Shown piece by piece: positions 1-64,000 of a DNA stretch of 64,000 bases. The notes beneath the pieces are model-generated. The model was given only the letters and a program-made list of their open reading frames with translations. It ran no database searches and was not told where the DNA came from. Position 1 is the first letter of the stretch, and each line of letters starts with the position of its first letter. Origin of the DNA: Arion vulgaris (lineage: Eukaryota > Mollusca > Gastropoda > Stylommatophora > Arionidae); contig CM036755.1 in the NCBI GenBank assembly GCA_020796225.1, forward strand, positions 85,445,803-85,509,802, given 5' to 3'. Position numbers and translations under genes: made by a program.

Positions 1-372
1 CTTCCTTGTCACTTCCTAACTACATATCTTTGTTTCTACGTCATGTCTCGTTGTTATGTGTTGCGCTTCTGCTAAGAGAGTGCAACACATAGTCTCAACT
101 AATATAATATATCTTACCCACTACTCTAAACTAGGGCTACTTGTCTGTATGAGGCTCTGCTGGGGACATGGCTGTATGTCCCTGGCATAGCCATTCCTCC
201 AACATATACAGAAGAGAAGTAGACGTGTATATTCACTAAGTCTTCTACAGGATAAATAACAAACAAGATCAAATGTGTTATTGTTGTTGGGGGTGCTGGA
301 GGATGGTGCACAATATTATATATCTATATGATTATCTTTCACTTATATAATTAGTAATAATAGATAAATAAT
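1..372. other. No gene seen
   Basis: AT-rich, non-repetitive sequence at the window edge, presumably intron. The only ORF (126-311, minus) is short and has no recognisable motif. Confidence 0.5.
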
Positions 373-600
373 TAGTTATTTTCTTGGAGAGATCAGGCTA
401 TCTTGTCTGTAGTTATTTTCTTGGAGAGATCAGGCTATCTTGTCTGTAGTTATTTTCTTGGAGAGATCAGACTATCTTGTCTGTAGTTATTTTCTTGGAG
501 AGATCAGACTATCTTGTCTGTAGTTATTTTCTTGGAGAGATCATTCTATCTTGTCAGTAGTTATTTTCTTGGAGAGATCAGGCTATCTTGTTGTCTGTAG
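373..600. repeat. 37-bp minisatellite, about 6 copies
   Basis: Units start TAGTTATTTTCTTGGAGAGA and end in CTATCTTGTCTG. Copies differ by single bases (GGCTATC, GACTATC, TTCTATC), and the last carries a small insertion. Confidence 0.95.
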
Positions 601-719
601 TTTCTCACTGTATTATCGATGTCAGGAAGACTGCAATAAAACTATGTAGTGATGGAGAAACACTTAAAAAACAAAGTATTGTAGTTTTACAAAATGTATC
701 TGAGATAGTGTTCATAGTT

Positions 720-765
720 ATATATCAAATATATCAAATATATCAAATATATCATATATCAAATG
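720..765. repeat. Short ATATATCAA tandem tract
   Basis: Four to five units of about 10 bp (ATATCAAAT). Simple-sequence DNA next to the 3' end of a SINE copy. Confidence 0.8.
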
Positions 766-1003
766 AAAATTGTGGCATATCCCTTACAGGATTTAGCCAT
801 CAACCACAGTAAACAAGTCGTTGATTTTCTAGGCACTAGGAACGTTTAGTAATTTAACATTGCTTTCTGCAAGTTGAGATCTATTTTTAACGTTCCTAAA
901 ACCCACGGGAACAACTGTTGTTACCAAGATGCACGCCGCAGGTTTGAACCAGGTACTCTTGAGTTGTCATCGTGCTCACTACAGCTAAGACACAGACGCC
1001 CAC
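763..1003 (-). mobile_element. tRNA-derived SINE, family S1 copy 1
   Basis: On the minus strand the element starts GGGCGTCTGTGTCTTAGC, a tRNA-like A-box region, followed by a B box GGTTCAAACC at 941-950. The body then runs to a tail near 763. It matches the adjacent copy (1018-1222), and a related copy lies at 16190-16408. It needs a partner LINE to move. Subfamily naming would need a repeat library. Confidence 0.75.
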
Positions 1004-1017
1004 TTCTATCTAATGAA

Positions 1018-1222
1018 TGAAAATCGTAGCATATCCTAAAGGACGTAGCAATCAACCACATTAAACAAGTCGTTGATTTCTAGGCACCATTTATACGTTC
1101 AGTAGTTTGCCATTGCTTTCTGAACGGTGTGTCTATTATTACCTATTTTGTAAAAATCCCACGGAAACGAATTTGCTTCCAAACTTGCCACCGAGGGTTA
1201 GAGCCAGGAACGCTTGGGTTCT
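1018..1222 (-). mobile_element. tRNA-derived SINE, family S1 copy 2 (5' part lost)
   Basis: Shares the body of copy 1, with a close match from ATCGTAGCATATCC through the TTGCTTTCTGAACG segment. The B box is degenerate and the A-box end is missing where the LINE fragment begins. Two head-to-tail copies suggest a local duplication or repeated insertion. Confidence 0.7.
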
Positions 1223-2130
1223 ATATCGACAGAATAGTGAAAGAGGCACAATACCTTATTGACAGACAATTATAACAACGACCAATTAAACAACCAAATC
1301 AGCGAATTATTTTTTGCGGAAGACCAAAATTTAATCTATGAAGATGAAGATCAGCTACAACATCACATGAATTAATTGCTTGCTCGTAGAAAGTACAACA
1401 TGAAAATCAACAAACAAAAGACCGAGACCATGAAAATCGGCAGAACACCAAGCCAAGCAAACATACAAATAGATAACAACAGAGTAATGCAAGTTTCTGA
1501 ATTCAAATATTTAGGAAGAATTTTCACAGAGGATGGAAAATTCGATAGAGAAATAGAGACAAGGTGTCAAAAAGCAAATGCAGTGGAATACCAGTTGGCA
1601 CCATTACTACAACACCCAAAGATCAAGATGGAAGTGAAAAGACAGATGATAAAAAGTATTTTCCTACCAACACTTTGTTACCAGGCCAAACGTGGTCTCT
1701 TACAGCAACACACCAGAAAGCTAACCAGGTGTGAAATGAAATACTTGAGGAAGACAGTGGGAGTCACCAGGAAAAACAGACTACGAAATGATGACATCAG
1801 AAGCAAACTGGACATAACTTCGTGCATCGAATACATCGAAAGACAACACATGCAGTGGTTTGGACATTTAATGAGAATGAACTACAACCAACCACCAATA
1901 ACAGCATACAATAAAAAGAGATCGGGTACTAGAGCTAAGGGAAGACCAAGAAAAAGATGGATAGACAATATCAAGACCACACTAAAAGAACACGGAAACA
2001 ACACAACAAGGACGACTCATCTAGCCCTAGAACGCAAATTAAAGCTTCCATCCCTACGCTTAACGACAAGAGTGGACAGCCAACTACATCTTCCACCTGG
2101 AAATAGACAATAGACAATAGACAATAGATA
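1215..2130 (+). mobile_element. LINE fragment: C-terminal part of a reverse transcriptase
   Basis: Translation gives F-A-E-D at the catalytic Y/F-A-D-D position near 1310, then the thumb and C-terminal domain. Motifs include EFKYLGRIF, a basic CxxxYLRK region, and QWFGHLMRM followed by a proline- and arginine-rich tail. A TAA stop at about 1375 and the FAED change show it is dead. The open part runs 1376-2113. A related, damaged copy is LINE I on the minus strand at 49.7-53.1 kb, which shares the ETMKxGR and KFKYxG blocks. Its 3' end runs into TAGACAATAGACAATAGATA repeats. Confidence 0.85.
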
Positions 2131-2181
2131 GATAGACGCTTGTTCGTGGTCGAGTTCACTACCGCTTGAGCCACAGACGCT
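2131..2181 (-). mobile_element. tRNA-derived SINE fragment (head only)
   Basis: On the minus strand it reads CAGCGTCTGTGGCTCAAGCG followed by GTAGTGAACTCG, a tRNA-like head with an A box, related to the S1 copies. Only the first 50 bp remain, next to the LINE 3' end. Confidence 0.6.
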
Positions 2182-2307
2182 GACTATCTAATAACATTCT
2201 ATCTAATACAAACTCTAAAATACAGATCCCATGTTGAAGTTATTCTTCATCTTTTTTCTAATCATGTATTGCCTCACAGTGTCAGAATATTTCTTCTTCG
2301 AACGCGA

Positions 2308-2372
2308 CTTTCAGTTATGCGCCTACAAGTTGGCTAGACATCCGATTTCTGCGATGCTTTTTATTTACTAGG
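2308..2372 (-). repeat. Dispersed repeat V, copy 1 (short)
   Basis: About 33 bp (ACATCCGATTTCTGCGATGC and onward to TTTACTA) is identical to the reverse complement of 29228-29265, with weaker similarity just outside it. Other copies are at 29225-29355 and 30765-30900. Confidence 0.8.
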
Positions 2373-2941
2373 TAGCTTCCATGTCCTACATTGGTCGCCT
2401 CTTACGACATCTCTTGTAGGTTGCAGTGGTACTATTCTTTGCTTCTTTTGAAGGCCCCGGTACCACACGAGCGGCGACAGAATATAAATGCAGTTTCTAG
2501 AACGGGCATTCGTGTGCGCTTTAAATGTAGTGTTTTTCACCGACTCTGTTATCTTTGAGGTCTACCTTGAGCCTTACATAAACTATATAATATAATATCG
2601 AATTATGCAGAGATTTGAAAAACAGGTGTTGAAGTTGAGACATTAAAACATCTTTGGCCGTTAAAATGTGATAAGTGTAGGCTGGAAGTTAGCTGCCAGG
2701 ACAAAAAATTAATTCTAAAAACAGAAAATGTTTGTGCAATTTCAAAACTTACTTCATATACTTCAAGCGAGGTAAAGTAGTTTCTTCTAGAGTAGATGAT
2801 ATCATTATATGTAAGAAAATCACATGTTACTAATGACCAAAGCAACGTGATGATGATACTGATAGTTAATATAGAATAATAATAAATCAATACACAGATT
2901 ATCCAACTGTATTTCATTTCTTTTTTTCTCTTTGTGTGTAG
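2373..2941. other. Intron sequence, nothing recognised
   Basis: AT-rich sequence leading to the acceptor of micro-exon 1. Two minus-strand ORFs here overlap the exon and have no motif. Confidence 0.5.
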
Positions 2942-2968
2942 GAGAGTGGTTAAATTCAAAGATTGCAC
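2942..2968 (+). CDS. Micro-exon 1 (27 nt), encodes EWLNSKIA
   Basis: The acceptor is a T-rich tract ending in TTTGTGTGTAG and the donor is GTAAGTAAC. Read with two leading bases that finish the previous codon, it gives E-W-L-N-S-K-I-A plus one base C. Frame 0 hits TAA at the fourth codon. It is the only clean copy ending in Ala rather than Gly. Joined to micro-exon 2, the split codon is CTT (Leu). Confidence 0.8.
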
Positions 2969-4079
2969 GTAAGTAACTACGTTCAAATCTTATGTCTGTG
3001 ATAATATGTGTTAAGTGTAGGAATATTTTCAATAAATGCGATTACGAGTGTTTGTATTTCTTAGTGTGTATTAAGAAAACAAAGTTGTGGAGATAGGACG
3101 GATATCATGTCCGTCGCCTAGTCTCTTTTCACCTCATCTAAGAACATGGCTTAAATATTTCCACCTTTGTTTCCTTATAATATTTGAAACGAATTATTGT
3201 TGAGATCTAACTCTCAGTGCATTGTTCGAAACGAAATCACTCCATTTTACATTTAATCATTTTCGGAAACATTTATTCTCATAGCTGTCCAGTTTCTTTT
3301 CAATTTATATCCCTAGATCAGTAGAGGTTAAGAAAAATCCTCTGTTTCCGAAATACTAGGGTTTTCACGATTGAGAATTATTAGGCCTCAGATCAACCGA
3401 CCACACACAGCAAGAACGAAGAAAATAACACCTTCCATCTTGAAACCGGAACCGGTAAACTCAAACCGGAAAAACCATTGTTTTCATAGCATAACATATT
3501 TTCCAATTATAACAGAATATATATTACTATGATGGTCATATCGTTCAATCAATCATTCAATCAATAGTAATGGTGGCTAATTTTACTAATTGTACTTATA
3601 GCATAACATATTGTCCAATTATAACAGTATTCACTAAACATTATCAAACATCAAAGTCAAGTATGCTCTGATCGGTTTTGTCTATATTATTATTTAACTA
3701 GATGTTCATTCATGACATCTTCATTACTAGTTATTCCATATTTGATGTTTAATGTGTAAAATAAAGATATAATAGTTAAACATTTAACCAAAATCATCAT
3801 CATCAGTTAGAATTCTACTAAACTCTTTCTGTTAATATACCTTCACTACAATGATATTTGTCTACTCAGTTGTAGAAAACAAAGAAGGAACATCCAAGAC
3901 GAACTTACATTAAGTTATATATTTGAGAGAACACAGCGAGAGAACGTGATAAAGATTATATATATATAGATTGTCTTACAAGTATCGTCAGACACTGTCA
4001 AATGTAATCATATCATTGCGTCAGTAGATTACATTTATTTCTGTGACATATATACATATTTTATTTCTTTACTTGACAG
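2969..4079 (+). other. Intron 1 of the micro-exon gene
   Basis: 1111 nt, GT...AG. It contains a local direct duplication: AGCATAACATATT(T/G)TCCAAT followed by TATAACAG, at about 3487 and 3599. No ORF or RNA gene was recognised. Confidence 0.7.
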
Positions 4080-4106
4080 TTTTGTGGTTGCACAATTCAT
4101 TAGGAC
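4080..4106 (+). CDS. Micro-exon 2 (27 nt), encodes LWLHNSLG
   Basis: The acceptor is TTTATTTCTTTACTTGACAG and the donor GTAAGTAAC. Phase 1 at both ends. The open frame reads L-W-L-H-N-S-L-G plus C. Frame 0 ends in TAG. The split codon into micro-exon 3 is CAA (Gln). The preceding intron is only 1111 nt, the shortest in the window. Confidence 0.85.
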
Positions 4107-4864
4107 GTAAGTAACTTTACATATCCAGTTTGTTTGTTGCTCATAGTCTTTGTTTGTTTATGCAGAAAGTTTTCAGAGATGTCATTACTTCAACAAAAAT
4201 ATTTTGTTAACAAAAGAAAAGTTTAGATACAGATAAAAATAGTCTACTCAGTCCAAAATTTGCCATGTCTACAGACCCTACTATCTAAACTGTGCAAGCA
4301 GCGCATGCTCGTCTTGCAGTCGATACTGCCTATCAAAATGATCCATCATCATCATCCAAAAAACAGCTTTCCTAGATGCTCGTAGAAGGGCTCAAGAGAG
4401 AATCAGGAAATTACAAGACGTCTGGCTAAGCAAAAAATCTGATGAAATCCATGATGACAGACATGATTTCAAACGCTTCTACGATGCCCTAAAAACTGTT
4501 TACGGACCTCAACAATCTCACCCCACTCCCATACTCGATGCAGATGGAGCAAGGCTACTAATTGACAAGCCTCAGATACTAAATCGCTGGGCAGAACACT
4601 TCCGTTCTGTCCTCAACCATCCATCCACTATATGTTATGAAGCCATAGAGCGCATGCCCCAGGTCCCAATCAATGCCAAGCTTGATATCCCACCTACCTT
4701 AGCAGAGGTCAAGAAGGCAACAAGCCAGATGTCCAGCGGAAGGCACCGGGTGCGGACTCAATACCAACCGAAGTCTACAAAGAAGGAGGGCCCACGTTGA
4801 TGCTAAAATTGACAGTTATTTACATCCATTTAGTGCAACGAACGTGTGCCACAGGAATTAAAGG

Positions 4865-5395
4865 ATGCCACTATTGTCCACCTGTACAAGCGGAAAGGAA
4901 ACCACCAGGCCTGCGATAATCACAGGGGATCTCCTCCTGTCAATCGCTGGCAAAATACTGACCAGAGTCCTCCTCAATCGATTAATCGATCACCTGGAAC
5001 AGGACTTACTCCCTGAGACCCAATGTGGCTTCAGAGCAGGTCGTGGAACAGCAGACATGATATTTGCTGCTCGCCAACTACAGGAGAAATGCCAAGAGCA
5101 GCACCGTAACCTCTATATGGTCTTTGTCGATCTCACAAAGGCTTTCGACACGGTTAACAGGGAGGGTCTATGGAAGATCATGGAAAAATGTGGATGCCCA
5201 GGGAAATTCATCAAGATCGTCCAACAGTTTCACGAGGGCATGATGGCACGTGTACTTGACGAAGGAGAGCTGTCGGAAGCCTTCCATGTCACCAACAGCG
5301 TCAAACAGGGCTGTGTACTGGCCCCAACACTCTTCAGCATGATGTTTGCTGCCATGCTCACGGATGTCTTTTGGGAAGGCGACGAACATGGGTAA
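4865..5395 (+). pseudogene. LINE A RT fingers/palm, first half
   Basis: 176 codons open. It carries RT blocks with RLIDHLEQDLLPETQCGFRAG, VFVDLTKAFDTVNREG (first catalytic Asp) and VTNSVKQGCVLAPTLFSMMF. The frame runs off at an inserted T in GTCTTTTGGGAAGG; copy 2 has GTCTTTGGGAAGG. The ATG at 4865 is not a real start because the domain begins upstream. Confidence 0.88.
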
Positions 5396-6240
5396 AGATT
5401 AGATACAGGACAGACGGTAACCTATTCAATCTTCGGAGGTTAAAATCCTCCCCCAAAGTAAAAGAATCAACTATCTCAAACCTGTTGTTTGATGATGACT
5501 GTGCCCTCGCTACCAACTCTGTGGAAGAAATGCAGACTTACATGGACAAGTTATCAATGGCCTGTGATAGGTTTGGCCTCACCATTAACACCAAAAAAAC
5601 AGAGTTCATGTTCCAGCCCGCCCCTAGAGAACAGTATTACGATCCAGTCATCAACATTAAACACCAGCGTCTCCAGTCAACGGACAACTTTGCTTATCTT
5701 GGCAGCCTCCTATCCAGATCGGCAAACATAGATTCTGAGGTCCACAATAGGATATCCAAAGCCAGTGCTGCGTTGGGAAGGTTACGTGTCACTGTGTGGG
5801 AACGGAAGGGGATAAGCATAGTCACAAAGCTGAAAGTTGACCAGGCCATAGTGCTAACCACGCTGCTGTACGCAAGCGAGACATGGACAGTGTATAGCAG
5901 ACACGCAAGAAAATTAAACCATTTCCACACAAGCTGTCTACGCAGAATACTAAAAATAAACTGGCAGGACAAAATTCCAGACAGCGAAGTCCTCACAAGA
6001 GCAAAGATCCCAAGCGTCAACACCCTGTTGCAGAAGGCCCAACTGAGATGGGTCGGTCACGTTGCTCGAATGCCTGATAAACGCATCCCAAACCAGTTGA
6101 TGTATGGCGAGCTTGAAGGGGGCAGACGTTTAGCTGGTGGACAGAAAAACGCTTTAAAAGACACTCTTAAAGTGTCTCTGAAATGCTTTCATATAGACAA
6201 TAGGTGCTGGGAATCCCTTGCGCAAGATCGCCAAATGTGA
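5371..6240 (+). pseudogene. LINE A RT palm/thumb, second half
   Basis: 289 codons open. LFDDDCALA stands at the catalytic F/Y-A-D-D site, so the Ala is replaced by Asp. It is followed by MDKLSMACDRFGLTINTKKTE, AYLGSLLSRSANID, LLYASETWTVYSRHARKLNHFH, LRRILKINWQD and RWVGHVARMPDKRIPNQLMYGEL, the usual C-terminal sequence of such LINEs. The downstream frame shifts before the zinc-finger tail. Confidence 0.88.
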
Positions 6241-6345
6241 CGCTGTAACAACAAAAGAGGAACCCGAATACCTGAGAATCATCGTATTGTTGAGTCACAG
6301 AGAAAACGAGCAGCGCGAAAAGACAGAGAACACAACACGCACATG

Positions 6346-6456
6346 TCTAACCTTGATCATGTATGTCCCACCTGTGGTCGGGGATTCTGTTCTAGGATTG
6401 GACTCTACAGTCACCTCCGCACACACCAGAGAGGTGCAACAGTATACGTCTGAGAT
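6346..6456 (+). pseudogene. LINE A C-terminal C2H2 zinc finger
   Basis: In one frame it reads HVCPTCGRGFCSRIGLYSHL followed by RTHQRGATVYV and TGA. Cys-x2-Cys and His-x3-His are all present. Many animal LINEs end with such a finger; a role in nucleic-acid binding is presumed. Confidence 0.8.
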
Positions 6457-6492
6457 TGTTGTCATCATCGCTTGCGATGGACGGCTATTATT

Positions 6493-6600
6493 ATATACTG
6501 TCTTATTATGGAATACCAGGAAATGAAACAGCAGAACGACTGGCTAAGGAAGGTGCTGCAGGAGAGCAACCGAATGTGCCAGTTCCCTACCAATAACAGA
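6493..6600 (+). mobile_element. LINE B fragment, end of RNase H
   Basis: Frame from about 6501 gives SYYGIPGNETAERLAKEGAA then GEQPNVPVPYQ, the GIxGNExADxLAKxGA block of LINE RNase H domains. It starts right at the 3' end of LINE A copy 1 and stops at 6600. The next part of this element seems to resume at about 9335. Confidence 0.75.
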
Positions 6601-6978
6601 AAATATATCCATAATTGGGATATATAAATTGGAACTAAAATATTGTATATGTCCGATTCTTTTTGGGTTATTGAGTGGACAATTACTTTAATTTGCTTGA
6701 GTTTCTGAATTGATGACTCAAAGATGTAAAATATTTTGAACTGTAATTTATTCCTTTGGGGGGTGAAAGTTGGATCATAATGGTGGGTTCGAGACTAATG
6801 TTAAGCCAGATACAGAAAATATTTGGGTTTTTGGTCGGGTCCTTTGTGTATGAAGGACGCATTGTACTTCCTCATTTATTGATGTTATCTGATATTGAGC
6901 CCGATAAGTAAATCTCTTGGGAATTGGCTTGATTCCTTGTGGGTTTTGGACGGGTTGTAATTGTAATATTACCTGTCG
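6601..6978. other. Unassigned AT-rich spacer
   Basis: No coding or RNA signal recognised. It separates the two halves of LINE B and leads into the 90/34-bp minisatellite. Confidence 0.4.
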
Positions 6979-7850
6979 TTCTATATTGTAGAGTCAAATA
7001 TTGAGTATTATTTGACTCTGTTTGATTGTTGAACAGACAATGAAGTCTCATTGACTTCAATGTTCTATATTGTAGAGTCAAATATTGAGTATTATTTGAC
7101 TCTGTTTGATTGTTGAACGACAATGAATCTCATTGACTTCAATGTTCTTATATTGTTGAAGTCAATATTAGTATTATTTGACTCTGTTTTGATGTTGTTG
7201 AACAGACAATGAAGTCTCATTGACTTCAATGTTCTATATTGTAGCAAGTCAACTATGTGAGTATTATTTGATCCGTTTGATTGTGAACAGACAATGAAGT
7301 CTCATTGACTGAATTGTTGAACAGACAATGAAATCTCATTGACTGAATTGTTGAACAGACAATGAAATCTCATTGACTGAATTGTTGAACAGACAATGAC
7401 ATCTCATTGACTGAATTGTTGAACAGACAATGAAATCTCATTGACTGAATTGTTGAACAGACAATGAAATCTCATTGACTGAATTGTTGAACGGACAATG
7501 AAGTCTCATTGACTGAATTGTTGAACAGACAATGAAATTTCATTGACTGAATTGTTGAACAGACAATGAAATCGCATTGACTGAATTGTTGAACAGACAA
7601 TAAAATCTCATTGACTGAATTGTTGAACAGACAATGAAATCTCATTGACTGAATTGTTGAACAGACAATGAAATCTCATTGACTGAATTGTTGAACAGAC
7701 AATGAAATCTCTTTGACTGAATTGTTGAACAGACAATTAAATCTCATTGACTTCAATGTTCTATATTGTAGAGTCAAATATTGAGTATTATTTGACTCCG
7801 TTTGATTGTTGAAAGGACAATGAAATCTCATTGACTTCAATGATGACTAC
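6979..7850. repeat. Two-level minisatellite, 90-bp units enclosing 34-bp units
   Basis: About four 90-bp units (starting TTCTATATTGTAGAGTCAAA) at 6979-7290, then about 13 units of 34 bp (TTGAACAGACAATGAAATCT and onward) to about 7745, then one more 90-bp type unit. The 34-bp unit is the inner part of the 90-bp unit, so it was amplified later. Some 90-bp units carry small insertions. Confidence 0.93.
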
Positions 7851-8460
7851 TATAGGTAGAATATTGTGGATTTTACATTGCAGATATTTGATGTATTTGG
7901 GATGTTAATTTATTCCTTTGGAAGTTGTTGGGTGGATGTTAAAGGCATCATGAAGGTTATATGATGTTGATCCAAATGTTGGAGGTTTTAATAGATTAAT
8001 TGTGTTTTTTGTGTGGACTTGCGTCTGGGAGACGTGATCCCAATCTATGATGGATGAAATATGTAAAATATTGAAAATTTCCTTGGCTTCTATGACAGAT
8101 AGTGGAGCGAGGCTGCTTTTTGGGAGTTCATTATTCCCCTGGGATTGGGGGTTGGTTAATATTACCTCATGGAGGTCTGATAATGTTGATTTAGACATTA
8201 TCGTTGAGAATTCCTATATTGTGAATTTCATTGCTTTCTATGACATATAGCAAAGCAATGTGGAATCTTGGTTTGTTCCTTCCCCGGGATTGGGGGTTGG
8301 TTGTTATTACCTCATGGAGTTCATATACTGTTGATAGTTTAAACAGTATATATATTTTTTTTTCATGTCATATTCTGGTTGTAACTTGTTTTTTTTTGAG
8401 ATTCAGATTGCATGACAAGACTCTGACGAGCAAGAGCGACATAGAGACATGACAGTTAGT
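7851..8460. other. Unassigned sequence with a short internal duplication
   Basis: CC(C/T)GGGATTGGGGGTTGGTT is followed by A or G, ATTACCTCATGGAG and more, at about 8136 and 8283. This suggests an old tandem duplication of about 145 bp. No domain is seen in its ORFs. Confidence 0.45.
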
Positions 8461-9080
8461 GTGAGATGCCCCTCGTCCATCCTACGACATGTGAGGACGG
8501 GATGTCGACGTACAGCCTCCTCACATTAACCTACGGGTTGGTTCCCACTGCCTGGAGCAAGTGATATGCTGTTGAGTCACATTAAGAAACATGTGGCGTC
8601 TATTTCATGTTATTCCATACATTTTTGCTGACTGCATTTTGGATTAATACTTTGTTTCAGCATTAAAGCACAGAGGGTTTACTGTTGTTGTTAACCATGG
8701 TCACCTATGACCAGTTGACGAGTCACGTTTCACGACGTGTGGTGACTTGTTCCCATTTAGCTCATTCAACTTGGCTCTCCTGAGATCCCGTCAGGATTTT
8801 CCTTATTTTCGACCATGGTTGGCTGTTGTAGATTAGTTGTTGTTGAGCCACGTTTCGCGACGTGTGGTGACTTGTTGCCATTCAGCTCGGACAACTATAA
8901 TAACCCTGATGGACTCTAACTGTGCACATATGAGGAAATTTCACCGTCGTGTCGACAGCGAGGTCTCCAGGGGGTGTAGTAGCCAGTCCCCCACCCCCAT
9001 GTGGTAGACAGTAGACCAGACAGGTAGTTTTAGTCTGTAGTTTGTAGCAGTAGATTTTTAATTAGCAGAGACTTAGTGTT
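8461..9080. repeat. Unclassified repeat-like segment with direct duplication
   Basis: A 60-bp block is present twice (about 8715 and 8836), both with CGACGTGTGGTGACTTGTT. GC content is higher than the flanks, with CGTCGTGTCGACAGCGAGG and a C-run CCCCCACCCCC around 8990. It may be part of a non-autonomous element inserted in LINE B, but no ends were found. Confidence 0.4.
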
Positions 9081-9097
9081 TGCACTCTCCAAGCAGA

Positions 9098-9334
9098 ATG
9101 GCAACACTAAAACGAAACACTGACGTAGGGAAACTAGTTGACGCAGTTTTGTGTAGTAACGGGAAGACCGATATAAACAAGACTGAGAAGCGGACGTGTT
9201 TTGTCCAATCATGCAATAAAGACACATATGAAGCCTTTCAGACAGTGTTTGGGCTTTGTAACATCGGCTGTACCAATCATCACCTTCATTACTACAACAA
9301 TGTGGTACAAACATCATCAACAACTACAAAATGA
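9098..9334 (+). other. Unrecognised ORF, possibly part of the same insertion
   Basis: About 79 codons from ATG at 9098 (MATLKRNTDVGKL onward), with several Cys and His near its end but no known spacing. It ends where LINE B coding sequence restarts. Weak evidence for coding; I do not recognise it. Confidence 0.25.
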
Positions 9335-9650
9335 TGATTAAATCAATCAGACAGTCACAAATACCAACACAAAACGACTATTATAATATGAGCAGATTGA
9401 AACAAGTTGTCATTCTACGCCTTATAACAGAGCACAATCGACTCCGCACCCACATGTATACATAATTCAAGATTGGTAATTCAGCAATGTCTACATGTGT
9501 ACATGCACATCAGACTGTAGAGCACATACTTCAAGACTGTCCCGACTATGATATACTGAGGCAAACTTACTGCCGTAATGAAACACCACTCGAAACAGAA
9601 AACTACACGGGCATCTGTGTGAGCTACAAGGGAAAGTGAAGTTTATATAT
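9335..9650 (+). mobile_element. LINE B fragment, C-terminal zinc-knuckle region
   Basis: Translation gives VVILRLITEHNRLRTHMYT, a stop, then FKIGNSAMSTCVHAHQTVEH and ILQDCPDY. This is the FRLRTGHNRLxxHM...C-x-C...EHxLxDC region that follows RNase H in I/Jockey-type LINEs; LINE D has the same at 18.8 kb. An in-frame TAA makes it a pseudogene. Confidence 0.8.
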
Positions 9651-9919
9651 GAAATAACATGGAATATATAGGCAATATTTCAAGCGAACGAAAAGATGGA
9701 AGGAAGGATACAAGTCTTCCATCGCAAGCTATGATGACATCAAATAACGAAGTGTGGTGTTGCCCATCTCTAGTGTGTGCGGAAGTTAATGTGTAATTAA
9801 CTACTGGAATACAGTCCACTTCCACTTTTGTGTATACATGATCAAAGTTGAACATGTGTGTGTGTGTTGTTTCTTTACGATTACTCTACGTCTCAGCAGT
9901 ACGACAATTCTTATCTACT

Positions 9920-10235
9920 TGAGAGCATCCTGTGTTGTTGCAGTGCTACATTTGGTTATCTTACGCTAGCAGTTACCAGCTACTTGAGAGCATCCTGTGT
10001 TGTTGCAGTGCTACATTTGGTTATCTTACGCTAGCAGTTACTACTACTAGAGCATCCTGTGTTGTTGCAGTGCTACATTTGGTTATCTTACGCTAGCAGT
10101 TACCAGCTACTAGAGTTCATCCTGTGTTGTTGCAGTGCCACATTTGGTTATCTTACGCTAGCAGTTACCAGCTACTAGAGTGCGTCCTGTGTTGTTGCAG
10201 TGCCACATTTGGTAAACTTACGCTAGCAATTACCA
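9920..10235. repeat. 63-65-bp minisatellite, 5 copies, derived from LINE A
   Basis: The unit contains TGTTGTTGCAGTGCTACATT followed by TGGTTATCTTACGC. The same stretch of LINE A (reverse complement) reads TTGTTACAGCGTCACATTTG then GCGATCTTGCGC. So one LINE segment has been tandemly multiplied in place. Confidence 0.85.
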
Positions 10236-10549
10236 GTAAATGTTATCTATACCGCAACCTTTTAGAGACACTCCAAGAATTTCTTTTATGCGTTTTGCAT
10301 ATTCACTAACTGATCTTGTTGTCCCCTTCAAGGTTGCCATACACCAACTGTTTTGGGATTTGTTTATCAGGCATGCGAACAACGTAAAGGCCCATCTCAC
10401 TTAGGGCTTATGTGACTGGGTGTTGACGATTTAAATATTAGTTTTCATAAAGCCTTCTGGGTCTGAAATTTGGTTATGTCAGTTTATTTTGTGTAATCTG
10501 TGTCGACATCTTGTGTGTAAGTTGTTTAGTTTTATTGCCTCTCTTCAAT

Positions 10550-11400
10550 ACACTGGTCATGTCACACTGACGTACAACAGTGTGGTTGGTACAATGAACA
10601 TGTCTCACTGACGTACAACAGTGTGGTTGGTACAATGAACATGTCTCACTGACTCAACAGTGTGGTTGGTACAATGATCATGTCTCATGACGTACAACAG
10701 TGTGGTTGGTACAATGATCATGTCTCACTGACGTACAACAGTGTGGTTGGTACAATGATCATGTCTCACTGACGTACAACAGTGTGGTTGGTACATTGAT
10801 CATGTCTCACTGACGTACAACAGTGTGGTTGGTACATTGATCATGTCTCACTGACGTACAACAGTGTGGTTGGTACATTGATCATGTCTCACGGGAGTAC
10901 AAAGTGTGGTTGGTACATTGATCATGTCTCACTGGAGTACAACAGTGTGGTTGGTACATTGATCATATCTCACTGGAGTACAAAAGTGTGGTTGGTACAT
11001 TGATCATGTCTCACTGACGTACAACAGGATGGTTGGCACATTGATCATGTCTCACTGGAGTACAAAAGTGTGGTTGGTACATTGATCATGTCTCACTGAC
11101 GTACAACAGGTGGTTGGACATTGATCATATCTCACTGGAGTACAACAGTGTGGTTGGTACATTGATCATATCTCACGGGAGTACAACAAGTGTGGTTGGT
11201 ACATTGATCATGTCTCACGGGAGTACAACAGTGTGGTTGGTACATTGATCATGTCTTCACTGGAATGTATGCAACAGTGTGGTTGGTACATTGATCATGT
11301 CTTACTGGAGTACAAAGTGTGTTGGTACATTGATCATGTCTCATGAGTACAACAGTGTGGTTGGTCCATTGATCATGTCTCACTGGCGAACACTAGTGTG
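10550..11400. repeat. 41-bp minisatellite, about 20 copies, derived from LINE A
   Basis: The unit is CATGTCTCACTGACGTACAA followed by CAGTGTGGTTGGTACAATGAT. LINE A (reverse complement) at this position reads CATGTCTCGCTTGCGTACAG then CAGCGTGGTTAGCACTATGG. Later copies drift (ACGGGAGTAC, ACTGGAGTAC), showing subfamily blocks along the array. Confidence 0.88.
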
Positions 11401-11654
11401 GTTAGTATATTGACCAAGTAAACTTACAGCAGGCTGAAGAGTGTTGTGGCTGGTAATCTTCCGATGTTGACACCTTAGTGTCATGTAAGAAATGCTGTAC
11501 CTACCCACTAACAAATAAACTTACCATCATGTACTCATTAAACTGTTGAACGATTGTTTAACAACTCATACGATCATCGATGTAGTATATGTCCTACTTA
11601 TTATTATATTTACCAGAGTATTTTTTCCAGAGATTCCTCCAATTGTTGATTTAG

Positions 11655-12150
11655 TAAACCACCAGTTTAAGTTGTCCGTTTTTCTTTGTTCTAGACTATA
11701 TCAAGTTCTCTCTGTCCACCAGTTTCAGTTGTCCGTTTTTCTTTGTTCTAGACTATATCAAGTTCTCTCTGTCCACCAGTTTTAGTTGTCCGTTTTTCTT
11801 TGTTCTGACTATATCAAGTTCCTCTGTCACCAGTTTCAGTTGTCCGTTTTCTTTGTTCTAGACTATATCAGTTCTCTCTGTCCACCAGTTTCAGTTGTCC
11901 GTTTTTCTTTGTTCTAGACTATATCAAGTTCTCTCTGTCCACCAGTTTCAGTTGTCCGTTTTTCATTTGTTCTAGACAAGAGCAAGTTCTCTCTGTCCAC
12001 CAGTTTCAGTTGTCCATTTTCTTTGTTCTAGACTGTATCAAGTTCTCTCTGTCCACCAGTTTCAGTTGTCCGTTTTTCATTTGTTCTAGACAAGAGCAAG
12101 TTCTCTCTGTCCACTTTTTTCATTTGTCCATTTTTCTTTGTTCTAGACTA
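11655..12150. repeat. 57-bp minisatellite, about 8 copies
   Basis: Units start TTGTCCGTTTTTCTTTGTTC and include AGTTCTCTCTGTCCACCAG. The last copies diverge. The array ends 70 bp before micro-exon 3; its pyrimidine-rich strand is the plus strand of the intron. Confidence 0.93.
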
Positions 12151-12219
12151 TAGCAAATCTTCATATCAGATTACTTATTCCAATTTTAAACAAATATTGT
12201 TTAATGTTTTTATTATCAG

Positions 12220-12246
12220 AAACGTGGCTACAAAGTGAAGACGGAA
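12220..12246 (+). CDS. Micro-exon 3 (27 nt), encodes TWLQSEDG
   Basis: The acceptor is TTTTTATTATCAG and the donor GTAAGTAGC. The frame reads T-W-L-Q-S-E-D-G plus A, with Leu as CTA instead of TTA or TTG. Frame 1 contains TGA. The split codon into micro-exon 4 is AAA (Lys). The 8.1-kb upstream intron holds LINE copies and four minisatellites. Confidence 0.85.
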
Positions 12247-12530
12247 GTAAGTAGCGGGATACATGCAATGAATTTGTTAATCGTAACGTCTTTGTTATGT
12301 TAAAGAATGTGATGTGATATGTAATCATTAACATAAGTGTATTAGTGTTTGTAAAGATAGAATTCTCGTTGAGGAAACTGTAACAAATAGAGTGGTTGTC
12401 AACCAGCTTGTTGTTGTATATCTAGTGTCAAGTTAAGAAGTTGTCCATGAATTGTCTACTTTTATTATATCAGTTTTAAACGAACCTCACCTACATATAT
12501 AAGAATACGTGCGTTCACTCCCAGCAGACA

Positions 12531-12665
12531 TTAAAGCGGATATATGTTAATCCAGTCGACCTGAAAACTAAGTTTTGGGAAAACCTGACAGACCTGAAGC
12601 TGACCGCCCAGTTTGTGGTCACAGTAAATTAAGCGCATGACCAGAGATCGCCGAAGAAGATATTG
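12531..12665 (+). mobile_element. LINE E, 3' tail only
   Basis: CCAGTCGACCTGAAAACTAA onward matches the reverse complement of 25710-25830. There the protein reads MWPHPVDLKTKLWET, the end of a LINE ORF2 after its zinc-knuckle. Only about 130 bp remain, just upstream of the 30-bp minisatellite. Confidence 0.8.
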
Positions 12666-12683
12666 ACTACTTGACATGTGATA

Positions 12684-13550
12684 ATGACATCTACCTTGGA
12701 CATAACCAGTTGGATGAAACAGAAGGAATATATCTTGGACATAACCAGTTGGATGACATCTACTTGACATAACCAGTTGGATGACATCTACCTTGGACAT
12801 AACCAGTTGGATAACATCTACCTTGGACATAACCAGTTGTATGATATCTACCTTGGACATAACCAGTTGGATGACATCTACCTTGGACATAACCAGTTGG
12901 ATGACATCTACCTTGGACATAACCAGTTGGATGACATCTACCTTGGACATAACCAGTTGGATGACATCTACCTTGGACATAACCAGTTGTATGACATCTA
13001 CCTTGGACATAACCAGTTGGATGACATCTACCTTGGACATAACCAGTTGTATGATATCTACCTTGGACATAACCAGTTGGATAACATCTACCTTGGACAT
13101 AACCAGTTGGATGATATCTACCTTGGACATAACCAGTTGGATGACATCTACCTTGGACATAACCAGTTGGATAACATCTACCTTGGACATAACCAGTTGT
13201 ATGATATCTACCTTGGACATAACCAGTTGGATGACATCTACCTTGGACATAACCAGTTGGATGACATCTACCTTGGACATAACCAGTTGGATGACATCTA
13301 CCTTGGACATAACCAGTTGGATGACATCTACCTTGGACATAACCAGTTGTATGACATCTACCTTGGACATAACCAGTTGGATGACATCTACCTTGGACAT
13401 AACCAGTTGGATGACATCTACCTTGGACATAACCAGTTGGATAACATCTACCTTGGACATAACCAGTTGGATGATATCTACCTTGGACATAACCAGTTGG
13501 ATGACATCTACCTTGGACATAACCAGTTGGATGAAACAGAAGGAATATAT
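12684..13550. repeat. 30-bp minisatellite, about 28 copies
   Basis: The unit is ATGACATCTACCTTGGACAT followed by AACCAGTTGG. 25 exact-length units run 12781-13530, with only a few variant positions (G/T before ATGA, C/T in GACATC, G/A in GGATAAC). A variant unit containing ATGAAACAGAAGGAATATAT flanks the array on both sides. Because 30 is divisible by 3, long ORFs appear on both strands; these are a consequence of the period, not genes. Confidence 0.97.
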
Positions 13551-13799
13551 TATAAAAACAATACTGATTAACCAGATAGTAACAGAAGTTTCTGCTCAAG
13601 ATGTGTGGTCACCATAAACTTGAGAGTTGCAAGACTATGCTTGCAACAATGTAACATTTGTTCAGAATGCATTTATATATATATAAGCGTTTTATATGAA
13701 ATGTCCAAGACATATTCTTGGTATGATATGAACTGACATTATACCACAAAAGCTAATATTTTGGTTAGAAGAAACTTCCACTATCTACATTATCCTCAA

Positions 13800-14960
13800 G
13801 CAGTGACGTATCTGGTGGTTGAGGTCAAAGGCGCATAGGGACAACGCAGAGCCAGGATTAGTGAGCTGGCACTAATCAAGATCCTACCCAAACACGTGGT
13901 GGCCCTGGTAACTGACAACCGATCTTGTCTGTTTAGGTGGGTAGGAATCGAGAGAGAACTAAAAACACTGGTTTAAGTAGTGATGCAGACGCAGTTACGT
14001 TGGATGAGATCCGCTCGCAACACAGACCAGCAGAATCCCAAAGTGATTATTAATGCACGTCTCTCCCGGCCGATGGGAAAAGCTGAACAAATAAACATAA
14101 AAGGATGATGGGTGCATCCAGTGAAGAGACGTGGGCCCACATGGGGTGACACTCGGAGTCCTGATGTGGGGGCCCGAATTGAGCTACGTGTCATGACAGT
14201 CTCGTCGCAAATTAAATGTGAGCACGGTGAGGAACCTGATAAACAGGGTGATTAGGCACCAAGATAGAGCAAACACGAACACGGACGAAACACAGGTGAA
14301 CCCACCAGTGGAGCAGACAGGCACGGTACTGATGATGTAGCGACGAAAAGTCATGGCATACGTAGGGGTGACAGGATCACCCAATGCGCAGAAAAACTGG
14401 AAAACCCAGCAGAGGCTTGAATCCAGCGAAAACGGGCACCCAAAAGAAACGTGAGGTGGAAAAAATGGTGGCGAGCCGCGAAGATATGGACTCCAGCCAG
14501 AGAACAATAACAAAAATGGTGGCGAGCCTCGAAGATATGGATCTCCATCCAGAGAACATTAACAACAAATGGTTGCGAGCCGCGAGATGCGGGACTACAG
14601 CCAGAGAACAATAACCACATTTCCCTTCACAAAGAACTACTACTGCCTTGTAGTTAGATTGGGGACAATCAAAGCCTAGCAGAGCAAACCGTACACAAAA
14701 CTGGACGGCAGGGAAACCAAGTAGTCCAAAAGACTGGTAACCTGGGCAGATGACGCTCAACAACCCGTGAGTGAAGGTTGTCTAAGGATAGCTACCCTAA
14801 AAGAAAATAGCAACCTGCTGCCTTACAGGTCGGCTGAGGACAGCCAAAGGCTAGCGGAGAGACAACCAAGTAAACGCTGGTTGAAAACGGGCACATCGCC
14901 GAAGGTTAAGCACCGAAGCTCCAAATGGTGTTGAAGATGTGACAAAAAACACATCACTGC
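13800..14960. repeat. Dispersed repeat H, copy 1
   Basis: Shares three blocks in order with 41455-43330: a hairpin segment near 13855 (GATTAGT, GAGCTGGC, ACTAATC), the CTCCCGGCCGATGGGAAAA type block near 14060, and the AACCTGATAAACAGGGTG block near 14230. No ORF with a domain was found on either strand. It may be a large non-autonomous element; its ends are not defined. Confidence 0.55.
14455..14620. repeat. About 60-bp tandem, 3 units
   Basis: Units contain GGTGGCGAGCC(G/T)CGAAGATA then TGGA...CCAGAGAACA. The third unit has diverged (GGTTGCGAGCCGCGAGATGC). It lies within repeat H. Confidence 0.85.
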
Positions 14961-14974
14961 TAAAGGCTGCATAA

Positions 14975-15050
14975 ATCAGATTTCCACATGAATCAGATTT
15001 CCACATGAATAAGATTTCCACATGAATAAGATTTCCACATGAATAAGATT
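14975..15050. repeat. 17-bp tandem, about 5 units
   Basis: The unit is ATGAAT(C/A)AGATTTCCAC. The first two full units have C and later ones A. Confidence 0.93.
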
Positions 15051-15080
15051 TATCGAGACATCTGTTACATCAGTCTAAGC

Positions 15081-15521
15081 CATAGATGTCCAAACATTTT
15101 CGTCCTTCCGCCCATTTTGCACAAAATAAACTGTGTATCGTCCCCCTCCACATTATATCATTTTGCCAACGCCTCCTCCTACATACATACATGTTCTATT
15201 TTTCTTGACATGGAGAAATTGAAATATATGTCTGTAATGCAAGTCACTTTTCAAATGATTATATACATGAAATAGAAAATTGATGAAAAAATAAGACAGG
15301 CATAGTGAATAAATATACAGATTCAAATTTTAAATGATTATTCAATCTCAAATTACGAAAATAATTTATTAAAAAATATTTATTATTAATTTCTTTTAAA
15401 AGGGAGCCACATACCCATAATCGCCTGAACACCCCACAAATACTTCTGAACGCCTATCGCCCCCTAGAACGCTTAGGCGCCCAATGGGAGGGGGCCGTAC
15501 TGCTCACTTTGGGAAACGCTG
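15081..15521. mobile_element. hAT-like non-autonomous element (MITE)
   Basis: It is flanked by the 8-bp direct repeat GTCTAAGC (15073-15080 and 15522-15529). Ends are imperfect inverted repeats: CATAGATGTCCAAAC on the left and CAGCGTTTCCCAAAG on the right, read inward. An 8-bp duplication with CA-G-type ends is typical of hAT transposons. The inside is AT-rich and without ORF, so a transposase must come from elsewhere. Confidence 0.75.
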
Positions 15522-15539
15522 GTCTAAGCGATGATCGCG

Positions 15540-15578
15540 CGACAGACAGAGAGAGAGACAGAGAGAGAGAGAGAGAGT
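15540..15578. repeat. GA-rich microsatellite
   Basis: GACAGAGAGAGAGA-type simple repeat directly after the MITE. Confidence 0.9.
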
Positions 15579-16189
15579 ATCTGATGGATGGGCCACATTT
15601 CGTATATGAACAATTGTTTAAATTTTAAGTTTCTCATTTTGAAAAAAAAACAACAAACGAATATCTGAGAAGTACGTACGACGATATGTATACAACAGTT
15701 TTACAAAAGCATGAACAAAAAATACAACTAAAGTATATGAAAAGTAACATTAATCGACGTGTTGACTGTCAGAACGAGATGAGATACATTGTTTTGTGTC
15801 AGCATCATGTGAAGGTCTGGACGAAACAAACACACACACGTAAATAAACACACACATATGTACAAAATGTCGTCCAAGAAAGATGTACCTGGAGAAAGAT
15901 AGTCAGTTAAAGTAAATTGTTGCATTTTGAAGATAATCTGATTCAAAAACAAGAAGAGGAAACGTTAATTTACTCCAGAACGCAATCTCATCTGGAAATA
16001 TTTTGCTAAACATTTTGTAAGTGTGAGAATTGTAACGGTTTGTTGATCTTATATGCAATTTTACAATTACTAACAGATCTACAAAGTAGATATTCAGCGA
16101 AACAGTTCAATGTTATTTCGATACTGACATAAATCAGCTATAACTACTCTTAGACTAAAAGTTAATTGCATTTCATTTACATGACTTTG
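15579..16189. other. Intron sequence, nothing recognised
   Basis: AT-rich. The short minus ORFs have no motif. A GTAAGT at about 16018 has no matching exon structure. Confidence 0.45.
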
Positions 16190-16408
16190 CGAATCAAACC
16201 CAGCTTGTTAACGCTGTTTGTGATTTTGTGGGCATTATTACGTTCAGTAGTTTGCCACTGCTTTTTGAACGGGTGATGCTATGGCATAGTCCTTTGTAAA
16301 ATCCACGCGAAACTATTTGCAACCAAACTGTCCACAGCGTGATCGAACTCAGAACTTCGGGGTTAATAGACCGAGTCACTATCCCTTAAGCCACAGAAGC
16401 CACCACTC
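16190..16408 (-). mobile_element. tRNA-derived SINE, family S1 copy 3
   Basis: On the minus strand: GGCTTCTGTGGCTTAAGGGA head with A box, then B box GAGTTCGATCAC, then the same body as at 1018-1222 (for example ACGTTCAGTAGTTTGCCA on the plus strand). About 100 nt upstream of the acceptor of micro-exon 4. Confidence 0.8.
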
Positions 16409-16511
16409 TTAGACTAAAAGTGCAAACATATTAAACAATGTAAACAATGACGTTATTCATAATTATAATATAATAAAACATTCAATTTTGTTTATTTTTG
16501 TTTGTGTGCAG

Positions 16512-16538
16512 AACGTTGGTTAAAGCAAGCAGATGGAC
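16512..16538 (+). CDS. Micro-exon 4 (27 nt), encodes RWLKQADG
   Basis: The acceptor is TTTATTTTTGTTTGTGTGCAG and shares the TTTGTGTG(C/T)AG wording of micro-exon 1. The donor is GTAAGTAAT. The frame reads R-W-L-K-Q-A-D-G plus C. Frame 0 hits TAA. The split codon into micro-exon 5 is CAA (Gln). Confidence 0.87.
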
Positions 16539-16914
16539 GTAAGTAATATGTATGGCTAACTATTTACAAAAGGGGAATGTAGTTGTGACGAGACAAGTAA
16601 GATAATAATAACATTGTATAGTTAAATATTGGAAGTAATGGTGCCTTGAAGAATAATGAGAGGAAGACATAGAAGACGATGAGTACAAGATGTCATTGAC
16701 GAGCTGAGAATGACTTGCTACTGACGCAGGTCAACTTGACCCGAACAGAGAGTTTTCAGGACTGCTATCGTGGAAGCTAAGTTTCGGAAGGGACAAGCTA
16801 ATTGATAATGATAGTTAAATCTCAAGAAAGATCTGACATATATAACTTAGTAATTAGGATAGCATTTTAAAGTAAACATACAATAATAAAATAATAATTC
16901 ATCTCGTACGTAAC
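16539..16914 (+). other. Start of intron 4, nothing recognised
   Basis: A short ATAATGAGAGGAAGACATAG stretch resembles LINE-tail wording, but no open frame was found. Confidence 0.4.
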
Positions 16915-17455
16915 GTTACATAGGGTCTGCAAGTAATTTCTCCATATCGCTCTATCCTAGGCAACTCGCTCATTCTCCTTCATGGAACTGAGACAATATT
17001 TCCAGCCTCTCTCAGCAAAGTTCGTTTCAGGGTCTCCTTAGGTCATCCTCTCTTTCTTGAACCCCTTTTCATCCCACTTTAATGTCTGCTTTGATATTCG
17101 TTGATCAATTCTCCCCAAGGTGTGTCCAACATATCTCCATCTTCTCTTTCTTATAACAGTTGTCACTAGTGGTTGACCAGACATGTCTCTGATTTCATCA
17201 CTTCTCTGAATTCGTTCCATTTTATATTCATTATTTTTCGCAGGACATCTATTTTCAAATGCATTCAACTTGCTTTCTATATCTTTAGTCATTTTCCAAC
17301 TCTTGCTAGCATATGTTAGGATTGATACAACATTTGAATTGAAAATTGTAATTTAGTTTTAATACTATATAACTTGCAGTTCCATATTATATTTAGACTT
17401 TTAAAAGGTGATGTTTCTTTGCCAATTCGTATCATAATTTCTTGTTTAACATAAG
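16915..17455 (-). mobile_element. LINE C copy 1, RT C-terminal fragment
   Basis: The minus ORF 17038-17292 encodes SKLNAFENRC and then KRRWRYVGHTLGRIDQRISK, QTLKWDEKGFKK: the C-terminal region of RTE-like LINEs with a GHxLR(K)-type motif. The frame continues to a tail ending around 16915. The same 3' portion reappears, scrambled, at 43480-43768, which makes this pair useful for judging sequence quality. Confidence 0.82.
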
Positions 17456-17604
17456 TAAACATATGTTGAAATTATATTAAAACTACTGATTAACCTGGCT
17501 TCGCACGGGTGAAAGTTGATATTAATCCTTGATGAGGAATTGGTGACGCCGTTCCAAGAGATATCATTTTCTTCTAAATATTGTACGTTCTATTTATTTA
17601 TCAG

Positions 17605-18129
17605 TTAGGGCTTGATAGTAAACAACATTCCTTGTTTTCCCGTGAAAACACCATGTCCTATTGAGTGCACAATATTGCAGAAGTCTTCTGGTAGCTTGAT
17701 TGTGTCAGTGTTTGGTTCCTTGCAATGCCGCCCATCTCCTAAAGCAAACAATTGATCAGCAAATTGTCCAGCATTGACATCCTGCTGTAAATGGACCCTC
17801 ATGTTGGTAGTTAATTTTAAATTTTGAACATGTCTCCAAAGATGGGATGCTTTCAGATACGCCTTGAGCTCATCATCCATTGTTTCTCTAGGAATAATAG
17901 GAAGTGTTTGCCTGAAATCATCAGCAAGAACCACTACTGCTCCACCCATAAGTTGTCGATTGTTTCTAATAGCTTGAAGAGACCTGTTGAGTGCTTCTAG
18001 TTCGTGCTTGTGAATCATAGTGCATTCATCCCAAACAATCAATTTGCATTGTTGTAAAACTGCCGCTTTGCCTGTTCTTTTACTGATGTTGCAAATTGGC
18101 TCTTCGGTACGTGCTAAATCGAGTGGCAA
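17605..18129 (-). pseudogene. Helitron helicase, C-terminal half (PIF1-like)
   Basis: 174 codons open. It contains KLIVWDECTMIHKHELEALN (Walker B, DE), then GGAVVVLADDFRQTLPIIP and LTTNMRVHLQQD, all typical of Helitron PIF1-family helicases. The first residues (MPLDLARTEEPICNISK) belong to the linker between Walker A and B; a frameshift near 18130-18180 separates it from the Walker A part. Confidence 0.9.
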
Positions 18130-18176
18130 TTTAAGAGTAGAGTGGGCAGTTAGTCCTCATTAAAGCAAAGTTGCTG

Positions 18177-18640
18177 CTATTCCAGAAGAAGCCATTGCAA
18201 TTGCAATATGCGATTGAAAGCGAATTTTGAAAGGAGTAAATTCATCACAAACGTCTTTCCTGTCCCTCCTGGTGCATCAATGAAGTATAGACCGCCTGTA
18301 CCACCATTCACTTGGTTCATAATTATATCGTCAACATTTCTTTGGTCATGAACTAATAGTTTCTCATTAATGGTTACGTAATTCTCTAAGTCGCCGGCGT
18401 TGTAAGCGGTTTCTTTAAGATTTTCTCTGCAAACGATTGATGTTGTTTCTTGCTGGATGTGGAAGCCATAATTCTTGTAAAGTTTTACCAACCATGTCAA
18501 AAACTTTATCCTCTATGATGATTACGATTTCGTTAAATATGTCTTCGTTGCAATCAATTTGCAAGTCAGGATTCTGTTCTCTTGTACGATTAAGAATATC
18601 TTCAGACATACTTTCCTTGAATGTGTCCCACACATTTTTT
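18177..18640 (-). pseudogene. Helitron helicase, N-terminal half with Walker A
   Basis: Contains YFIDAPGGTGKTFVMNLLLS (Walker A GGTGKT) and, upstream, SMSEDILNRTREQNPDLQ and LWLPHPARN. Two overlapping frames (18177-18500 and 18415-18687) meet near 18470. Upstream of about 18640 the Helitron reading stops abruptly at an A-rich junction with LINE D. Confidence 0.88.
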
Positions 18641-18793
18641 TTGATTTCCTTCCTTCTTTGCGTTCCCGGCCTAGACTGATGGACCAACTTCTATCATGAA
18701 TTTTACTGTTGTTTTTAGGGACTCCGTTCCTCCGTACAGCTTTTGAAGCTCTGTGTGTTGTGGCCAGTACTCTTTTCGTATACCTGCTAATCG

Positions 18794-18997
18794 TTAACAG
18801 TCTTGCAAGACGTGTTCTGCCGTCATGTCTGCCATATTGCAGGGGCACAAGCTAGTTGTGCCAATTTTAAATTTATGGAACATGTGGGCTCTGAGCTTGT
18901 TGTGGCCGGTACGGAGGCGAAATATGGCGACTTGTTCACTGCGAGAGAGACCATAGTATCCGTCACTGTCTGTGTACTGAGGGTGGTCTTTGCCCAT
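18794..18997 (-). pseudogene. LINE D zinc-knuckle tail
   Basis: Encodes QVAIFRLRTGHNKLRAHMFH, KFKIGTTSLCPC and TAEHVLQDC, the CPC...H...C motif after RNase H in I/Jockey-like LINEs. It overlaps the RNase H frame by a shift, so at least one indel lies between them. Confidence 0.85.
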
Positions 18998-19480
18998 TTG
19001 CTTCTATAGTGCGAACCGATGGTTGTTTTGACTTCCTCATAACCGATCTCGAGATCAGTCTGAGGTAGTCGCCCGCCCTTTTTGGCTAGCTTGTCGGCCG
19101 CTTCGTTTCCCCTAATGTTGCAGTGTGACGGTATCCACTGGATGACGGTGCGTTTGAGTGAACTCGTTAGTTCAGCGAGGGACGTTTTGAGCTCATTCAT
19201 CTCTGTTTTGCCAACGCATTTAAGTGCCGTGATGACCGATAGAGCATCGGTGAATATCACGACCTTGTTACGTGTAGTGCTTCTTCTCTCCAAGATCATT
19301 TCGGCCGCCTTTGATTGCCTCTGCCTCTGCTCGTTAGTTATTCGAGTATTTGCCAGTTGCAATCGCTTTCTTGACCGTTACTTTCTTAGAGATTTTAAGC
19401 ACTATTCCTCCTCCGCCATCGCTTATTGCGTTATTTGCCGATTCGTCCGTGTAGACGTGCATCCACTCATTTTCAGGGTA
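18823..19480 (-). pseudogene. LINE D RNase H domain
   Basis: Shows VVIFTDALSVITALK (catalytic Asp), IQWIPSHCNIRGNEAADKLA and KKGGRLPQTDLE. The N-terminal DGG strand lies upstream in another frame near 19400-19480 (plus-strand complement includes TCGTCCGTGTAGACG). Pseudogenic. Confidence 0.85.
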
Positions 19481-19959
19481 CTCTGATTCTATGTGCTCTT
19501 CTGCTGCAGTTTTTCTGTCGAGGTTTGTTTGATCCCTTTTGTTCAGTATGCCTGGATTGATTCCTTAGTTCTGGCTTTTTTGTTTTCCATGCGGACACTT
19601 GTCGATTGCCGGGATTGGTTTGGCTGTGCATTTGGAAAGGACTGGGCTCTGGTCAGTGCCTTAGAGATTCTAACGAAGTTGGATCTCTGTATTCTCCACT
19701 TTCCGAATTCATACATTCTTTCATGCATTGGATGAGATTCGAGCCGTTTGAGTTTTTCCGCAAGTACTACTACTTTTTTGTCCCTTCGGTCAATCATTGG
19801 TTGGATGCCTGTGATGGTCCCCCATCGCCTTGATGGGCGGGGACTTTATGGCTCCAGTGATAATGCGTAAAGCCCGGTTTTGACTTCTGCTCACTTGTGC
19901 GAATTGCTTGTTAGATGCATTGCTCCACGCTGCCATACCGTACTCTAGGACCGGTCGCA

Positions 19960-21115
19960 CTCTACCAGAGTAAAGTGTCTTGAGAATTTTGTGTTTGCTC
20001 CCATGTGGAACCTGCGAGTTTACGGATCATTGTTAGCCTGTGCCTCGCTTTTGCCGTAGCATTTTCGATCTGGGTGCACCAAGTCAGCTTTCTGTGGAGT
20101 GTGATTCCTAGGTACGTTGGGGTTTTGCTCACTGGAAGGATCTGCCCATTGACTTTACGCGTTATCTTGTAATCCTTGTTATTCTGGGAGACCACAGTGT
20201 AAGTGGTCTTGAAGGATTTATTTTCATATTCCACTTTGCTGACCACACTTCAAGGTTATTTAACGTAGCTTGCAGTCGATTTTCTGCTGTGGGCATTGAC
20301 TCTTCTCGCACCCATATTGCCAAGTCGTCGGCATACATGGCTGAGTGTACTTGTTCCGGGAGGCATGTTGCAATGTCATTTACGAATATTAGAAAGAGAG
20401 TCGGTGAGAGCACTCCTCCTTGGGGACTCCTTGTTCCAGTGTGACCTTCATGCTTTTGTACCCCTGAACCTGAACCCTTGCTGTTCTGTTCTCTAGGTAT
20501 CTATCTAGCCAATTGTACATTCTTCCCTTTACGCCGAGGGTGAGGAGTTTGAGCCTTAAACCTTCTTTCCAGACTGTGTCAAATGCCTTCTCCATATCTA
20601 CCAGGACCGCCAGTGTCTGTTTCTTTCTTGGAAACCATCCTCGATTTCCTGGACAATGTAGGTTACTTGATCCTCTGTGGATCTGTATCTCCGGAAGCCT
20701 CCTTGTTGTGCCATAAGCAGCCCTTTGCTTTCCAAGTGCCAAGATAAGCATTTGTTCACCATGCGTTCCATAAGCTTGCCCGTGCAGCTTAGGAGGCTTA
20801 TTGGTCTGTAACTCGCTGGGTCGAGTTTATTTTTGCCTGGTTTTTGGATGGGTACCATGATTGCTTCTTTCCATTCTTGTGGTACTATGCCTATTCTCCA
20901 CGACATGTTGAGAACGGACAGTAAAGCGACCTTTGCTCTGTTTCCCAAGTTTTTAAGCATCTCATTGGTGATCCCATCTTTCCGGGCGACTTTCTGGGTT
21001 TCAGGTCCCTTAAAGCCTCTTCCAGCTCGTTACTGGTGAATGTGCCCGTTAGGTGACTATCTGCCTTTCTTGGCTCTGCCTTGGAGAGCCCGTGCTTTTC
21101 TTTTAGTGGCATCAA
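19960..21115 (-). pseudogene. LINE D reverse transcriptase
   Basis: Blocks in order: RPISLLSCTGKLMERMVNKC, GGFRRYRSTEDQVTYIVQ, LAVLVDMEKAFDTVWKEGL (catalytic Asp), LEQGVPKE with a frame break, LSPTLFLIFVNDI, SAMYADDLAIWV (YADD) and TPTYLGITLHRKLTWCTQIE. Catalytic residues are intact, but the reading is spread over at least four frames. Confidence 0.9.
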
Positions 21116-21507
21116 CTTTTCCTTGCTATGCTTACTCTGCTGACCTCGGCATATTGTTGCATCAGGATGTTTGCTGCTTCCCTACCCGAAACCATCTTCT
21201 TTTCTTGTTCGAGGACTATAGGTGGTCTGCTGGTGTTTTCGTCACTTTGGCCAGTTTCCACAGTTTATGGCCGTCTTTATCGAGGTTCAGGGATTCGGTT
21301 GTTTTGACTAACTCTGTCGCGCTGCTCGTGTGACCTCTCTTCTGTATTTTGCTGCTACTGCCTTGTAAGCAGTATTTGTCTCCACTGACTGTGCCTGTTC
21401 TGCCTCACTCCTTGTCTTCTCAAGGTCTTTTCAAGCTTCTGAACCTCTGCTGTCCAGTATGGCTTGTAATCCTTCGTGCGCCTCTGGGGATGGTTTCCGT
21501 GCCGCTT

Positions 21508-22540
21508 TCAGGATTGCTTCGACAGTTCCCTGCCACGATTCGCATGTTTTTTTTCATGCATGTTGATTCGTTCAACATTTGCATCAGTCAGTGCCCCATA
21601 CTGTTTCCAGTTTGCTCTTTTATAGTTCCACCGTGGCAACCACATTTTGGGCTCAGGTACGAAATTGAGGTCTACTTGCAGTATGACTGGTCTATGGTCA
21701 CTATCCCCTAGTTGCTGGGTAACCGTACGGACTACTTTGGTGGATATGTCGCTTGTTGCAAAGGCCAAATCCGGGGTGCTCGTTGAATGCCACGTTCTCG
21801 AGTAGAAGGTTGGTGGATCGTCTGGAGCATTGATAAGGAACAGGTTGTTTTCAATCTCCCAGTCTTCCACCTCTACGCCTCTGCTGTTTGTTTCAGAGTA
21901 CCCCCATCTCTCCGAGCGGCTTTTTGAAATCACCGACCACAATGCATGTGTCGCTGATTTTCATTGTTTCGAGTGACAGCGGCGTGTAACTTGGACAGTA
22001 AAGGTTATACAGAAGAATCTGCGTATTTGAACACGTAACACCTATGATCTCTACTGCGCCGGCGTTTCCATTTGTTCCTTCCATCTGCTTGGTTGGGAAT
22101 GCCATTTCTAACTAGGTGAGGGCTCCACCCTGTGCCCTTCTCGGTCTGTTCTGAAGGTCTGATAACCTTTAATCTCGAACTTATGTCTGGGATTTAGATG
22201 CGTTTCTTGTATGCACGCAACATCTATATCGTCTTCTGCAAGTCTTATTGCGAGTGCTTGCTTCTTGTGATGGATACCTTCCGCATTCCATTGGGTGATA
22301 TTTAATTTCTTATGGTCAATACTCGACCGTATCGAACCAGTAACTTTAACCCGGTTACCTCGTTCGCTGCTGTGCCGAGTTGTAGGGCGGGGACCGTCGG
22401 TAGCATAAAGCGGGCCCCTTCGAGGCATGGGGCCCGGCACTCGTCCTGCCCGGCGGGACTTCTCAGGCGTAGCACCATATCGAATTTCATTATTAAACAA
22501 CATATTCATGATAAAATTTAGTCCATGCAGCATCAGCATG
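21508..22540 (-). pseudogene. LINE D endonuclease (EEP/APE type)
   Basis: Starts NITQWNAEGIHHKKQALAIR, continues DVACIQETHLNPRHKF (catalytic Glu), then LYNLYCPSYTPL and VVGDF, and ends LGDSDHRPVILQV (SDH motif). Three frames are needed (22108-22539, 21893-22105, 21508-21942). Confidence 0.88.
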
Positions 22541-22559
22541 GGTAGCTACGTTACACTTT

Positions 22560-23500
22560 CAGTGCCGTTTTGAGCTCTGGTGCTTATCTTTCGGACGTGT
22601 ATCCGTTTTCAACCAGCTTTTGCACGGTTCGCTCTCCGTTAGCCTTTGACTGTCCCCAACCAAAACTCACAAGGCAGCGAGTTGCCATTTTCTTTCAGGG
22701 CTGCTACCCTTAGATGACCTGCCCTCCCGGGCTTATGAGCGTCATCTTCCCAACGAACCGGTCGGTTTTTCTGAACACATTGGTTCGTCACTCGTTCAGG
22801 TTTTTTTACGGTTTGCTCCCTAGCCTTTGTGTACCCAACCATGACACCACAAGGCAGCGGCAGTTCCCTGCGAGAGAACAGAGCTATGTTTCATGGGACG
22901 CTTTCGTAAGACTTTTTATTTGCGGTCTTTGGTCAGGAAATGTGTGTATTTTCAGGGACTTCCAGTCTTCTGCATTGCAGCGACCACTATTTTGTGGGGG
23001 ACTCACGTACTCTACTGTTTCGTACTTTTGGAGCTCAAGCGTATTTTTGCGGTCTTGGGCCAGGAAATGTGTGTATTTCAGGGATTTCAGTCTCTGCGTT
23101 GCAGTGTCCACGATTTTGTTTGCGAGGCGTTCGTACTCTGCTATCTCACAGTTCTTTCTGAGTATGGACATATATTTTGCGGACTTCGACCAGGAAATGT
23201 GTGTTATTTTCAGGGAGTTCCTTTCATGCGTTGCGTCTCTAAGCTCACACTATCATCACAGATAATTTCGCACGCTGCTGTTTCGTGCCTATTCGTAGGA
23301 CAATCGGCCAGGAGATGTGTGAATTTTCCATGGATTTTCGGCCCCTGCTTTGCTTTCACGGTCTCCCGATCCTCTCCTTTAGCCAGACCGGAACCTAAGT
23401 CTGTTTCCAGGGTCACCGCGTGGAGGTTTTGGGCAGGGTCTGGTTGCGCCCTTCGCTAACCCTGGCTCATTTTCCGCCGTGAACATGAACCTTTGACCCC
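22560..23500 (-). other. LINE D ORF1-like region with about 125-bp internal repeats
   Basis: Four imperfect repeats are marked on the plus strand by (C)AGGAAATGTGTGTATTT at about 22934, 23060 and 23190 and a weaker one near 23308. On the minus strand they give related peptides such as KIHTFPDQRPQ and KYTHFLAQDRK. This is where ORF1 (a gag-like protein) is expected, but no zinc knuckle is clear. Confidence 0.45.
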
Positions 23501-23634
23501 GGATCGTGTCATCCATTGAACCTCGACTGATTGAATGAGCCATTCGCGGTTTCACCGTGAGACAGTGTGAACTTAGACATGCATGGCTTAATCTTTGAGA
23601 CAAGCATATGACTACTGGCAGGATCAACCAGATA
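23501..23634 (-). rRNA. 18S rRNA 5' fragment (134 nt) fused to LINE D
   Basis: On the minus strand it begins TATCTGGTTGATCCTGCCAG and continues with TCATATGCTTGTCTCAAAG, the universal start of eukaryotic 18S rRNA. It runs through GTTCACACTGTCTCACGG and GAATGGCTCATTCAATCAG to ACACGATCC. It then leaves 18S sequence abruptly and enters the LINE. Not a functional rRNA gene. The wording is lophotrochozoan, gastropod-like by memory. Confidence 0.93.
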
Positions 23635-24158
23635 GCTGTCATGGACGAGACTGGACCGACAATGCTCGGGGTAGGAGACAGCGCTCTGTGCAGAGCGAAT
23701 CCCGACGTCCCCGGCGAAAATGCGAAATTGAAGTGAAACGACCGAGCGCTCGCTTCCCAGTTTTGCCGGCAAGACTTGCGCCTCGCCAAGCAAAGAACGA
23801 CACCATGTTACTACAGGCTCGTTGCGAGAGCCGGGCCTTTTAACGAGACCACCGTCGAGCTTTTAAAATTTTAGACTGACTGCATCACATCGCGACCGAG
23901 AAACCCCGATATACGGACACACACACACCACCAATAAGACCCGCGCGCGAGCGAGCGAGTCTTAATAGCAGAAGCTACCTTGTCCCTTATTCCCTGGGAG
24001 CCTCGTTCGCGTGAAAAAGCGAGGAGGCACGCGCAGCCGTTAGAGACTAGGCACGCAATTGGTTATCGACACTGGGGAAACGCGTTCGCTGACTGGCTCG
24101 CCTGTCCGGTTATTTTCAAAACGGGGAGGCACAGTTTGCAGACGCACAACCCAGATTT
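23635..24158 (-). other. Probable rDNA external transcribed spacer joined to 18S
   Basis: About 520 bp directly upstream of the 18S start, GC-rich with GCGCGCGAGCGAGCGAG, unlike the AT-rich neighbourhood. Contiguity with the 18S 5' end makes it the 5' ETS of the same transcript. It ends at the Helitron junction (CCACAAAAATC on the minus strand). Confidence 0.7.
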
Positions 24159-25690
24159 TTGTGGATTGCATGAGGTAATAAGAATGATGAAAATTGATCT
24201 GATCTTTTGTGGTGATTCTGATGCAACTATTTCTGCCATCGTAGCATGCCATTGATTGTCGTCCTCCAGTAAATCAAGTTTTTGGCATGCTTCACGGAAT
24301 GTTGCACAAACTTGACCCTCAAACCGTCTTTAATTTAGTAAATGATATTAGAACTCTAACGGTATGAAGTAGGATGCGGAGGTAGAAACATTCGAAATTA
24401 TTTGGATGAACAGTATAAACACGTCCTAAAACATCGCTAGATTTAACTCCATCGAACCCAACAACTGTGACTCCTTGCTTTCTTCTATTAAAAGCTTCCC
24501 TTTAAACCCATCCCATGTGTAATATTTAGCAACTTCAAAGTAAAGTAAAGTCTTTGCAAAGTCGTCATTTTTTACAAAGCTAAAAAAAAGCAGTTAAAGT
24601 TGTTCTTGGAGGTTGCTGAACTCTTTGTTGGAAATTTTCTGTATTGAAGTAAATCTCTGTCTGTTTTCAAGATGAACGCTCAGTTGCATTACGGAGGGAT
24701 ATCTCTCATGAACGGGAAATCCCAATATCCGCCAAACTGCTTCATTTCTGCTGATGTAGCGGCCAGCACGATAACCTTCTATTTCATCAATCAATTCTCC
24801 ATCTTTTGAATGCCAAACACAGCTTGATCAGAACCTTTGTGTATGTATTTTAACACATATTTGATCTATTTTACTGAATTGCAGTACTCAACATTAATAT
24901 GTGCATCAAACATTCATGACAACATTGGGCATTACGGAACAATCCATCTATTGTCGATGTTAAATTCAACTGAACTATTTCCTCTCTTAAGTTTCTTGTT
25001 GCTTCGAATCTTCCATCAGCTAACTTTCTTCGATATAGTGGATAGCCATCTTCTCCAGTTTGAGTTTCGAGCAACAGACTCTTCGGATATCGTTTGGTAC
25101 ATTTGCCTTCCTTCATACATGAGGAATTCGATTGATGTATCCACATGGTCCATGCATCATTTGTTCTATAACGGTTTTATGTAGTTGTGGATCTAAGTTC
25201 GGATCAGGAATCTCCGTCCTAATAATGCGATCAATATTATTTGGGTCAATCTTCTTTAATAACCAAAATAATAAATGGTTATGTAGCAAACCCCGTTTCT
25301 GCCATTCTGTTGAAGACACCCAACATCTACAGGACCAAAGATCTCTCCCTTCGTTATAAGTTGCATGAATTTAATTAACTTTTGACGAAACACACGAGCA
25401 ATTAGATCATGTTTATCCAAATGTGACTGTCCTGGTAGTAATTCATCTTGTATTTCTTTCCATTTTGGGTTACATGTAAACGTTATGAAGAGATCAGGTT
25501 TTCAATAATTGCAAACATAAGTAATCGAATCTTGGGTATATTCATGCATATACCGCGGACCTCCGGTAAACGTTGATGTCAAAATAACCAACCTGCCATG
25601 GTTGTTTGCCTGGTCATCTATCGCAAATAGCATCCCTCAAATGAACATATTCTTCTGAACGTAGTTTTGTTTGGTTCAATCGAATATAGA
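24159..25690 (-). pseudogene. Helitron Rep region with H-x-H and tyrosine motifs
   Basis: Minus-strand blocks: EWQKRGLLHNHLLFWL (H-N-H, the HUH metal site; 25113-25319), GPCGYINR plus SCMKEGKCTKRYPKSLLLET and DGYPLYRRK, then KYVLKYIHKGSDQ (two Tyr, about 24850), EIEGYRAGRYISRNEAVWRI and HERYPSVMQLSVHLE. Downstream FREACQKLDLLEDD leads to ITSCNPQ at the LINE D junction. Several indels break the frame. Functions by family: nicking and rolling-circle transfer. Confidence 0.88.
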
Positions 25691-26165
25691 GCAATCTTTC
25701 GCATTCTTCTTCTTCTTCTTCAGCGATCTCTGGTCATGCGCTTAATTTACTGTGGACCACAAACTGGGCAGACAGCTTCAGGTCTGTCAGGTTTCCCAAA
25801 GCTTAGTTTTCAGGTCGACTGGGTGTGGCCACATGTTGCTTCTCAGCTCACACAAAAGAGGACAGTCTTGCAGGATATGCTCTGGTGTCTGTTCTGCCTG
25901 CTGACACGGGCAGAGAGCTGTTTGACTTATTCCTAGTCTGTATAAGTGTTTGTTGAGTCTGCAGTGTCCGGTGCGTAGTCGAAATATCTCTTGGATACAG
26001 CAGATGTCAATCTTTTCTGCTCGCAGACGTTCCTCTAGCTCTCGTTTTTGTTGGTTACCCCTTCTGCATTCCATTGCATAATTGTGAGGGTGAAAGTTTG
26101 TCCTTGCTGCCAGTAGTAATACCCTGTCCTCCCTGGCTTTGCAAGAATCAACAGGGCCGCCAGTA
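25690..26165 (-). mobile_element. LINE E, internally deleted copy
   Basis: A single minus ORF (25787-26074) runs from an endonuclease start (ECRRGNQQKRELEERLRAEK then IDICCIQE) directly into the RNase H-distal tail (IFRLRTGHCRLNKHLYRLG, CPCQQAEQTPEHILQDC). More than 3 kb of RT and RNase H is missing at the join. The 3' tail matches 12531-12665. It is inserted in the Helitron. Confidence 0.85.
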
Positions 26166-26295
26166 GCTAAGGGTGGACCCTTCGAAAATATCTACCAAAA
26201 TTGATGGAATAATTGGCGACAACTTGGTGATTTGAAATATCTCTGATCATGATTCGAAATGGTAGAAATCCTGTAAAGAAAAAACTTGTTTGAAA

Positions 26296-26607
26296 TCAAT
26301 TTAGTGACTGGATCCTTTTATTGATGAAAATGTAGTAGCCGTCTTCACCCTGATGAAATATAATTGGATACTGAAGGCATCGTAAAATCTGTGTGTTTAT
26401 GAAATTCGTTGCAGCTTGTTGTCTCGTATTTGTAAAATTATGTCCGCTTTCCAAATCATTTCTTGCTATGATAATGGCAACTTCGTTTACTACAGGTGCA
26501 TTATAAGTCCGCTCATGTTGGCCAGTCGGAACTATGTCAGCATGGATTGCAATTTTCCTGTCGTCAGTGGGCAACTGATCTAATACAGTCTTGAAGCTTC
26601 TGGACAT
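26296..26607 (-). pseudogene. Helitron N-terminal domain
   Basis: 103 codons: SRSFKTVLDQLPTDDRKIAI, HADIVPTGQHERTYNAPVVN and EVAIIIARND are characteristic of the Helitron_like_N region before Rep. The protein goes on near 25640 after LINE E (GGPRYM region) with frame changes. Confidence 0.88.
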
Positions 26608-26650
26608 AACTTTGCAAAGTGTGTAGCATACGTTGAATAGCTAATACTGT

Positions 26651-27560
26651 ATTGTGATTAGTTCCTAGATTACAATTGATGCGCTGATTTGCCTCAGCTT
26701 TTCATTACCATAAAATAAATTTGAAGAAATTTTGGGTCTGACTGAATTTGGATTCTGGACTGACTGTAGAGTTTTTTGTTCTTAAAGTGGCATTGCATAT
26801 AATGAATATTTTAACAATAACATTAACAATGACCAGTTGAATTTTAACAAACACGCAAACCTAGTATTTATCTATTTTCAAATGGAGAGTTTTACTTGAC
26901 ATTGACATTTTCCGTAGTTGAATAATCTGTTGAGTGCAGGAAATGACAATGCGGATCTTAGCGCATTGCGTATATGAGCACATGAAATGATGACGCAATG
27001 TTTGGTATCGGTCAACTTAGTAAATGTATGCAAATGTAGTGGTCACGGTGGTGATAAATTGGTTTTGAAACGAATATTGATTCGATTTCAAAATTCTTTC
27101 CACTGTTAATATAATTTTTATTCGCATGCATGTTTTTACCTATTGTGGTGATTGTTCATCAAATTGAGGTCAGCTTGTTTGAACAATCAAATGAGGATTG
27201 TTATGCTATGAAAGAGGTCGAGGTTTCCATAGTTTTAAAATATACGTCATCGAATCTTGTGTATATATTAATGTTACCTCTAAGACTTACGACAAATTGT
27301 GAACAAAATTGGATAGGATAGCAAACTTTGGTTTTAAATTATTTAAAAAACTAATATTGATCCGATTTCGAAAATCTGTCCACTGTTAACCTTATTTTGG
27401 TCTCGTGAGTGTTTCTGCCAACTTTGGTGATTTGTGGATGTAAACTGACGGCGTGTATAGTGAGACACACACACATATTTTGCAAAATATAGTATAGATC
27501 CCGCAATGATATTGGTACATCTTTTGTAAAATGAATGAAAAAACAAACCACAAGACAGGT
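26651..27560. other. Helitron 5' flank or intron, with a 110-bp duplication
   Basis: Two related blocks: 27060-27170 and 27335-27445 share AATATTGAT(T/C)CGATTTC then TCCACTGTTAA and a later TGGTGATT. They may belong to the Helitron 5' end, which I could not place. Confidence 0.45.
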
Positions 27561-27595
27561 TTGTATTAAACATTTCTAAAATTAACATGTTTAGA

Positions 27596-28250
27596 GTAAG
27601 AGATAGAAAGAGACAGAGAGAGACATCTAGAGACATATAGAGAGAGAAAGATATAGAGAGAAAAATAGAGACAGATATAGAGAGAAAAATAGAGACAGAT
27701 ATAGAGAGATAGAGTGAGAGACATACAGAGAGACTGATAGAGACAGATATAGAGAGATAGAGTGAGAAACATACAGAGAGAGACCGATAGAGACAGAGAG
27801 ATACATATATAGAGAGACATACATAGCAACAGGCAGGGTGACAAAGAGAGAGACAGATAGAAACAAATATATAGACATATATAGGTACATAGAGAGAGAG
27901 AGAGAGAGAAAATAAGGAGAGACATAAACGTTAAGAGACACAGACAGAGATGCAGGGAGAGACACAGAGAGACAGAGGCATAGAGAGTGACAGTGAGATA
28001 CATTTACATAAGAGATCGAGACAAACTGAGAGACAGTGACAGAGACAGACAGAGAGAGACATAGATACAGTGCTAGACATTGACAGAGGAAGCGCGAGAG
28101 AGAGGGAGAGACAAACACAGACAGAGGGGATACATAGAGAGACAGACAAATAGCGACAGCCAGAGAGAGAGAGACAGAGACAGACAGAGAGAGACAATAC
28201 CGAGAATGAGACAGAGAGAGAGAAGAGAGGCGAGAGATAGAGAGAAAGGG
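27596..28250. repeat. GA/GACA-rich low-complexity tract
   Basis: Purine-rich strand made of AGAGAGACA and GATAGA units over 650 bp. The Ser/Leu-rich and Arg/Glu-rich ORFs across it are products of the simple sequence. Confidence 0.95.
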
Positions 28251-28311
28251 ATGGATTACATAGAAACATTGCTACAAGAAAATATTTAACATTCGCTACA
28301 TTTCTCTAGAA

Positions 28312-28545
28312 AGCCGCTGTAGCGTAGTTGTTAGTGAACTCGCTTCGCAAGGCTGGTTGTCTGGGTTCAGCTCCCGCAATGCACGTGGAATTTTTCCCGA
28401 CCGCGACGGCTCTCAGGTCGACCAGCCTCAACTGGGTACCAGACATGCTCTGGGAAAGTAAAGGTGGCCGGTGTGATGCTGACCACATCACCCATCGTGT
28501 GCCGATGGTCAATGAAAATACAGACCTAACACTGTATTGACCTAT
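28312..28545 (+). mobile_element. tRNA-derived SINE, family S2
   Basis: Head with A-box-like TAGCGTAGTTGTTAGTGAAC and B box GGGTTCAGCTCCC, typical Pol III spacing, then a unique body and a tail ending ACACTGTATTGACC. Different body from S1. Confidence 0.75.
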
Positions 28546-28594
28546 ATACCACGAGTTATGAAAGGGTTCCTTTACTCTTTCTTTTTACTTACAT

Positions 28595-28985
28595 TTCTCA
28601 CATTGACTAAACAACTTACACGTGAGATGTTGCATGTAATGTACATTTCATATCTCACACTGACTAAACAACTTACACGTGAGATGTTGCATGTAATGTA
28701 CATTTCATATCTCACACTGACTAAACAACTTACACGTGAGATGTTGCATGTAATGTACATTTCATATCTCACACTGACTAAACAACTTACACGTGAGATG
28801 TTGCTTGTAATGTACATTTCATATCTCACACTGACTAAACAACTTACACGTGAGATGTTGCATGTAATGTACATTTCATTCTCACATGACTAAACAACTT
28901 ACACGTGAGATGTTGCATATAATGTACATTTTTCACATTGACTAAACAACTTACGCGTGAGATGTTGCATATAATGTACATTTTT
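28595..28985. repeat. 57-bp minisatellite, about 7 copies
   Basis: The unit starts TTACACGTGAGATGTTGCAT and ends ACTGACTAAACAAC. It ends 20-30 nt before micro-exon 5, so the array directly abuts its polypyrimidine tract. Confidence 0.95.
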
Positions 28986-29009
28986 TTGTTTCCTTGTTGT
29001 TTTCTTCAG

Positions 29010-29036
29010 AATCATGGTTAGACGGTGGCGAAGGAA
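29010..29036 (+). CDS. Micro-exon 5 (27 nt), encodes SWLDGGEG
   Basis: The acceptor is TTCCTTGTTGTTTTCTTCAG and the donor GTAAGAAAT, the only clean donor that is not GTAAGT. The frame reads S-W-L-D-G-G-E-G plus A. Frame 0 hits TAG. The split codon into micro-exon 6 is AAT (Asn). The upstream intron of 12.5 kb carries the Helitron and LINE D. Confidence 0.87.
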
Positions 29037-29224
29037 GTAAGAAATGAAATATGTTTAGTTAATTGTGATAATTGCATTAGTTGTTTGTTAACAGAAGCGC
29101 TTGATACGAGTAGATGTGATTCTTGGTTCTTGATTTTCTTAACATTTGTTAACAGAAACGCCCTTGTGGTAACATACAAAGCATGTCGTAACTGGCGACT
29201 GAGTTAAGGGTCTAGGAAAAATAC

Positions 29225-29355
29225 ATTAGTAAATAAAAAGCATCGCAGAAATCGGATGTGTTGGCCTACTTGTTTGCGCATAACTTGCACAACACACAAT
29301 CGCTCTTAGGCTCAGATCACATACAAATCACACAGAGTGATGAACAGGTGTTCGT
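29225..29355 (+). repeat. Dispersed repeat V, copy 2
   Basis: Matches 30765-30900 in inverted orientation (AGAAATCGGATGTGTTGGCC; CATACAAATCACACAGAGTG) and the short copy at 2308-2372. Confidence 0.85.
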
Positions 29356-29384
29356 TATGGAGCATTCAGAAGAAAGAAAACGAG

Positions 29385-29612
29385 GGGAAATTAACAGAAG
29401 AAAGTTGTGAAGTTAACAGAAGAAAGTTGTGAAGTTAACAGAAGAAAGTTTGTTGAAGTTAAGCAGAAGAAAGTTGTGAAGTTAACAGAAGAAAGTTGTG
29501 AAGAGATAGATAATAACTTGAAGTTAACAGAAGAAAGTTGTGAAGAGATAGATAATAACTTGAAGTTAACATAAGAAAGTTGTGAAGAGATAGATAATAA
29601 CGTGAATGAACA
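29385..29612. repeat. 22/45-bp tandem array
   Basis: The unit is GAAGTTAACAGAAGAAAGTT plus GT. Later units are joined by GAAGAGATAGATAATAACTT, making a longer period. Confidence 0.93.
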
Positions 29613-30089
29613 TTGAAGTTTTTGTCGTCTGACTTATCGTTCTATACTTGGAGACTGTACTTACACGGAACACTAAAACACAAACAAACATACATCTTGT
29701 AGTTGTTGTTATCTTGTCACAGTATATAATCTACATTTCTAGTTTCAAGTTTGGTACTCAGCAAATGAATGGAAAACAAAATCCACGTTAAATCTCTGTG
29801 AAATTGTGTACGCAAAAGATTAGGAAATATCAAAATTGAAATCAAATATCTGATGGTATTACATAAGTTGTTTATCAGTTACACTAGTAATTCATTTCTA
29901 TATTTACCTTCTCAATGTTAACGTACACTTGACTACGTGATTGTTTTACAAGAGAACAACTTGGGATATGCTACAATCACAGTCACTGGATCGCATGTAT
30001 TAAACAAATAAAACATTTATGTACGCAATAACAAGGATGTATATGAAGTGGACGTATCAAGATGGAAAAGCGATGATTTGCAGATAAAC

Positions 30090-30485
30090 GTTGTTATAAT
30101 ACATTCATCAACACCCTTTGTTATCGTTATTGTATATTCATCAACACCATTTATTATCGACATTGTATATGCATGCATACCCTCTGTTATCGTCTTCATA
30201 TATGCACGCATACCCTCTGTTATTGACATTACATATTCATCAACACCCTCTGTTATCGTCATTATATATACATGCATACCCTCTGTTATCGTCTTATATA
30301 TGCATGCATACCCTCTGTTATCGTCTTATATATGCATACATACCCTCAGTTATCGTCATTATATATGCAATTTTTGCATACCCTCCAGTTATCGTCTTAT
30401 ATATGCATGCATACCCTCAGTTATCGTATTATATACCTCCATACCTCAGTTAGTCATTATATATGCATGCATACCCTTCATGTAA
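30090..30485. repeat. About 30-33-bp minisatellite, about 12 copies
   Basis: The unit contains ATGCATGCATACCCTCTGTT then ATCGTCTTATAT. Unit length varies. Overlapping ORFs in three plus frames come from the period. Confidence 0.92.
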
Positions 30486-30541
30486 ATGAAGAGTAGATTT
30501 CTCCAGAAGACAAAGAATTATTAAAACATGATGAAAGTAAC

Positions 30542-30542
<1 letters not shown>

Positions 30543-30582
<40 letters not shown>
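30543..30582. repeat. GT microsatellite
   Basis: About 19 GT units. Confidence 0.97.
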
Positions 30583-30583
<1 letters not shown>

Positions 30584-30764
30584 TGATTTCAATGTAAGAG
30601 GAAAACAGTAGGAAAATAATGTTACCATTAGAATAGGAGAATTAATTGAATGCTGTATTGTCAACGGCAGAATTCGTATGCCTTAGTACACGACAAGCAG
30701 CCAAGTTGGTTAAATGATTGGCTGAATGAAATATCATCTTCATCTTCAAACGCTCCATATCGAC

Positions 30765-30900
30765 TCCTTGTTAACCACTCTGTGTGATTTGTATGAGATA
30801 TGAGCTTAAGAACAATTGTAGGTTGTGCCAATTATAGAAGTAGGCCAGCATATCCGATTTCTGGAACGACATTGCTAATGCAACGATAAGTCACACTATA
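30765..30900 (-). repeat. Dispersed repeat V, copy 3
   Basis: Inverted relative to copy 2. Just upstream, CAGCCAAGTTGGTTAAATGA (about 30691) resembles a tRNA-like A-box region, so V may be the body of a SINE. Confidence 0.75.
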
Positions 30901-31430
30901 TGTATATTATCATATGAATGTATACGGCGTTTTTTGTTTGTATAGTCTGTCAGCTGGCAGGTGTTTTACTATGACAACTTGTCATGAGTTTGAGCTTGTC
31001 TTGCCTTTCAGCTCATTCTCAAGTCTATTTTCACAAGATTATGTTCAGGTGTGAGTGTTTAGTATTGTTTTCAACATTACTCGACATCGGCTAGTGTGTA
31101 CCATATGTTAGGACCAAAATAATTATTCTTCATTGAAATCTTAAAGGCATCATTATATCCTAACAATGAAGCCTTATTCCTTCTTACAATTAACAGACCA
31201 GTACATGGTGGTGTATGTGGTTGTTTTCATTCTTAACACATGTTCGATAGATTAAAACCTGCATCTACATTGTTAATGTTGTGTTGTTCTACACACTATT
31301 TGATAATTGTACTATCATAATTAATATAAATCTAACAATTGAAGCTATTAATAGCAAGGTGAACACTGTTACTATTAATAACACAGCCATTATTGACAAT
31401 ATTACTGAAAAGGTAAACATTGTCTCTAAA
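30901..31430. other. Intron sequence, nothing recognised
   Basis: AT-rich DNA. The minus ORF at 31289-31501 is hydrophobic but built from the short repeat that follows. Confidence 0.45.
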
Positions 31431-31525
31431 TGTTTAGAAATGTCCACAGTGTAACTATTAATAGAAACGCCCACACTGTAGTTATTAATAGAAACGCCCA
31501 CAGTGTAACTATTAATAACAAGGAC
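31430..31525. repeat. Short tandem, about 30-bp units
   Basis: ACTATTAATAGAAACGCCCA then CA(G/C)TGTA, 2-3 units. Confidence 0.75.
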
Positions 31526-31675
31526 AATATTATAAGCATGTCAACTATATCGTTATTACTATAAACATATTTAAACTATTGTTATCAGTTATCGATGTTT
31601 ATAGTTGTTAAATGATAACAAATTAGTCAAACCATCACTGTAGCATTTATTTAATATGTTTATTTTATTTTGTAG

Positions 31676-31702
31676 ATATTTGGCTAGTAAGTAAGGAAGG
31701 CG
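31676..31702 (+). CDS. Micro-exon 6 (27 nt), encodes IWLVSKEG
   Basis: The acceptor is TTTATTTTATTTTGTAG and the donor GTAAGTAGC. The frame reads I-W-L-V-S-K-E-G plus G, with Leu as CTA. Frames 0 and 1 contain TAG and TAA. An internal GTAAGT at 31687 could act as an 11-nt alternative donor, but 27 nt matches the family. Confidence 0.83.
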
Positions 31703-32590
31703 GTAAGTAGCTAATTATTATTATATATATTATAAACTAGATTGAGTGTGTTAGGACGATGGTTTAGTTGATTGTTATATACTCAATGTCTGTGAGCTTT
31801 TCATGATCTGTTATATGTTAGTTTCTATATATCTATATAAGGGGAAGTGAAATTAGTAGCCTGCTGATGACCCTCAGAACACACAAGTCAACCCCACCTC
31901 CCAGCGGTGTAGACCGGGAAACTTTGACCGTGAGGTCAAAGGCTAACAGGGCAATGGCTCGCCTAGGGAGATGGACTCCCTTAGGTCAGGATTTTTTTGG
32001 GTGTCCTTTGGGAGTTAACCTGACACAAAATCTCGGTGGAGGTCTGCCCCCCCCAGACTTGTGATATTAGTGGATTTACCTGATATCCAAGATTCAGACC
32101 CAGCAATGGGCAAATTGCCCCACTGCTGCCTTGTGGGAACATCGAGAGAGGCAAAGGCTATGGGAGTAAACCCAAACAGAAAATCCGGAGCGGAGCCCCT
32201 AAGGCGACAGGCATCAATTGATCTCCTACCGGCAGCTCCTGCAACCAAACTGATACCAGATGTCGTGTTTGCACTCCTCTGGATTCTATCAGCGAGGTCG
32301 AGAGGAGGTAGTTGACGCTTGGGCAACTCAGCTACCTCCTAAAAATCGCCCAGGCATGCGTCACGGAGAGGTCACTTTGTAGTCGACTTTGTTGACCAAA
32401 CCAACACGGAAGACAACGGTTACGAGTTATAAGTCCAGCTCAATTGGCGTAGAGTATAGGACGCCACGGGTTGTCTTCGACGGTGGGAGAGATCATCGCG
32501 TCTCATTGGACAGCTACCGCCCGCCTCTGCCGGGCAGCCCTCTGACAATAAGGTGTTATCCCGCCCCAGTTCACCTGTTTCAATGGGTAC

Positions 32591-33841
32591 TTGGAGCTTA
32601 AGGTATTACCTGACAAGTGGACTGTAAGTACTACACCAAACAATAATAATAAAATCAAGAAGACTCCAGCCCTTCGCTTAGCAAGCTGGAACGTAAGGAC
32701 AATGTGTCCTGGCCTGTCAGAAATTCTTACACAGATACACGACATACGGAAAACTGCAGTAATTAACAATGAGCTCAAACGACTTGGAGAGGACATCGCA
32801 GCACTACAGGAGACACGACTCGCTGAAAATGGATTGCTGAGGGAACACGAATACACGTTCTACTGGCAAGGAAAAGCTCAAGACGAACCAAGACTGCATT
32901 GAGTAGGATCTGCCATCAAAAATACATTACTCTACATGGTAGAACCTCCAATAAACGGCTCAGACCGAATTTTATCCATTAAACTCCGCAAAGTAACAGA
33001 CCCGGTCCCTCTCTTCAGTGTATACGCACCAACACTACACTCAAAGCCGGACGTAACAGATACATTTTATGAGGAGATACAATCAGAAATCAGTAGAATT
33101 TCCAAAAACGAGCAACTATTCCTAATGGGGGACTTCAATGCCAGAGTTGGAGCCGATCACAACTCTTGGCCATCGTGTCTTGGAAAACATGGTACTGGAA
33201 AAATTAATGAAAATGGACGTCTACTGGAGATATACAACTACAACAACCTTTGCATCACAAACACTTTCTTTAATACCAAACCCTGCCACAAGGTGTCCTG
33301 GAAACACCCACGTTCACATAGATGGCATCAAATAGATCTAGTTATAACGAGGCGAAATGCGATAAACAGTGTGCTCAGCACTTGTAGCTACCATAGTGCT
33401 GACTGCGACACTGGCCATTCACTGATATATAGCAAAGTTAGGCTGAAAATAAAAACACTCCACCATTCGAAGAGGAAAGAGTGTCCTCACATTAACATCG
33501 AAAATACCACCAAACAAGAAATGGTACAATCGTTCTGCAATACATTAGGAAGCATTCTAAAAAGCACACCAAAAGGAAATGTGGAAACAAAGTGGTCTTA
33601 CATCCGGGATCTCATATATAATTCGGCCAAAATCACCTTTGGCACCCGAGATAGGAAAAATCCTGATTGGTTTGCTGCAAACATATTAGAGTTGGAGCCT
33701 GTCATAGCAGAAAAAGGAACTGCTCTTCAGAACCATAAAAACAATCCAAGTGTCAAGTCATTGCTTGCTCTTAGATCTGCAAGAAGTGTCGCACAAAACA
33801 GCCAGGCGATGCGCAAACGACTACTGGCAGGAGTTATGTAG
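32591..33841 (+). pseudogene. LINE F endonuclease
   Basis: First part: LRLASWNVRTM, then LGEDIAALQETRLAENGLL (catalytic Glu). After a TGA at 32900 it continues from 32936: FSVYAPTLHSKPDVTDTFYE, LFLMGDFNARVGADH (GDFNARVG) and HRWHQIDLVITRR. The end, KNPDWFAANILELEPVI, leads to the linker before the RT. Confidence 0.88.
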
Positions 33842-34221
33842 AAATATCCAGCTCTCCTTTGATACTAGAAACATAAGGGGTGTTCATGAGCGCATTAGGA
33901 AGGCATTTGGGTCAACTATCAAAAACACTGCACCTCTTAAAACAAAACAGGGGAAGTTCTAATCGATCGCAAAAAACAGATGAAGCGCTGGGTGGAACAT
34001 TATCTAGAGTTATATTCCACCCAAAATATTGTAACTGACATCGCGTTTGATGCAACTAAAGCTCTTCCGACATTGAGCACATTAGAGCAGATGCCCTCAG
34101 AGGCATAAATCAGTATTGCGATTGACACCCTGGCAAACGGGAAAGCAACTGGAAAGAACGCCTCCCCTGAAGTAATGAAATGTGCTAAACAAACTCTTCT
34201 GGTCAGTCTGCATGAAATATT

Positions 34222-35152
34222 GTGCCTATGCTGGGAGGAGGAGAAGTGCCTCAGGACATGAGAGATGCAAACATCATCACCTTGTATAAAAAAGGTGATC
34301 GTGGTGACTGTAACAACTACCGTGGTATCTCGTTGCTCAGCATCGTGGTTTTCGCACGCGTAGTACTAAATAGGTTACAAAAGTTAGAAAAACTAAGTAT
34401 ACCCTGAGTCATAATGTGGATTTAGATCCAACAGATCCAATATTGACATGTTATTCTCCTTGAGACAACTGCAGGAGAAATGTCATGAACAACGTATGCC
34501 ACTGTACATTGCCTTCATAGATCTAACAAAGACATTTGACCTAGTGAATAGCGATTGCCTCTTCAAGCTTTTGGAAAAAATCGGCTGCCCTCCTACATTG
34601 CCTAAAATCATAACATCATTCCATAACAACATGAAGGGTATAGTGATGTTTGATGGGGCCTCCTCCAGCGCTTTTCCTATCAACAGCGGCGTCAAGCAGG
34701 GTGTGTACTTGCACCCACACTCTTGGGATATTTTTCTCCTACTTCTCTCCGATGCTTTTGAATCCGCCGAAGAAGGAATATTTCTCCACACAAGATCAGA
34801 TGGAAAATGGTTCAACATGGCACGACTCAAAGCAAAGACCAAATTCCAAAGAGTCAGCATCAGGGAACTGCTGTTTGCCAATGATGCAGCATTAACATCA
34901 CACACAGAGACAGGGCTACAATACCTCATGGACAGATTTTATGCAGCATAAAATGAATTCAGCTTGACCATCAGCCTGCATAAAACAAATATAATGTTCC
35001 AGGATATTAGCAGAGCCCCCCATCTATCAACATTGGTAGTCATACGCTTGAAGTAGTCAACACCTTTACATACCTTGGCTCTGTCATCAGCAACAACCTC
35101 TCCCTCGATGATGAAATTAGTAGTCGCATTGGGAAGGCCTCCACTGCTATGT
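34222..35152 (+). pseudogene. LINE F reverse transcriptase, N-terminal and palm
   Basis: DANIITLYKKGDRGDCNNYR then GISLLS; after a stop, LYIAFIDLTKTFDLVNSDCL, INSGVKQGVYLHPHS and ELLFANDAALTSHTE. The catalytic FADD reads FAND, so the enzyme would be dead even if the frame were open. Confidence 0.87.
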
Positions 35153-35285
35153 TAAATTAGTGAAACACGTACAAACAAAGTACTATAGTTTTACAAAATA
35201 CATAAACAGTGACGATAAACAGCAACGTTTCGACCAAGAAGGCCTTTATCAAGCAAACGAACAAACAGGAGTGACAAATTAAAAT
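35153..35285 (-). mobile_element. Penelope-like fragment with hammerhead-like core, inside LINE F
   Basis: A 130-bp block breaks LINE F between RIGKASTAM and KRVWENRALTRN. On the minus strand it reads TTGATAAAGGCCTTCTTGGT then CGAAACGTTGC. This has the GATxA, a short stem-loop (GCC...GGT) and CGAAAC that hammerhead ribozymes of Penelope-like elements share. The first core (CTGATGA) is imperfect. Inferred, not tested. Confidence 0.5.
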
Positions 35286-35935
35286 GAAAAAGCGTGTATG
35301 GGAAAACAGGGCACTCACAAGAAACATCAAGACAAAGACAAAAGTATATAAAGCTTGTGTTCTCAGCACTCTGCTGTATGGTAGTGAGACATGGACCACA
35401 TATGCTAGACAAGAACATCGCCTCAATACCTTCCACATGCGCTGTCTCAGGCGAATATACATCCAATGGCAAGACCACATCTCCAACATAGAAGTCCTGG
35501 ATAGTGCTGGCATTCCAAGCATGCACACTTTACTGAGTCAGCGACGTCTCAGATGGCTGGGACACTTGTGCCGTATGAGCGATGATAGAATCCCAAAGAA
35601 CATTCTATATGGTCATCCCGCATCTGGTGCCCATTATGCGCTTCATTGACACCCGCAATCGTGTTCTAACTTCATGCGGCATAGACAAAGAACAATGGCA
35701 GCGACTGGCCCAAGACAGGCAAGCATGGCGAGCGACAGTGAGGTGCGGCTCGAAAAGAAAAGAAGAAAATCAACATCACATGTGGAGGCAAAAGAGAGAG
35801 CAGAGAGAGCATCCTATGTATCGCTCTAGTCTCCAGATTTTCCATAATAGGTCATTACAGCCACAATCAACGTTGTGATTCAGCACAGAACATACTACGT
35901 GACGCAATACCTATTGTCTCCTGAGACAAAGAGGC
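35284..35935 (+). pseudogene. LINE F RT C-terminus and tail
   Basis: KACVLSTLLYGSETWTTYAR, MRCLRRIYIQWQDHISNIEV and RRLRWLGHLCRMSDDRIPKN, then a tail with degenerate Cys/His residues that corresponds to the LINE A finger. Confidence 0.85.
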
Positions 35936-36109
35936 CAATAATGATGATGATATATAGGGAGTGTTGACATTCAGAAGAATGTTTAGAATGCCTTAAGTCC
36001 TTCTCACATGTTCCAGGATACTAATATTTCGATTTGTTTATTATGGCTGTTCAATCTTTTTTTTATTTTTTTTTTTTCCTGTAATAGATTGTTAGTTATT
36101 GACCAATTA

Positions 36110-36141
36110 AACAAAAAAAATATAGACTGGTAGTACTTGAC
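36110..36141. repeat. Left remnant of the 39-bp minisatellite
   Basis: AATATAGACTGGTAGTACTT then GAC, equal to the end and start of the unit in 37263-37759. It marks the site where LINE G inserted. Confidence 0.8.
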
Positions 36142-37262
36142 TGTAAAGCTTGGAGTGGAACTCACCACTATACATAGGTTTTGTGGATTATGAAAAGGCG
36201 TTTGATAGTCTGGATAGGGAATCATTGTGGAAACTATTAATACACTATGGAGTTCCACCCAAGATTGCAAACCTAATAAAGAAAACGTATGAAGGAATAA
36301 ATTGCAGAGTCATACACGAGGGCCAACTGACGGAATCCTTTGAGATAAGAACAGGGTGAGGCAGGGATGCTTGTTATCACCATTCCTGTTCTTGCTGGCC
36401 ATAGATTGGATCATGAAATCAACAACGGATAACAGAGGGGAATACAATGGACACCTGTGAAACAACTGGAGGACCTGGATTTTGAAGACGATCTGGCTTT
36501 GCTGTCTCACAACCACGCACAGATTAAAGACAAAATGAATACCTTAAATAATAAGTCTCAGCAGCTAGGTTTGAAAATACACGGGGAAGACCAAGGTCAT
36601 GAGAATAAATGCTGCAAATGTAAACCAGATTATGCTGGAGGAAACAGCACTGCAGGATGTAGAATCATACACATACCTTGGAAGCAACATAGACACAGAA
36701 GGAGGAACAAACAAAGATGTTAAGATAAGAATACAAAAAGCAAGAGGAACTTTATTGCATTGAGTAAGATATGGAGGCAAGGGAGATCAAAACAAACACA
36801 AAACTGAGAATTTTCCAGTCAAATGTGAAGTCAGTGCTGTTCTATGGCTCGAAAACATGGAAGACCACAAAGGAAACTATCAGAAAACTGCAGACCTTCG
36901 TAAATGGATGTTTACGTAGGAAAGAGGGATTGAGATGGTATGATAAGATTACAAACGAGGAACTCAGGAGAGAACAAAGCAGATACCAGTGGAGAGAGAG
37001 CTCAGGAAGAGACGCTGGCGATGGATAGGACATACATTGAGAAGACCGACCGGAAGCATCGCAAGACAGGCATTGTTTTGGAACCCGCAGGGAAAGAGGA
37101 GTAGGGAAGGCCTAGGCAGACCTGGAGAAGAGAGCTGGAGGCGGATATAAAGAGGATAGGCAAAACAAGGAAAGAATTGGAAGGGATGGCAAGAGAGAGG
37201 AGAGATGGAAGAAGTTTGTTGAAGACCTGTGCTCCGATGGGAGTTGAAAGGTGATGATGATG
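36142..37262 (+). mobile_element. LINE G (RTE-like), 5'-truncated
   Basis: Flanked by the direct repeat AGTACTTGAC (36132-36141 and 37263-37272). Encodes YIGFVDYEKAFDSLDRESLW (catalytic Asp), then LEDLDFEDDLALLSHNHAQI (FEDD at the FADD site), YLGSNIDTEGGTNKDVK, SVLFYGSKTWK and a [10 protein letters not shown] tail. It ends GATGATGATG. Frame is broken several times. Confidence 0.87.
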
Positions 37263-37759
37263 AGTACTTGACTAAATACAACAATAAGAATATACACTGC
37301 TAGTACTTGACTAAATACAACAATAAGAATATAGACTTCTAGTACTTGACTAAATACAACAATAAGAACATACACTGCTAGTACTTGACTAAATACAACA
37401 ATAAGAATATAGACTTCTAGTACTTGACTAAATACAACAATAAGAATATAGACTTCTAATACAATTTGACTAAATACAACAATAAGAACATACACTGCTA
37501 GTACTTGACTAAATACAACAATAAGAACATACACTGCTAGTACTTGACTAAATACAACAATAAGAATATAGACTGCTAGTACTTGACTAAATACAACAAT
37601 AAGAATATAGAATGGTAGTACTTGACTAAATACAACAATAAGAATATAGACTGCTAGTACTTGACTAAATACAACAATAAGAATATAGACTGCTAGTACT
37701 TGACTAAATATAACAATAAGAATATAGAATGGTAGTACTTGACTAAATACAACAATAAG
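37263..37759. repeat. 39-bp minisatellite, about 13 copies
   Basis: The unit is AGTACTTGACTAAATACAAC then AATAAGAATATAGACTGCT. Two versions alternate (ATAGACTTCT and ACACTGCT). It resumes briefly at 41414-41450 after LINE A copy 2. Confidence 0.95.
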
Positions 37760-38157
37760 CGACTACAACGGTTACATCGCCTATTCGGTGGTCAAACCAG
37801 GTGAGGGTAACCGATGCGTCTAAAAGCATCGGTAATCTAGGCACTGTCTGCCTATGCATGCAAAGACTGGATCCGGCTGACTTCGCGGATGAGGCCACTA
37901 GCTGGATCAACGGTTAGAAAGGCGGATCACAGCAGAGCGGTGTGGACCGCATAGAGCACGGCGAGGCACTTTAGAAAGCCCTGGTCATCCACTGCATCTG
38001 GCACTATCTCCAGTCGTCTTGACTTGTCTTGCCCTGGATACAGATAGTCCTGGACGAGAGAGTGAGGTTGACGAATAGCGCAACTTTTCCTCACTATAAT
38101 CCAAATACAGCGCAAACTACTGTTTCAGACAACTACACACAACACAAATCACACAAC

Positions 38158-38940
38158 ATGAAGAACAAGCTTAAAGCTCTCACCATAGGCGCGTGGAACG
38201 TGCAGAAACTATTAGATAACAACAAAGCTGAAAGACCTGAGAGACGGACTGCACTCGTGGCTAGAGAACTGGCATGCTACGATATCGACATAGCTGCTTT
38301 GAGTGAGACCAGACTCCCTGACGAGGATCAGCTGTCAGAGGTGGGCGGTGGCTACACTTTCTTTTGGAGTGGGAGAGCCAATACAGAACGTCGGGAATCT
38401 GGTGTAGGTTTGCTGACAAATCTCATCTTGTGCGCGGCCTCACCAGACTCCCAAAAGTTGTCAGTGACAGAGTGATGACTCTTCAGATCTCACTAGGATA
38501 AAAAAGAGTGCCACTTTACTCAGCGTCTACGCCCCGACAATGACAAATCCAAGCGAAATCAAGGATGGTTTCTACGAGGACGTTGACTCGGCCATCTCAG
38601 CGGTCCCAAGGTCTGAGAAGCCCATCATACTAGGGGACTTCAATGCCAGAGTAGGGACAGACCATCGCGTCTGGGATGGAGTACTAGGACAACACGGCGT
38701 GGGCAATTGCAATAGTAATGGGCTTCTATTACTCAGACTATGTGCTGCCCACGACCTAACAATTACAAACTCCTTGTTTCGTTTACCAACCCGAAACAAA
38801 ACGTCATGGATGCATCCCCGTTCCAAACAATGGCACCTCATTGACTACGTCATCGTAAGGAAAAATGACAGACGTGACGTCAGAGTCACAAAGCTATGTG
38901 CGGAGCAGAATGTTGGACCGATCATAGATTGATCGTGTCA
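38158..38940 (+). pseudogene. LINE A endonuclease
   Basis: LTIGAWNVQKLLDNNKAE, DIDIAALSETRLPDEDQL (catalytic Glu) and FWSGRANTERRESGVG; a frameshift at about 38475; then IILGDFNARVGTDHRVW, NSLFRLPTRNKTSWMHPR and QWHLIDYVIVRK. EEP-fold enzyme that nicks target DNA before reverse transcription. Confidence 0.9.
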
Positions 38941-39588
38941 AAGCTCAACCTCCGCATCAAGCCTAGAAAACGTCACCAGGGTCGCAAACCAACAAAAAGC
39001 TGGCAGTCTCCAAATTGAAAAGCTCCGCTGTCACCGAAAGTTTAATAAGAGATCTGGACGACAAGTTGAAGGACCTTCAGTTTGGGAAAACCAGCGTGGA
39101 CGAGGACTGGACTGCCTCAGAGACACCGTGTACCTATCTACCTACCTACCTATCTGAGCTCTAGGACCTCTGTACGCAAGAGCCACGACTGGTTTGACGA
39201 AAATGACGAAGAAATAAAGTCTATTCTCCTCATGAAACATGACACATACAGAGCCCATCAAAATGACCCATCATCATCATCCAAAAAAAAACAGCCTTCC
39301 TAGATGCTCGGAGAAGGGCTCAAGAGAGAATCAGGAAATTGCAAGACGCCTGGCTAAGCAAAAAAATCTGATGAAATCCAGATATATGCAGACAGACATG
39401 ATTTCAAACGCTTCTACGATGCCCTAAAAACTGTTTACGGCCCTCAACAATCTCACCCCACTCCTATACTCGATGCAGATGGAGCAAGGCTACTAATTGA
39501 CAAGCCTCAGATACTAAACCGCTGGGCAGAACACTTCCGTTCTGTCCTCAACCATCCATCCACTATATGTTATGAAGCCATAGAGCGC

Positions 39589-41105
39589 ATGCCCCAGGTC
39601 CCAATCAATGCCAAGCTTGATATTCCACCTACCCTAGAAGAGGTCAAGAAGGCAACAAGTCAGATGTCCAGTGGAAGGCACCGGTGCTTACTCAATACCA
39701 ACCGAAGTATACAAAGAAGGAGGGCCCACGCTGATGCTAAACTTGACAGAGTTATTTACATCCATTTGGTGCAACGAACGTGTGCCACAGGAACTAAAGG
39801 ATACCACTATTGTCCACCTGTACAAGCGGAAAGGAAACCGTCAGGCCTGCGATAATCACAGGGGATCTCCTCCTGTCAATTGCTGTGTCCTCCTCAATCG
39901 ATTAATCGATCACCTGGAACAGGACTTACTCCTGAGACCCAATGTGGCTTCAGAGCAGGTCGTGGAACAGCAGACATGATATTTCCTGCAATTACAGGAA
40001 AAATGCCAAGAGCACAAGAGCAGCAGCGTAACCTATACATGGTCTTTGTCGATCTGACAAAGGCTTTCGACACGAGATCAACACGAGGTCAACAGAGAGG
40101 TCTATGGAAGATCATGGAAAAATGTGGATGCCCAGTGAAATTCATCAAGATCGTCCAACAGTTTCACAAGGGCATAATGGCACGTGTACTTGACGAAGGG
40201 AGCTGTCGGAAGCCTTCCATGTCACCAACGGCGTCAAACAGGGCTGTGTACTGGCCCCAACACTCTTCAGCATGATGTTTACTGCCATGCTCACGGATGT
40301 CTTTGGGAAGGCGAGAACATGGGGTAAAGTAGATACAGGACAGACGGTAACTATTCAATCTTCGGAGGTTAAAATCCTCCAACAAGGTAAAAGGATCAAC
40401 TATCTCAAACCGGTTGTTTGCTGATGACTGTGCCCTCGCTACCAACTCTGCGGAAGAAATGCAGACTTACATGGACAAGTTCTCAATGGCCTGTGATAGG
40501 TATGGCCTCACCATAAACACCAAAAAACAGAGTCATGTTCCAGCCTGCCCTAGAGAACAGTATTACGATCCAGTCATCAACAAATAAACACCAGCGTCTC
40601 CAGTCAACGGACAACATTGTTATCTTGGCAGCCTCCTATCCAGATCGGCAAATATAGATTCTGAGGTCCACAATAGGATATCGAAAGCCAGTGCTGTGTT
40701 CGGAAGGTTACGTGTCACTGTGTGGGAACGGAAGGGGATAAACATAGTCACAAAGCTGAAAGTTTACCAGGCCATAGTGCTAACCACGCTGCTGTACGCA
40801 AGCGAGACATGGACAGTGTATAGCAGACACGCAAGAAAATGAAACCATTTCCACACAAGCTGTCTACGCAGAATACTAAAAATAAACTGGCAGGACAAAA
40901 TTCCAGACAGCGAAGTCCTCACAAGAGCAAAGATCCCAAGCGTCAACACCCTGTTGCAGAAGCCCAAGTGAGATGGGTCGGTCACGTTGCTCGAATGCCT
41001 GATAAACGCATCCCAAACCAGTTGATGTATGGCGAGCTTGAAGGGGGCAGACGTTTAGCTGGTGGACAGAAAAACGCTTTAAAGACACTCTTAAAGTGTC
41101 TCTGA
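39589..41105 (+). pseudogene. LINE A copy 2 reverse transcriptase and C-terminus
   Basis: TQCGFRAGRGTADMIFPAI, LYMVFVDLTKAFDTRSTRGQ (with a 12-nt insertion after FDT), then frame changes to LFADDCALATNSAEEM (intact FADD, about 40420), and finally AQVRWVGHVARMPDKRIPNQ. Over 90 percent similar by eye to copy 1 in the shared part. Confidence 0.88.
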
Positions 41106-41694
41106 AATGCTTCGATATAGACAAAACGTGCTGGGAATCCCTTGCGCAAGATCGCCAAATGTGACGCTGTAACAAAAAAGAGGAACACGAATAGCTGAGA
41201 ATCATCGTATTGTTGAGTCACAGAGAAAACGAGCAGCGCGAAAAGACAGAGCACACAACATACACATGTCTAACCTTGATCATGTATGCCCCACCTGTGG
41301 TCGGGATTCTGTTCTAGGATTGGACTCTATCGTCACCTCCGCACACACCAGAGAGGTGCAACAGCACACGTCTGAGATTGTTGTCATCATCGCATGCGAT
41401 GGACGGCTATTATACAACAATAAGAAAATAGATTGCTAGTACTTAAATCAACAACATGGAGTCAAAGACGCATAGAGACAACGCCGTGCCTTGATTAGTG
41501 AGCTGGAACTAATCAAGATCCTACACCACCTTCACGTGTTGACCCTGGTAACAGATAACGGTATAACAGAGTGATTAACCTCTGGATATATGTCTCCAAA
41601 ATGGGGAGAAGAAGAAGAAACAGTTCATCCTCTAACGTTGAAAAATGGAAGAACTGGAATCTGGTATGAATTCTAAGACTAAGTTCTATATAAA

Positions 41695-41845
41695 CACTTC
41701 AACATCTAGCTACACAAGTAACTCACAGTCTCAGTCCAGTTAACATTGGCTATCGGCGACCTTGCATGTAACACTTCTAGCTACACAAGTAACTCACAGT
41801 CTCAGTCCAGTTAACATTGGCTATCGGCGACCTTGCATGTAACAT
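41695..41845. repeat. 74-bp direct duplication
   Basis: CTAGCTACACAAGTAACTCA through to CGACCTTGCATGTAACA occurs twice with no visible difference. Confidence 0.93.
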
Positions 41846-42837
41846 CGATTTTATTACTACTTCAAAACCGGATGAACTGGATAAATATTCACATATATAA
41901 AACTAATATGCCATCAATTAGTACACACGTTAGAGCCTATCTTAAGTCTTCTACAATTGTCACATTAATACAGCATGACATCAGTTATATGCATCAACAA
42001 AACAATACAACATCAAAATCTTGCATAACAGGGCTTGACAATCACTCTGACACTGCATTAAGTCATAGCATGCATTACCTTGGCGGTGAAGATGTTCTTC
42101 TCAATTCTGTAAACGTGCCCACTGCACTAATCCAGGCGCAAGGGTAGAGTCCACTAGTCACCTAGTCCTCATCACATTTTATTTCTCTTGTATATATGTC
42201 TTCCCCTGTCTCATGCTCCCTGATTGATCCATCTGCTCTACAAATGTGCAAGAACGATTTCCTTCTAAACGTCATATCTCTCCACATCTAATTCCTCTAG
42301 CTCTAAGGTAGGTTATGTGTAAAATGTATGTCCTTTATTATATAAAGCGACCCCTAGATGGGTATCACCTCATGTTCGCAAGCGTCCGTTTGGCACGGAT
42401 CGCTCACCTTCAATCATAATCACAAAGACAGACTACCGTCTTACAGTCATAAGATAATCACAAAGACGACTACGTCTTACAGTAGTGTCAAATGTTTATT
42501 TCAAACAAGATGTCATTAAGTAGAAATCGACCATTATACCCAAGGGATGATTTATGTAAGAAGGTAAACAGTGAATGGATAGTGGTTTGATAAGCAAAAC
42601 TGTTACAATGGTTGCTGTCTGGCTAAGCGGTGAGGGGATCGAGGGAGAACTACAGGTAGTGGTAGTAATACAAGCACGGAAAAGTAATGCAGGACCAACA
42701 TCTTTGAACAAAATGTACGAATCTCCTGGCCGATGTCCGATGAAAGGTTGTCCAAATAGTTGCTGAAACGTAAGAAACAGTAGTGTATGAGCCGTCTGTG
42801 AATGAAAGCTATCATCCCCCAGAGTAAATGACCGCAC

Positions 42838-43062
42838 TAAAATTGCCACTTGCGGGGCAAGAGTCCATAAGCACCAAATGTAATAATTGCCACTTGCGGG
42901 GCAAGAGTCCATAAGCACCAAGTGTAACAATTGCCACCTGCGGGGCAAGAGTACATAAGCACCAAGTGTAACAATTGCCACCTGCGAGGCAAGAGTCCAT
43001 AAACACCAAGTGTAACAATTGCCAGCTGCGGGGCAAGAGTCCATAAGCACCAACTGTAACAA
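42838..43062. repeat. 44-bp minisatellite, 5 copies
   Basis: The unit starts AATTGCCACCTGCGGGGCAA and includes GAGTCCATAAGCACCAA. Confidence 0.95.
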
Positions 43063-43479
43063 GTCAACGATTACACAACAGTTACTAGTCTCCCGCCGAT
43101 CGGAAGAACCATGCAAATGAACATGAAGGGATGAGAGATGCATCCAGAGTATAGACATGGGTCCACATGGGGCAAAATTTTGAGCCAAGGTATGACCTGA
43201 GTCGGGGTTGAGGTCATGACAGCCCAAGGCATGGAAATGGAGCACAGGGGAAACCTGATAAACACGGTGGTAGGCCCCACGGCTGAGAAAACCGCATATG
43301 GACGATACCAGGTAACCCCAAAGGGGGGAGAAGACATGCATGATGCTGGTGAGGGAACAAAGGGGGGTCTTAACAAATGCAGGAGGTAACAAAACCTAAA
43401 AAAGCAAAAAAAATGGAAACCCTTGCAGATGCAGGGCCCAGCAAAATAAAAGGTCACGCAAGTTTTTTCTGAAAACTTT

Positions 43480-43768
43480 TAAAAAGTTGTCACTAGTGGT
43501 TGACAAGAGACATATCTCTCATTTCATCACTTTTTTTAAATTCCATTTTATATTCATTTTTTTCCAAAACATCTATTTTCAAATGCATTCAACTTGCTTC
43601 TATATCTTTGTCATTTAACCCCTTTCATATGTTGGGATTGATACAACATTTGAATTAAAAATTTAAATTTTTTAGTTTTAATACTTTTAAATTTGGTTCC
43701 ATATTTTATTTAAAATTTTTAAAAGCTGATGTTGTTTTTCCAATTTGTATCATAATTTCTTTTTTTTA
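43480..43768 (-). mobile_element. LINE C copy 2 (damaged)
   Basis: Collinear with 17150-17450: GTTGTCACTAGTGGTTGAC, TTCAAATGCATTCAACTTGC and TTGGGATTGATACAACATTT are shared. Ends at the same side as copy 1, then enters unassigned sequence. Confidence 0.85.
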
Positions 43769-44685
43769 ACATTTCCTGAATAAAATTCACCAAATAGGTG
43801 AACTGCTCTGTTATTTTATCCTTTTAGATTCCAGTGTATTCTAAATTACTTGCAAATTGTCTTCATATTTTTTTTTAAAAAGCTTATCTGCAGCCCAAAA
43901 AATGTTGATGCTATAGATGAAAAGGGTTGTCTGTTTTTCTTTGCATATCTTGGTTATTTCTACTTAAAAAGGCAATATCATCTAAAAAGGGCCACTTTTT
44001 CCCTGTTGACTTTTTCTACCCAATCGAGGGTTTTGCCCCTGAAACTTCTTTTTTTTTTAGTCTATATTCCTTTTTGGTTTGTTTTCATCTGTTGAACCTT
44101 AGTATTAAATATCCTAGTTTCCTCATCTTTCTTGAATACTTTTCCCAGGTGTCATAAACACCCAAGGTTTTCTTTTTTTCGTTTTTTAATCCTCCCTTTC
44201 TATTTGCTCCCCCAATAGTTTTCCTTTATCTTAATCCATTTGTCTTCATTTTTCTGTTCTTTTTAATTGGGTAACTCAACCCCCTTTTTATGTTCGAGCT
44301 GATATTCCTCGTTTGCGTGCGTGACCGGTGTTGAAAAAGGGGTGCGAAAATTAAGAGGCTGATAGCGCCCGATGAAATAATCCCCAGATTATTTGTGCGT
44401 GGCCCGAATCCGGTTTTCCCCGGGACCAGGGAAAATGCATAGAAACCCCAATTTTCCAAAGTGCCGACACGGGGCCACAAAAAGGCCGAATTTTCCCTTT
44501 TACTCAAAGGGGTTTAATCACTTCCCCTAATTCGTCCCAGTTTTGTTTATTAGAGTTCCCCCCATGGGGCCAATTTTGTAGTGGTGGGGAGGCTTGGGGA
44601 ATTGATACAGTGGTTATGACGGGGGGAATTTATTTTCCCCGGAAAGGGGTTCCCAACCCGGAAAAGGTCACTGAGGGGGGACGGG
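43769..44685. other. Damaged sequence, nothing assigned
   Basis: Short hydrophobic ORFs follow from T-runs. No repeat partner was found elsewhere in the window. Confidence 0.4.
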
Positions 44686-45440
44686 CAAAACATGGTCTCC
44701 CTGGTCCTCCAGGTTGGGGGTTGGGCTTGGGACTAACGATCCCACCCTTTTAAAAAAAAATTAAAATTTAAAGGCAACAACAAACATACAACCTTCTACG
44801 GGCATAAAGGGCTACCAGGTCTTTGGGCTTAAACCCTAGCAACCCCAGCACCAGTCAAACTAGAAGGAAAACCCCGAGTTTAAAAACCGTTTTTACATAC
44901 CTTGGAAGTGTTATTAGCAATAAAGGGGGCCTGGATCTAAATTTAAAACAGAAAAAATTAAAGAATTGGTGATTCATGACCCTTTAGACTGCCTAAAATT
45001 TCCCCCAATAAAACATCAGAACCAAGACTGGATCTATAACGTGTGTGCTGTAAACTTTCCCGGCCGGAATGCTGGAAAATGACAGAACAGGATTTTCCCC
45101 CCCGCCTTTCATACAACTTGTCTGCAAAAAACCACGCGTCTGGCCGACTACTATCTCAATAAGAATTGCTTGCCGATGCCAAAAAGAAAAGGGGCCTACC
45201 CAAAGACGACGCTGGAGATGGTTTGGGACATGTGATGCGCATGGAGACGGGCCCTCAAAAACGCACTGAGATGGACCCCCGGGGGAAAAGGCGGGAAAGA
45301 CCCAAGACGCCCAGGAGAACGATGAGCAAGAGCTAAAGGGAAAAAATCATAGCTGGAACACAATACAGAAAGGCCATGAACAGGGAAGAATGGTGTACGT
45401 TTGTTGTTGCCCTAAACCCCAAGGGGGGCGTAACGGGCTA
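44686..45440 (+). mobile_element. LINE J (damaged): leader joined to RT C-terminus
   Basis: GGTCCTCCAGGTTGGGGGTT near 44700 resembles a LINE 5' leader. It is followed within 200 bp by FTYLGSVISNKGG (44895), then RWRWFG with GHVMRMETGP-like sequence and KNHSWNTIQKGHEQGRMVYV. This is an RTE-like C-terminus, so an internal deletion is likely. Confidence 0.7.
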
Positions 45441-46391
45441 AAAAAGAAAATTAGTATGTTATATTTTAAAGTTAAATTGTTTCCCCCGTTGGCCCAGCGT
45501 GTTCGAGGGGTTAAACCCAGGGTGCCCACCCTTCTGTGTGTGCGGGTTTCCCAATTCCGGGGGATGGAAAAAAAACCCAGTTCCCCTATTTACTTTTCGT
45601 GGCACTGAACCAAAGGGGTTTACGAGTTCATGAGCCGAAGATTAAAAAGCTCAAGCCCGGATGGGAAAAAAAAGTTAAATTGACATCAATACTGGTGTTA
45701 TACCCCCCAAGCCTTTTTTTATTTCAAATCAAATATGGAAATTTCGGTTAAAAATGTCTTCATAGGATAAAAAAGGAAAAATTTAAAGTCAATAACTTTT
45801 GCAAAGAAAAAAAGGCTTTTTGGTTTAGACCCAACCCAAATATACGACATAAAGGGAAAAAAGAAAAATTTTAACCCGTTTCCGGAAAGTATGTAAAACT
45901 GCGGGCAGGGGGGGGCTTAACTTTTCCCGAAGGTTGAAAATTTGGATGCGATTGTTTTTACACTAGTAGGGGTTAACGGGTCGAACGTTCTAACCGTACT
46001 TGGCAAAATGTTTATATATCACAATACGAATATCAAAATGGTCGATAAGAACGAAAAAAACAAAAAAACAATAAAAAAAAATATTAAAAAATGGGATTAT
46101 GTTTACCAACTTTTTCGGTTAAGAATTTCAGACGGGTTTTTTTTATCTATGATTTTTGTTTTCCCAATAAAATCAGATATAAAACGAGTCCCGTTTGAGG
46201 ACTAACAGAAAAAGAAAGAAAACACAGTGATTGATAATAAATAAACGTCTACTAAAAAAAACCCGGAAGATGTCAAACTTTTGTTAATCAAAACAGTTAG
46301 CAAATCCATTGAACCATTGCAATTTGTTTTTGCATTTCAAAAAAACAAGTCATAGAATATATATTTCTTTACTGTCATTTTTTTTTTTCAG
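45441..46391. other. Damaged intron sequence
   Basis: Nothing assigned. Leads to the T-tract and acceptor of probable micro-exon 7. Confidence 0.4.
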
Positions 46392-46413
46392 GACAGTTTT
46401 GAAAAAAAAACGG
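46392..46413 (+). CDS. Probable micro-exon 7 (damaged, 22 nt as read)
   Basis: A run of T ends in CAG, then 22 nt, then GTAAGTCC. The segment has an A-homopolymer and lies in the low-quality block, where bases are often overwritten by neighbours. CAGTTTTGAAA sits where the other exons have X-W-L, and the end CGG before GTAAGT resembles the Gly codon. Length is 5 nt short, so the reading frame cannot be trusted. Support is the splice-site pair and the position in the series. Confidence 0.45.
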
Positions 46414-46729
46414 GTAAGTCCTTGCCGTTTTTTAATTTTTGGTTTGTAGCTTTGTAGCACAAGTGGAACACTTGATAAATAACATTCATTTTTGTCTTTT
46501 TTAAGTACACCCCCAAAAATAGCATCATAAAAGCAATATCAACAATATTTGTCCCCAGACTTTTTTTGTGAAACGTTATATGTGACTTTTTCCCAAAAAC
46601 CCCGAATTCCCTTACAGAACATTTGGGTGAACAGTCTTCACAGAAGTTAGCACTGTAAACCGTGTTGATTAATTATGTGATGTTTGATTAATACCACCAA
46701 TATTCTTTTTTAAGATGTGTCTTTTTTCA

Positions 46730-47700
46730 GTGACTAGACACTCACCATTTTTGACCCAGTTCGGGGTCATATTGCGGGGGTTTTAGACACTCAATATACC
46801 GTCCATATGTCTAGTCAACTTACAGGGGTTTTACATACCCAAATTGCCCCCTTCCTTATGTCTAGACAACATCGCAGTTTAGACAAAAAAACCCGTTTTT
46901 TATATCGATTTCTTGCCCAACATCTAGCAGTAGTTAAAAACTCAACATTCTTTACATAAAATGTCTGGTGATATCACTGCAGAGTTACATACTAAAATTT
47001 TTTTCCCATCTGATGTCTGGTCAACATTTTGTAGTGGTTACATACTCAATATTCTTTACATCAAATGTCTTAACATCTTGTAGTGGTTACCCTAATATTC
47101 ACATCAAATGTCTAGTCAACTTTTTTTCCAGTGGTACATACTCAATATTTTTTACATCAAATGTCAAAGTCAACATCTTTCAATGGTTACATACCCCAAT
47201 CTAATATTCTTTACATCAAATGTCTAGCCAACATCTTTCAGTGGTTACATACTAATATTTTTTTTACATCAAATTTTCTAGTAAACCATTTTTAAAGGGT
47301 TACATCTAAACATTCTTTACAAAAATTGTCTGTCCCACCCCTTTTTTCAGGGGTTTTGCATACTCAAATTCTTTTACATTAAATGTCAAATAACATCTTT
47401 AAAAGGGTTTACATACTCAACTTTCTTTACATAAAAATGTCTAGTCAACATCTTTCAGGGGTTTACATACTCAACATTTTTTACATCGTCTTGATTAATT
47501 TAATCGGTTACATACTCAACATTTTTTACATAAAAATTCAATAACATTTTTCAGGGGTTTAAAATACTAAAACATTCTTACATCAAATTTTCAGTCAACA
47601 TCACGCAGCGGTTAAATAATAAACTTTTTAAATCTGATGTCTAGTCGATATCACGCAGAGTTACATATCACCCATTTTTTACTAAATGTCTAAAATAACA
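46730..47700. repeat. About 48-bp minisatellite, about 18 copies (damaged)
   Basis: Recurrent ATGTCTAGTCAACATCTTTC then AGTGGTTACATACTCAA and TTCTTTACATCAA. Unit edges are blurred by errors. Confidence 0.85.
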
Positions 47701-48084
47701 TGGGAAAGGGGTTTTAACCCCCCATATTTTTGCCAGCTGGACAGTTCATCTTCGCAGAAGTTACCCCCTTGCCATTTTTCTAAAGATATTCACACGATCA
47801 TTTTGCAGCTGGACCTCTAAACAATTACCCCGCAGATGTGAAATTGTTCTTCCACGTTTGGAAGATTACTTATTTTAGATGTTCCAAACATCGTGCAGCA
47901 GTTAAAACCCCTAACACTGCAAGCGCTCATCCATACAGATTTTGACATCTTTTTATTTGTGAATGGCCCAAATTTTTATTACTCAAAAGGTTGCATCCTT
48001 AAGTCCATTTCCCCAAATCATTAATTTTGGGGGAAGTTTCCCCCTTATGTTTTAAAAGATCATTTTTTCTTCTTTTTTTTTGGG

Positions 48085-48395
48085 AAACTTTATATCGACC
48101 ACTTGTTCCACTTTTTTGTTATTTGTATGTTTTAAACCCCTTTTTTTGTTATTTGTATTTTTTTCCACTTTTGTTTTTTGTATGGGGAACCATGGTTTTA
48201 TTTGTATGTGTTAACCACTTTTGTTTTTTGTATGTTTTAAACTTCCGTTGTTATTTGTATTTTAACCACTTTTTTGTTATTTGTATGTGTTAACCACTCT
48301 TTGTTATTTGCATGTTTAACCACTTTTTATTTTTTTAATGTTTTAAACCCACTCTTTTTATTTGCATGTTTAAACCCAAATTTTGTTATTTATAT
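48085..48395. repeat. About 30-bp tandem (damaged)
   Basis: TTTTGTTATTTGTATGTGTT then AACCAC, about 10 units. Confidence 0.85.
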
Positions 48396-48529
48396 GTGAT
48401 CAAAAACAAAAAAGAATTTGCCTTGCGCCTTTAATGCACCGACAAGAATGCCAGAACATCCGATTTTTTAAGTTTTTTATGAATAGGTATTATTTTGGCC
48501 CTTTTTCCAGTTGTCTCTTGACATGTAGT

Positions 48530-49625
48530 GTGTGGGTTTGGGGGGGGGTTTTAGGTGGCGGGTGGGGTTTTAGTGAAAGGTGTGAAGAGGTGAGGTGGTT
48601 TGGTGAGGGGAGTTGAGTGGGGGTTGTGGTGAGGTTGAATTGAGGTTGTGGGGGTCGTAGTGAAAGGTTAGTGTAGGTCTGGTTTTATTCTTTTTCCGGG
48701 CCCGCCAGCCCCCCTTTTACGAGTGTAGTTGGGTCTAGTGGTTGTGGTGTAGGTTGTAGTGTAGGTTGTAGTGTGGGTTGTATGTAGGTTGTAGTGTGGT
48801 TGTAGTGGGGTTTGTGTGTAGGCTGAGTGTGGTTTTTAGTGTGGGTTGTGGTGGCTGTATTGTAGGTTGTGGTGTAGGTTGGGGTGTAGGCTGTAGTGTA
48901 GGTTGTAGTGTGGGCTGTAGTGTAGGTTGTAGTGTAGGTTGAAGTGGTTTTAGTGTAGGCTGAGTGTGGGTTGTGTGTGGGGCTGTGGTGGGGGTTGTAG
49001 TGTGGTTGTAGTGTAGGCTGTGTGTAGGTTTTTGTGGGGAAGGTAGGCTGTAGGGGGGGGGTTGTAGTGTAGGTTGTACTGTGGGTCGTACGGGAGGTTG
49101 TAGTGTAGGTTGTAGTGTGGGGCTGTAGTGGGTTTTGTACTGTAGGTTGTGGTGTAAGGCTGAGGGGGGGGTTTTGTATTTAGGTTGTACTGTGGGTTGG
49201 GTGTGGGTTGTAGTGTAGGTCTTTGGGGTTCGGGTGTGGGTTGGGGTTTGGGGTTGTAGTGTAGGCTGTAGTGGGAAGTGTGGTTGTAGGTGGGTTGGGT
49301 GTAGGTTGTATGTGGGTTGTACTGGGGGTCGTACTGTGGGTTTTTAGTGTGGGTTGTGGTGGGTTGAGTGTAGGTTGAGTGTAGGTTGTAGTGTAGGTTG
49401 TGGTGTGGGTTTGTATTTGTAAGGTCCCCCTGAGGTTGTGTAGGGTTGTAGTGTAGGCTGTAGTGTAGGTTGAGTGAAAGGTTGTAGTGGGGTTTGTACT
49501 GTGGGGGTGTACGGGAGGTCTTTACTGTGGGTTGGGGGGGGGGGTTTGTATGTGGGGGTTTGGGGGGGAAATGTGTGGGTTGTGGTGTAGGTTGTAGTGT
49601 AGGTTGTTGGTAGGTCTAGTGTTGC
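48530..49625. repeat. G/T-rich 12-13-bp tandem array
   Basis: Over 1 kb of GTTGTAGTGTAG-type units with strong strand asymmetry (G and T on the plus strand). Variants GGTTGTACTGTGG and GGCTGTAGTG occur. Confidence 0.92.
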
Positions 49626-49669
49626 TTTTTTTTGTTTCCCCTTTTAAAAGGGCCCAAAAAAGAGGGGGA

Positions 49670-52600
49670 AATCTTTTTCTAAACATTGATCCCCAGTTCA
49701 TTGATTTCTTGTCTTGTCCATTTCAAAAAGACTTTCCTAGCTAGTAAACAAAAATAGCAGATTCTTCTTTTTCTTCTTCTTGTGTCGTCACACCGCCCCC
49801 GGGGTTGTTCCCCAGTGTCGTTTTTTCCCTTTTTTTGACTTGCGCTTTTCGGTGGCTTGGGTTGTTTTTTTTGTTTTTCAGGATTTGCTACCCCCACCTA
49901 ACCATTTTTTCCAGGTTTTCCTCTTGCCTTCTTCCCGATGTTCTGTTATGAAGACTACGATACTTTTGGAGTTTGGATGTTTTCCAAAGGGGGCCAAACC
50001 CACTTCATTCTTTTTTTTCTCTATGTAATTAAAAGCAAGGTTCTGTCCCCAACTGTCTTTCTTATGCTGATGTTAGTGACTCTCTCTCTTTTCTTGTGTT
50101 TTTGGGTTTTACTTTTCGCGGAACGACGCACCATTAGTTATTTTTTGTGACTGCACTTTGCTCATTGTCCATGTTATTTGGAACAAAGAGGTATAAAAAC
50201 TGTTGATCATTTGTTTTTAACTACCTGTAAAGTTTTGGGTCCCTTTAAACAATGTGGCTAGTTTTGGTAGGTTCGGTATTTTTTTTTGTCTCAAACCTCT
50301 ATCTCTCTATCCAGTTCCCGTCTTCGGAATATGCTTCCAAAGTATTTGAATTTTTTTCACTTGGTTTATTTTTAATTGACATGGATGTCTAAATTATGTT
50401 TTCTTCCCATATTCATTGTTTCTGTTTTGGTGTTGTTGTTTTTTCATGTCATGTTTTTTAAAATTTTTTGTTCAAAAATTGGGATGTTGAGATCTTGTTC
50501 TTTTTTGATGTATCAGGAAGATCATCTGCAAAAAGTTTCATTATTTCAAAATTTTTCTGAATTGGACTTTTGGAGTTATTTTATCCATATATGCAAAAAA
50601 GGGTCTTAAAAACCGTCCATCGAAAGCGATGATGACAACAATCTCAGACGTGTCTTTGCACCTTCTGGTGGGGCGGAGGTGACTGTAAGCCCAACCCAAA
50701 ACAGAACCCCCGACCACAGGTGGGAAACCCCGGATCAACGTTAGACATGTGGTGTTGTGTTTTTCTGTTTTTTCGCGCTGCTCGTTTTTTTGGAATCAAC
50801 AATACGATGATTTCGTTTATTCCCTTTTGGGGAAAACCCCAAATTTGTCGATCCGGAATTCCCAGCACGTATTGTCTATAGGGAAAGCATTTCGGGAAAA
50901 CCCCTTTTTGAGTGTTTTGGTTTTTTTTTCTGCCCACCAGCAAAAACGTCTCCCCCCTTCCCGCCCCCGCCATACATCAACTGTTTTGGGATGCGTTTAT
51001 CAGACATTCGAGAAACCCCCGGGGAACCCATCTAGTTGGGCCTTCTGCAACAGGGGACCCCGGGATCTTTGCTTTTGGGAGGACTTGTTCTGGAATGTTG
51101 CCTCCCAGTTTTTTTTTAGTATTCTGCGTAGACAGCTTGTGGGGAAAAGGGTTTTAAATTTTTTCTTGCGTGTCTGCTATACACTGTCCATTTTCCGCTT
51201 GCGTCCCAGCAGCGTGGTTAGCACATGGCCGAAACTTTCAGTTTTGTACGGGTTTTTCCCCCTTCCCGTTCCCAAAAGTGACGAAACCCTTTCCCAACGC
51301 AGCACTGGTTTTGGGGGGCCCTTTTTGACCTCAGAATTTGGGTTTTTGGATCGGGATTAGGCGGGAAGATAAGAAAAGTTGCCCGTTGACGGGAGACGCT
51401 GGTGTTTAATGTTGATGACGGGATCGTGATTTTGTTCTCTGGGGCGGGCGGGAAAACATGACCTCTTTTTTTTTGGTGTTAAGGGTTGGGGCCAAACCTA
51501 TACGGCCATTGAGAATTTGTCCATGTAAGCCCATTTCTTCCACAGAGTTTGGCGGGGGACAGTTATAAACCAAACAACAGGTTTAGATAGTTGATTCTTT
51601 TCCCTTGGGGGGAGGTTTTAAAAACCCTTTCCGAAGATTGAATAGGTTACCGTCTGTCCTGTATCTAATCTTTCCCCCATGTTCCCCCTTTCCCCAAAAG
51701 ACACCCGGGAGCATGGCAGCAAACATCATGCTAAGAGGGGTGGGGCCGGTACAAAAGAAAAAAGGGGGTTTGGAGAGCCCCCCTTCGTAAAGAACGTGCC
51801 ATCATGCCCTCGTGAAACTGGGACGATCTTGATAAATTTCCTGGGCATCCACTTTTTTCCATGATTTTTATAGACCCTTCCGGGTTAAATTTTTGAACGC
51901 CTTTGTCAGATCGGAAAAAGACCATAAAAGAGGTTACGGTTCTGCTTTGGCATTTCCCCCTGTAGTTGGGGCGGAAATTTATTTCGCTGTTCACGCCCTG
52001 TCGAAGCCATTTGGGTCTCAGGGGTAAATCCGTTCCAGGTGACCCGGTTAATCGATTGGGAGGACCCCGGCCAGTTTTTTCCCCAGAAAATTGACGGGGG
52101 AAGCCCCCGGGATTATCGCAGGCATGGGGGTTTTCCTTTCCGTTTGACCCGGGACAATGGGTTTTTACCCTTTTAAATTTAAAAGGCAATAAAAAAGGGG
52201 GGGAAAAGGATCCTTTCAACACCTGATGTAATGGAGATCCAGCCGGTCATTCCCTTTGTTCTTACTGTACTCGGGGCTATTTTGTATAATCCCAAAAAAA
52301 TATTACCTAATGTTGCCCCTGGACGCCATATTCGTCAAGGATCTTCCATATTTTGCCCCTTTTGTTTACTCATCAAATGCCTTTTCTTGGTCTATAAAAT
52401 AAGCTGTTTATTTTAATTTAAAAATTCAATTGTTTTTTCCCAAGTTTGGTTTTTAATGTAAATATTGGGCTGTGCATCTTTACCCCCCCAAAAACCCAAA
52501 CGGCTTTGTTTAACTGGGGCTCTAATATTTTGGTTTCGCTCCAATTTTTTTAAAAACTTTTTTCCTTTAAAAACCAAAATAGAATCCCCAATTTCTGTTT

Positions 52601-53130
52601 CACCTTTTTTTGTCCCCCTTTGTTCTTCCATATTGGGATTTTAAATAGCTCGGCTTTTGCCAGTTCTGGCCCTTGCCTCCCAGGCATTTACAAATTCTGG
52701 CCCAGCCATGTTATTGTTTTTTCCTACACCAAGTAACATTTTTTTTTATACCATCTATCCCTCCCTTTTTTTTTGCTTTGTTTTAGTCCAAATTTAACTT
52801 TATTATAAGATGTTTTGTTATTTTCCGTTCTTTTTTGAAATGTTTCCCCTTTGGTTTCGCAGTTTAACATTTCGAAAATTTTTTTTCCCAAACCCCTTTT
52901 TTTAAAATTTTTGGGCTGTTGAAAAAGGGGTTTTCCCCTAGACTTGTTATTTATAATGGTGACGGGATTGAATTGTTCTTCTTTTTAGTTTCCCCAAACC
53001 CTTTTGATCATCTGTAAAATTTTCTTGGTTAGTGCACAGTTCCGCTAAATGTTCTCCAAAATTTTTTAAGGGGTTTTGGTTTTGTTTTGACATTTTTATA
53101 TTCTTTCTTGCTGTTCTGTATTTGGTGTAC
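49670..53130 (-). mobile_element. LINE I (damaged), split by LINE A copy 3
   Basis: Minus strand, 5' to 3': LGFWGGKDAQPNIYIKNQTW (RT), FIDQEKAFDE (catalytic Asp, 52400), GMTGW-like end at 52210; LINE A copy 3 intervenes; then YMDKITPKVQ, KLFADDLPDTS (FADD, about 50530), ETMNMGRKH and KKFKYFGSIF. The C-terminal half resembles the fragment at 1215-2130. The ends at 49670 and 53130 are estimates. Confidence 0.72.
50605..52185 (-). mobile_element. LINE A copy 3 (damaged, 5'-truncated)
   Basis: Collinear with LINE A copies 1 and 2 in reverse: 3' end at 50610 (CCGTCCATCG), zinc-finger tail near 50690, GATGCGTTTATCAGACATTC at 50990, RT palm around 51700-51850, and CGATTAATCGAT-like region at 52050, ending near the position equivalent to 4860. 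Inserted in LINE I in the same orientation. Confidence 0.87.
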
Positions 53131-53169
53131 ATTTCATCTAATTTTTGACTTTGAACATGTAAAATTCAG

Positions 53170-53460
53170 TTTCCCAACCCTTAAAAAAAAATGTCTCAGA
53201 ACAAACAATCTAATATGTTTTCAAACAACTAATATTATATCAAAAAAACCTAAAATGTTTTATCAAACAATCTAATATGTATAAAAAACAATCAATATGT
53301 AAAATAAACAATCAAATTATGTATATCAAACAATCAAAATTGTATATCAAACAACTAATATGTATATAAACAATCTAATATGTTTTCAAACAATCTAATA
53401 TGTATATCAAACAATCTAATATGTATATCAAACAATCTAATATGTATATCAATAAATATA
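53170..53460. repeat. 22-bp tandem, about 12 units (damaged at left)
   Basis: AAACAATCTAATATGTATAT then CA. The last four units are clean. Confidence 0.92.
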
Positions 53461-54524
53461 TTGTCAGCTGTTACTGGAGGATACACAAGGAATACTATAC
53501 AAATTTTTAAGCTAGATAATGAAGTTTCTTTTACGCTTTGTTTTGGTCATTCGCCTCGGTGCTGTGAAAATTTTTGCCCCGTGTTTCTTTCACCAACTTG
53601 TTCTGATGAAAGGGGTCAAATTTAGGATCATCGGGTTTGGGATTCATCTTTGTGTACACCCAGTCTGTTGGCTGAGGGTCTAATCTGGGCCGAGAGATTT
53701 TGTTGATTTTTGTCACCATATTCAGACGTTCTGTTCGTAGAGGTTAGGTGGCCTTACCCTGGTGCCAAGGTTAAGATTCCCCCCGTTTTAACCATCTGTT
53801 ATTTTTCCCAGAACCCTGATCTCAGTGGGTGCGATCGTTCATTGTGATATCAAAGCGGACGATGAAACGTAGGTCACGTGTTTATAAAAGTTTTAAAAGT
53901 AAAAGAACCCTTGACAGTTCAAATGGGGAAAAAGAACAGGCTGGAAATTTGCTGCACGGGCAAATCTCATTAAAAAAAGATATAAAAAAATTCCAAAAAT
54001 AGATTCCCCATCTTTAAATTGCATGGGGAAACCTCCCGTTTCTACGAATTTGTGCACTTCAGCTAGTCTTCGTTTGTAAAGGATCGAACACACATGGTTA
54101 CTCACCGACTTGCAATGATGTTGGCCCTATCAATCCTCAATAAATCAATCAATATTAAAAACAAATAAAACAAAGGAAAAGAAAAGATACATAGGGAAAA
54201 AAGAAAAAAAAATAAAAATACATTTTTAAAATTTAAAAAGGGGAACTTCGGATTAAATATAACAACTATTTATTCTGTATTATTTTTTCTTTTAAAGAAA
54301 TAGTCTTGCAAAGAGGAAAAACCCAAAAATACAATCAGTAATGTTGATGTTCATCAATAAATACATTCATTCAGTGAATAATTCCAACATTATTTTATAT
54401 ATTACAAAAGTATTTATTATAAAAAAGGATGGTCAAAAGAAAAAACTTTTCACCCAAATTTTTAAAATTTTTGTCCTTGTTTTTGTTTTTATCGCATCTT
54501 TTCCATTAAAACCATTGAGGTGCT

Positions 54525-54526
<2 letters not shown>
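53461..54526. other. Damaged sequence, nothing assigned
   Basis: Short ORFs on both strands without motif. A TCAATCCTCAATAAATCAAT stretch at 54129 is simple sequence. Confidence 0.4.

Positions 54527-54566
<40 letters not shown>
54527..54566. repeat. TA microsatellite
   Basis: About 20 TA units. Confidence 0.97.
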
Positions 54567-54567
<1 letters not shown>

Positions 54568-55743
54568 GGCCTTTCTAAGCTCCTCATATATTGATGTGAT
54601 CCACTATATTGTAAAAATTTAAAAACACGTTGCTAATTAATTCATGTAATGTGGATGTTTGAACTAAATTTAAAGTTAAAAAGGAAAGGGAAACAATGTG
54701 TAATGGATAGAATGCGTTGTTAATTTTTTTCGTTTTCTACATGTTGTATGTTGTGCGAGAAGTCAATTTGTATGTTTTTGGAGAAGTCAATTTTGGGGAG
54801 GTTGTGCGAAGGTCAATGTCTTTCCTCTCGTGTATCGTTTGTTTAAAAAAGGGCCTTTTTGGTCAAAACTTGCTGTGTATTGTTCTTGTTTTTTTATTTT
54901 TGAAAACGGTAATTTTTGTTGTTGTTTCCAAAAACACCCCTTACTTTTTAAAAATGGAAAACTTGGGTTTTTATTAAAACAACGGGAAGATAATGAAAGA
55001 GCTGAAAAATCATTCCCCAAATTTCCAGGGAAAAGATATTGATTTTGATGATATTTTCCCACATCTATATAACACACATAAAGATATCCGGAAAAATTTT
55101 GACGTCGTTTTGGGTTAGTACAACCGGGAAAATTTGGGCCAGATAAATGTCCCAGAGGGTTGTACCAGATGATTGTACCCATATTGTACCAGATCATTGT
55201 ACCAGATGATTGTGCTAAAATCAAACAAAAAAACAAAAAGTAATAACTTGAATTTGCCACCCCCCCCAGTCAATTGTTTTGGTTGGTTGATTGATTGATT
55301 GTTTGGGTAATTTGGTTGATTGTTTGATCGTTTAAAAAATATGACCCCATCATTGCATTTTTTGATGCGAAAGATTTTACTCCGATTTTCTTTCACATGA
55401 ATTTTTTAGATCAGTCCCACTAACCCCCTGGGGCTGGGGGCGTCCCCTTTAAATTTTTTCGTAATGAAGGGGTTGTAATCATTTGTGACAGCTTTGATAC
55501 ATTGTTCGGACAGAATTTGCCCATAAAACCCCAAAATTAGGAATTTATTACTATTATTATCAAAGAGGGAAATTGTATAACATAAATATCAAAAAAATAA
55601 AAAGGAAGGCGAAAATTGTAGAACAAATTTTTTTAAAAACAGATCATAAACAAGGAAAGATAAAATTGTTTTGTTTATAACAGTCAGAAAAAAATGGTAT
55701 TTCTATTCAAAACCTTTTAACATTGTATTGTTTTATTTTACAG
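54567..55743. other. Damaged intron sequence before micro-exon 8
   Basis: Includes a short CCAGATGATTGTA tandem at about 55165-55212. No gene recognised. Confidence 0.4.
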
Positions 55744-55769
55744 AATGGTTTCTCTATATCCGGCGGGAA
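55744..55769 (+). CDS. Probable micro-exon 8 (damaged, 26 nt as read)
   Basis: A TTTTATTTTACAG acceptor is followed by 26 nt and a GTAAGTGAC donor. The exon starts AATGGTTT, which includes TGGTT, and ends GGCGGGAA, matching the GGA-A end of micro-exons 3 and 5. One base is missing against 27 nt, so the front and back halves are in different frames. It lies in the low-quality block, so an indel error is the simplest reading. Confidence 0.55.
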
Positions 55770-55939
55770 GTAAGTGACAAAATATATTCAATGATTTTCC
55801 CGTTTTTTATGGAATGAAACTCAGGGGCCCTTTGTGGTTATTTTTTTTGGGGGGGGGTTCCCGGAAAAAATTTCAAAAAAATCGTTTGGGATCTTTACTA
55901 TTATTTGTCTATTCCGTGAAGTTATTACCCTTTCAGAAA

Positions 55940-56175
55940 CAGAACATATGCTTCTGTTCTGCAACAGCTTGATACTAAAGAGAGTTGGCTATTAAAAATA
56001 AAAAAATGGGGGAAAAACATTTTGTTCTGCAAAAACGATATAAAAGAGAGGCTATTAAATAATATAAAATCAAGGACAAACACTTTTTGTTCTGCAACAG
56101 TTTGATACTAAAGGATTGACTATTAAAAAATTATAAAAAAAGGAAATACTTTAAAGAGAGAAAGGCTATTTTAAA
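55940..56175. repeat. About 60-90-bp tandem (damaged)
   Basis: TGTTCTGCAACAG then CTTGATACTAAAG and GGCTATTAAA recur about three to four times. Confidence 0.8.
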
Positions 56176-56699
56176 TAAAAAATCAAATACAATTAAATAT
56201 TTCGGACACATTAAACGTGGAGCACCAAAAGGGTTTTTTAAAAAAAACGGTTAAAACGAAAAAATGAACACCCGCCCCACCCCATTACAAAAAAAAATTA
56301 AACTAGTGACTAAAAATCAATTTTCCCCGATAGAATTTTGGTTTTTGGTAAAAAATTTTTCTGGGGAAAACGTCCCATTTGGGTTGACTACGTCCTGTAA
56401 TAGATATGTTTATAGTCTGTCCATTAATTCGTAATTTTTAAAAAATTGTTTTTTCTTAAAAACTACCTTTTGGGATCTAAATTTTTTGCAAGCAGCCTTA
56501 GAAATATCCATGACGCTAAAAGAATTTTTTTTTCCAAAGAAAATTTGATGTATTTTGGGTAAATTTTTTCCCTTCAGGTTATTTTAAAAATAAAATTCAC
56601 CCGATTGTACGGGCCAAAAAGATCTACGGTACACAGACGCGTTGTTCTAAAATACATTACGGTAACATTGAAATATCGTGAGTTTTTACGAATTCCCGT

Positions 56700-57960
56700 G
56701 CACCTAATCCGTCGACTTTGAAAGCGGAAAAAGACGTTAAAATTGGGATACCGTTGAAAGTTATAAGGCGACCGGGCCCTTTGTATGAACTATTGTATCA
56801 TTTTGTTGGCTTATAAAAACGGGAGCATTGATATCACATTCATAATGAGTCTGGGCGCATTTTATAACAATGCAAAAGGGTTTTACAGTTTTTAATAACC
56901 CACCCAGGGAATCAAAGAGAGGTCATCTATATTGCGATATTCAAAACCCCTGAAAACGAACGAAACTGGCGTTTGGGTCGAATAGAAACCCCCTTTCGAT
57001 GGTTAAACAGGAAAAAGTGCAAAATTTAAAGGGAAGGGGAAAAAAAGATCAATTGACGACGAAGATGTCATAAGAGGGGAGTTTAAAAATTTTTTGGACA
57101 AATCCTTGTTACTCTCAAAAAATTTGAAATTAAAACTGCAACATTTGCAGCATAGACATTTCTAAAAAAAATTTATAAAAAAATTGAAAGAGCCGCCTTT
57201 TTCCCCTTCAGAAAAACATAAAAGGGCGGGAATATTTTTGTGAAAAGCCACTTTTAAATTTTGCTGCCAAGTAAATCCCTGAGGCAGATCCGTAAAGGGC
57301 GGAAAGGAAAATATGATATTGTTTTTGGACGAATCCTGGGTAAATGCTCACCACACCAATGCAAAAGAAGGGCAACCATTGACGGTGAACAAAAAGAAAA
57401 ATACCAAGCAAAGGCCAGCGTATTATACTAACACATGCAGGAAGTAGTGAAGAAGGTTTTGGGCCGACGCGGGCCCTTTTTTTTTCCAAAAAGTACCGCC
57501 CGGGTAGGGACTCCCACAAAAAATGGACATATTTTCGGGCACTGGATGGAAAAAAGATCTCTTCCAATTTAAACAGCCCATCATCTTGGTAATGGAAATG
57601 CACCCTATCACAACGCAGTATCAGCGGAAGACAAAGTACCACTGCATCAAATACAAAAGATAAAATTTTAACTTGGTTTCAAGGGAAAAATGTCAGTTTC
57701 ATTTTTATATATTTGAAACCGAATTGTTGAAAACCGGTGAGGATGACAAAAAAACAAAGGTGTTTCATATTGAAAAAATCATTGCGGAATACGGCCACAC
57801 GTCTTTGCGACTACCTCCATATCATCCCTAACCGATAGAGCTTGTCGGGGAAAAAGAAAAGGGGAAAAGGTGCCGAACAGAACAGGACTTTTAAAATGGG
57901 GATGTTGAAGTTCTGACAGGGATTTCCTTTCCCAATGATAGACATGCAGTTCTGGAAAAA
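56700..57960 (+). pseudogene. Tc1/mariner (IS630)-type DDE transposase, damaged
   Basis: Across frames on the plus strand: DIVFLDESWVNAHHTN (first Asp at 57328), RLILTHAGSSEEGF, VMENAPYHNAVSAEDKVP (DN-type block with Asp read as Glu, about 57592), TSNTKDKILTWFQGKNVSF and EYGHTSLRLPPYHP then PIELVG (Glu at 57838). These are blocks of the widespread DDE endonuclease family. Terminal inverted repeats were not found. The frame breaks are probably consensus errors. Confidence 0.8.
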
Positions 57961-60900
57961 ATTTTTTAAAACAGGGCTCCGGGGAGGAAGACAGTACCAA
58001 AAAAGATGGTTACAATTTGCCCAGCCAAACAATTATCAACCTCATGGAATCGTCAGATTCGGGATGATAAAAATCATATTTTGATTACAGACTGAAAATA
58101 GAAAGTAACATTTCCATACCCAAAATCGTCTACCATCATAAAATTTTTGTGGTAAAGTTAAGACACCCTGGGGTATAATGGTGATCAAAGGAGGCCCTTT
58201 GTTGAATTTTGGAAATCCAAGTTCACGTTGCACAAAAAGGGGCAACACACTTAATTATTGACCTATCAAGGGGAGAAAAACACCTAATAAAGGTAAAATT
58301 TGGAAAAATTTTCAAAGGGAACTGAAAAATCAAAAATTTGACCCCCTTTTGAAATGTCATAAAAGATCAAAAATTCCCCCGAGGGAAAATCCGTGATCAT
58401 GGACTACTGGTTAGCTTTTTAGGGTTCATGGATATTCTAAGGCTGCATAAAACCCAAATGAGATCCAACAGGTAGTTTTCAGAAAATCAATTTCAAACGT
58501 GCTCACGAATTAATGGACAGGGGCTATACTATTGGGGGAATGTGAAAAAAAGTGAAAAGCTTCACTTCTGTTGTATTCCCCTTTGGTTTTATAAAAAAAA
58601 GTTATTGAAAACGTTTCCCATGATTCCCCTTTTTTTTAAATTTACCCTTTTTTAACTTTTTTTATTAAAAAATGTTTTAGTGCCTTAACCAACCAAGTTG
58701 ACAAAAAATTTTAACACTTTTACTAAAAAAATTTCTGCAGACAAGATGTATAAATGCAAAGGGCAATTTAAATATAATCTTTTCTATGACGGTTTTTTTA
58801 CTACCTTTTTTTCTATAATTTTTAATAATTTTATATAAAATTGGTAATTGTGATCGATATTTTTTGGTCGACCCGCCTTTTTATGCTCCCAAAAATTTAT
58901 CCCCCAAATCCCTTTGGCCTATCGTTTCTGTTGCTCTTTCCCCCACGGAACACATCTCCAATTCCCTTTATAGCATCTTTAATCCCCTAGTCACCACCCC
59001 GTCATTTTTTGAAGGATAAAACCCTTTGTCTGTTTTTTTTTACCACTGAGTTGCTCCCCGAGAACCCACCGTCTCTTCCTCCCCTTTAATTTTGCTCATT
59101 GTTCCTTCTATACCTTAACCCCGGGGTTATAGCTCTCCAGTTCTTTCTCAATGGGGGTACTAATCCACTTGTGTCCCAAACCCGCTTCCTTGTCTTTTGG
59201 GGAAATAGTTCTCCCTTAACTCCTTTTAGTTTTTGACCAATTCTTTGGAAAATCAGTAGGGTTTCCATGGGTATAAAAAAGGGACCTAGTTATGCTTGTC
59301 TATTCATGGTTTTTCTTGAACTTTTTAAAAATGGACCAAAATGATGGTCCCCCTTTCCCTCTGTCTATTTTGGGTACATTGATGACTGGTTTGGGATCAC
59401 TTTATAAAAATTTTAACCATTTGTTTCCCCTTCAATTTAATTTTATTAATGTTTTTAACCCCTTTTATTCGTTTTACTTCTCCCTCTCCACTACTTGTGT
59501 AAAATTTCTTTAATTACTATCAACTTACGCCTATCCCCTATCCTACACGTATATTAATGCCTACTTTATCCAAGTTTTTTCTAAACTTCTTCCATCCCCC
59601 GGGGTTGTCGACTCTTGCCATTCTCCAAACTCTGACCTTGTCGGCTTTGGCGGGCGATGATTTTTTTGAGAGAGGTCCGGGGATCATTTTTTTCGTGGGT
59701 TTTACCCGGAGAGGGGGTTTGTCTCCTTTCACGAGTTCAAAAAAATCACTCGCCAACAGGCCCTTTCCCGCCAGCAAGGACTAATAACTCTGACGAGTAA
59801 AACTTATCTTAACACCACCCCAGTTCCCCCGGGGAAAAAAAGTTTTATTTTCCCCCCATCCCTTTCTCCTTTGATCAGATCCCGAACCCCTTCCTTTTTC
59901 CCCCCTATCCTTTGGGGTTCAGACGGGGCGAAGTCTAAAATATGTTGGTACACGGTTTCCCTTTAAATCCAAAATTCCCGACTCATTTTTACACTGTCCC
60001 GTGGGGCGTCGTCGTTGCAACACACATGTATATAAAAACGCGTACTTTTCTTTCCCCTTTTGGCACGTTTCTTTTGACGATGGTTTCCCATAGGAGTCCC
60101 GAATCTTATTATGCCATTATATGTAAGCGGGGAAAAGGGCTTATATCCGAGACAGGCAAGGGAAAGGGCCAGGGGACCGATTCGCACAACACTTTGCGAC
60201 ATGCCAATGCTCTGACCTGTAACCCCTTCAATGATACTGGCCATTTAAGGGGCTCCCATGTCCAGGGCATGCAACCATCCATATTTCCTTTGCGATTTGG
60301 GGTTTGCTCTGGAGAATCCCGGGTTTTTTCTTTGTTTGGGACCCTTTCAGACGTGGGGGTCAAGTATTAAAATTCTTATGCTTATTTTTTTTCTCTTTTG
60401 CTTTTTTCTATATGGGGATATTTTGCATGTATTCAAGTTATATATTTTCTGATGTTTCATTGTTTTTTTTCCCTTCTATTTCCCAGTTGTTATGTGTGTG
60501 TTTTGTTAAAATTTATTTCGTTACCGTTTTTTTTCCCGATTTTTTTCCCTTTGATACGTTTGTATTTGGTCTTCCATTTGTGTTTCATTTTTAAATTTTC
60601 CCCTTTTTTTCCCTTTGTTTATAAAAGGGCCCTTTTTGGTTTTAAACGTTGCTGTATTTTGTCATTTTTTTTAAATTTGCTTAAAAGTACTTTGTAAAAA
60701 TTTCGTGTTTTGCCAATCAAATAGTTTACTGAATTCCCTATATATTTATAAATAATTCAATCGATAATTAAACGGAAAATTTGATCCCGGGGTTCTTGTT
60801 TATCTGGGAAGGATTTGGCCGCGTAATAATGCAAAGAATCTTTCGGCTGAATGAAAAAGACAATTGATTTTAATTATCTTCGATAGGCAAAGGGGCAAAG

Positions 60901-61020
60901 GTCGCAATGTTACTTAGATAGAGATCTTTTAAAAAGGCCCCCGAAAAAACATTTTAAAAATGCGTGAAGCATTAAAAGGGAAAAAGCTGTTTTTTCTATA
61001 TAATAATTTTTAAATAAGGA

Positions 61021-61025
<5 letters not shown>
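57961..61025. other. Damaged sequence, nothing assigned
   Basis: Several 60-140-codon ORFs exist but none shows a family motif. The composition is dominated by homopolymers. Confidence 0.4.

Positions 61026-61083
<58 letters not shown>
61026..61083. repeat. TA microsatellite
   Basis: About 28 TA units. Confidence 0.97.
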
Positions 61084-61085
<2 letters not shown>

Positions 61086-62250
61086 TAATTGTTTATTATA
61101 CTGATATAAATACTTATATTTTAAAAGGGTTTTATATTCAAATTGCAACACTGATCAGTGCCCAAATACTGTTAAAGTAATAAATTTCGAAAAATTAATT
61201 TCTTTAAAAATAAGTACACGTTAATTATTTTAAATTTTTTGGGGCCTTTTTCTTTTTCTTAAAAACCAGGGTTTTTATATAGAATTTTGGGGGGAAAATA
61301 TGCCAATTTCAGGGTTTTACTGTGTGTTTTTTGCATTATTAACTTTTAAAATTAAAACAGTATCCCCTCGAAATAATAATTATGAACAAACAATGTCTAA
61401 AATAAAAGTACACGTTACTCCCAAAATTTTTAGTGGGGCCTGGGGCCCCCCTGGCCCTTAAAAGGAAACCGCCCCTGAATGAAAAATAATAGTACAGCAA
61501 AAATTTTCAAAAATAAGAAATTTTTTTTGCATAGTCAATGATTTTTTAAATTTGGGCATTTAAAAGGAAATCAAATATCGTTTATAAAAAGCATTCAAAG
61601 CCATTGATGTAGAAGAGAACAAATATATATATTTTATAGAGAATTACAAAGGAACCCCGTCATAAAAAAATATGAATTCAAATATGAATGAGACAATTTT
61701 ATTCTGTACTAAAAAGTTATGAAGGGTTGGGGATTAGTATAAGAGTCGCCCGAAAAAAAATAATTTGGAAGGGCCATGGAAAGGGGAACCATGGAATGGA
61801 TGATTCATGATATGACTGAGAATTGGTTTTTTGCAGTAAGTCGGTACATCTGGTCTATGAGTTACTGAAGTTAAGGGAAAGGGGCATTTAAAGGTGAAAA
61901 TTGGGCCAGGTCGATTTGAAGGATGACGATTCCATGTTACAGGTTTTTTTTATGTCAAGTCTACAGTTGATAAAAATTTTTTTTGAATTCTATGTTACTA
62001 TTTTGTTTAAGAAAGGGGGGGAAAGGGCAACATATGGGTTTTTGTTCACACGAAAAAGAGACAAGGAATATAAAGAACCGCTTCCCCTTTTCCTGCTCCT
62101 CCGTTTAAAATTTTTTCTGGAAAAAAGCTTACCATCCCAAAGATATAAACTTCCTTCTGGTAATCTGCTGGGAAAAACGATATGATGGAAAGTTGGGTGG
62201 GTCAACCATTGTATCTTCTTTTGTCTTTGAAATTAAAAAAGAGTCACATT
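61084..62250. other. Damaged sequence, nothing assigned
   Basis: AT-rich. A GTAAGT near 61838 lacks a matching acceptor and exon. Confidence 0.4.
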
Positions 62251-62449
62251 TTTTTTCAGTTTCAGTTTGAAATATCTTTTATTACACTGGGCATTTCATA
62301 GGTGCTCCGATCTCCTTCCCCAATATTTCCAACAGTGTTAGACTGACCGTACCAGTTCATTTTTAGATGAACCTAAGCAAGTACTTTTGTGCTGTTTTTT
62401 TTTTCTTCTCCCAAACTTCAAACCCCGCTCCTGCAATCTAGTAGTTGAC

Positions 62450-64000
62450 ATGGAGGTTTTAAAAGAACATTTTCTTTGGGGGCCCAAACGGGGCGTTCAA
62501 AACAGCTCTATCAATTGGCTGGTTTCCGATATGGTGGCAGGCCAGCCAGCCCTTTTGATTTCCCCATTTAAAAGACACCCATGTGCCCCGGGGAAGGGTA
62601 TGGATTCTGCCTTGTTGACCTTGTAGTGATTCAGTCCATTGCCTGCGCAAAGAACCAGCCTCACCTCGCAGATCATACTCTGGGAAACCCCAAAATGCAC
62701 GCATGAGTGGGTTTTTTTGACGCCAGTAAACGTAAACATTAGTCACCGCCAGTACCTCCCTTGCCTTTGCTTGTTGTCTTGAAAGGGGCCCCCTTTGGGC
62801 CCCCCTTGTCCATTCTACCACATGAGCATGGAAGGCCCATGGACTTTCGTGAAAATTCCGATCCATCGTGGGTCAAAAATCCCCTTTCCCCCGGGAGATT
62901 TCATCAAATTTATAGTCTTTGTCTTTTATCCAACCCACTGGCCGCCCCCTGCAACCTTTTTCAAAAATGATTGAAAATTTTCCCGTATATTGAAGGCCTC
63001 GGTATTCATTCTTTCCCGTTTTGGGTTTAAATTTTCCCAAACCCCCTCCAACTGGGAAAAAGGGCTGCAGCACGGAACCCACGACTTGCCCCCCTTTTAA
63101 ACGATTTTCCCCTTGTTTAAAGTTTATGCAATGGGTGATCGTTTTTAGCACTTATTTTTGATGTACCAAAAGGGTCTTTTGGGTTCGAGGGCCCAAACCC
63201 GGGTTAAATTGGGAAACCTCATCTTCGCAGGGTTTTCCCTTTTGCAACCGGAGGGTGATACGCATAAACTTCATTTTTGGTTTTTCCATTTTTTAATTGC
63301 GGGGTTTTCTAACAGTGAGGACCTGAAAAGTTCAATGGTGGGGAAAACCCGCGTCTGATACAGGATGACAAACAGTCGTTGCGTGATATTAACCGCCATA
63401 ATTTTTCATTGGGTAAAACCTTCTTTCTTTGATAAAAAAATACTCAACATGTTCCCCGAAACACAAGGGGGCAAATTACCCCAAAATCAAACGATTTGGG
63501 TCCCGGGCAAACCCAAAAAAAGCACAATAGGCGTACAAAAAGGGGGAAAAACCCTGTGATTATTAGTGGAACCATGTTTTCTTTTTCGCTTTTGGGAGGG
63601 GTTTAAATAATTACCAGAGATATAACACCAGGGATGCGGTTAAGTTCCCTTTTGATTTTCCCCCCCAATCGCATCCCCGTTTTTACCCCGTCTTCCCTAA
63701 AAATTATTTAGCAAATGACAAAGATCTTTCCCCCCGCTATTGAGGGTTTTTTTTGATTGACACCTGTATATGTTGAATAGTACAGGTGAAAGAGGAAGCC
63801 CTGTGGCAATCCGGGGAAAATACAGTTTGGGGGCCCCGAAAACCAAACACCACAACGCAAATAACATTCTTTTTTAATAGGACAGAAAAAAGTCGTATGT
63901 ACATAATTTTGTATGAAAAAAATTTACCTGAGGTTTTGATAAGCTGGGGCATGAGATAATCATAGGGACTCTTTTGCACCTCCAAGCCCACCATCACTGC
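62450..64000 (-). mobile_element. LINE K (damaged), RT entering from the window edge
   Basis: Minus strand near the end: YLMPQLIKTSGKFFS, VICVVVFGFRGPQTVFSPDC, then GLPLSPVLFNIY after a frame change (63765-63815). This is the SNRxxxVxVxGxRG...GLPQGxxLSPxLFNIY block of LINE RTs. Downstream to about 62450 the frame is lost but remains plausible C-terminal sequence (RGEAGSLRRQWTESLQ). Its 5' part is beyond the window. Confidence 0.7.

Follow-up and report, generated by a model that had tools for sequence, protein, structure and literature searches.

A probable family of very long micro-exon genes with 27-nt exons in the land slug Arion vulgaris

We analysed a 64,000-nt stretch of a chromosome of Arion vulgaris (the window; all coordinates are relative to it), together with its surroundings, so that scans took in 284–303 kb of the same chromosome, window included. 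The DNA probably carries a family of very long genes for secreted proteins, built in the manner of the schistosome micro-exon genes (MEGs) and SmPoMuc. The sequence itself establishes the exon length, the splice signals, the frame, the motif, the colinear copies and an in-frame indel in an upstream exon. In copy B, the gene would run from a signal-peptide exon through a 145-nt exon 2 to the 27-nt exons, each of which would add nine residues around a Trp-Leu pair to the tail of the protein. The units are presumably spliced together, and their number may vary by alternative splicing, inclusion or skipping of a unit adding or removing nine residues with no frameshift. The product would be secreted, with the W-L faces binding something outside the cell and the other positions free to diversify, a role akin to that of a defence or surface-recognition protein.

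Equal-length units in the window and in splice-signal scans

The original prediction described six segments of exactly 27 nt between a pyrimidine-rich AG and a GTAAG donor, and all six were confirmed on the + strand: EWLNSKIA (2942..2968), LWLHNSLG (4080..4106), TWLQSEDG (12220..12246), RWLKQADG (16512..16538), SWLDGGEG (29010..29036) and IWLVSKEG (31676..31702). The donor is GTAAGTA in five of them and GTAAGAA at 29010; the last exon base is G in five and A in the first. Internal GTAAG motifs in the 31676 exon could give shorter forms. Judged from the exon coordinates, the predicted introns measure 1.1–12.5 kb. The six share one open frame (offset by 2) that yields the predicted W-L peptides and has stops in none of them; frame 0 is interrupted in five of the six and frame 1 in two. 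The introns had been described as unrelated, and indeed the 827-bp stretches around the six exons gave no mutual match covering an exon; the same stretches do match copies outside the window. AG-N27-GTAAG strings occur eight times on the + strand of the window, and the other two (32597 and 49392) have neither the motif nor a pyrimidine tract.

We scanned for exons of 9–120 nt with an untrained splice grammar (YAG, at least 10 pyrimidines in 15, donor GTAAGT). In 284 kb, on both strands, 12 of 45 candidates were 27 nt long, while the other 111 lengths had a mean of 0.30 candidates each. With the looser donor GT[AG]AG[TA], 14 of 171 candidates in the same 284 kb had this length, against a mean of 1.41 for other lengths and 8 for the runner-up length, 40. 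Extending the untrained scan to 294 kb gave 12 of 47 candidates at 27 nt, and an aromatic residue followed by Leu or Ile at codons 2–3 was found in 11 of these 12 versus 7 of the 35 at other lengths. Five of the seven are alternative readings or damaged copies of units (31676, 55744, 158489, 185988 and 217028) and the remaining two are unrelated to units. When a splice-site scan was instead trained on the units, which makes it partly circular, and given no term for length or content, 14 of its 16 candidates had 27 nt. The excess of length 27 is beyond chance. That the pattern is a chance or repeated non-coding DNA motif is hardly credible: the general weakness of short motifs is all that speaks for it, whereas length, frame and motif agree in 11 of the 12 candidates of the untrained scan and the units of the window have no shared flanks.

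After removal of 8 damaged or atypical units, 17 intact 27-nt units in three sets remained, all fitting phase 1-1. Position 2 is W in 15, F in one and Y in one; position 3 is L in 16 and I in one; position 8 is G in 16 and A in one, giving the consensus x-[WFY]-L-x4-G plus one junction residue. Since every intact micro-exon is in phase 1 at both ends, any unit could be added or removed by splicing with the frame kept.

Tandem copies and damaged units

The putative coding chain of equal-length micro-exons is strengthened by copies outside the window and by an upstream coding exon. It is longer than had been claimed, starting upstream of the window, being tandemly duplicated and having some inverted members. 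At least two gene copies, A and B, appear to stand in tandem, and an inverted set, C, makes a third. This minus-strand set may be a gene of its own, a genuine inversion of the end of copy B or a contig placed the wrong way round. The copy about 148 kb downstream, B, keeps the exon order of A; its 27-nt exons lie about 4–8 kb apart, damaged units included, and comprise five intact and three damaged units. The counterpart of the 2942 exon is DWLKSEIG at 151045, and the match, 86.8% over 258 nt, extends into the flanks. The 4080 exon corresponds to units at 158489 and 170841, each of 25 nt, the 12220 exon to 179166 (LWLENEGG) and to 166824, which has an in-frame stop, and the 16512 exon to 185988 (SWLNEPDG), with a weaker 63-bp match to 151045. 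Among the matches listed in the flank comparison, 29010 and 31676 had no copy with matching flanks.

A unit at 54408..54434 (+ strand, VFIIKKDG) has no GT donor and is degraded or mis-assembled; it matches the region of an intact unit on the - strand at 236959 (TFLLSSVG) at 80.8% over 364 nt. Another, at 55744..55769 (+ strand), has good splice signals and a length of 26 nt, one fewer than in its copy WYLHIEPG at 230591. A genome scan for a 26-nt version of the exon pattern found no enrichment (19 matches versus 31 in the reversed control). The same scan exposed a damaged member of the cluster at 217028.

One 27-nt exon, TWLLTRAG (the T exon), is identical in both copies (-7659 and 140696). 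Its donor is GTCTGT in each, so that 2 of the 17 open units have no GTAAG donor, and reading past it gives GGL and then a stop codon, TAG in one copy and TAA in the other. The T exon may be an alternative last exon.

The damage raises the question of whether a former micro-exon gene has largely decayed into pseudogenes duplicated with their introns. The 25-nt units at 158489 and 170841, the stop in 166824, the 26-nt units at 55744 and 217028 and the weak T donor would fit such decay. However, all six units of the window are open with GTAAG donors, 17 units are open overall, and the indel in exon 2 stays in frame. Furthermore, the units at 54408, 55744 and about 66 kb fall within an apparently error-rich stretch, so faulty assembly may account for some of the damage. 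We consider decay improbable.

Exons upstream of the repeats

Comparison of the copies revealed an exon 2 ahead of the repeats, 148 nt long in A and 145 nt in B (135340-135484, phase 0 to 1), the two differing by a 3-nt in-frame indel. As it ends in phase 1, its donor fits the phase of the micro-exons. A dibasic pair is kept at the same place, KR in A and RR in B, and a descriptive comparison of the two gave pN 0.143 vs pS 0.220.

A probable signal-peptide exon lies in copy B at 109036-109167 (+ strand), with acceptor-like sequence, a start and a phase-0 donor; the hydrophobicity scan of it reads MSGTYLKLLVSCLLVMFISTTWT, in copy B only and with no conserved partner. A strict scan for signal-peptide exons (303 kb, both strands, all phases) left four candidates, and none of the other three is both on the + strand and in phase 0. 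With four candidates in the scan and presence in one copy, it could be a chance find; we suggest that it belongs to the gene. Its presumed junction with exon 2 would encode KK. Together, the conventional exons of copy B would supply about 92 codons, against five intact micro-exon units. Sixteen candidate signal-peptide exons with a phase-1 end were not accepted, and a conserved 102-bp block (-5916/143743) was rejected as a first exon, having stops just upstream and changes that, by eye, are spread over codon positions.

The putative signal peptide and the dibasic sites are also what a prohormone would have: the signal peptide would be removed, KK and KR/RR would be cut, and the WL region or pieces of it would act as peptide messengers. 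The dibasic pair persists through the change from KR to RR, and in 106 of the 289 ordered pairs of units the codon formed at the junction, directly after the terminal G, encodes K or R. However, the junction residue is set by the order of splicing, and the other 183 pairs have a different amino acid there, which leaves no regular cleavage site between units. A many-exon gene of at least 77 kb would also be uncommon for a prohormone, which speaks against this explanation too, and we regard it as unlikely.

The original prediction suggested looking for further units and terminal exons in the flanking sequence; more units and, in copy B, a candidate first exon were found, and the last exon was not. 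Comparing copies for a last exon gave 0 matches for A/B, 17 for A/C and 0 for B/C, the 17 being rejected as transposon-like by eye. The units could conceivably be micro-exon cassettes within a larger protein, structural or extracellular, with its remaining exons beyond the 303 kb and the signal-peptide exon a chance frame. The failure of the copy comparisons to reveal a 3' end, the T exon running directly into a stop when read on, and a signal-peptide exon in one copy only would agree with this. However, no further conserved conventional exon was noticed besides exon 2 in the copy comparisons, and the long open frames among those listed (at least 100 residues) looked transposon-like by eye. 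We think such a larger protein quite unlikely, and a secreted micro-exon gene the better reading.

Comparison with known repeat proteins and divergence between copies

The joined peptides had no match at E<=10 in a collection of 5.8 billion proteins, a search that considers only proteins of 0.55–1.75 times the query length, and nothing significant in Pfam, NCBIfam or PDB (best E 0.56). Rfam at its gathering threshold gave nothing in the window, in 14 loci or in 20 loci. Five PDB sequence matches, not significant (E 4.2 to 9), are lipases, presumably of the RTX type. RTX nonapeptides (GGxGxDxUx) form a beta-roll and share with the slug units a nine-residue period with a glycine and a hydrophobic position. 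However, the slug pattern is x-W-L-x4-G rather than GGxGxDxUx, RTX proteins are bacterial and the best PDB E is 4.2.

The closer resemblance in build is to schistosomes. The SmPoMuc genes of Schistosoma mansoni are clustered and carry, towards their 5' end, as many as about 20 copies of a 27-bp exon for nine residues (PMC2576457, PMC4015677), the repeated unit being exon plus introns of about 1 kb, with the intron part more than 94% identical and GA microsatellites between units (PMC2576457). The slug genes would likewise lie in a cluster and their predicted exons are 27-bp repeats of nine residues, whereas the introns of the window, of kilobase lengths and with no shared match, are not near-identical units of about 1 kb. 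Mucins are recognised by Ser/Thr-rich repeats, and the slug units differ here too, with Ser or Thr at 19 of 136 residues. MEGs have longer exons at both ends of the gene. Their coding region consists mostly of tiny symmetrical exons, their products are secreted and have signal peptides, and MEG-4 (the 10-3 antigen), a particularly close parallel, has 27-bp exons that are alternatively spliced (PMC4350168, PMC5825161, PMC4015677). Micro-exon genes are described in other organisms as well, S. mansoni being unusual in that they make up as much as 75% of the coding sequence (PMC4015677). The slug locus has symmetrical tiny predicted exons and putative conventional exons on the 5' side, one of them the candidate signal-peptide exon. 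It differs in having exons of one length and one motif, in its gastropod host and in the absence of any sequence relation detected at E<=10, in a protein collection that may or may not include MEG proteins.

If transcribed, the locus would represent a schistosome-type micro-exon gene family in a gastropod and, with one length and one motif per intact unit, would allow exon shuffling by splicing to be studied in a simple form. It would also help to decide if the schistosome architecture is peculiar to parasites or a more widespread means of varying secreted repeat proteins. Annotation readily overlooks 27-nt exons that sit between introns many kilobases long, so other families of this type may have gone unnoticed elsewhere.

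Gastropods are the hosts of schistosomes. They might independently have evolved a hypervariable secreted protein, with interchangeable 27-nt exons, tandem arrays, exons outpacing introns and individual repertoires, an idea that we find rather doubtful. Pooled over units, nonsynonymous versus synonymous change was not significant (p 0.086). Visibly damaged pairs diverge in the exon too, where selection on the protein is no explanation. In one recent pair, 263330/259023, the exon is far more diverged than the introns (identity 19/27 vs 191/200 in the flanks, Fisher p 1.7e-4), and its eight full codons show 7 nonsynonymous changes and no synonymous one. This was not seen in the five other intact pairs: there was no exon acceleration in 2942/151045 (p 0.56), -4154/144608 (p 1.0) or 12220/179166 (p 0.14), the exon of 16512/185988 is less diverged than its flanks (p 0.02), and -7659/140696 is identical over 27 nt.

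Micro-exon units within and beyond the window

All six 27-nt segments claimed for the window by the original prediction are present there on the plus strand, at 2942 (EWLNSKIA), 4080 (LWLHNSLG), 12220 (TWLQSEDG), 16512 (RWLKQADG), 29010 (SWLDGGEG) and 31676 (IWLVSKEG). All positions are given relative to the window; negative values and values greater than 64000 denote DNA outside it on the same chromosome. A matrix built from these six units detected others in the next 200 kb, and more were present in the 20 kb upstream; neither the adjoining 10 kb nor the 9 kb further upstream yielded any. On the plus strand TWLLTRAG (-7659) and EWLKQSKG (-4154) precede the window units in what we term set A. 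A second plus-strand set, B, comprises TWLLTRAG (140696), KWLKTKDG (144608), DWLKSEIG (151045), LWLENEGG (179166) and SWLNEPDG (185988), and a minus-strand set, C, comprises AWIGQTDG (263330), LWLTEPDG (259023), TFLLSSVG (236959) and WYLHIEPG (230591).

These 17 intact units were counted after removal of eight that were damaged or atypical: plus-strand units at 158489 and 170841 (both 25 nt), 166824 (stop), 54408 (without a donor) and 55744 (26 nt), and units at 217028 (26 nt), near 66000 (garbled) and at 74596 (HWFNTDLY, open, but lacking the L and G). The count of no stops in 17 units is partly by construction, because 166824 was removed for its stop; the absence of stops in the six window units is not.

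All intact units are compatible with phase 1-1, so that the frame is kept by any subset of them, and a product spliced from any such subset would preserve its reading frame. The junction codon takes its first base from the end of one unit and its other two from the start of the following one. Among the 289 ordered pairs of the 17 units the commonest junction residues are R (70), Q (48) and K (36), and the motif is therefore x-[WFY]-L-x4-G-[often R/K/Q].

The T unit (-7659 in A, 140696 in B) has the same 27 nt in both copies, and its donor in both is GTCTGT, not GTAAG; reading on in frame gives GGL and then a stop, TAG in A and TAA in B. Within the unit at 31676-31702, GTAAG motifs also follow nt 11 and nt 15, and shorter variants could result from them.

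Predicted gene copies and their 5' exons

Sets A and B are colinear (unit order T, E/K, E/D, L, T/L, R/S) and their introns match. Within B, 157191-181924 holds an internal tandem duplication of ~12.4 kb (92.3% identity) that bears damaged units. The final part of A, at 54.2, 55.6 and 65.9 kb, corresponds to set C on the opposite strand, in reversed order. Set C may constitute a gene of its own, or it may be the end of B in inverted form; it is possible that its orientation reflects a flipped contig.

The 9 kb further upstream of A contains a single block, without any other match, that matches a block ahead of B. Judged from its sequence, this common block is a predicted coding exon (exon 2), at -26753 to -26606 in A (148 nt) and 135340-135484 in B (145 nt), both on the plus strand. 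The two copies share 69% protein identity, with an in-frame 3-nt gap, and the donor is in phase 1, compatible with the micro-exons. They differ by 16 nonsynonymous and 7 synonymous changes (pN 0.143, pS 0.220), which may point to mild constraint. The exon has a dibasic pair, KR in copy A but RR in copy B.

When the plus strand of 66-135.3 kb was scanned for initial exons ending in a phase-0 donor, 19 rows resulted, among which the highest hydrophobicity (3.07) belongs to the candidate signal-peptide exon 109036-109167, MSGTYLKLLVSCLLVMFISTTWTYNLEPAYSTDDGQSDDLDVDK. Acceptor-like TTTATTTAG lies ahead of it and GTAAGA at its end. It is also the sole plus-strand phase-0 candidate among the four left by a stricter scan of 303 kb; since that scan leaves four, its identification as a signal-peptide exon may be due to chance. 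No second copy was found in the 303 kb of analysed DNA, and the corresponding exon of A would be located upstream of this DNA. The protein encoded by B would be secreted, with a signal peptide followed by about 70 residues and then by the WL units.

Divergence of exons and flanks

We compared exon and flank divergence in pairs of units by Fisher test (uncorrected p). In the recent pair 263330/259023, 19 of 27 exon bases are identical versus 191 of 200 flanking bases (p 1.7e-4); the 22 bases directly before the exon are identical, and the codon changes comprise seven nonsynonymous, no synonymous and one in split codons. Exon acceleration was absent in 2942/151045 (p 0.56), -4154/144608 (p 1.0) and 12220/179166 (p 0.14), as well as in -7659/140696, where the exon is identical, and 16512/185988 differed in the opposite direction (p 0.02). 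Pooling the six intact pairs gave 27.2 nonsynonymous changes over ~112 sites versus 2.8 synonymous over ~32 (p 0.086). With acceleration seen in one intact pair and this pooled value, diversifying selection on the units is therefore a lead only.

The exon had also diverged in the damaged pairs 166824/179166 (p 0.006) and 158485/170839 (p 4e-9, in a comparison that starts 4 bases before the exon and includes indels) and in 54408/236959 (p 0.004), a noisy pair. This divergence hints that alignment effects, conversion or local mutation may contribute, beyond protein selection alone. Exon identity in other damaged or noisy pairs was 18/25 (4080/158485), 15/25 (4080/170839) and 20/27 (55743/230591).

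Known micro-exon genes and genomic surroundings

In schistosomes, SmPoMuc genes carry repeated copies of a 27-bp exon 2 (PMC2576457), and antigen 10-3 (MEG-4) has, according to a review, alternatively spliced 27-bp exons (PMC4015677). Tiny symmetrical exons make up most of the coding region of MEGs (PMC4350168), whose products are secreted (PMC5825161). The fluke genes are known, and those of Arion vulgaris are predicted genes of like kind. Among the literature matches listed, micro-exons (or microexons) were not mentioned for gastropods, and those for molluscs concerned flukes, vertebrates, plants and other subjects, with no molluscan report. Protein searches with the joined unit peptides (E<=10; proteins 0.55-1.75x query length) found no relatives. 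On sequence grounds, the predicted architecture is apparently real and unusual, of a kind known from flukes and here exemplified in a slug.

The units sit in a transposon-rich stretch. Among 40 open frames of at least 120 residues, a profile scan covered 10, of which eight matched reverse transcriptase, endonuclease-RT, RNase H or PIF1 helicase models (three of them below Pfam's own cut-off) and two matched no model. By eye, the window from 46000 to 64000, and on to about 84000, looks error-rich, being poly-A/T-rich with inflated homopolymers and broken LINE frames. The genome paper describes Nanopore reads assembled with wtdbg2 into 1.54 Gb, with 26 chromosome-scale scaffolds and a scaffold N50 of 63.3 Mb (PMC9392753). 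Residual Nanopore errors and poor polishing would explain the broken stretch at about 46-84 kb, and the unit damage there may be an artefact.

A 30-bp minisatellite at 12734-13534 (26.8 copies) has several open frames on both strands, and many more minisatellites (periods 37, 34, 41, 57 and 39 bp) lie between units. On the minus strand, 188967-195982 carries repeated, internally duplicated open frames that by eye resemble Helitron helicase.
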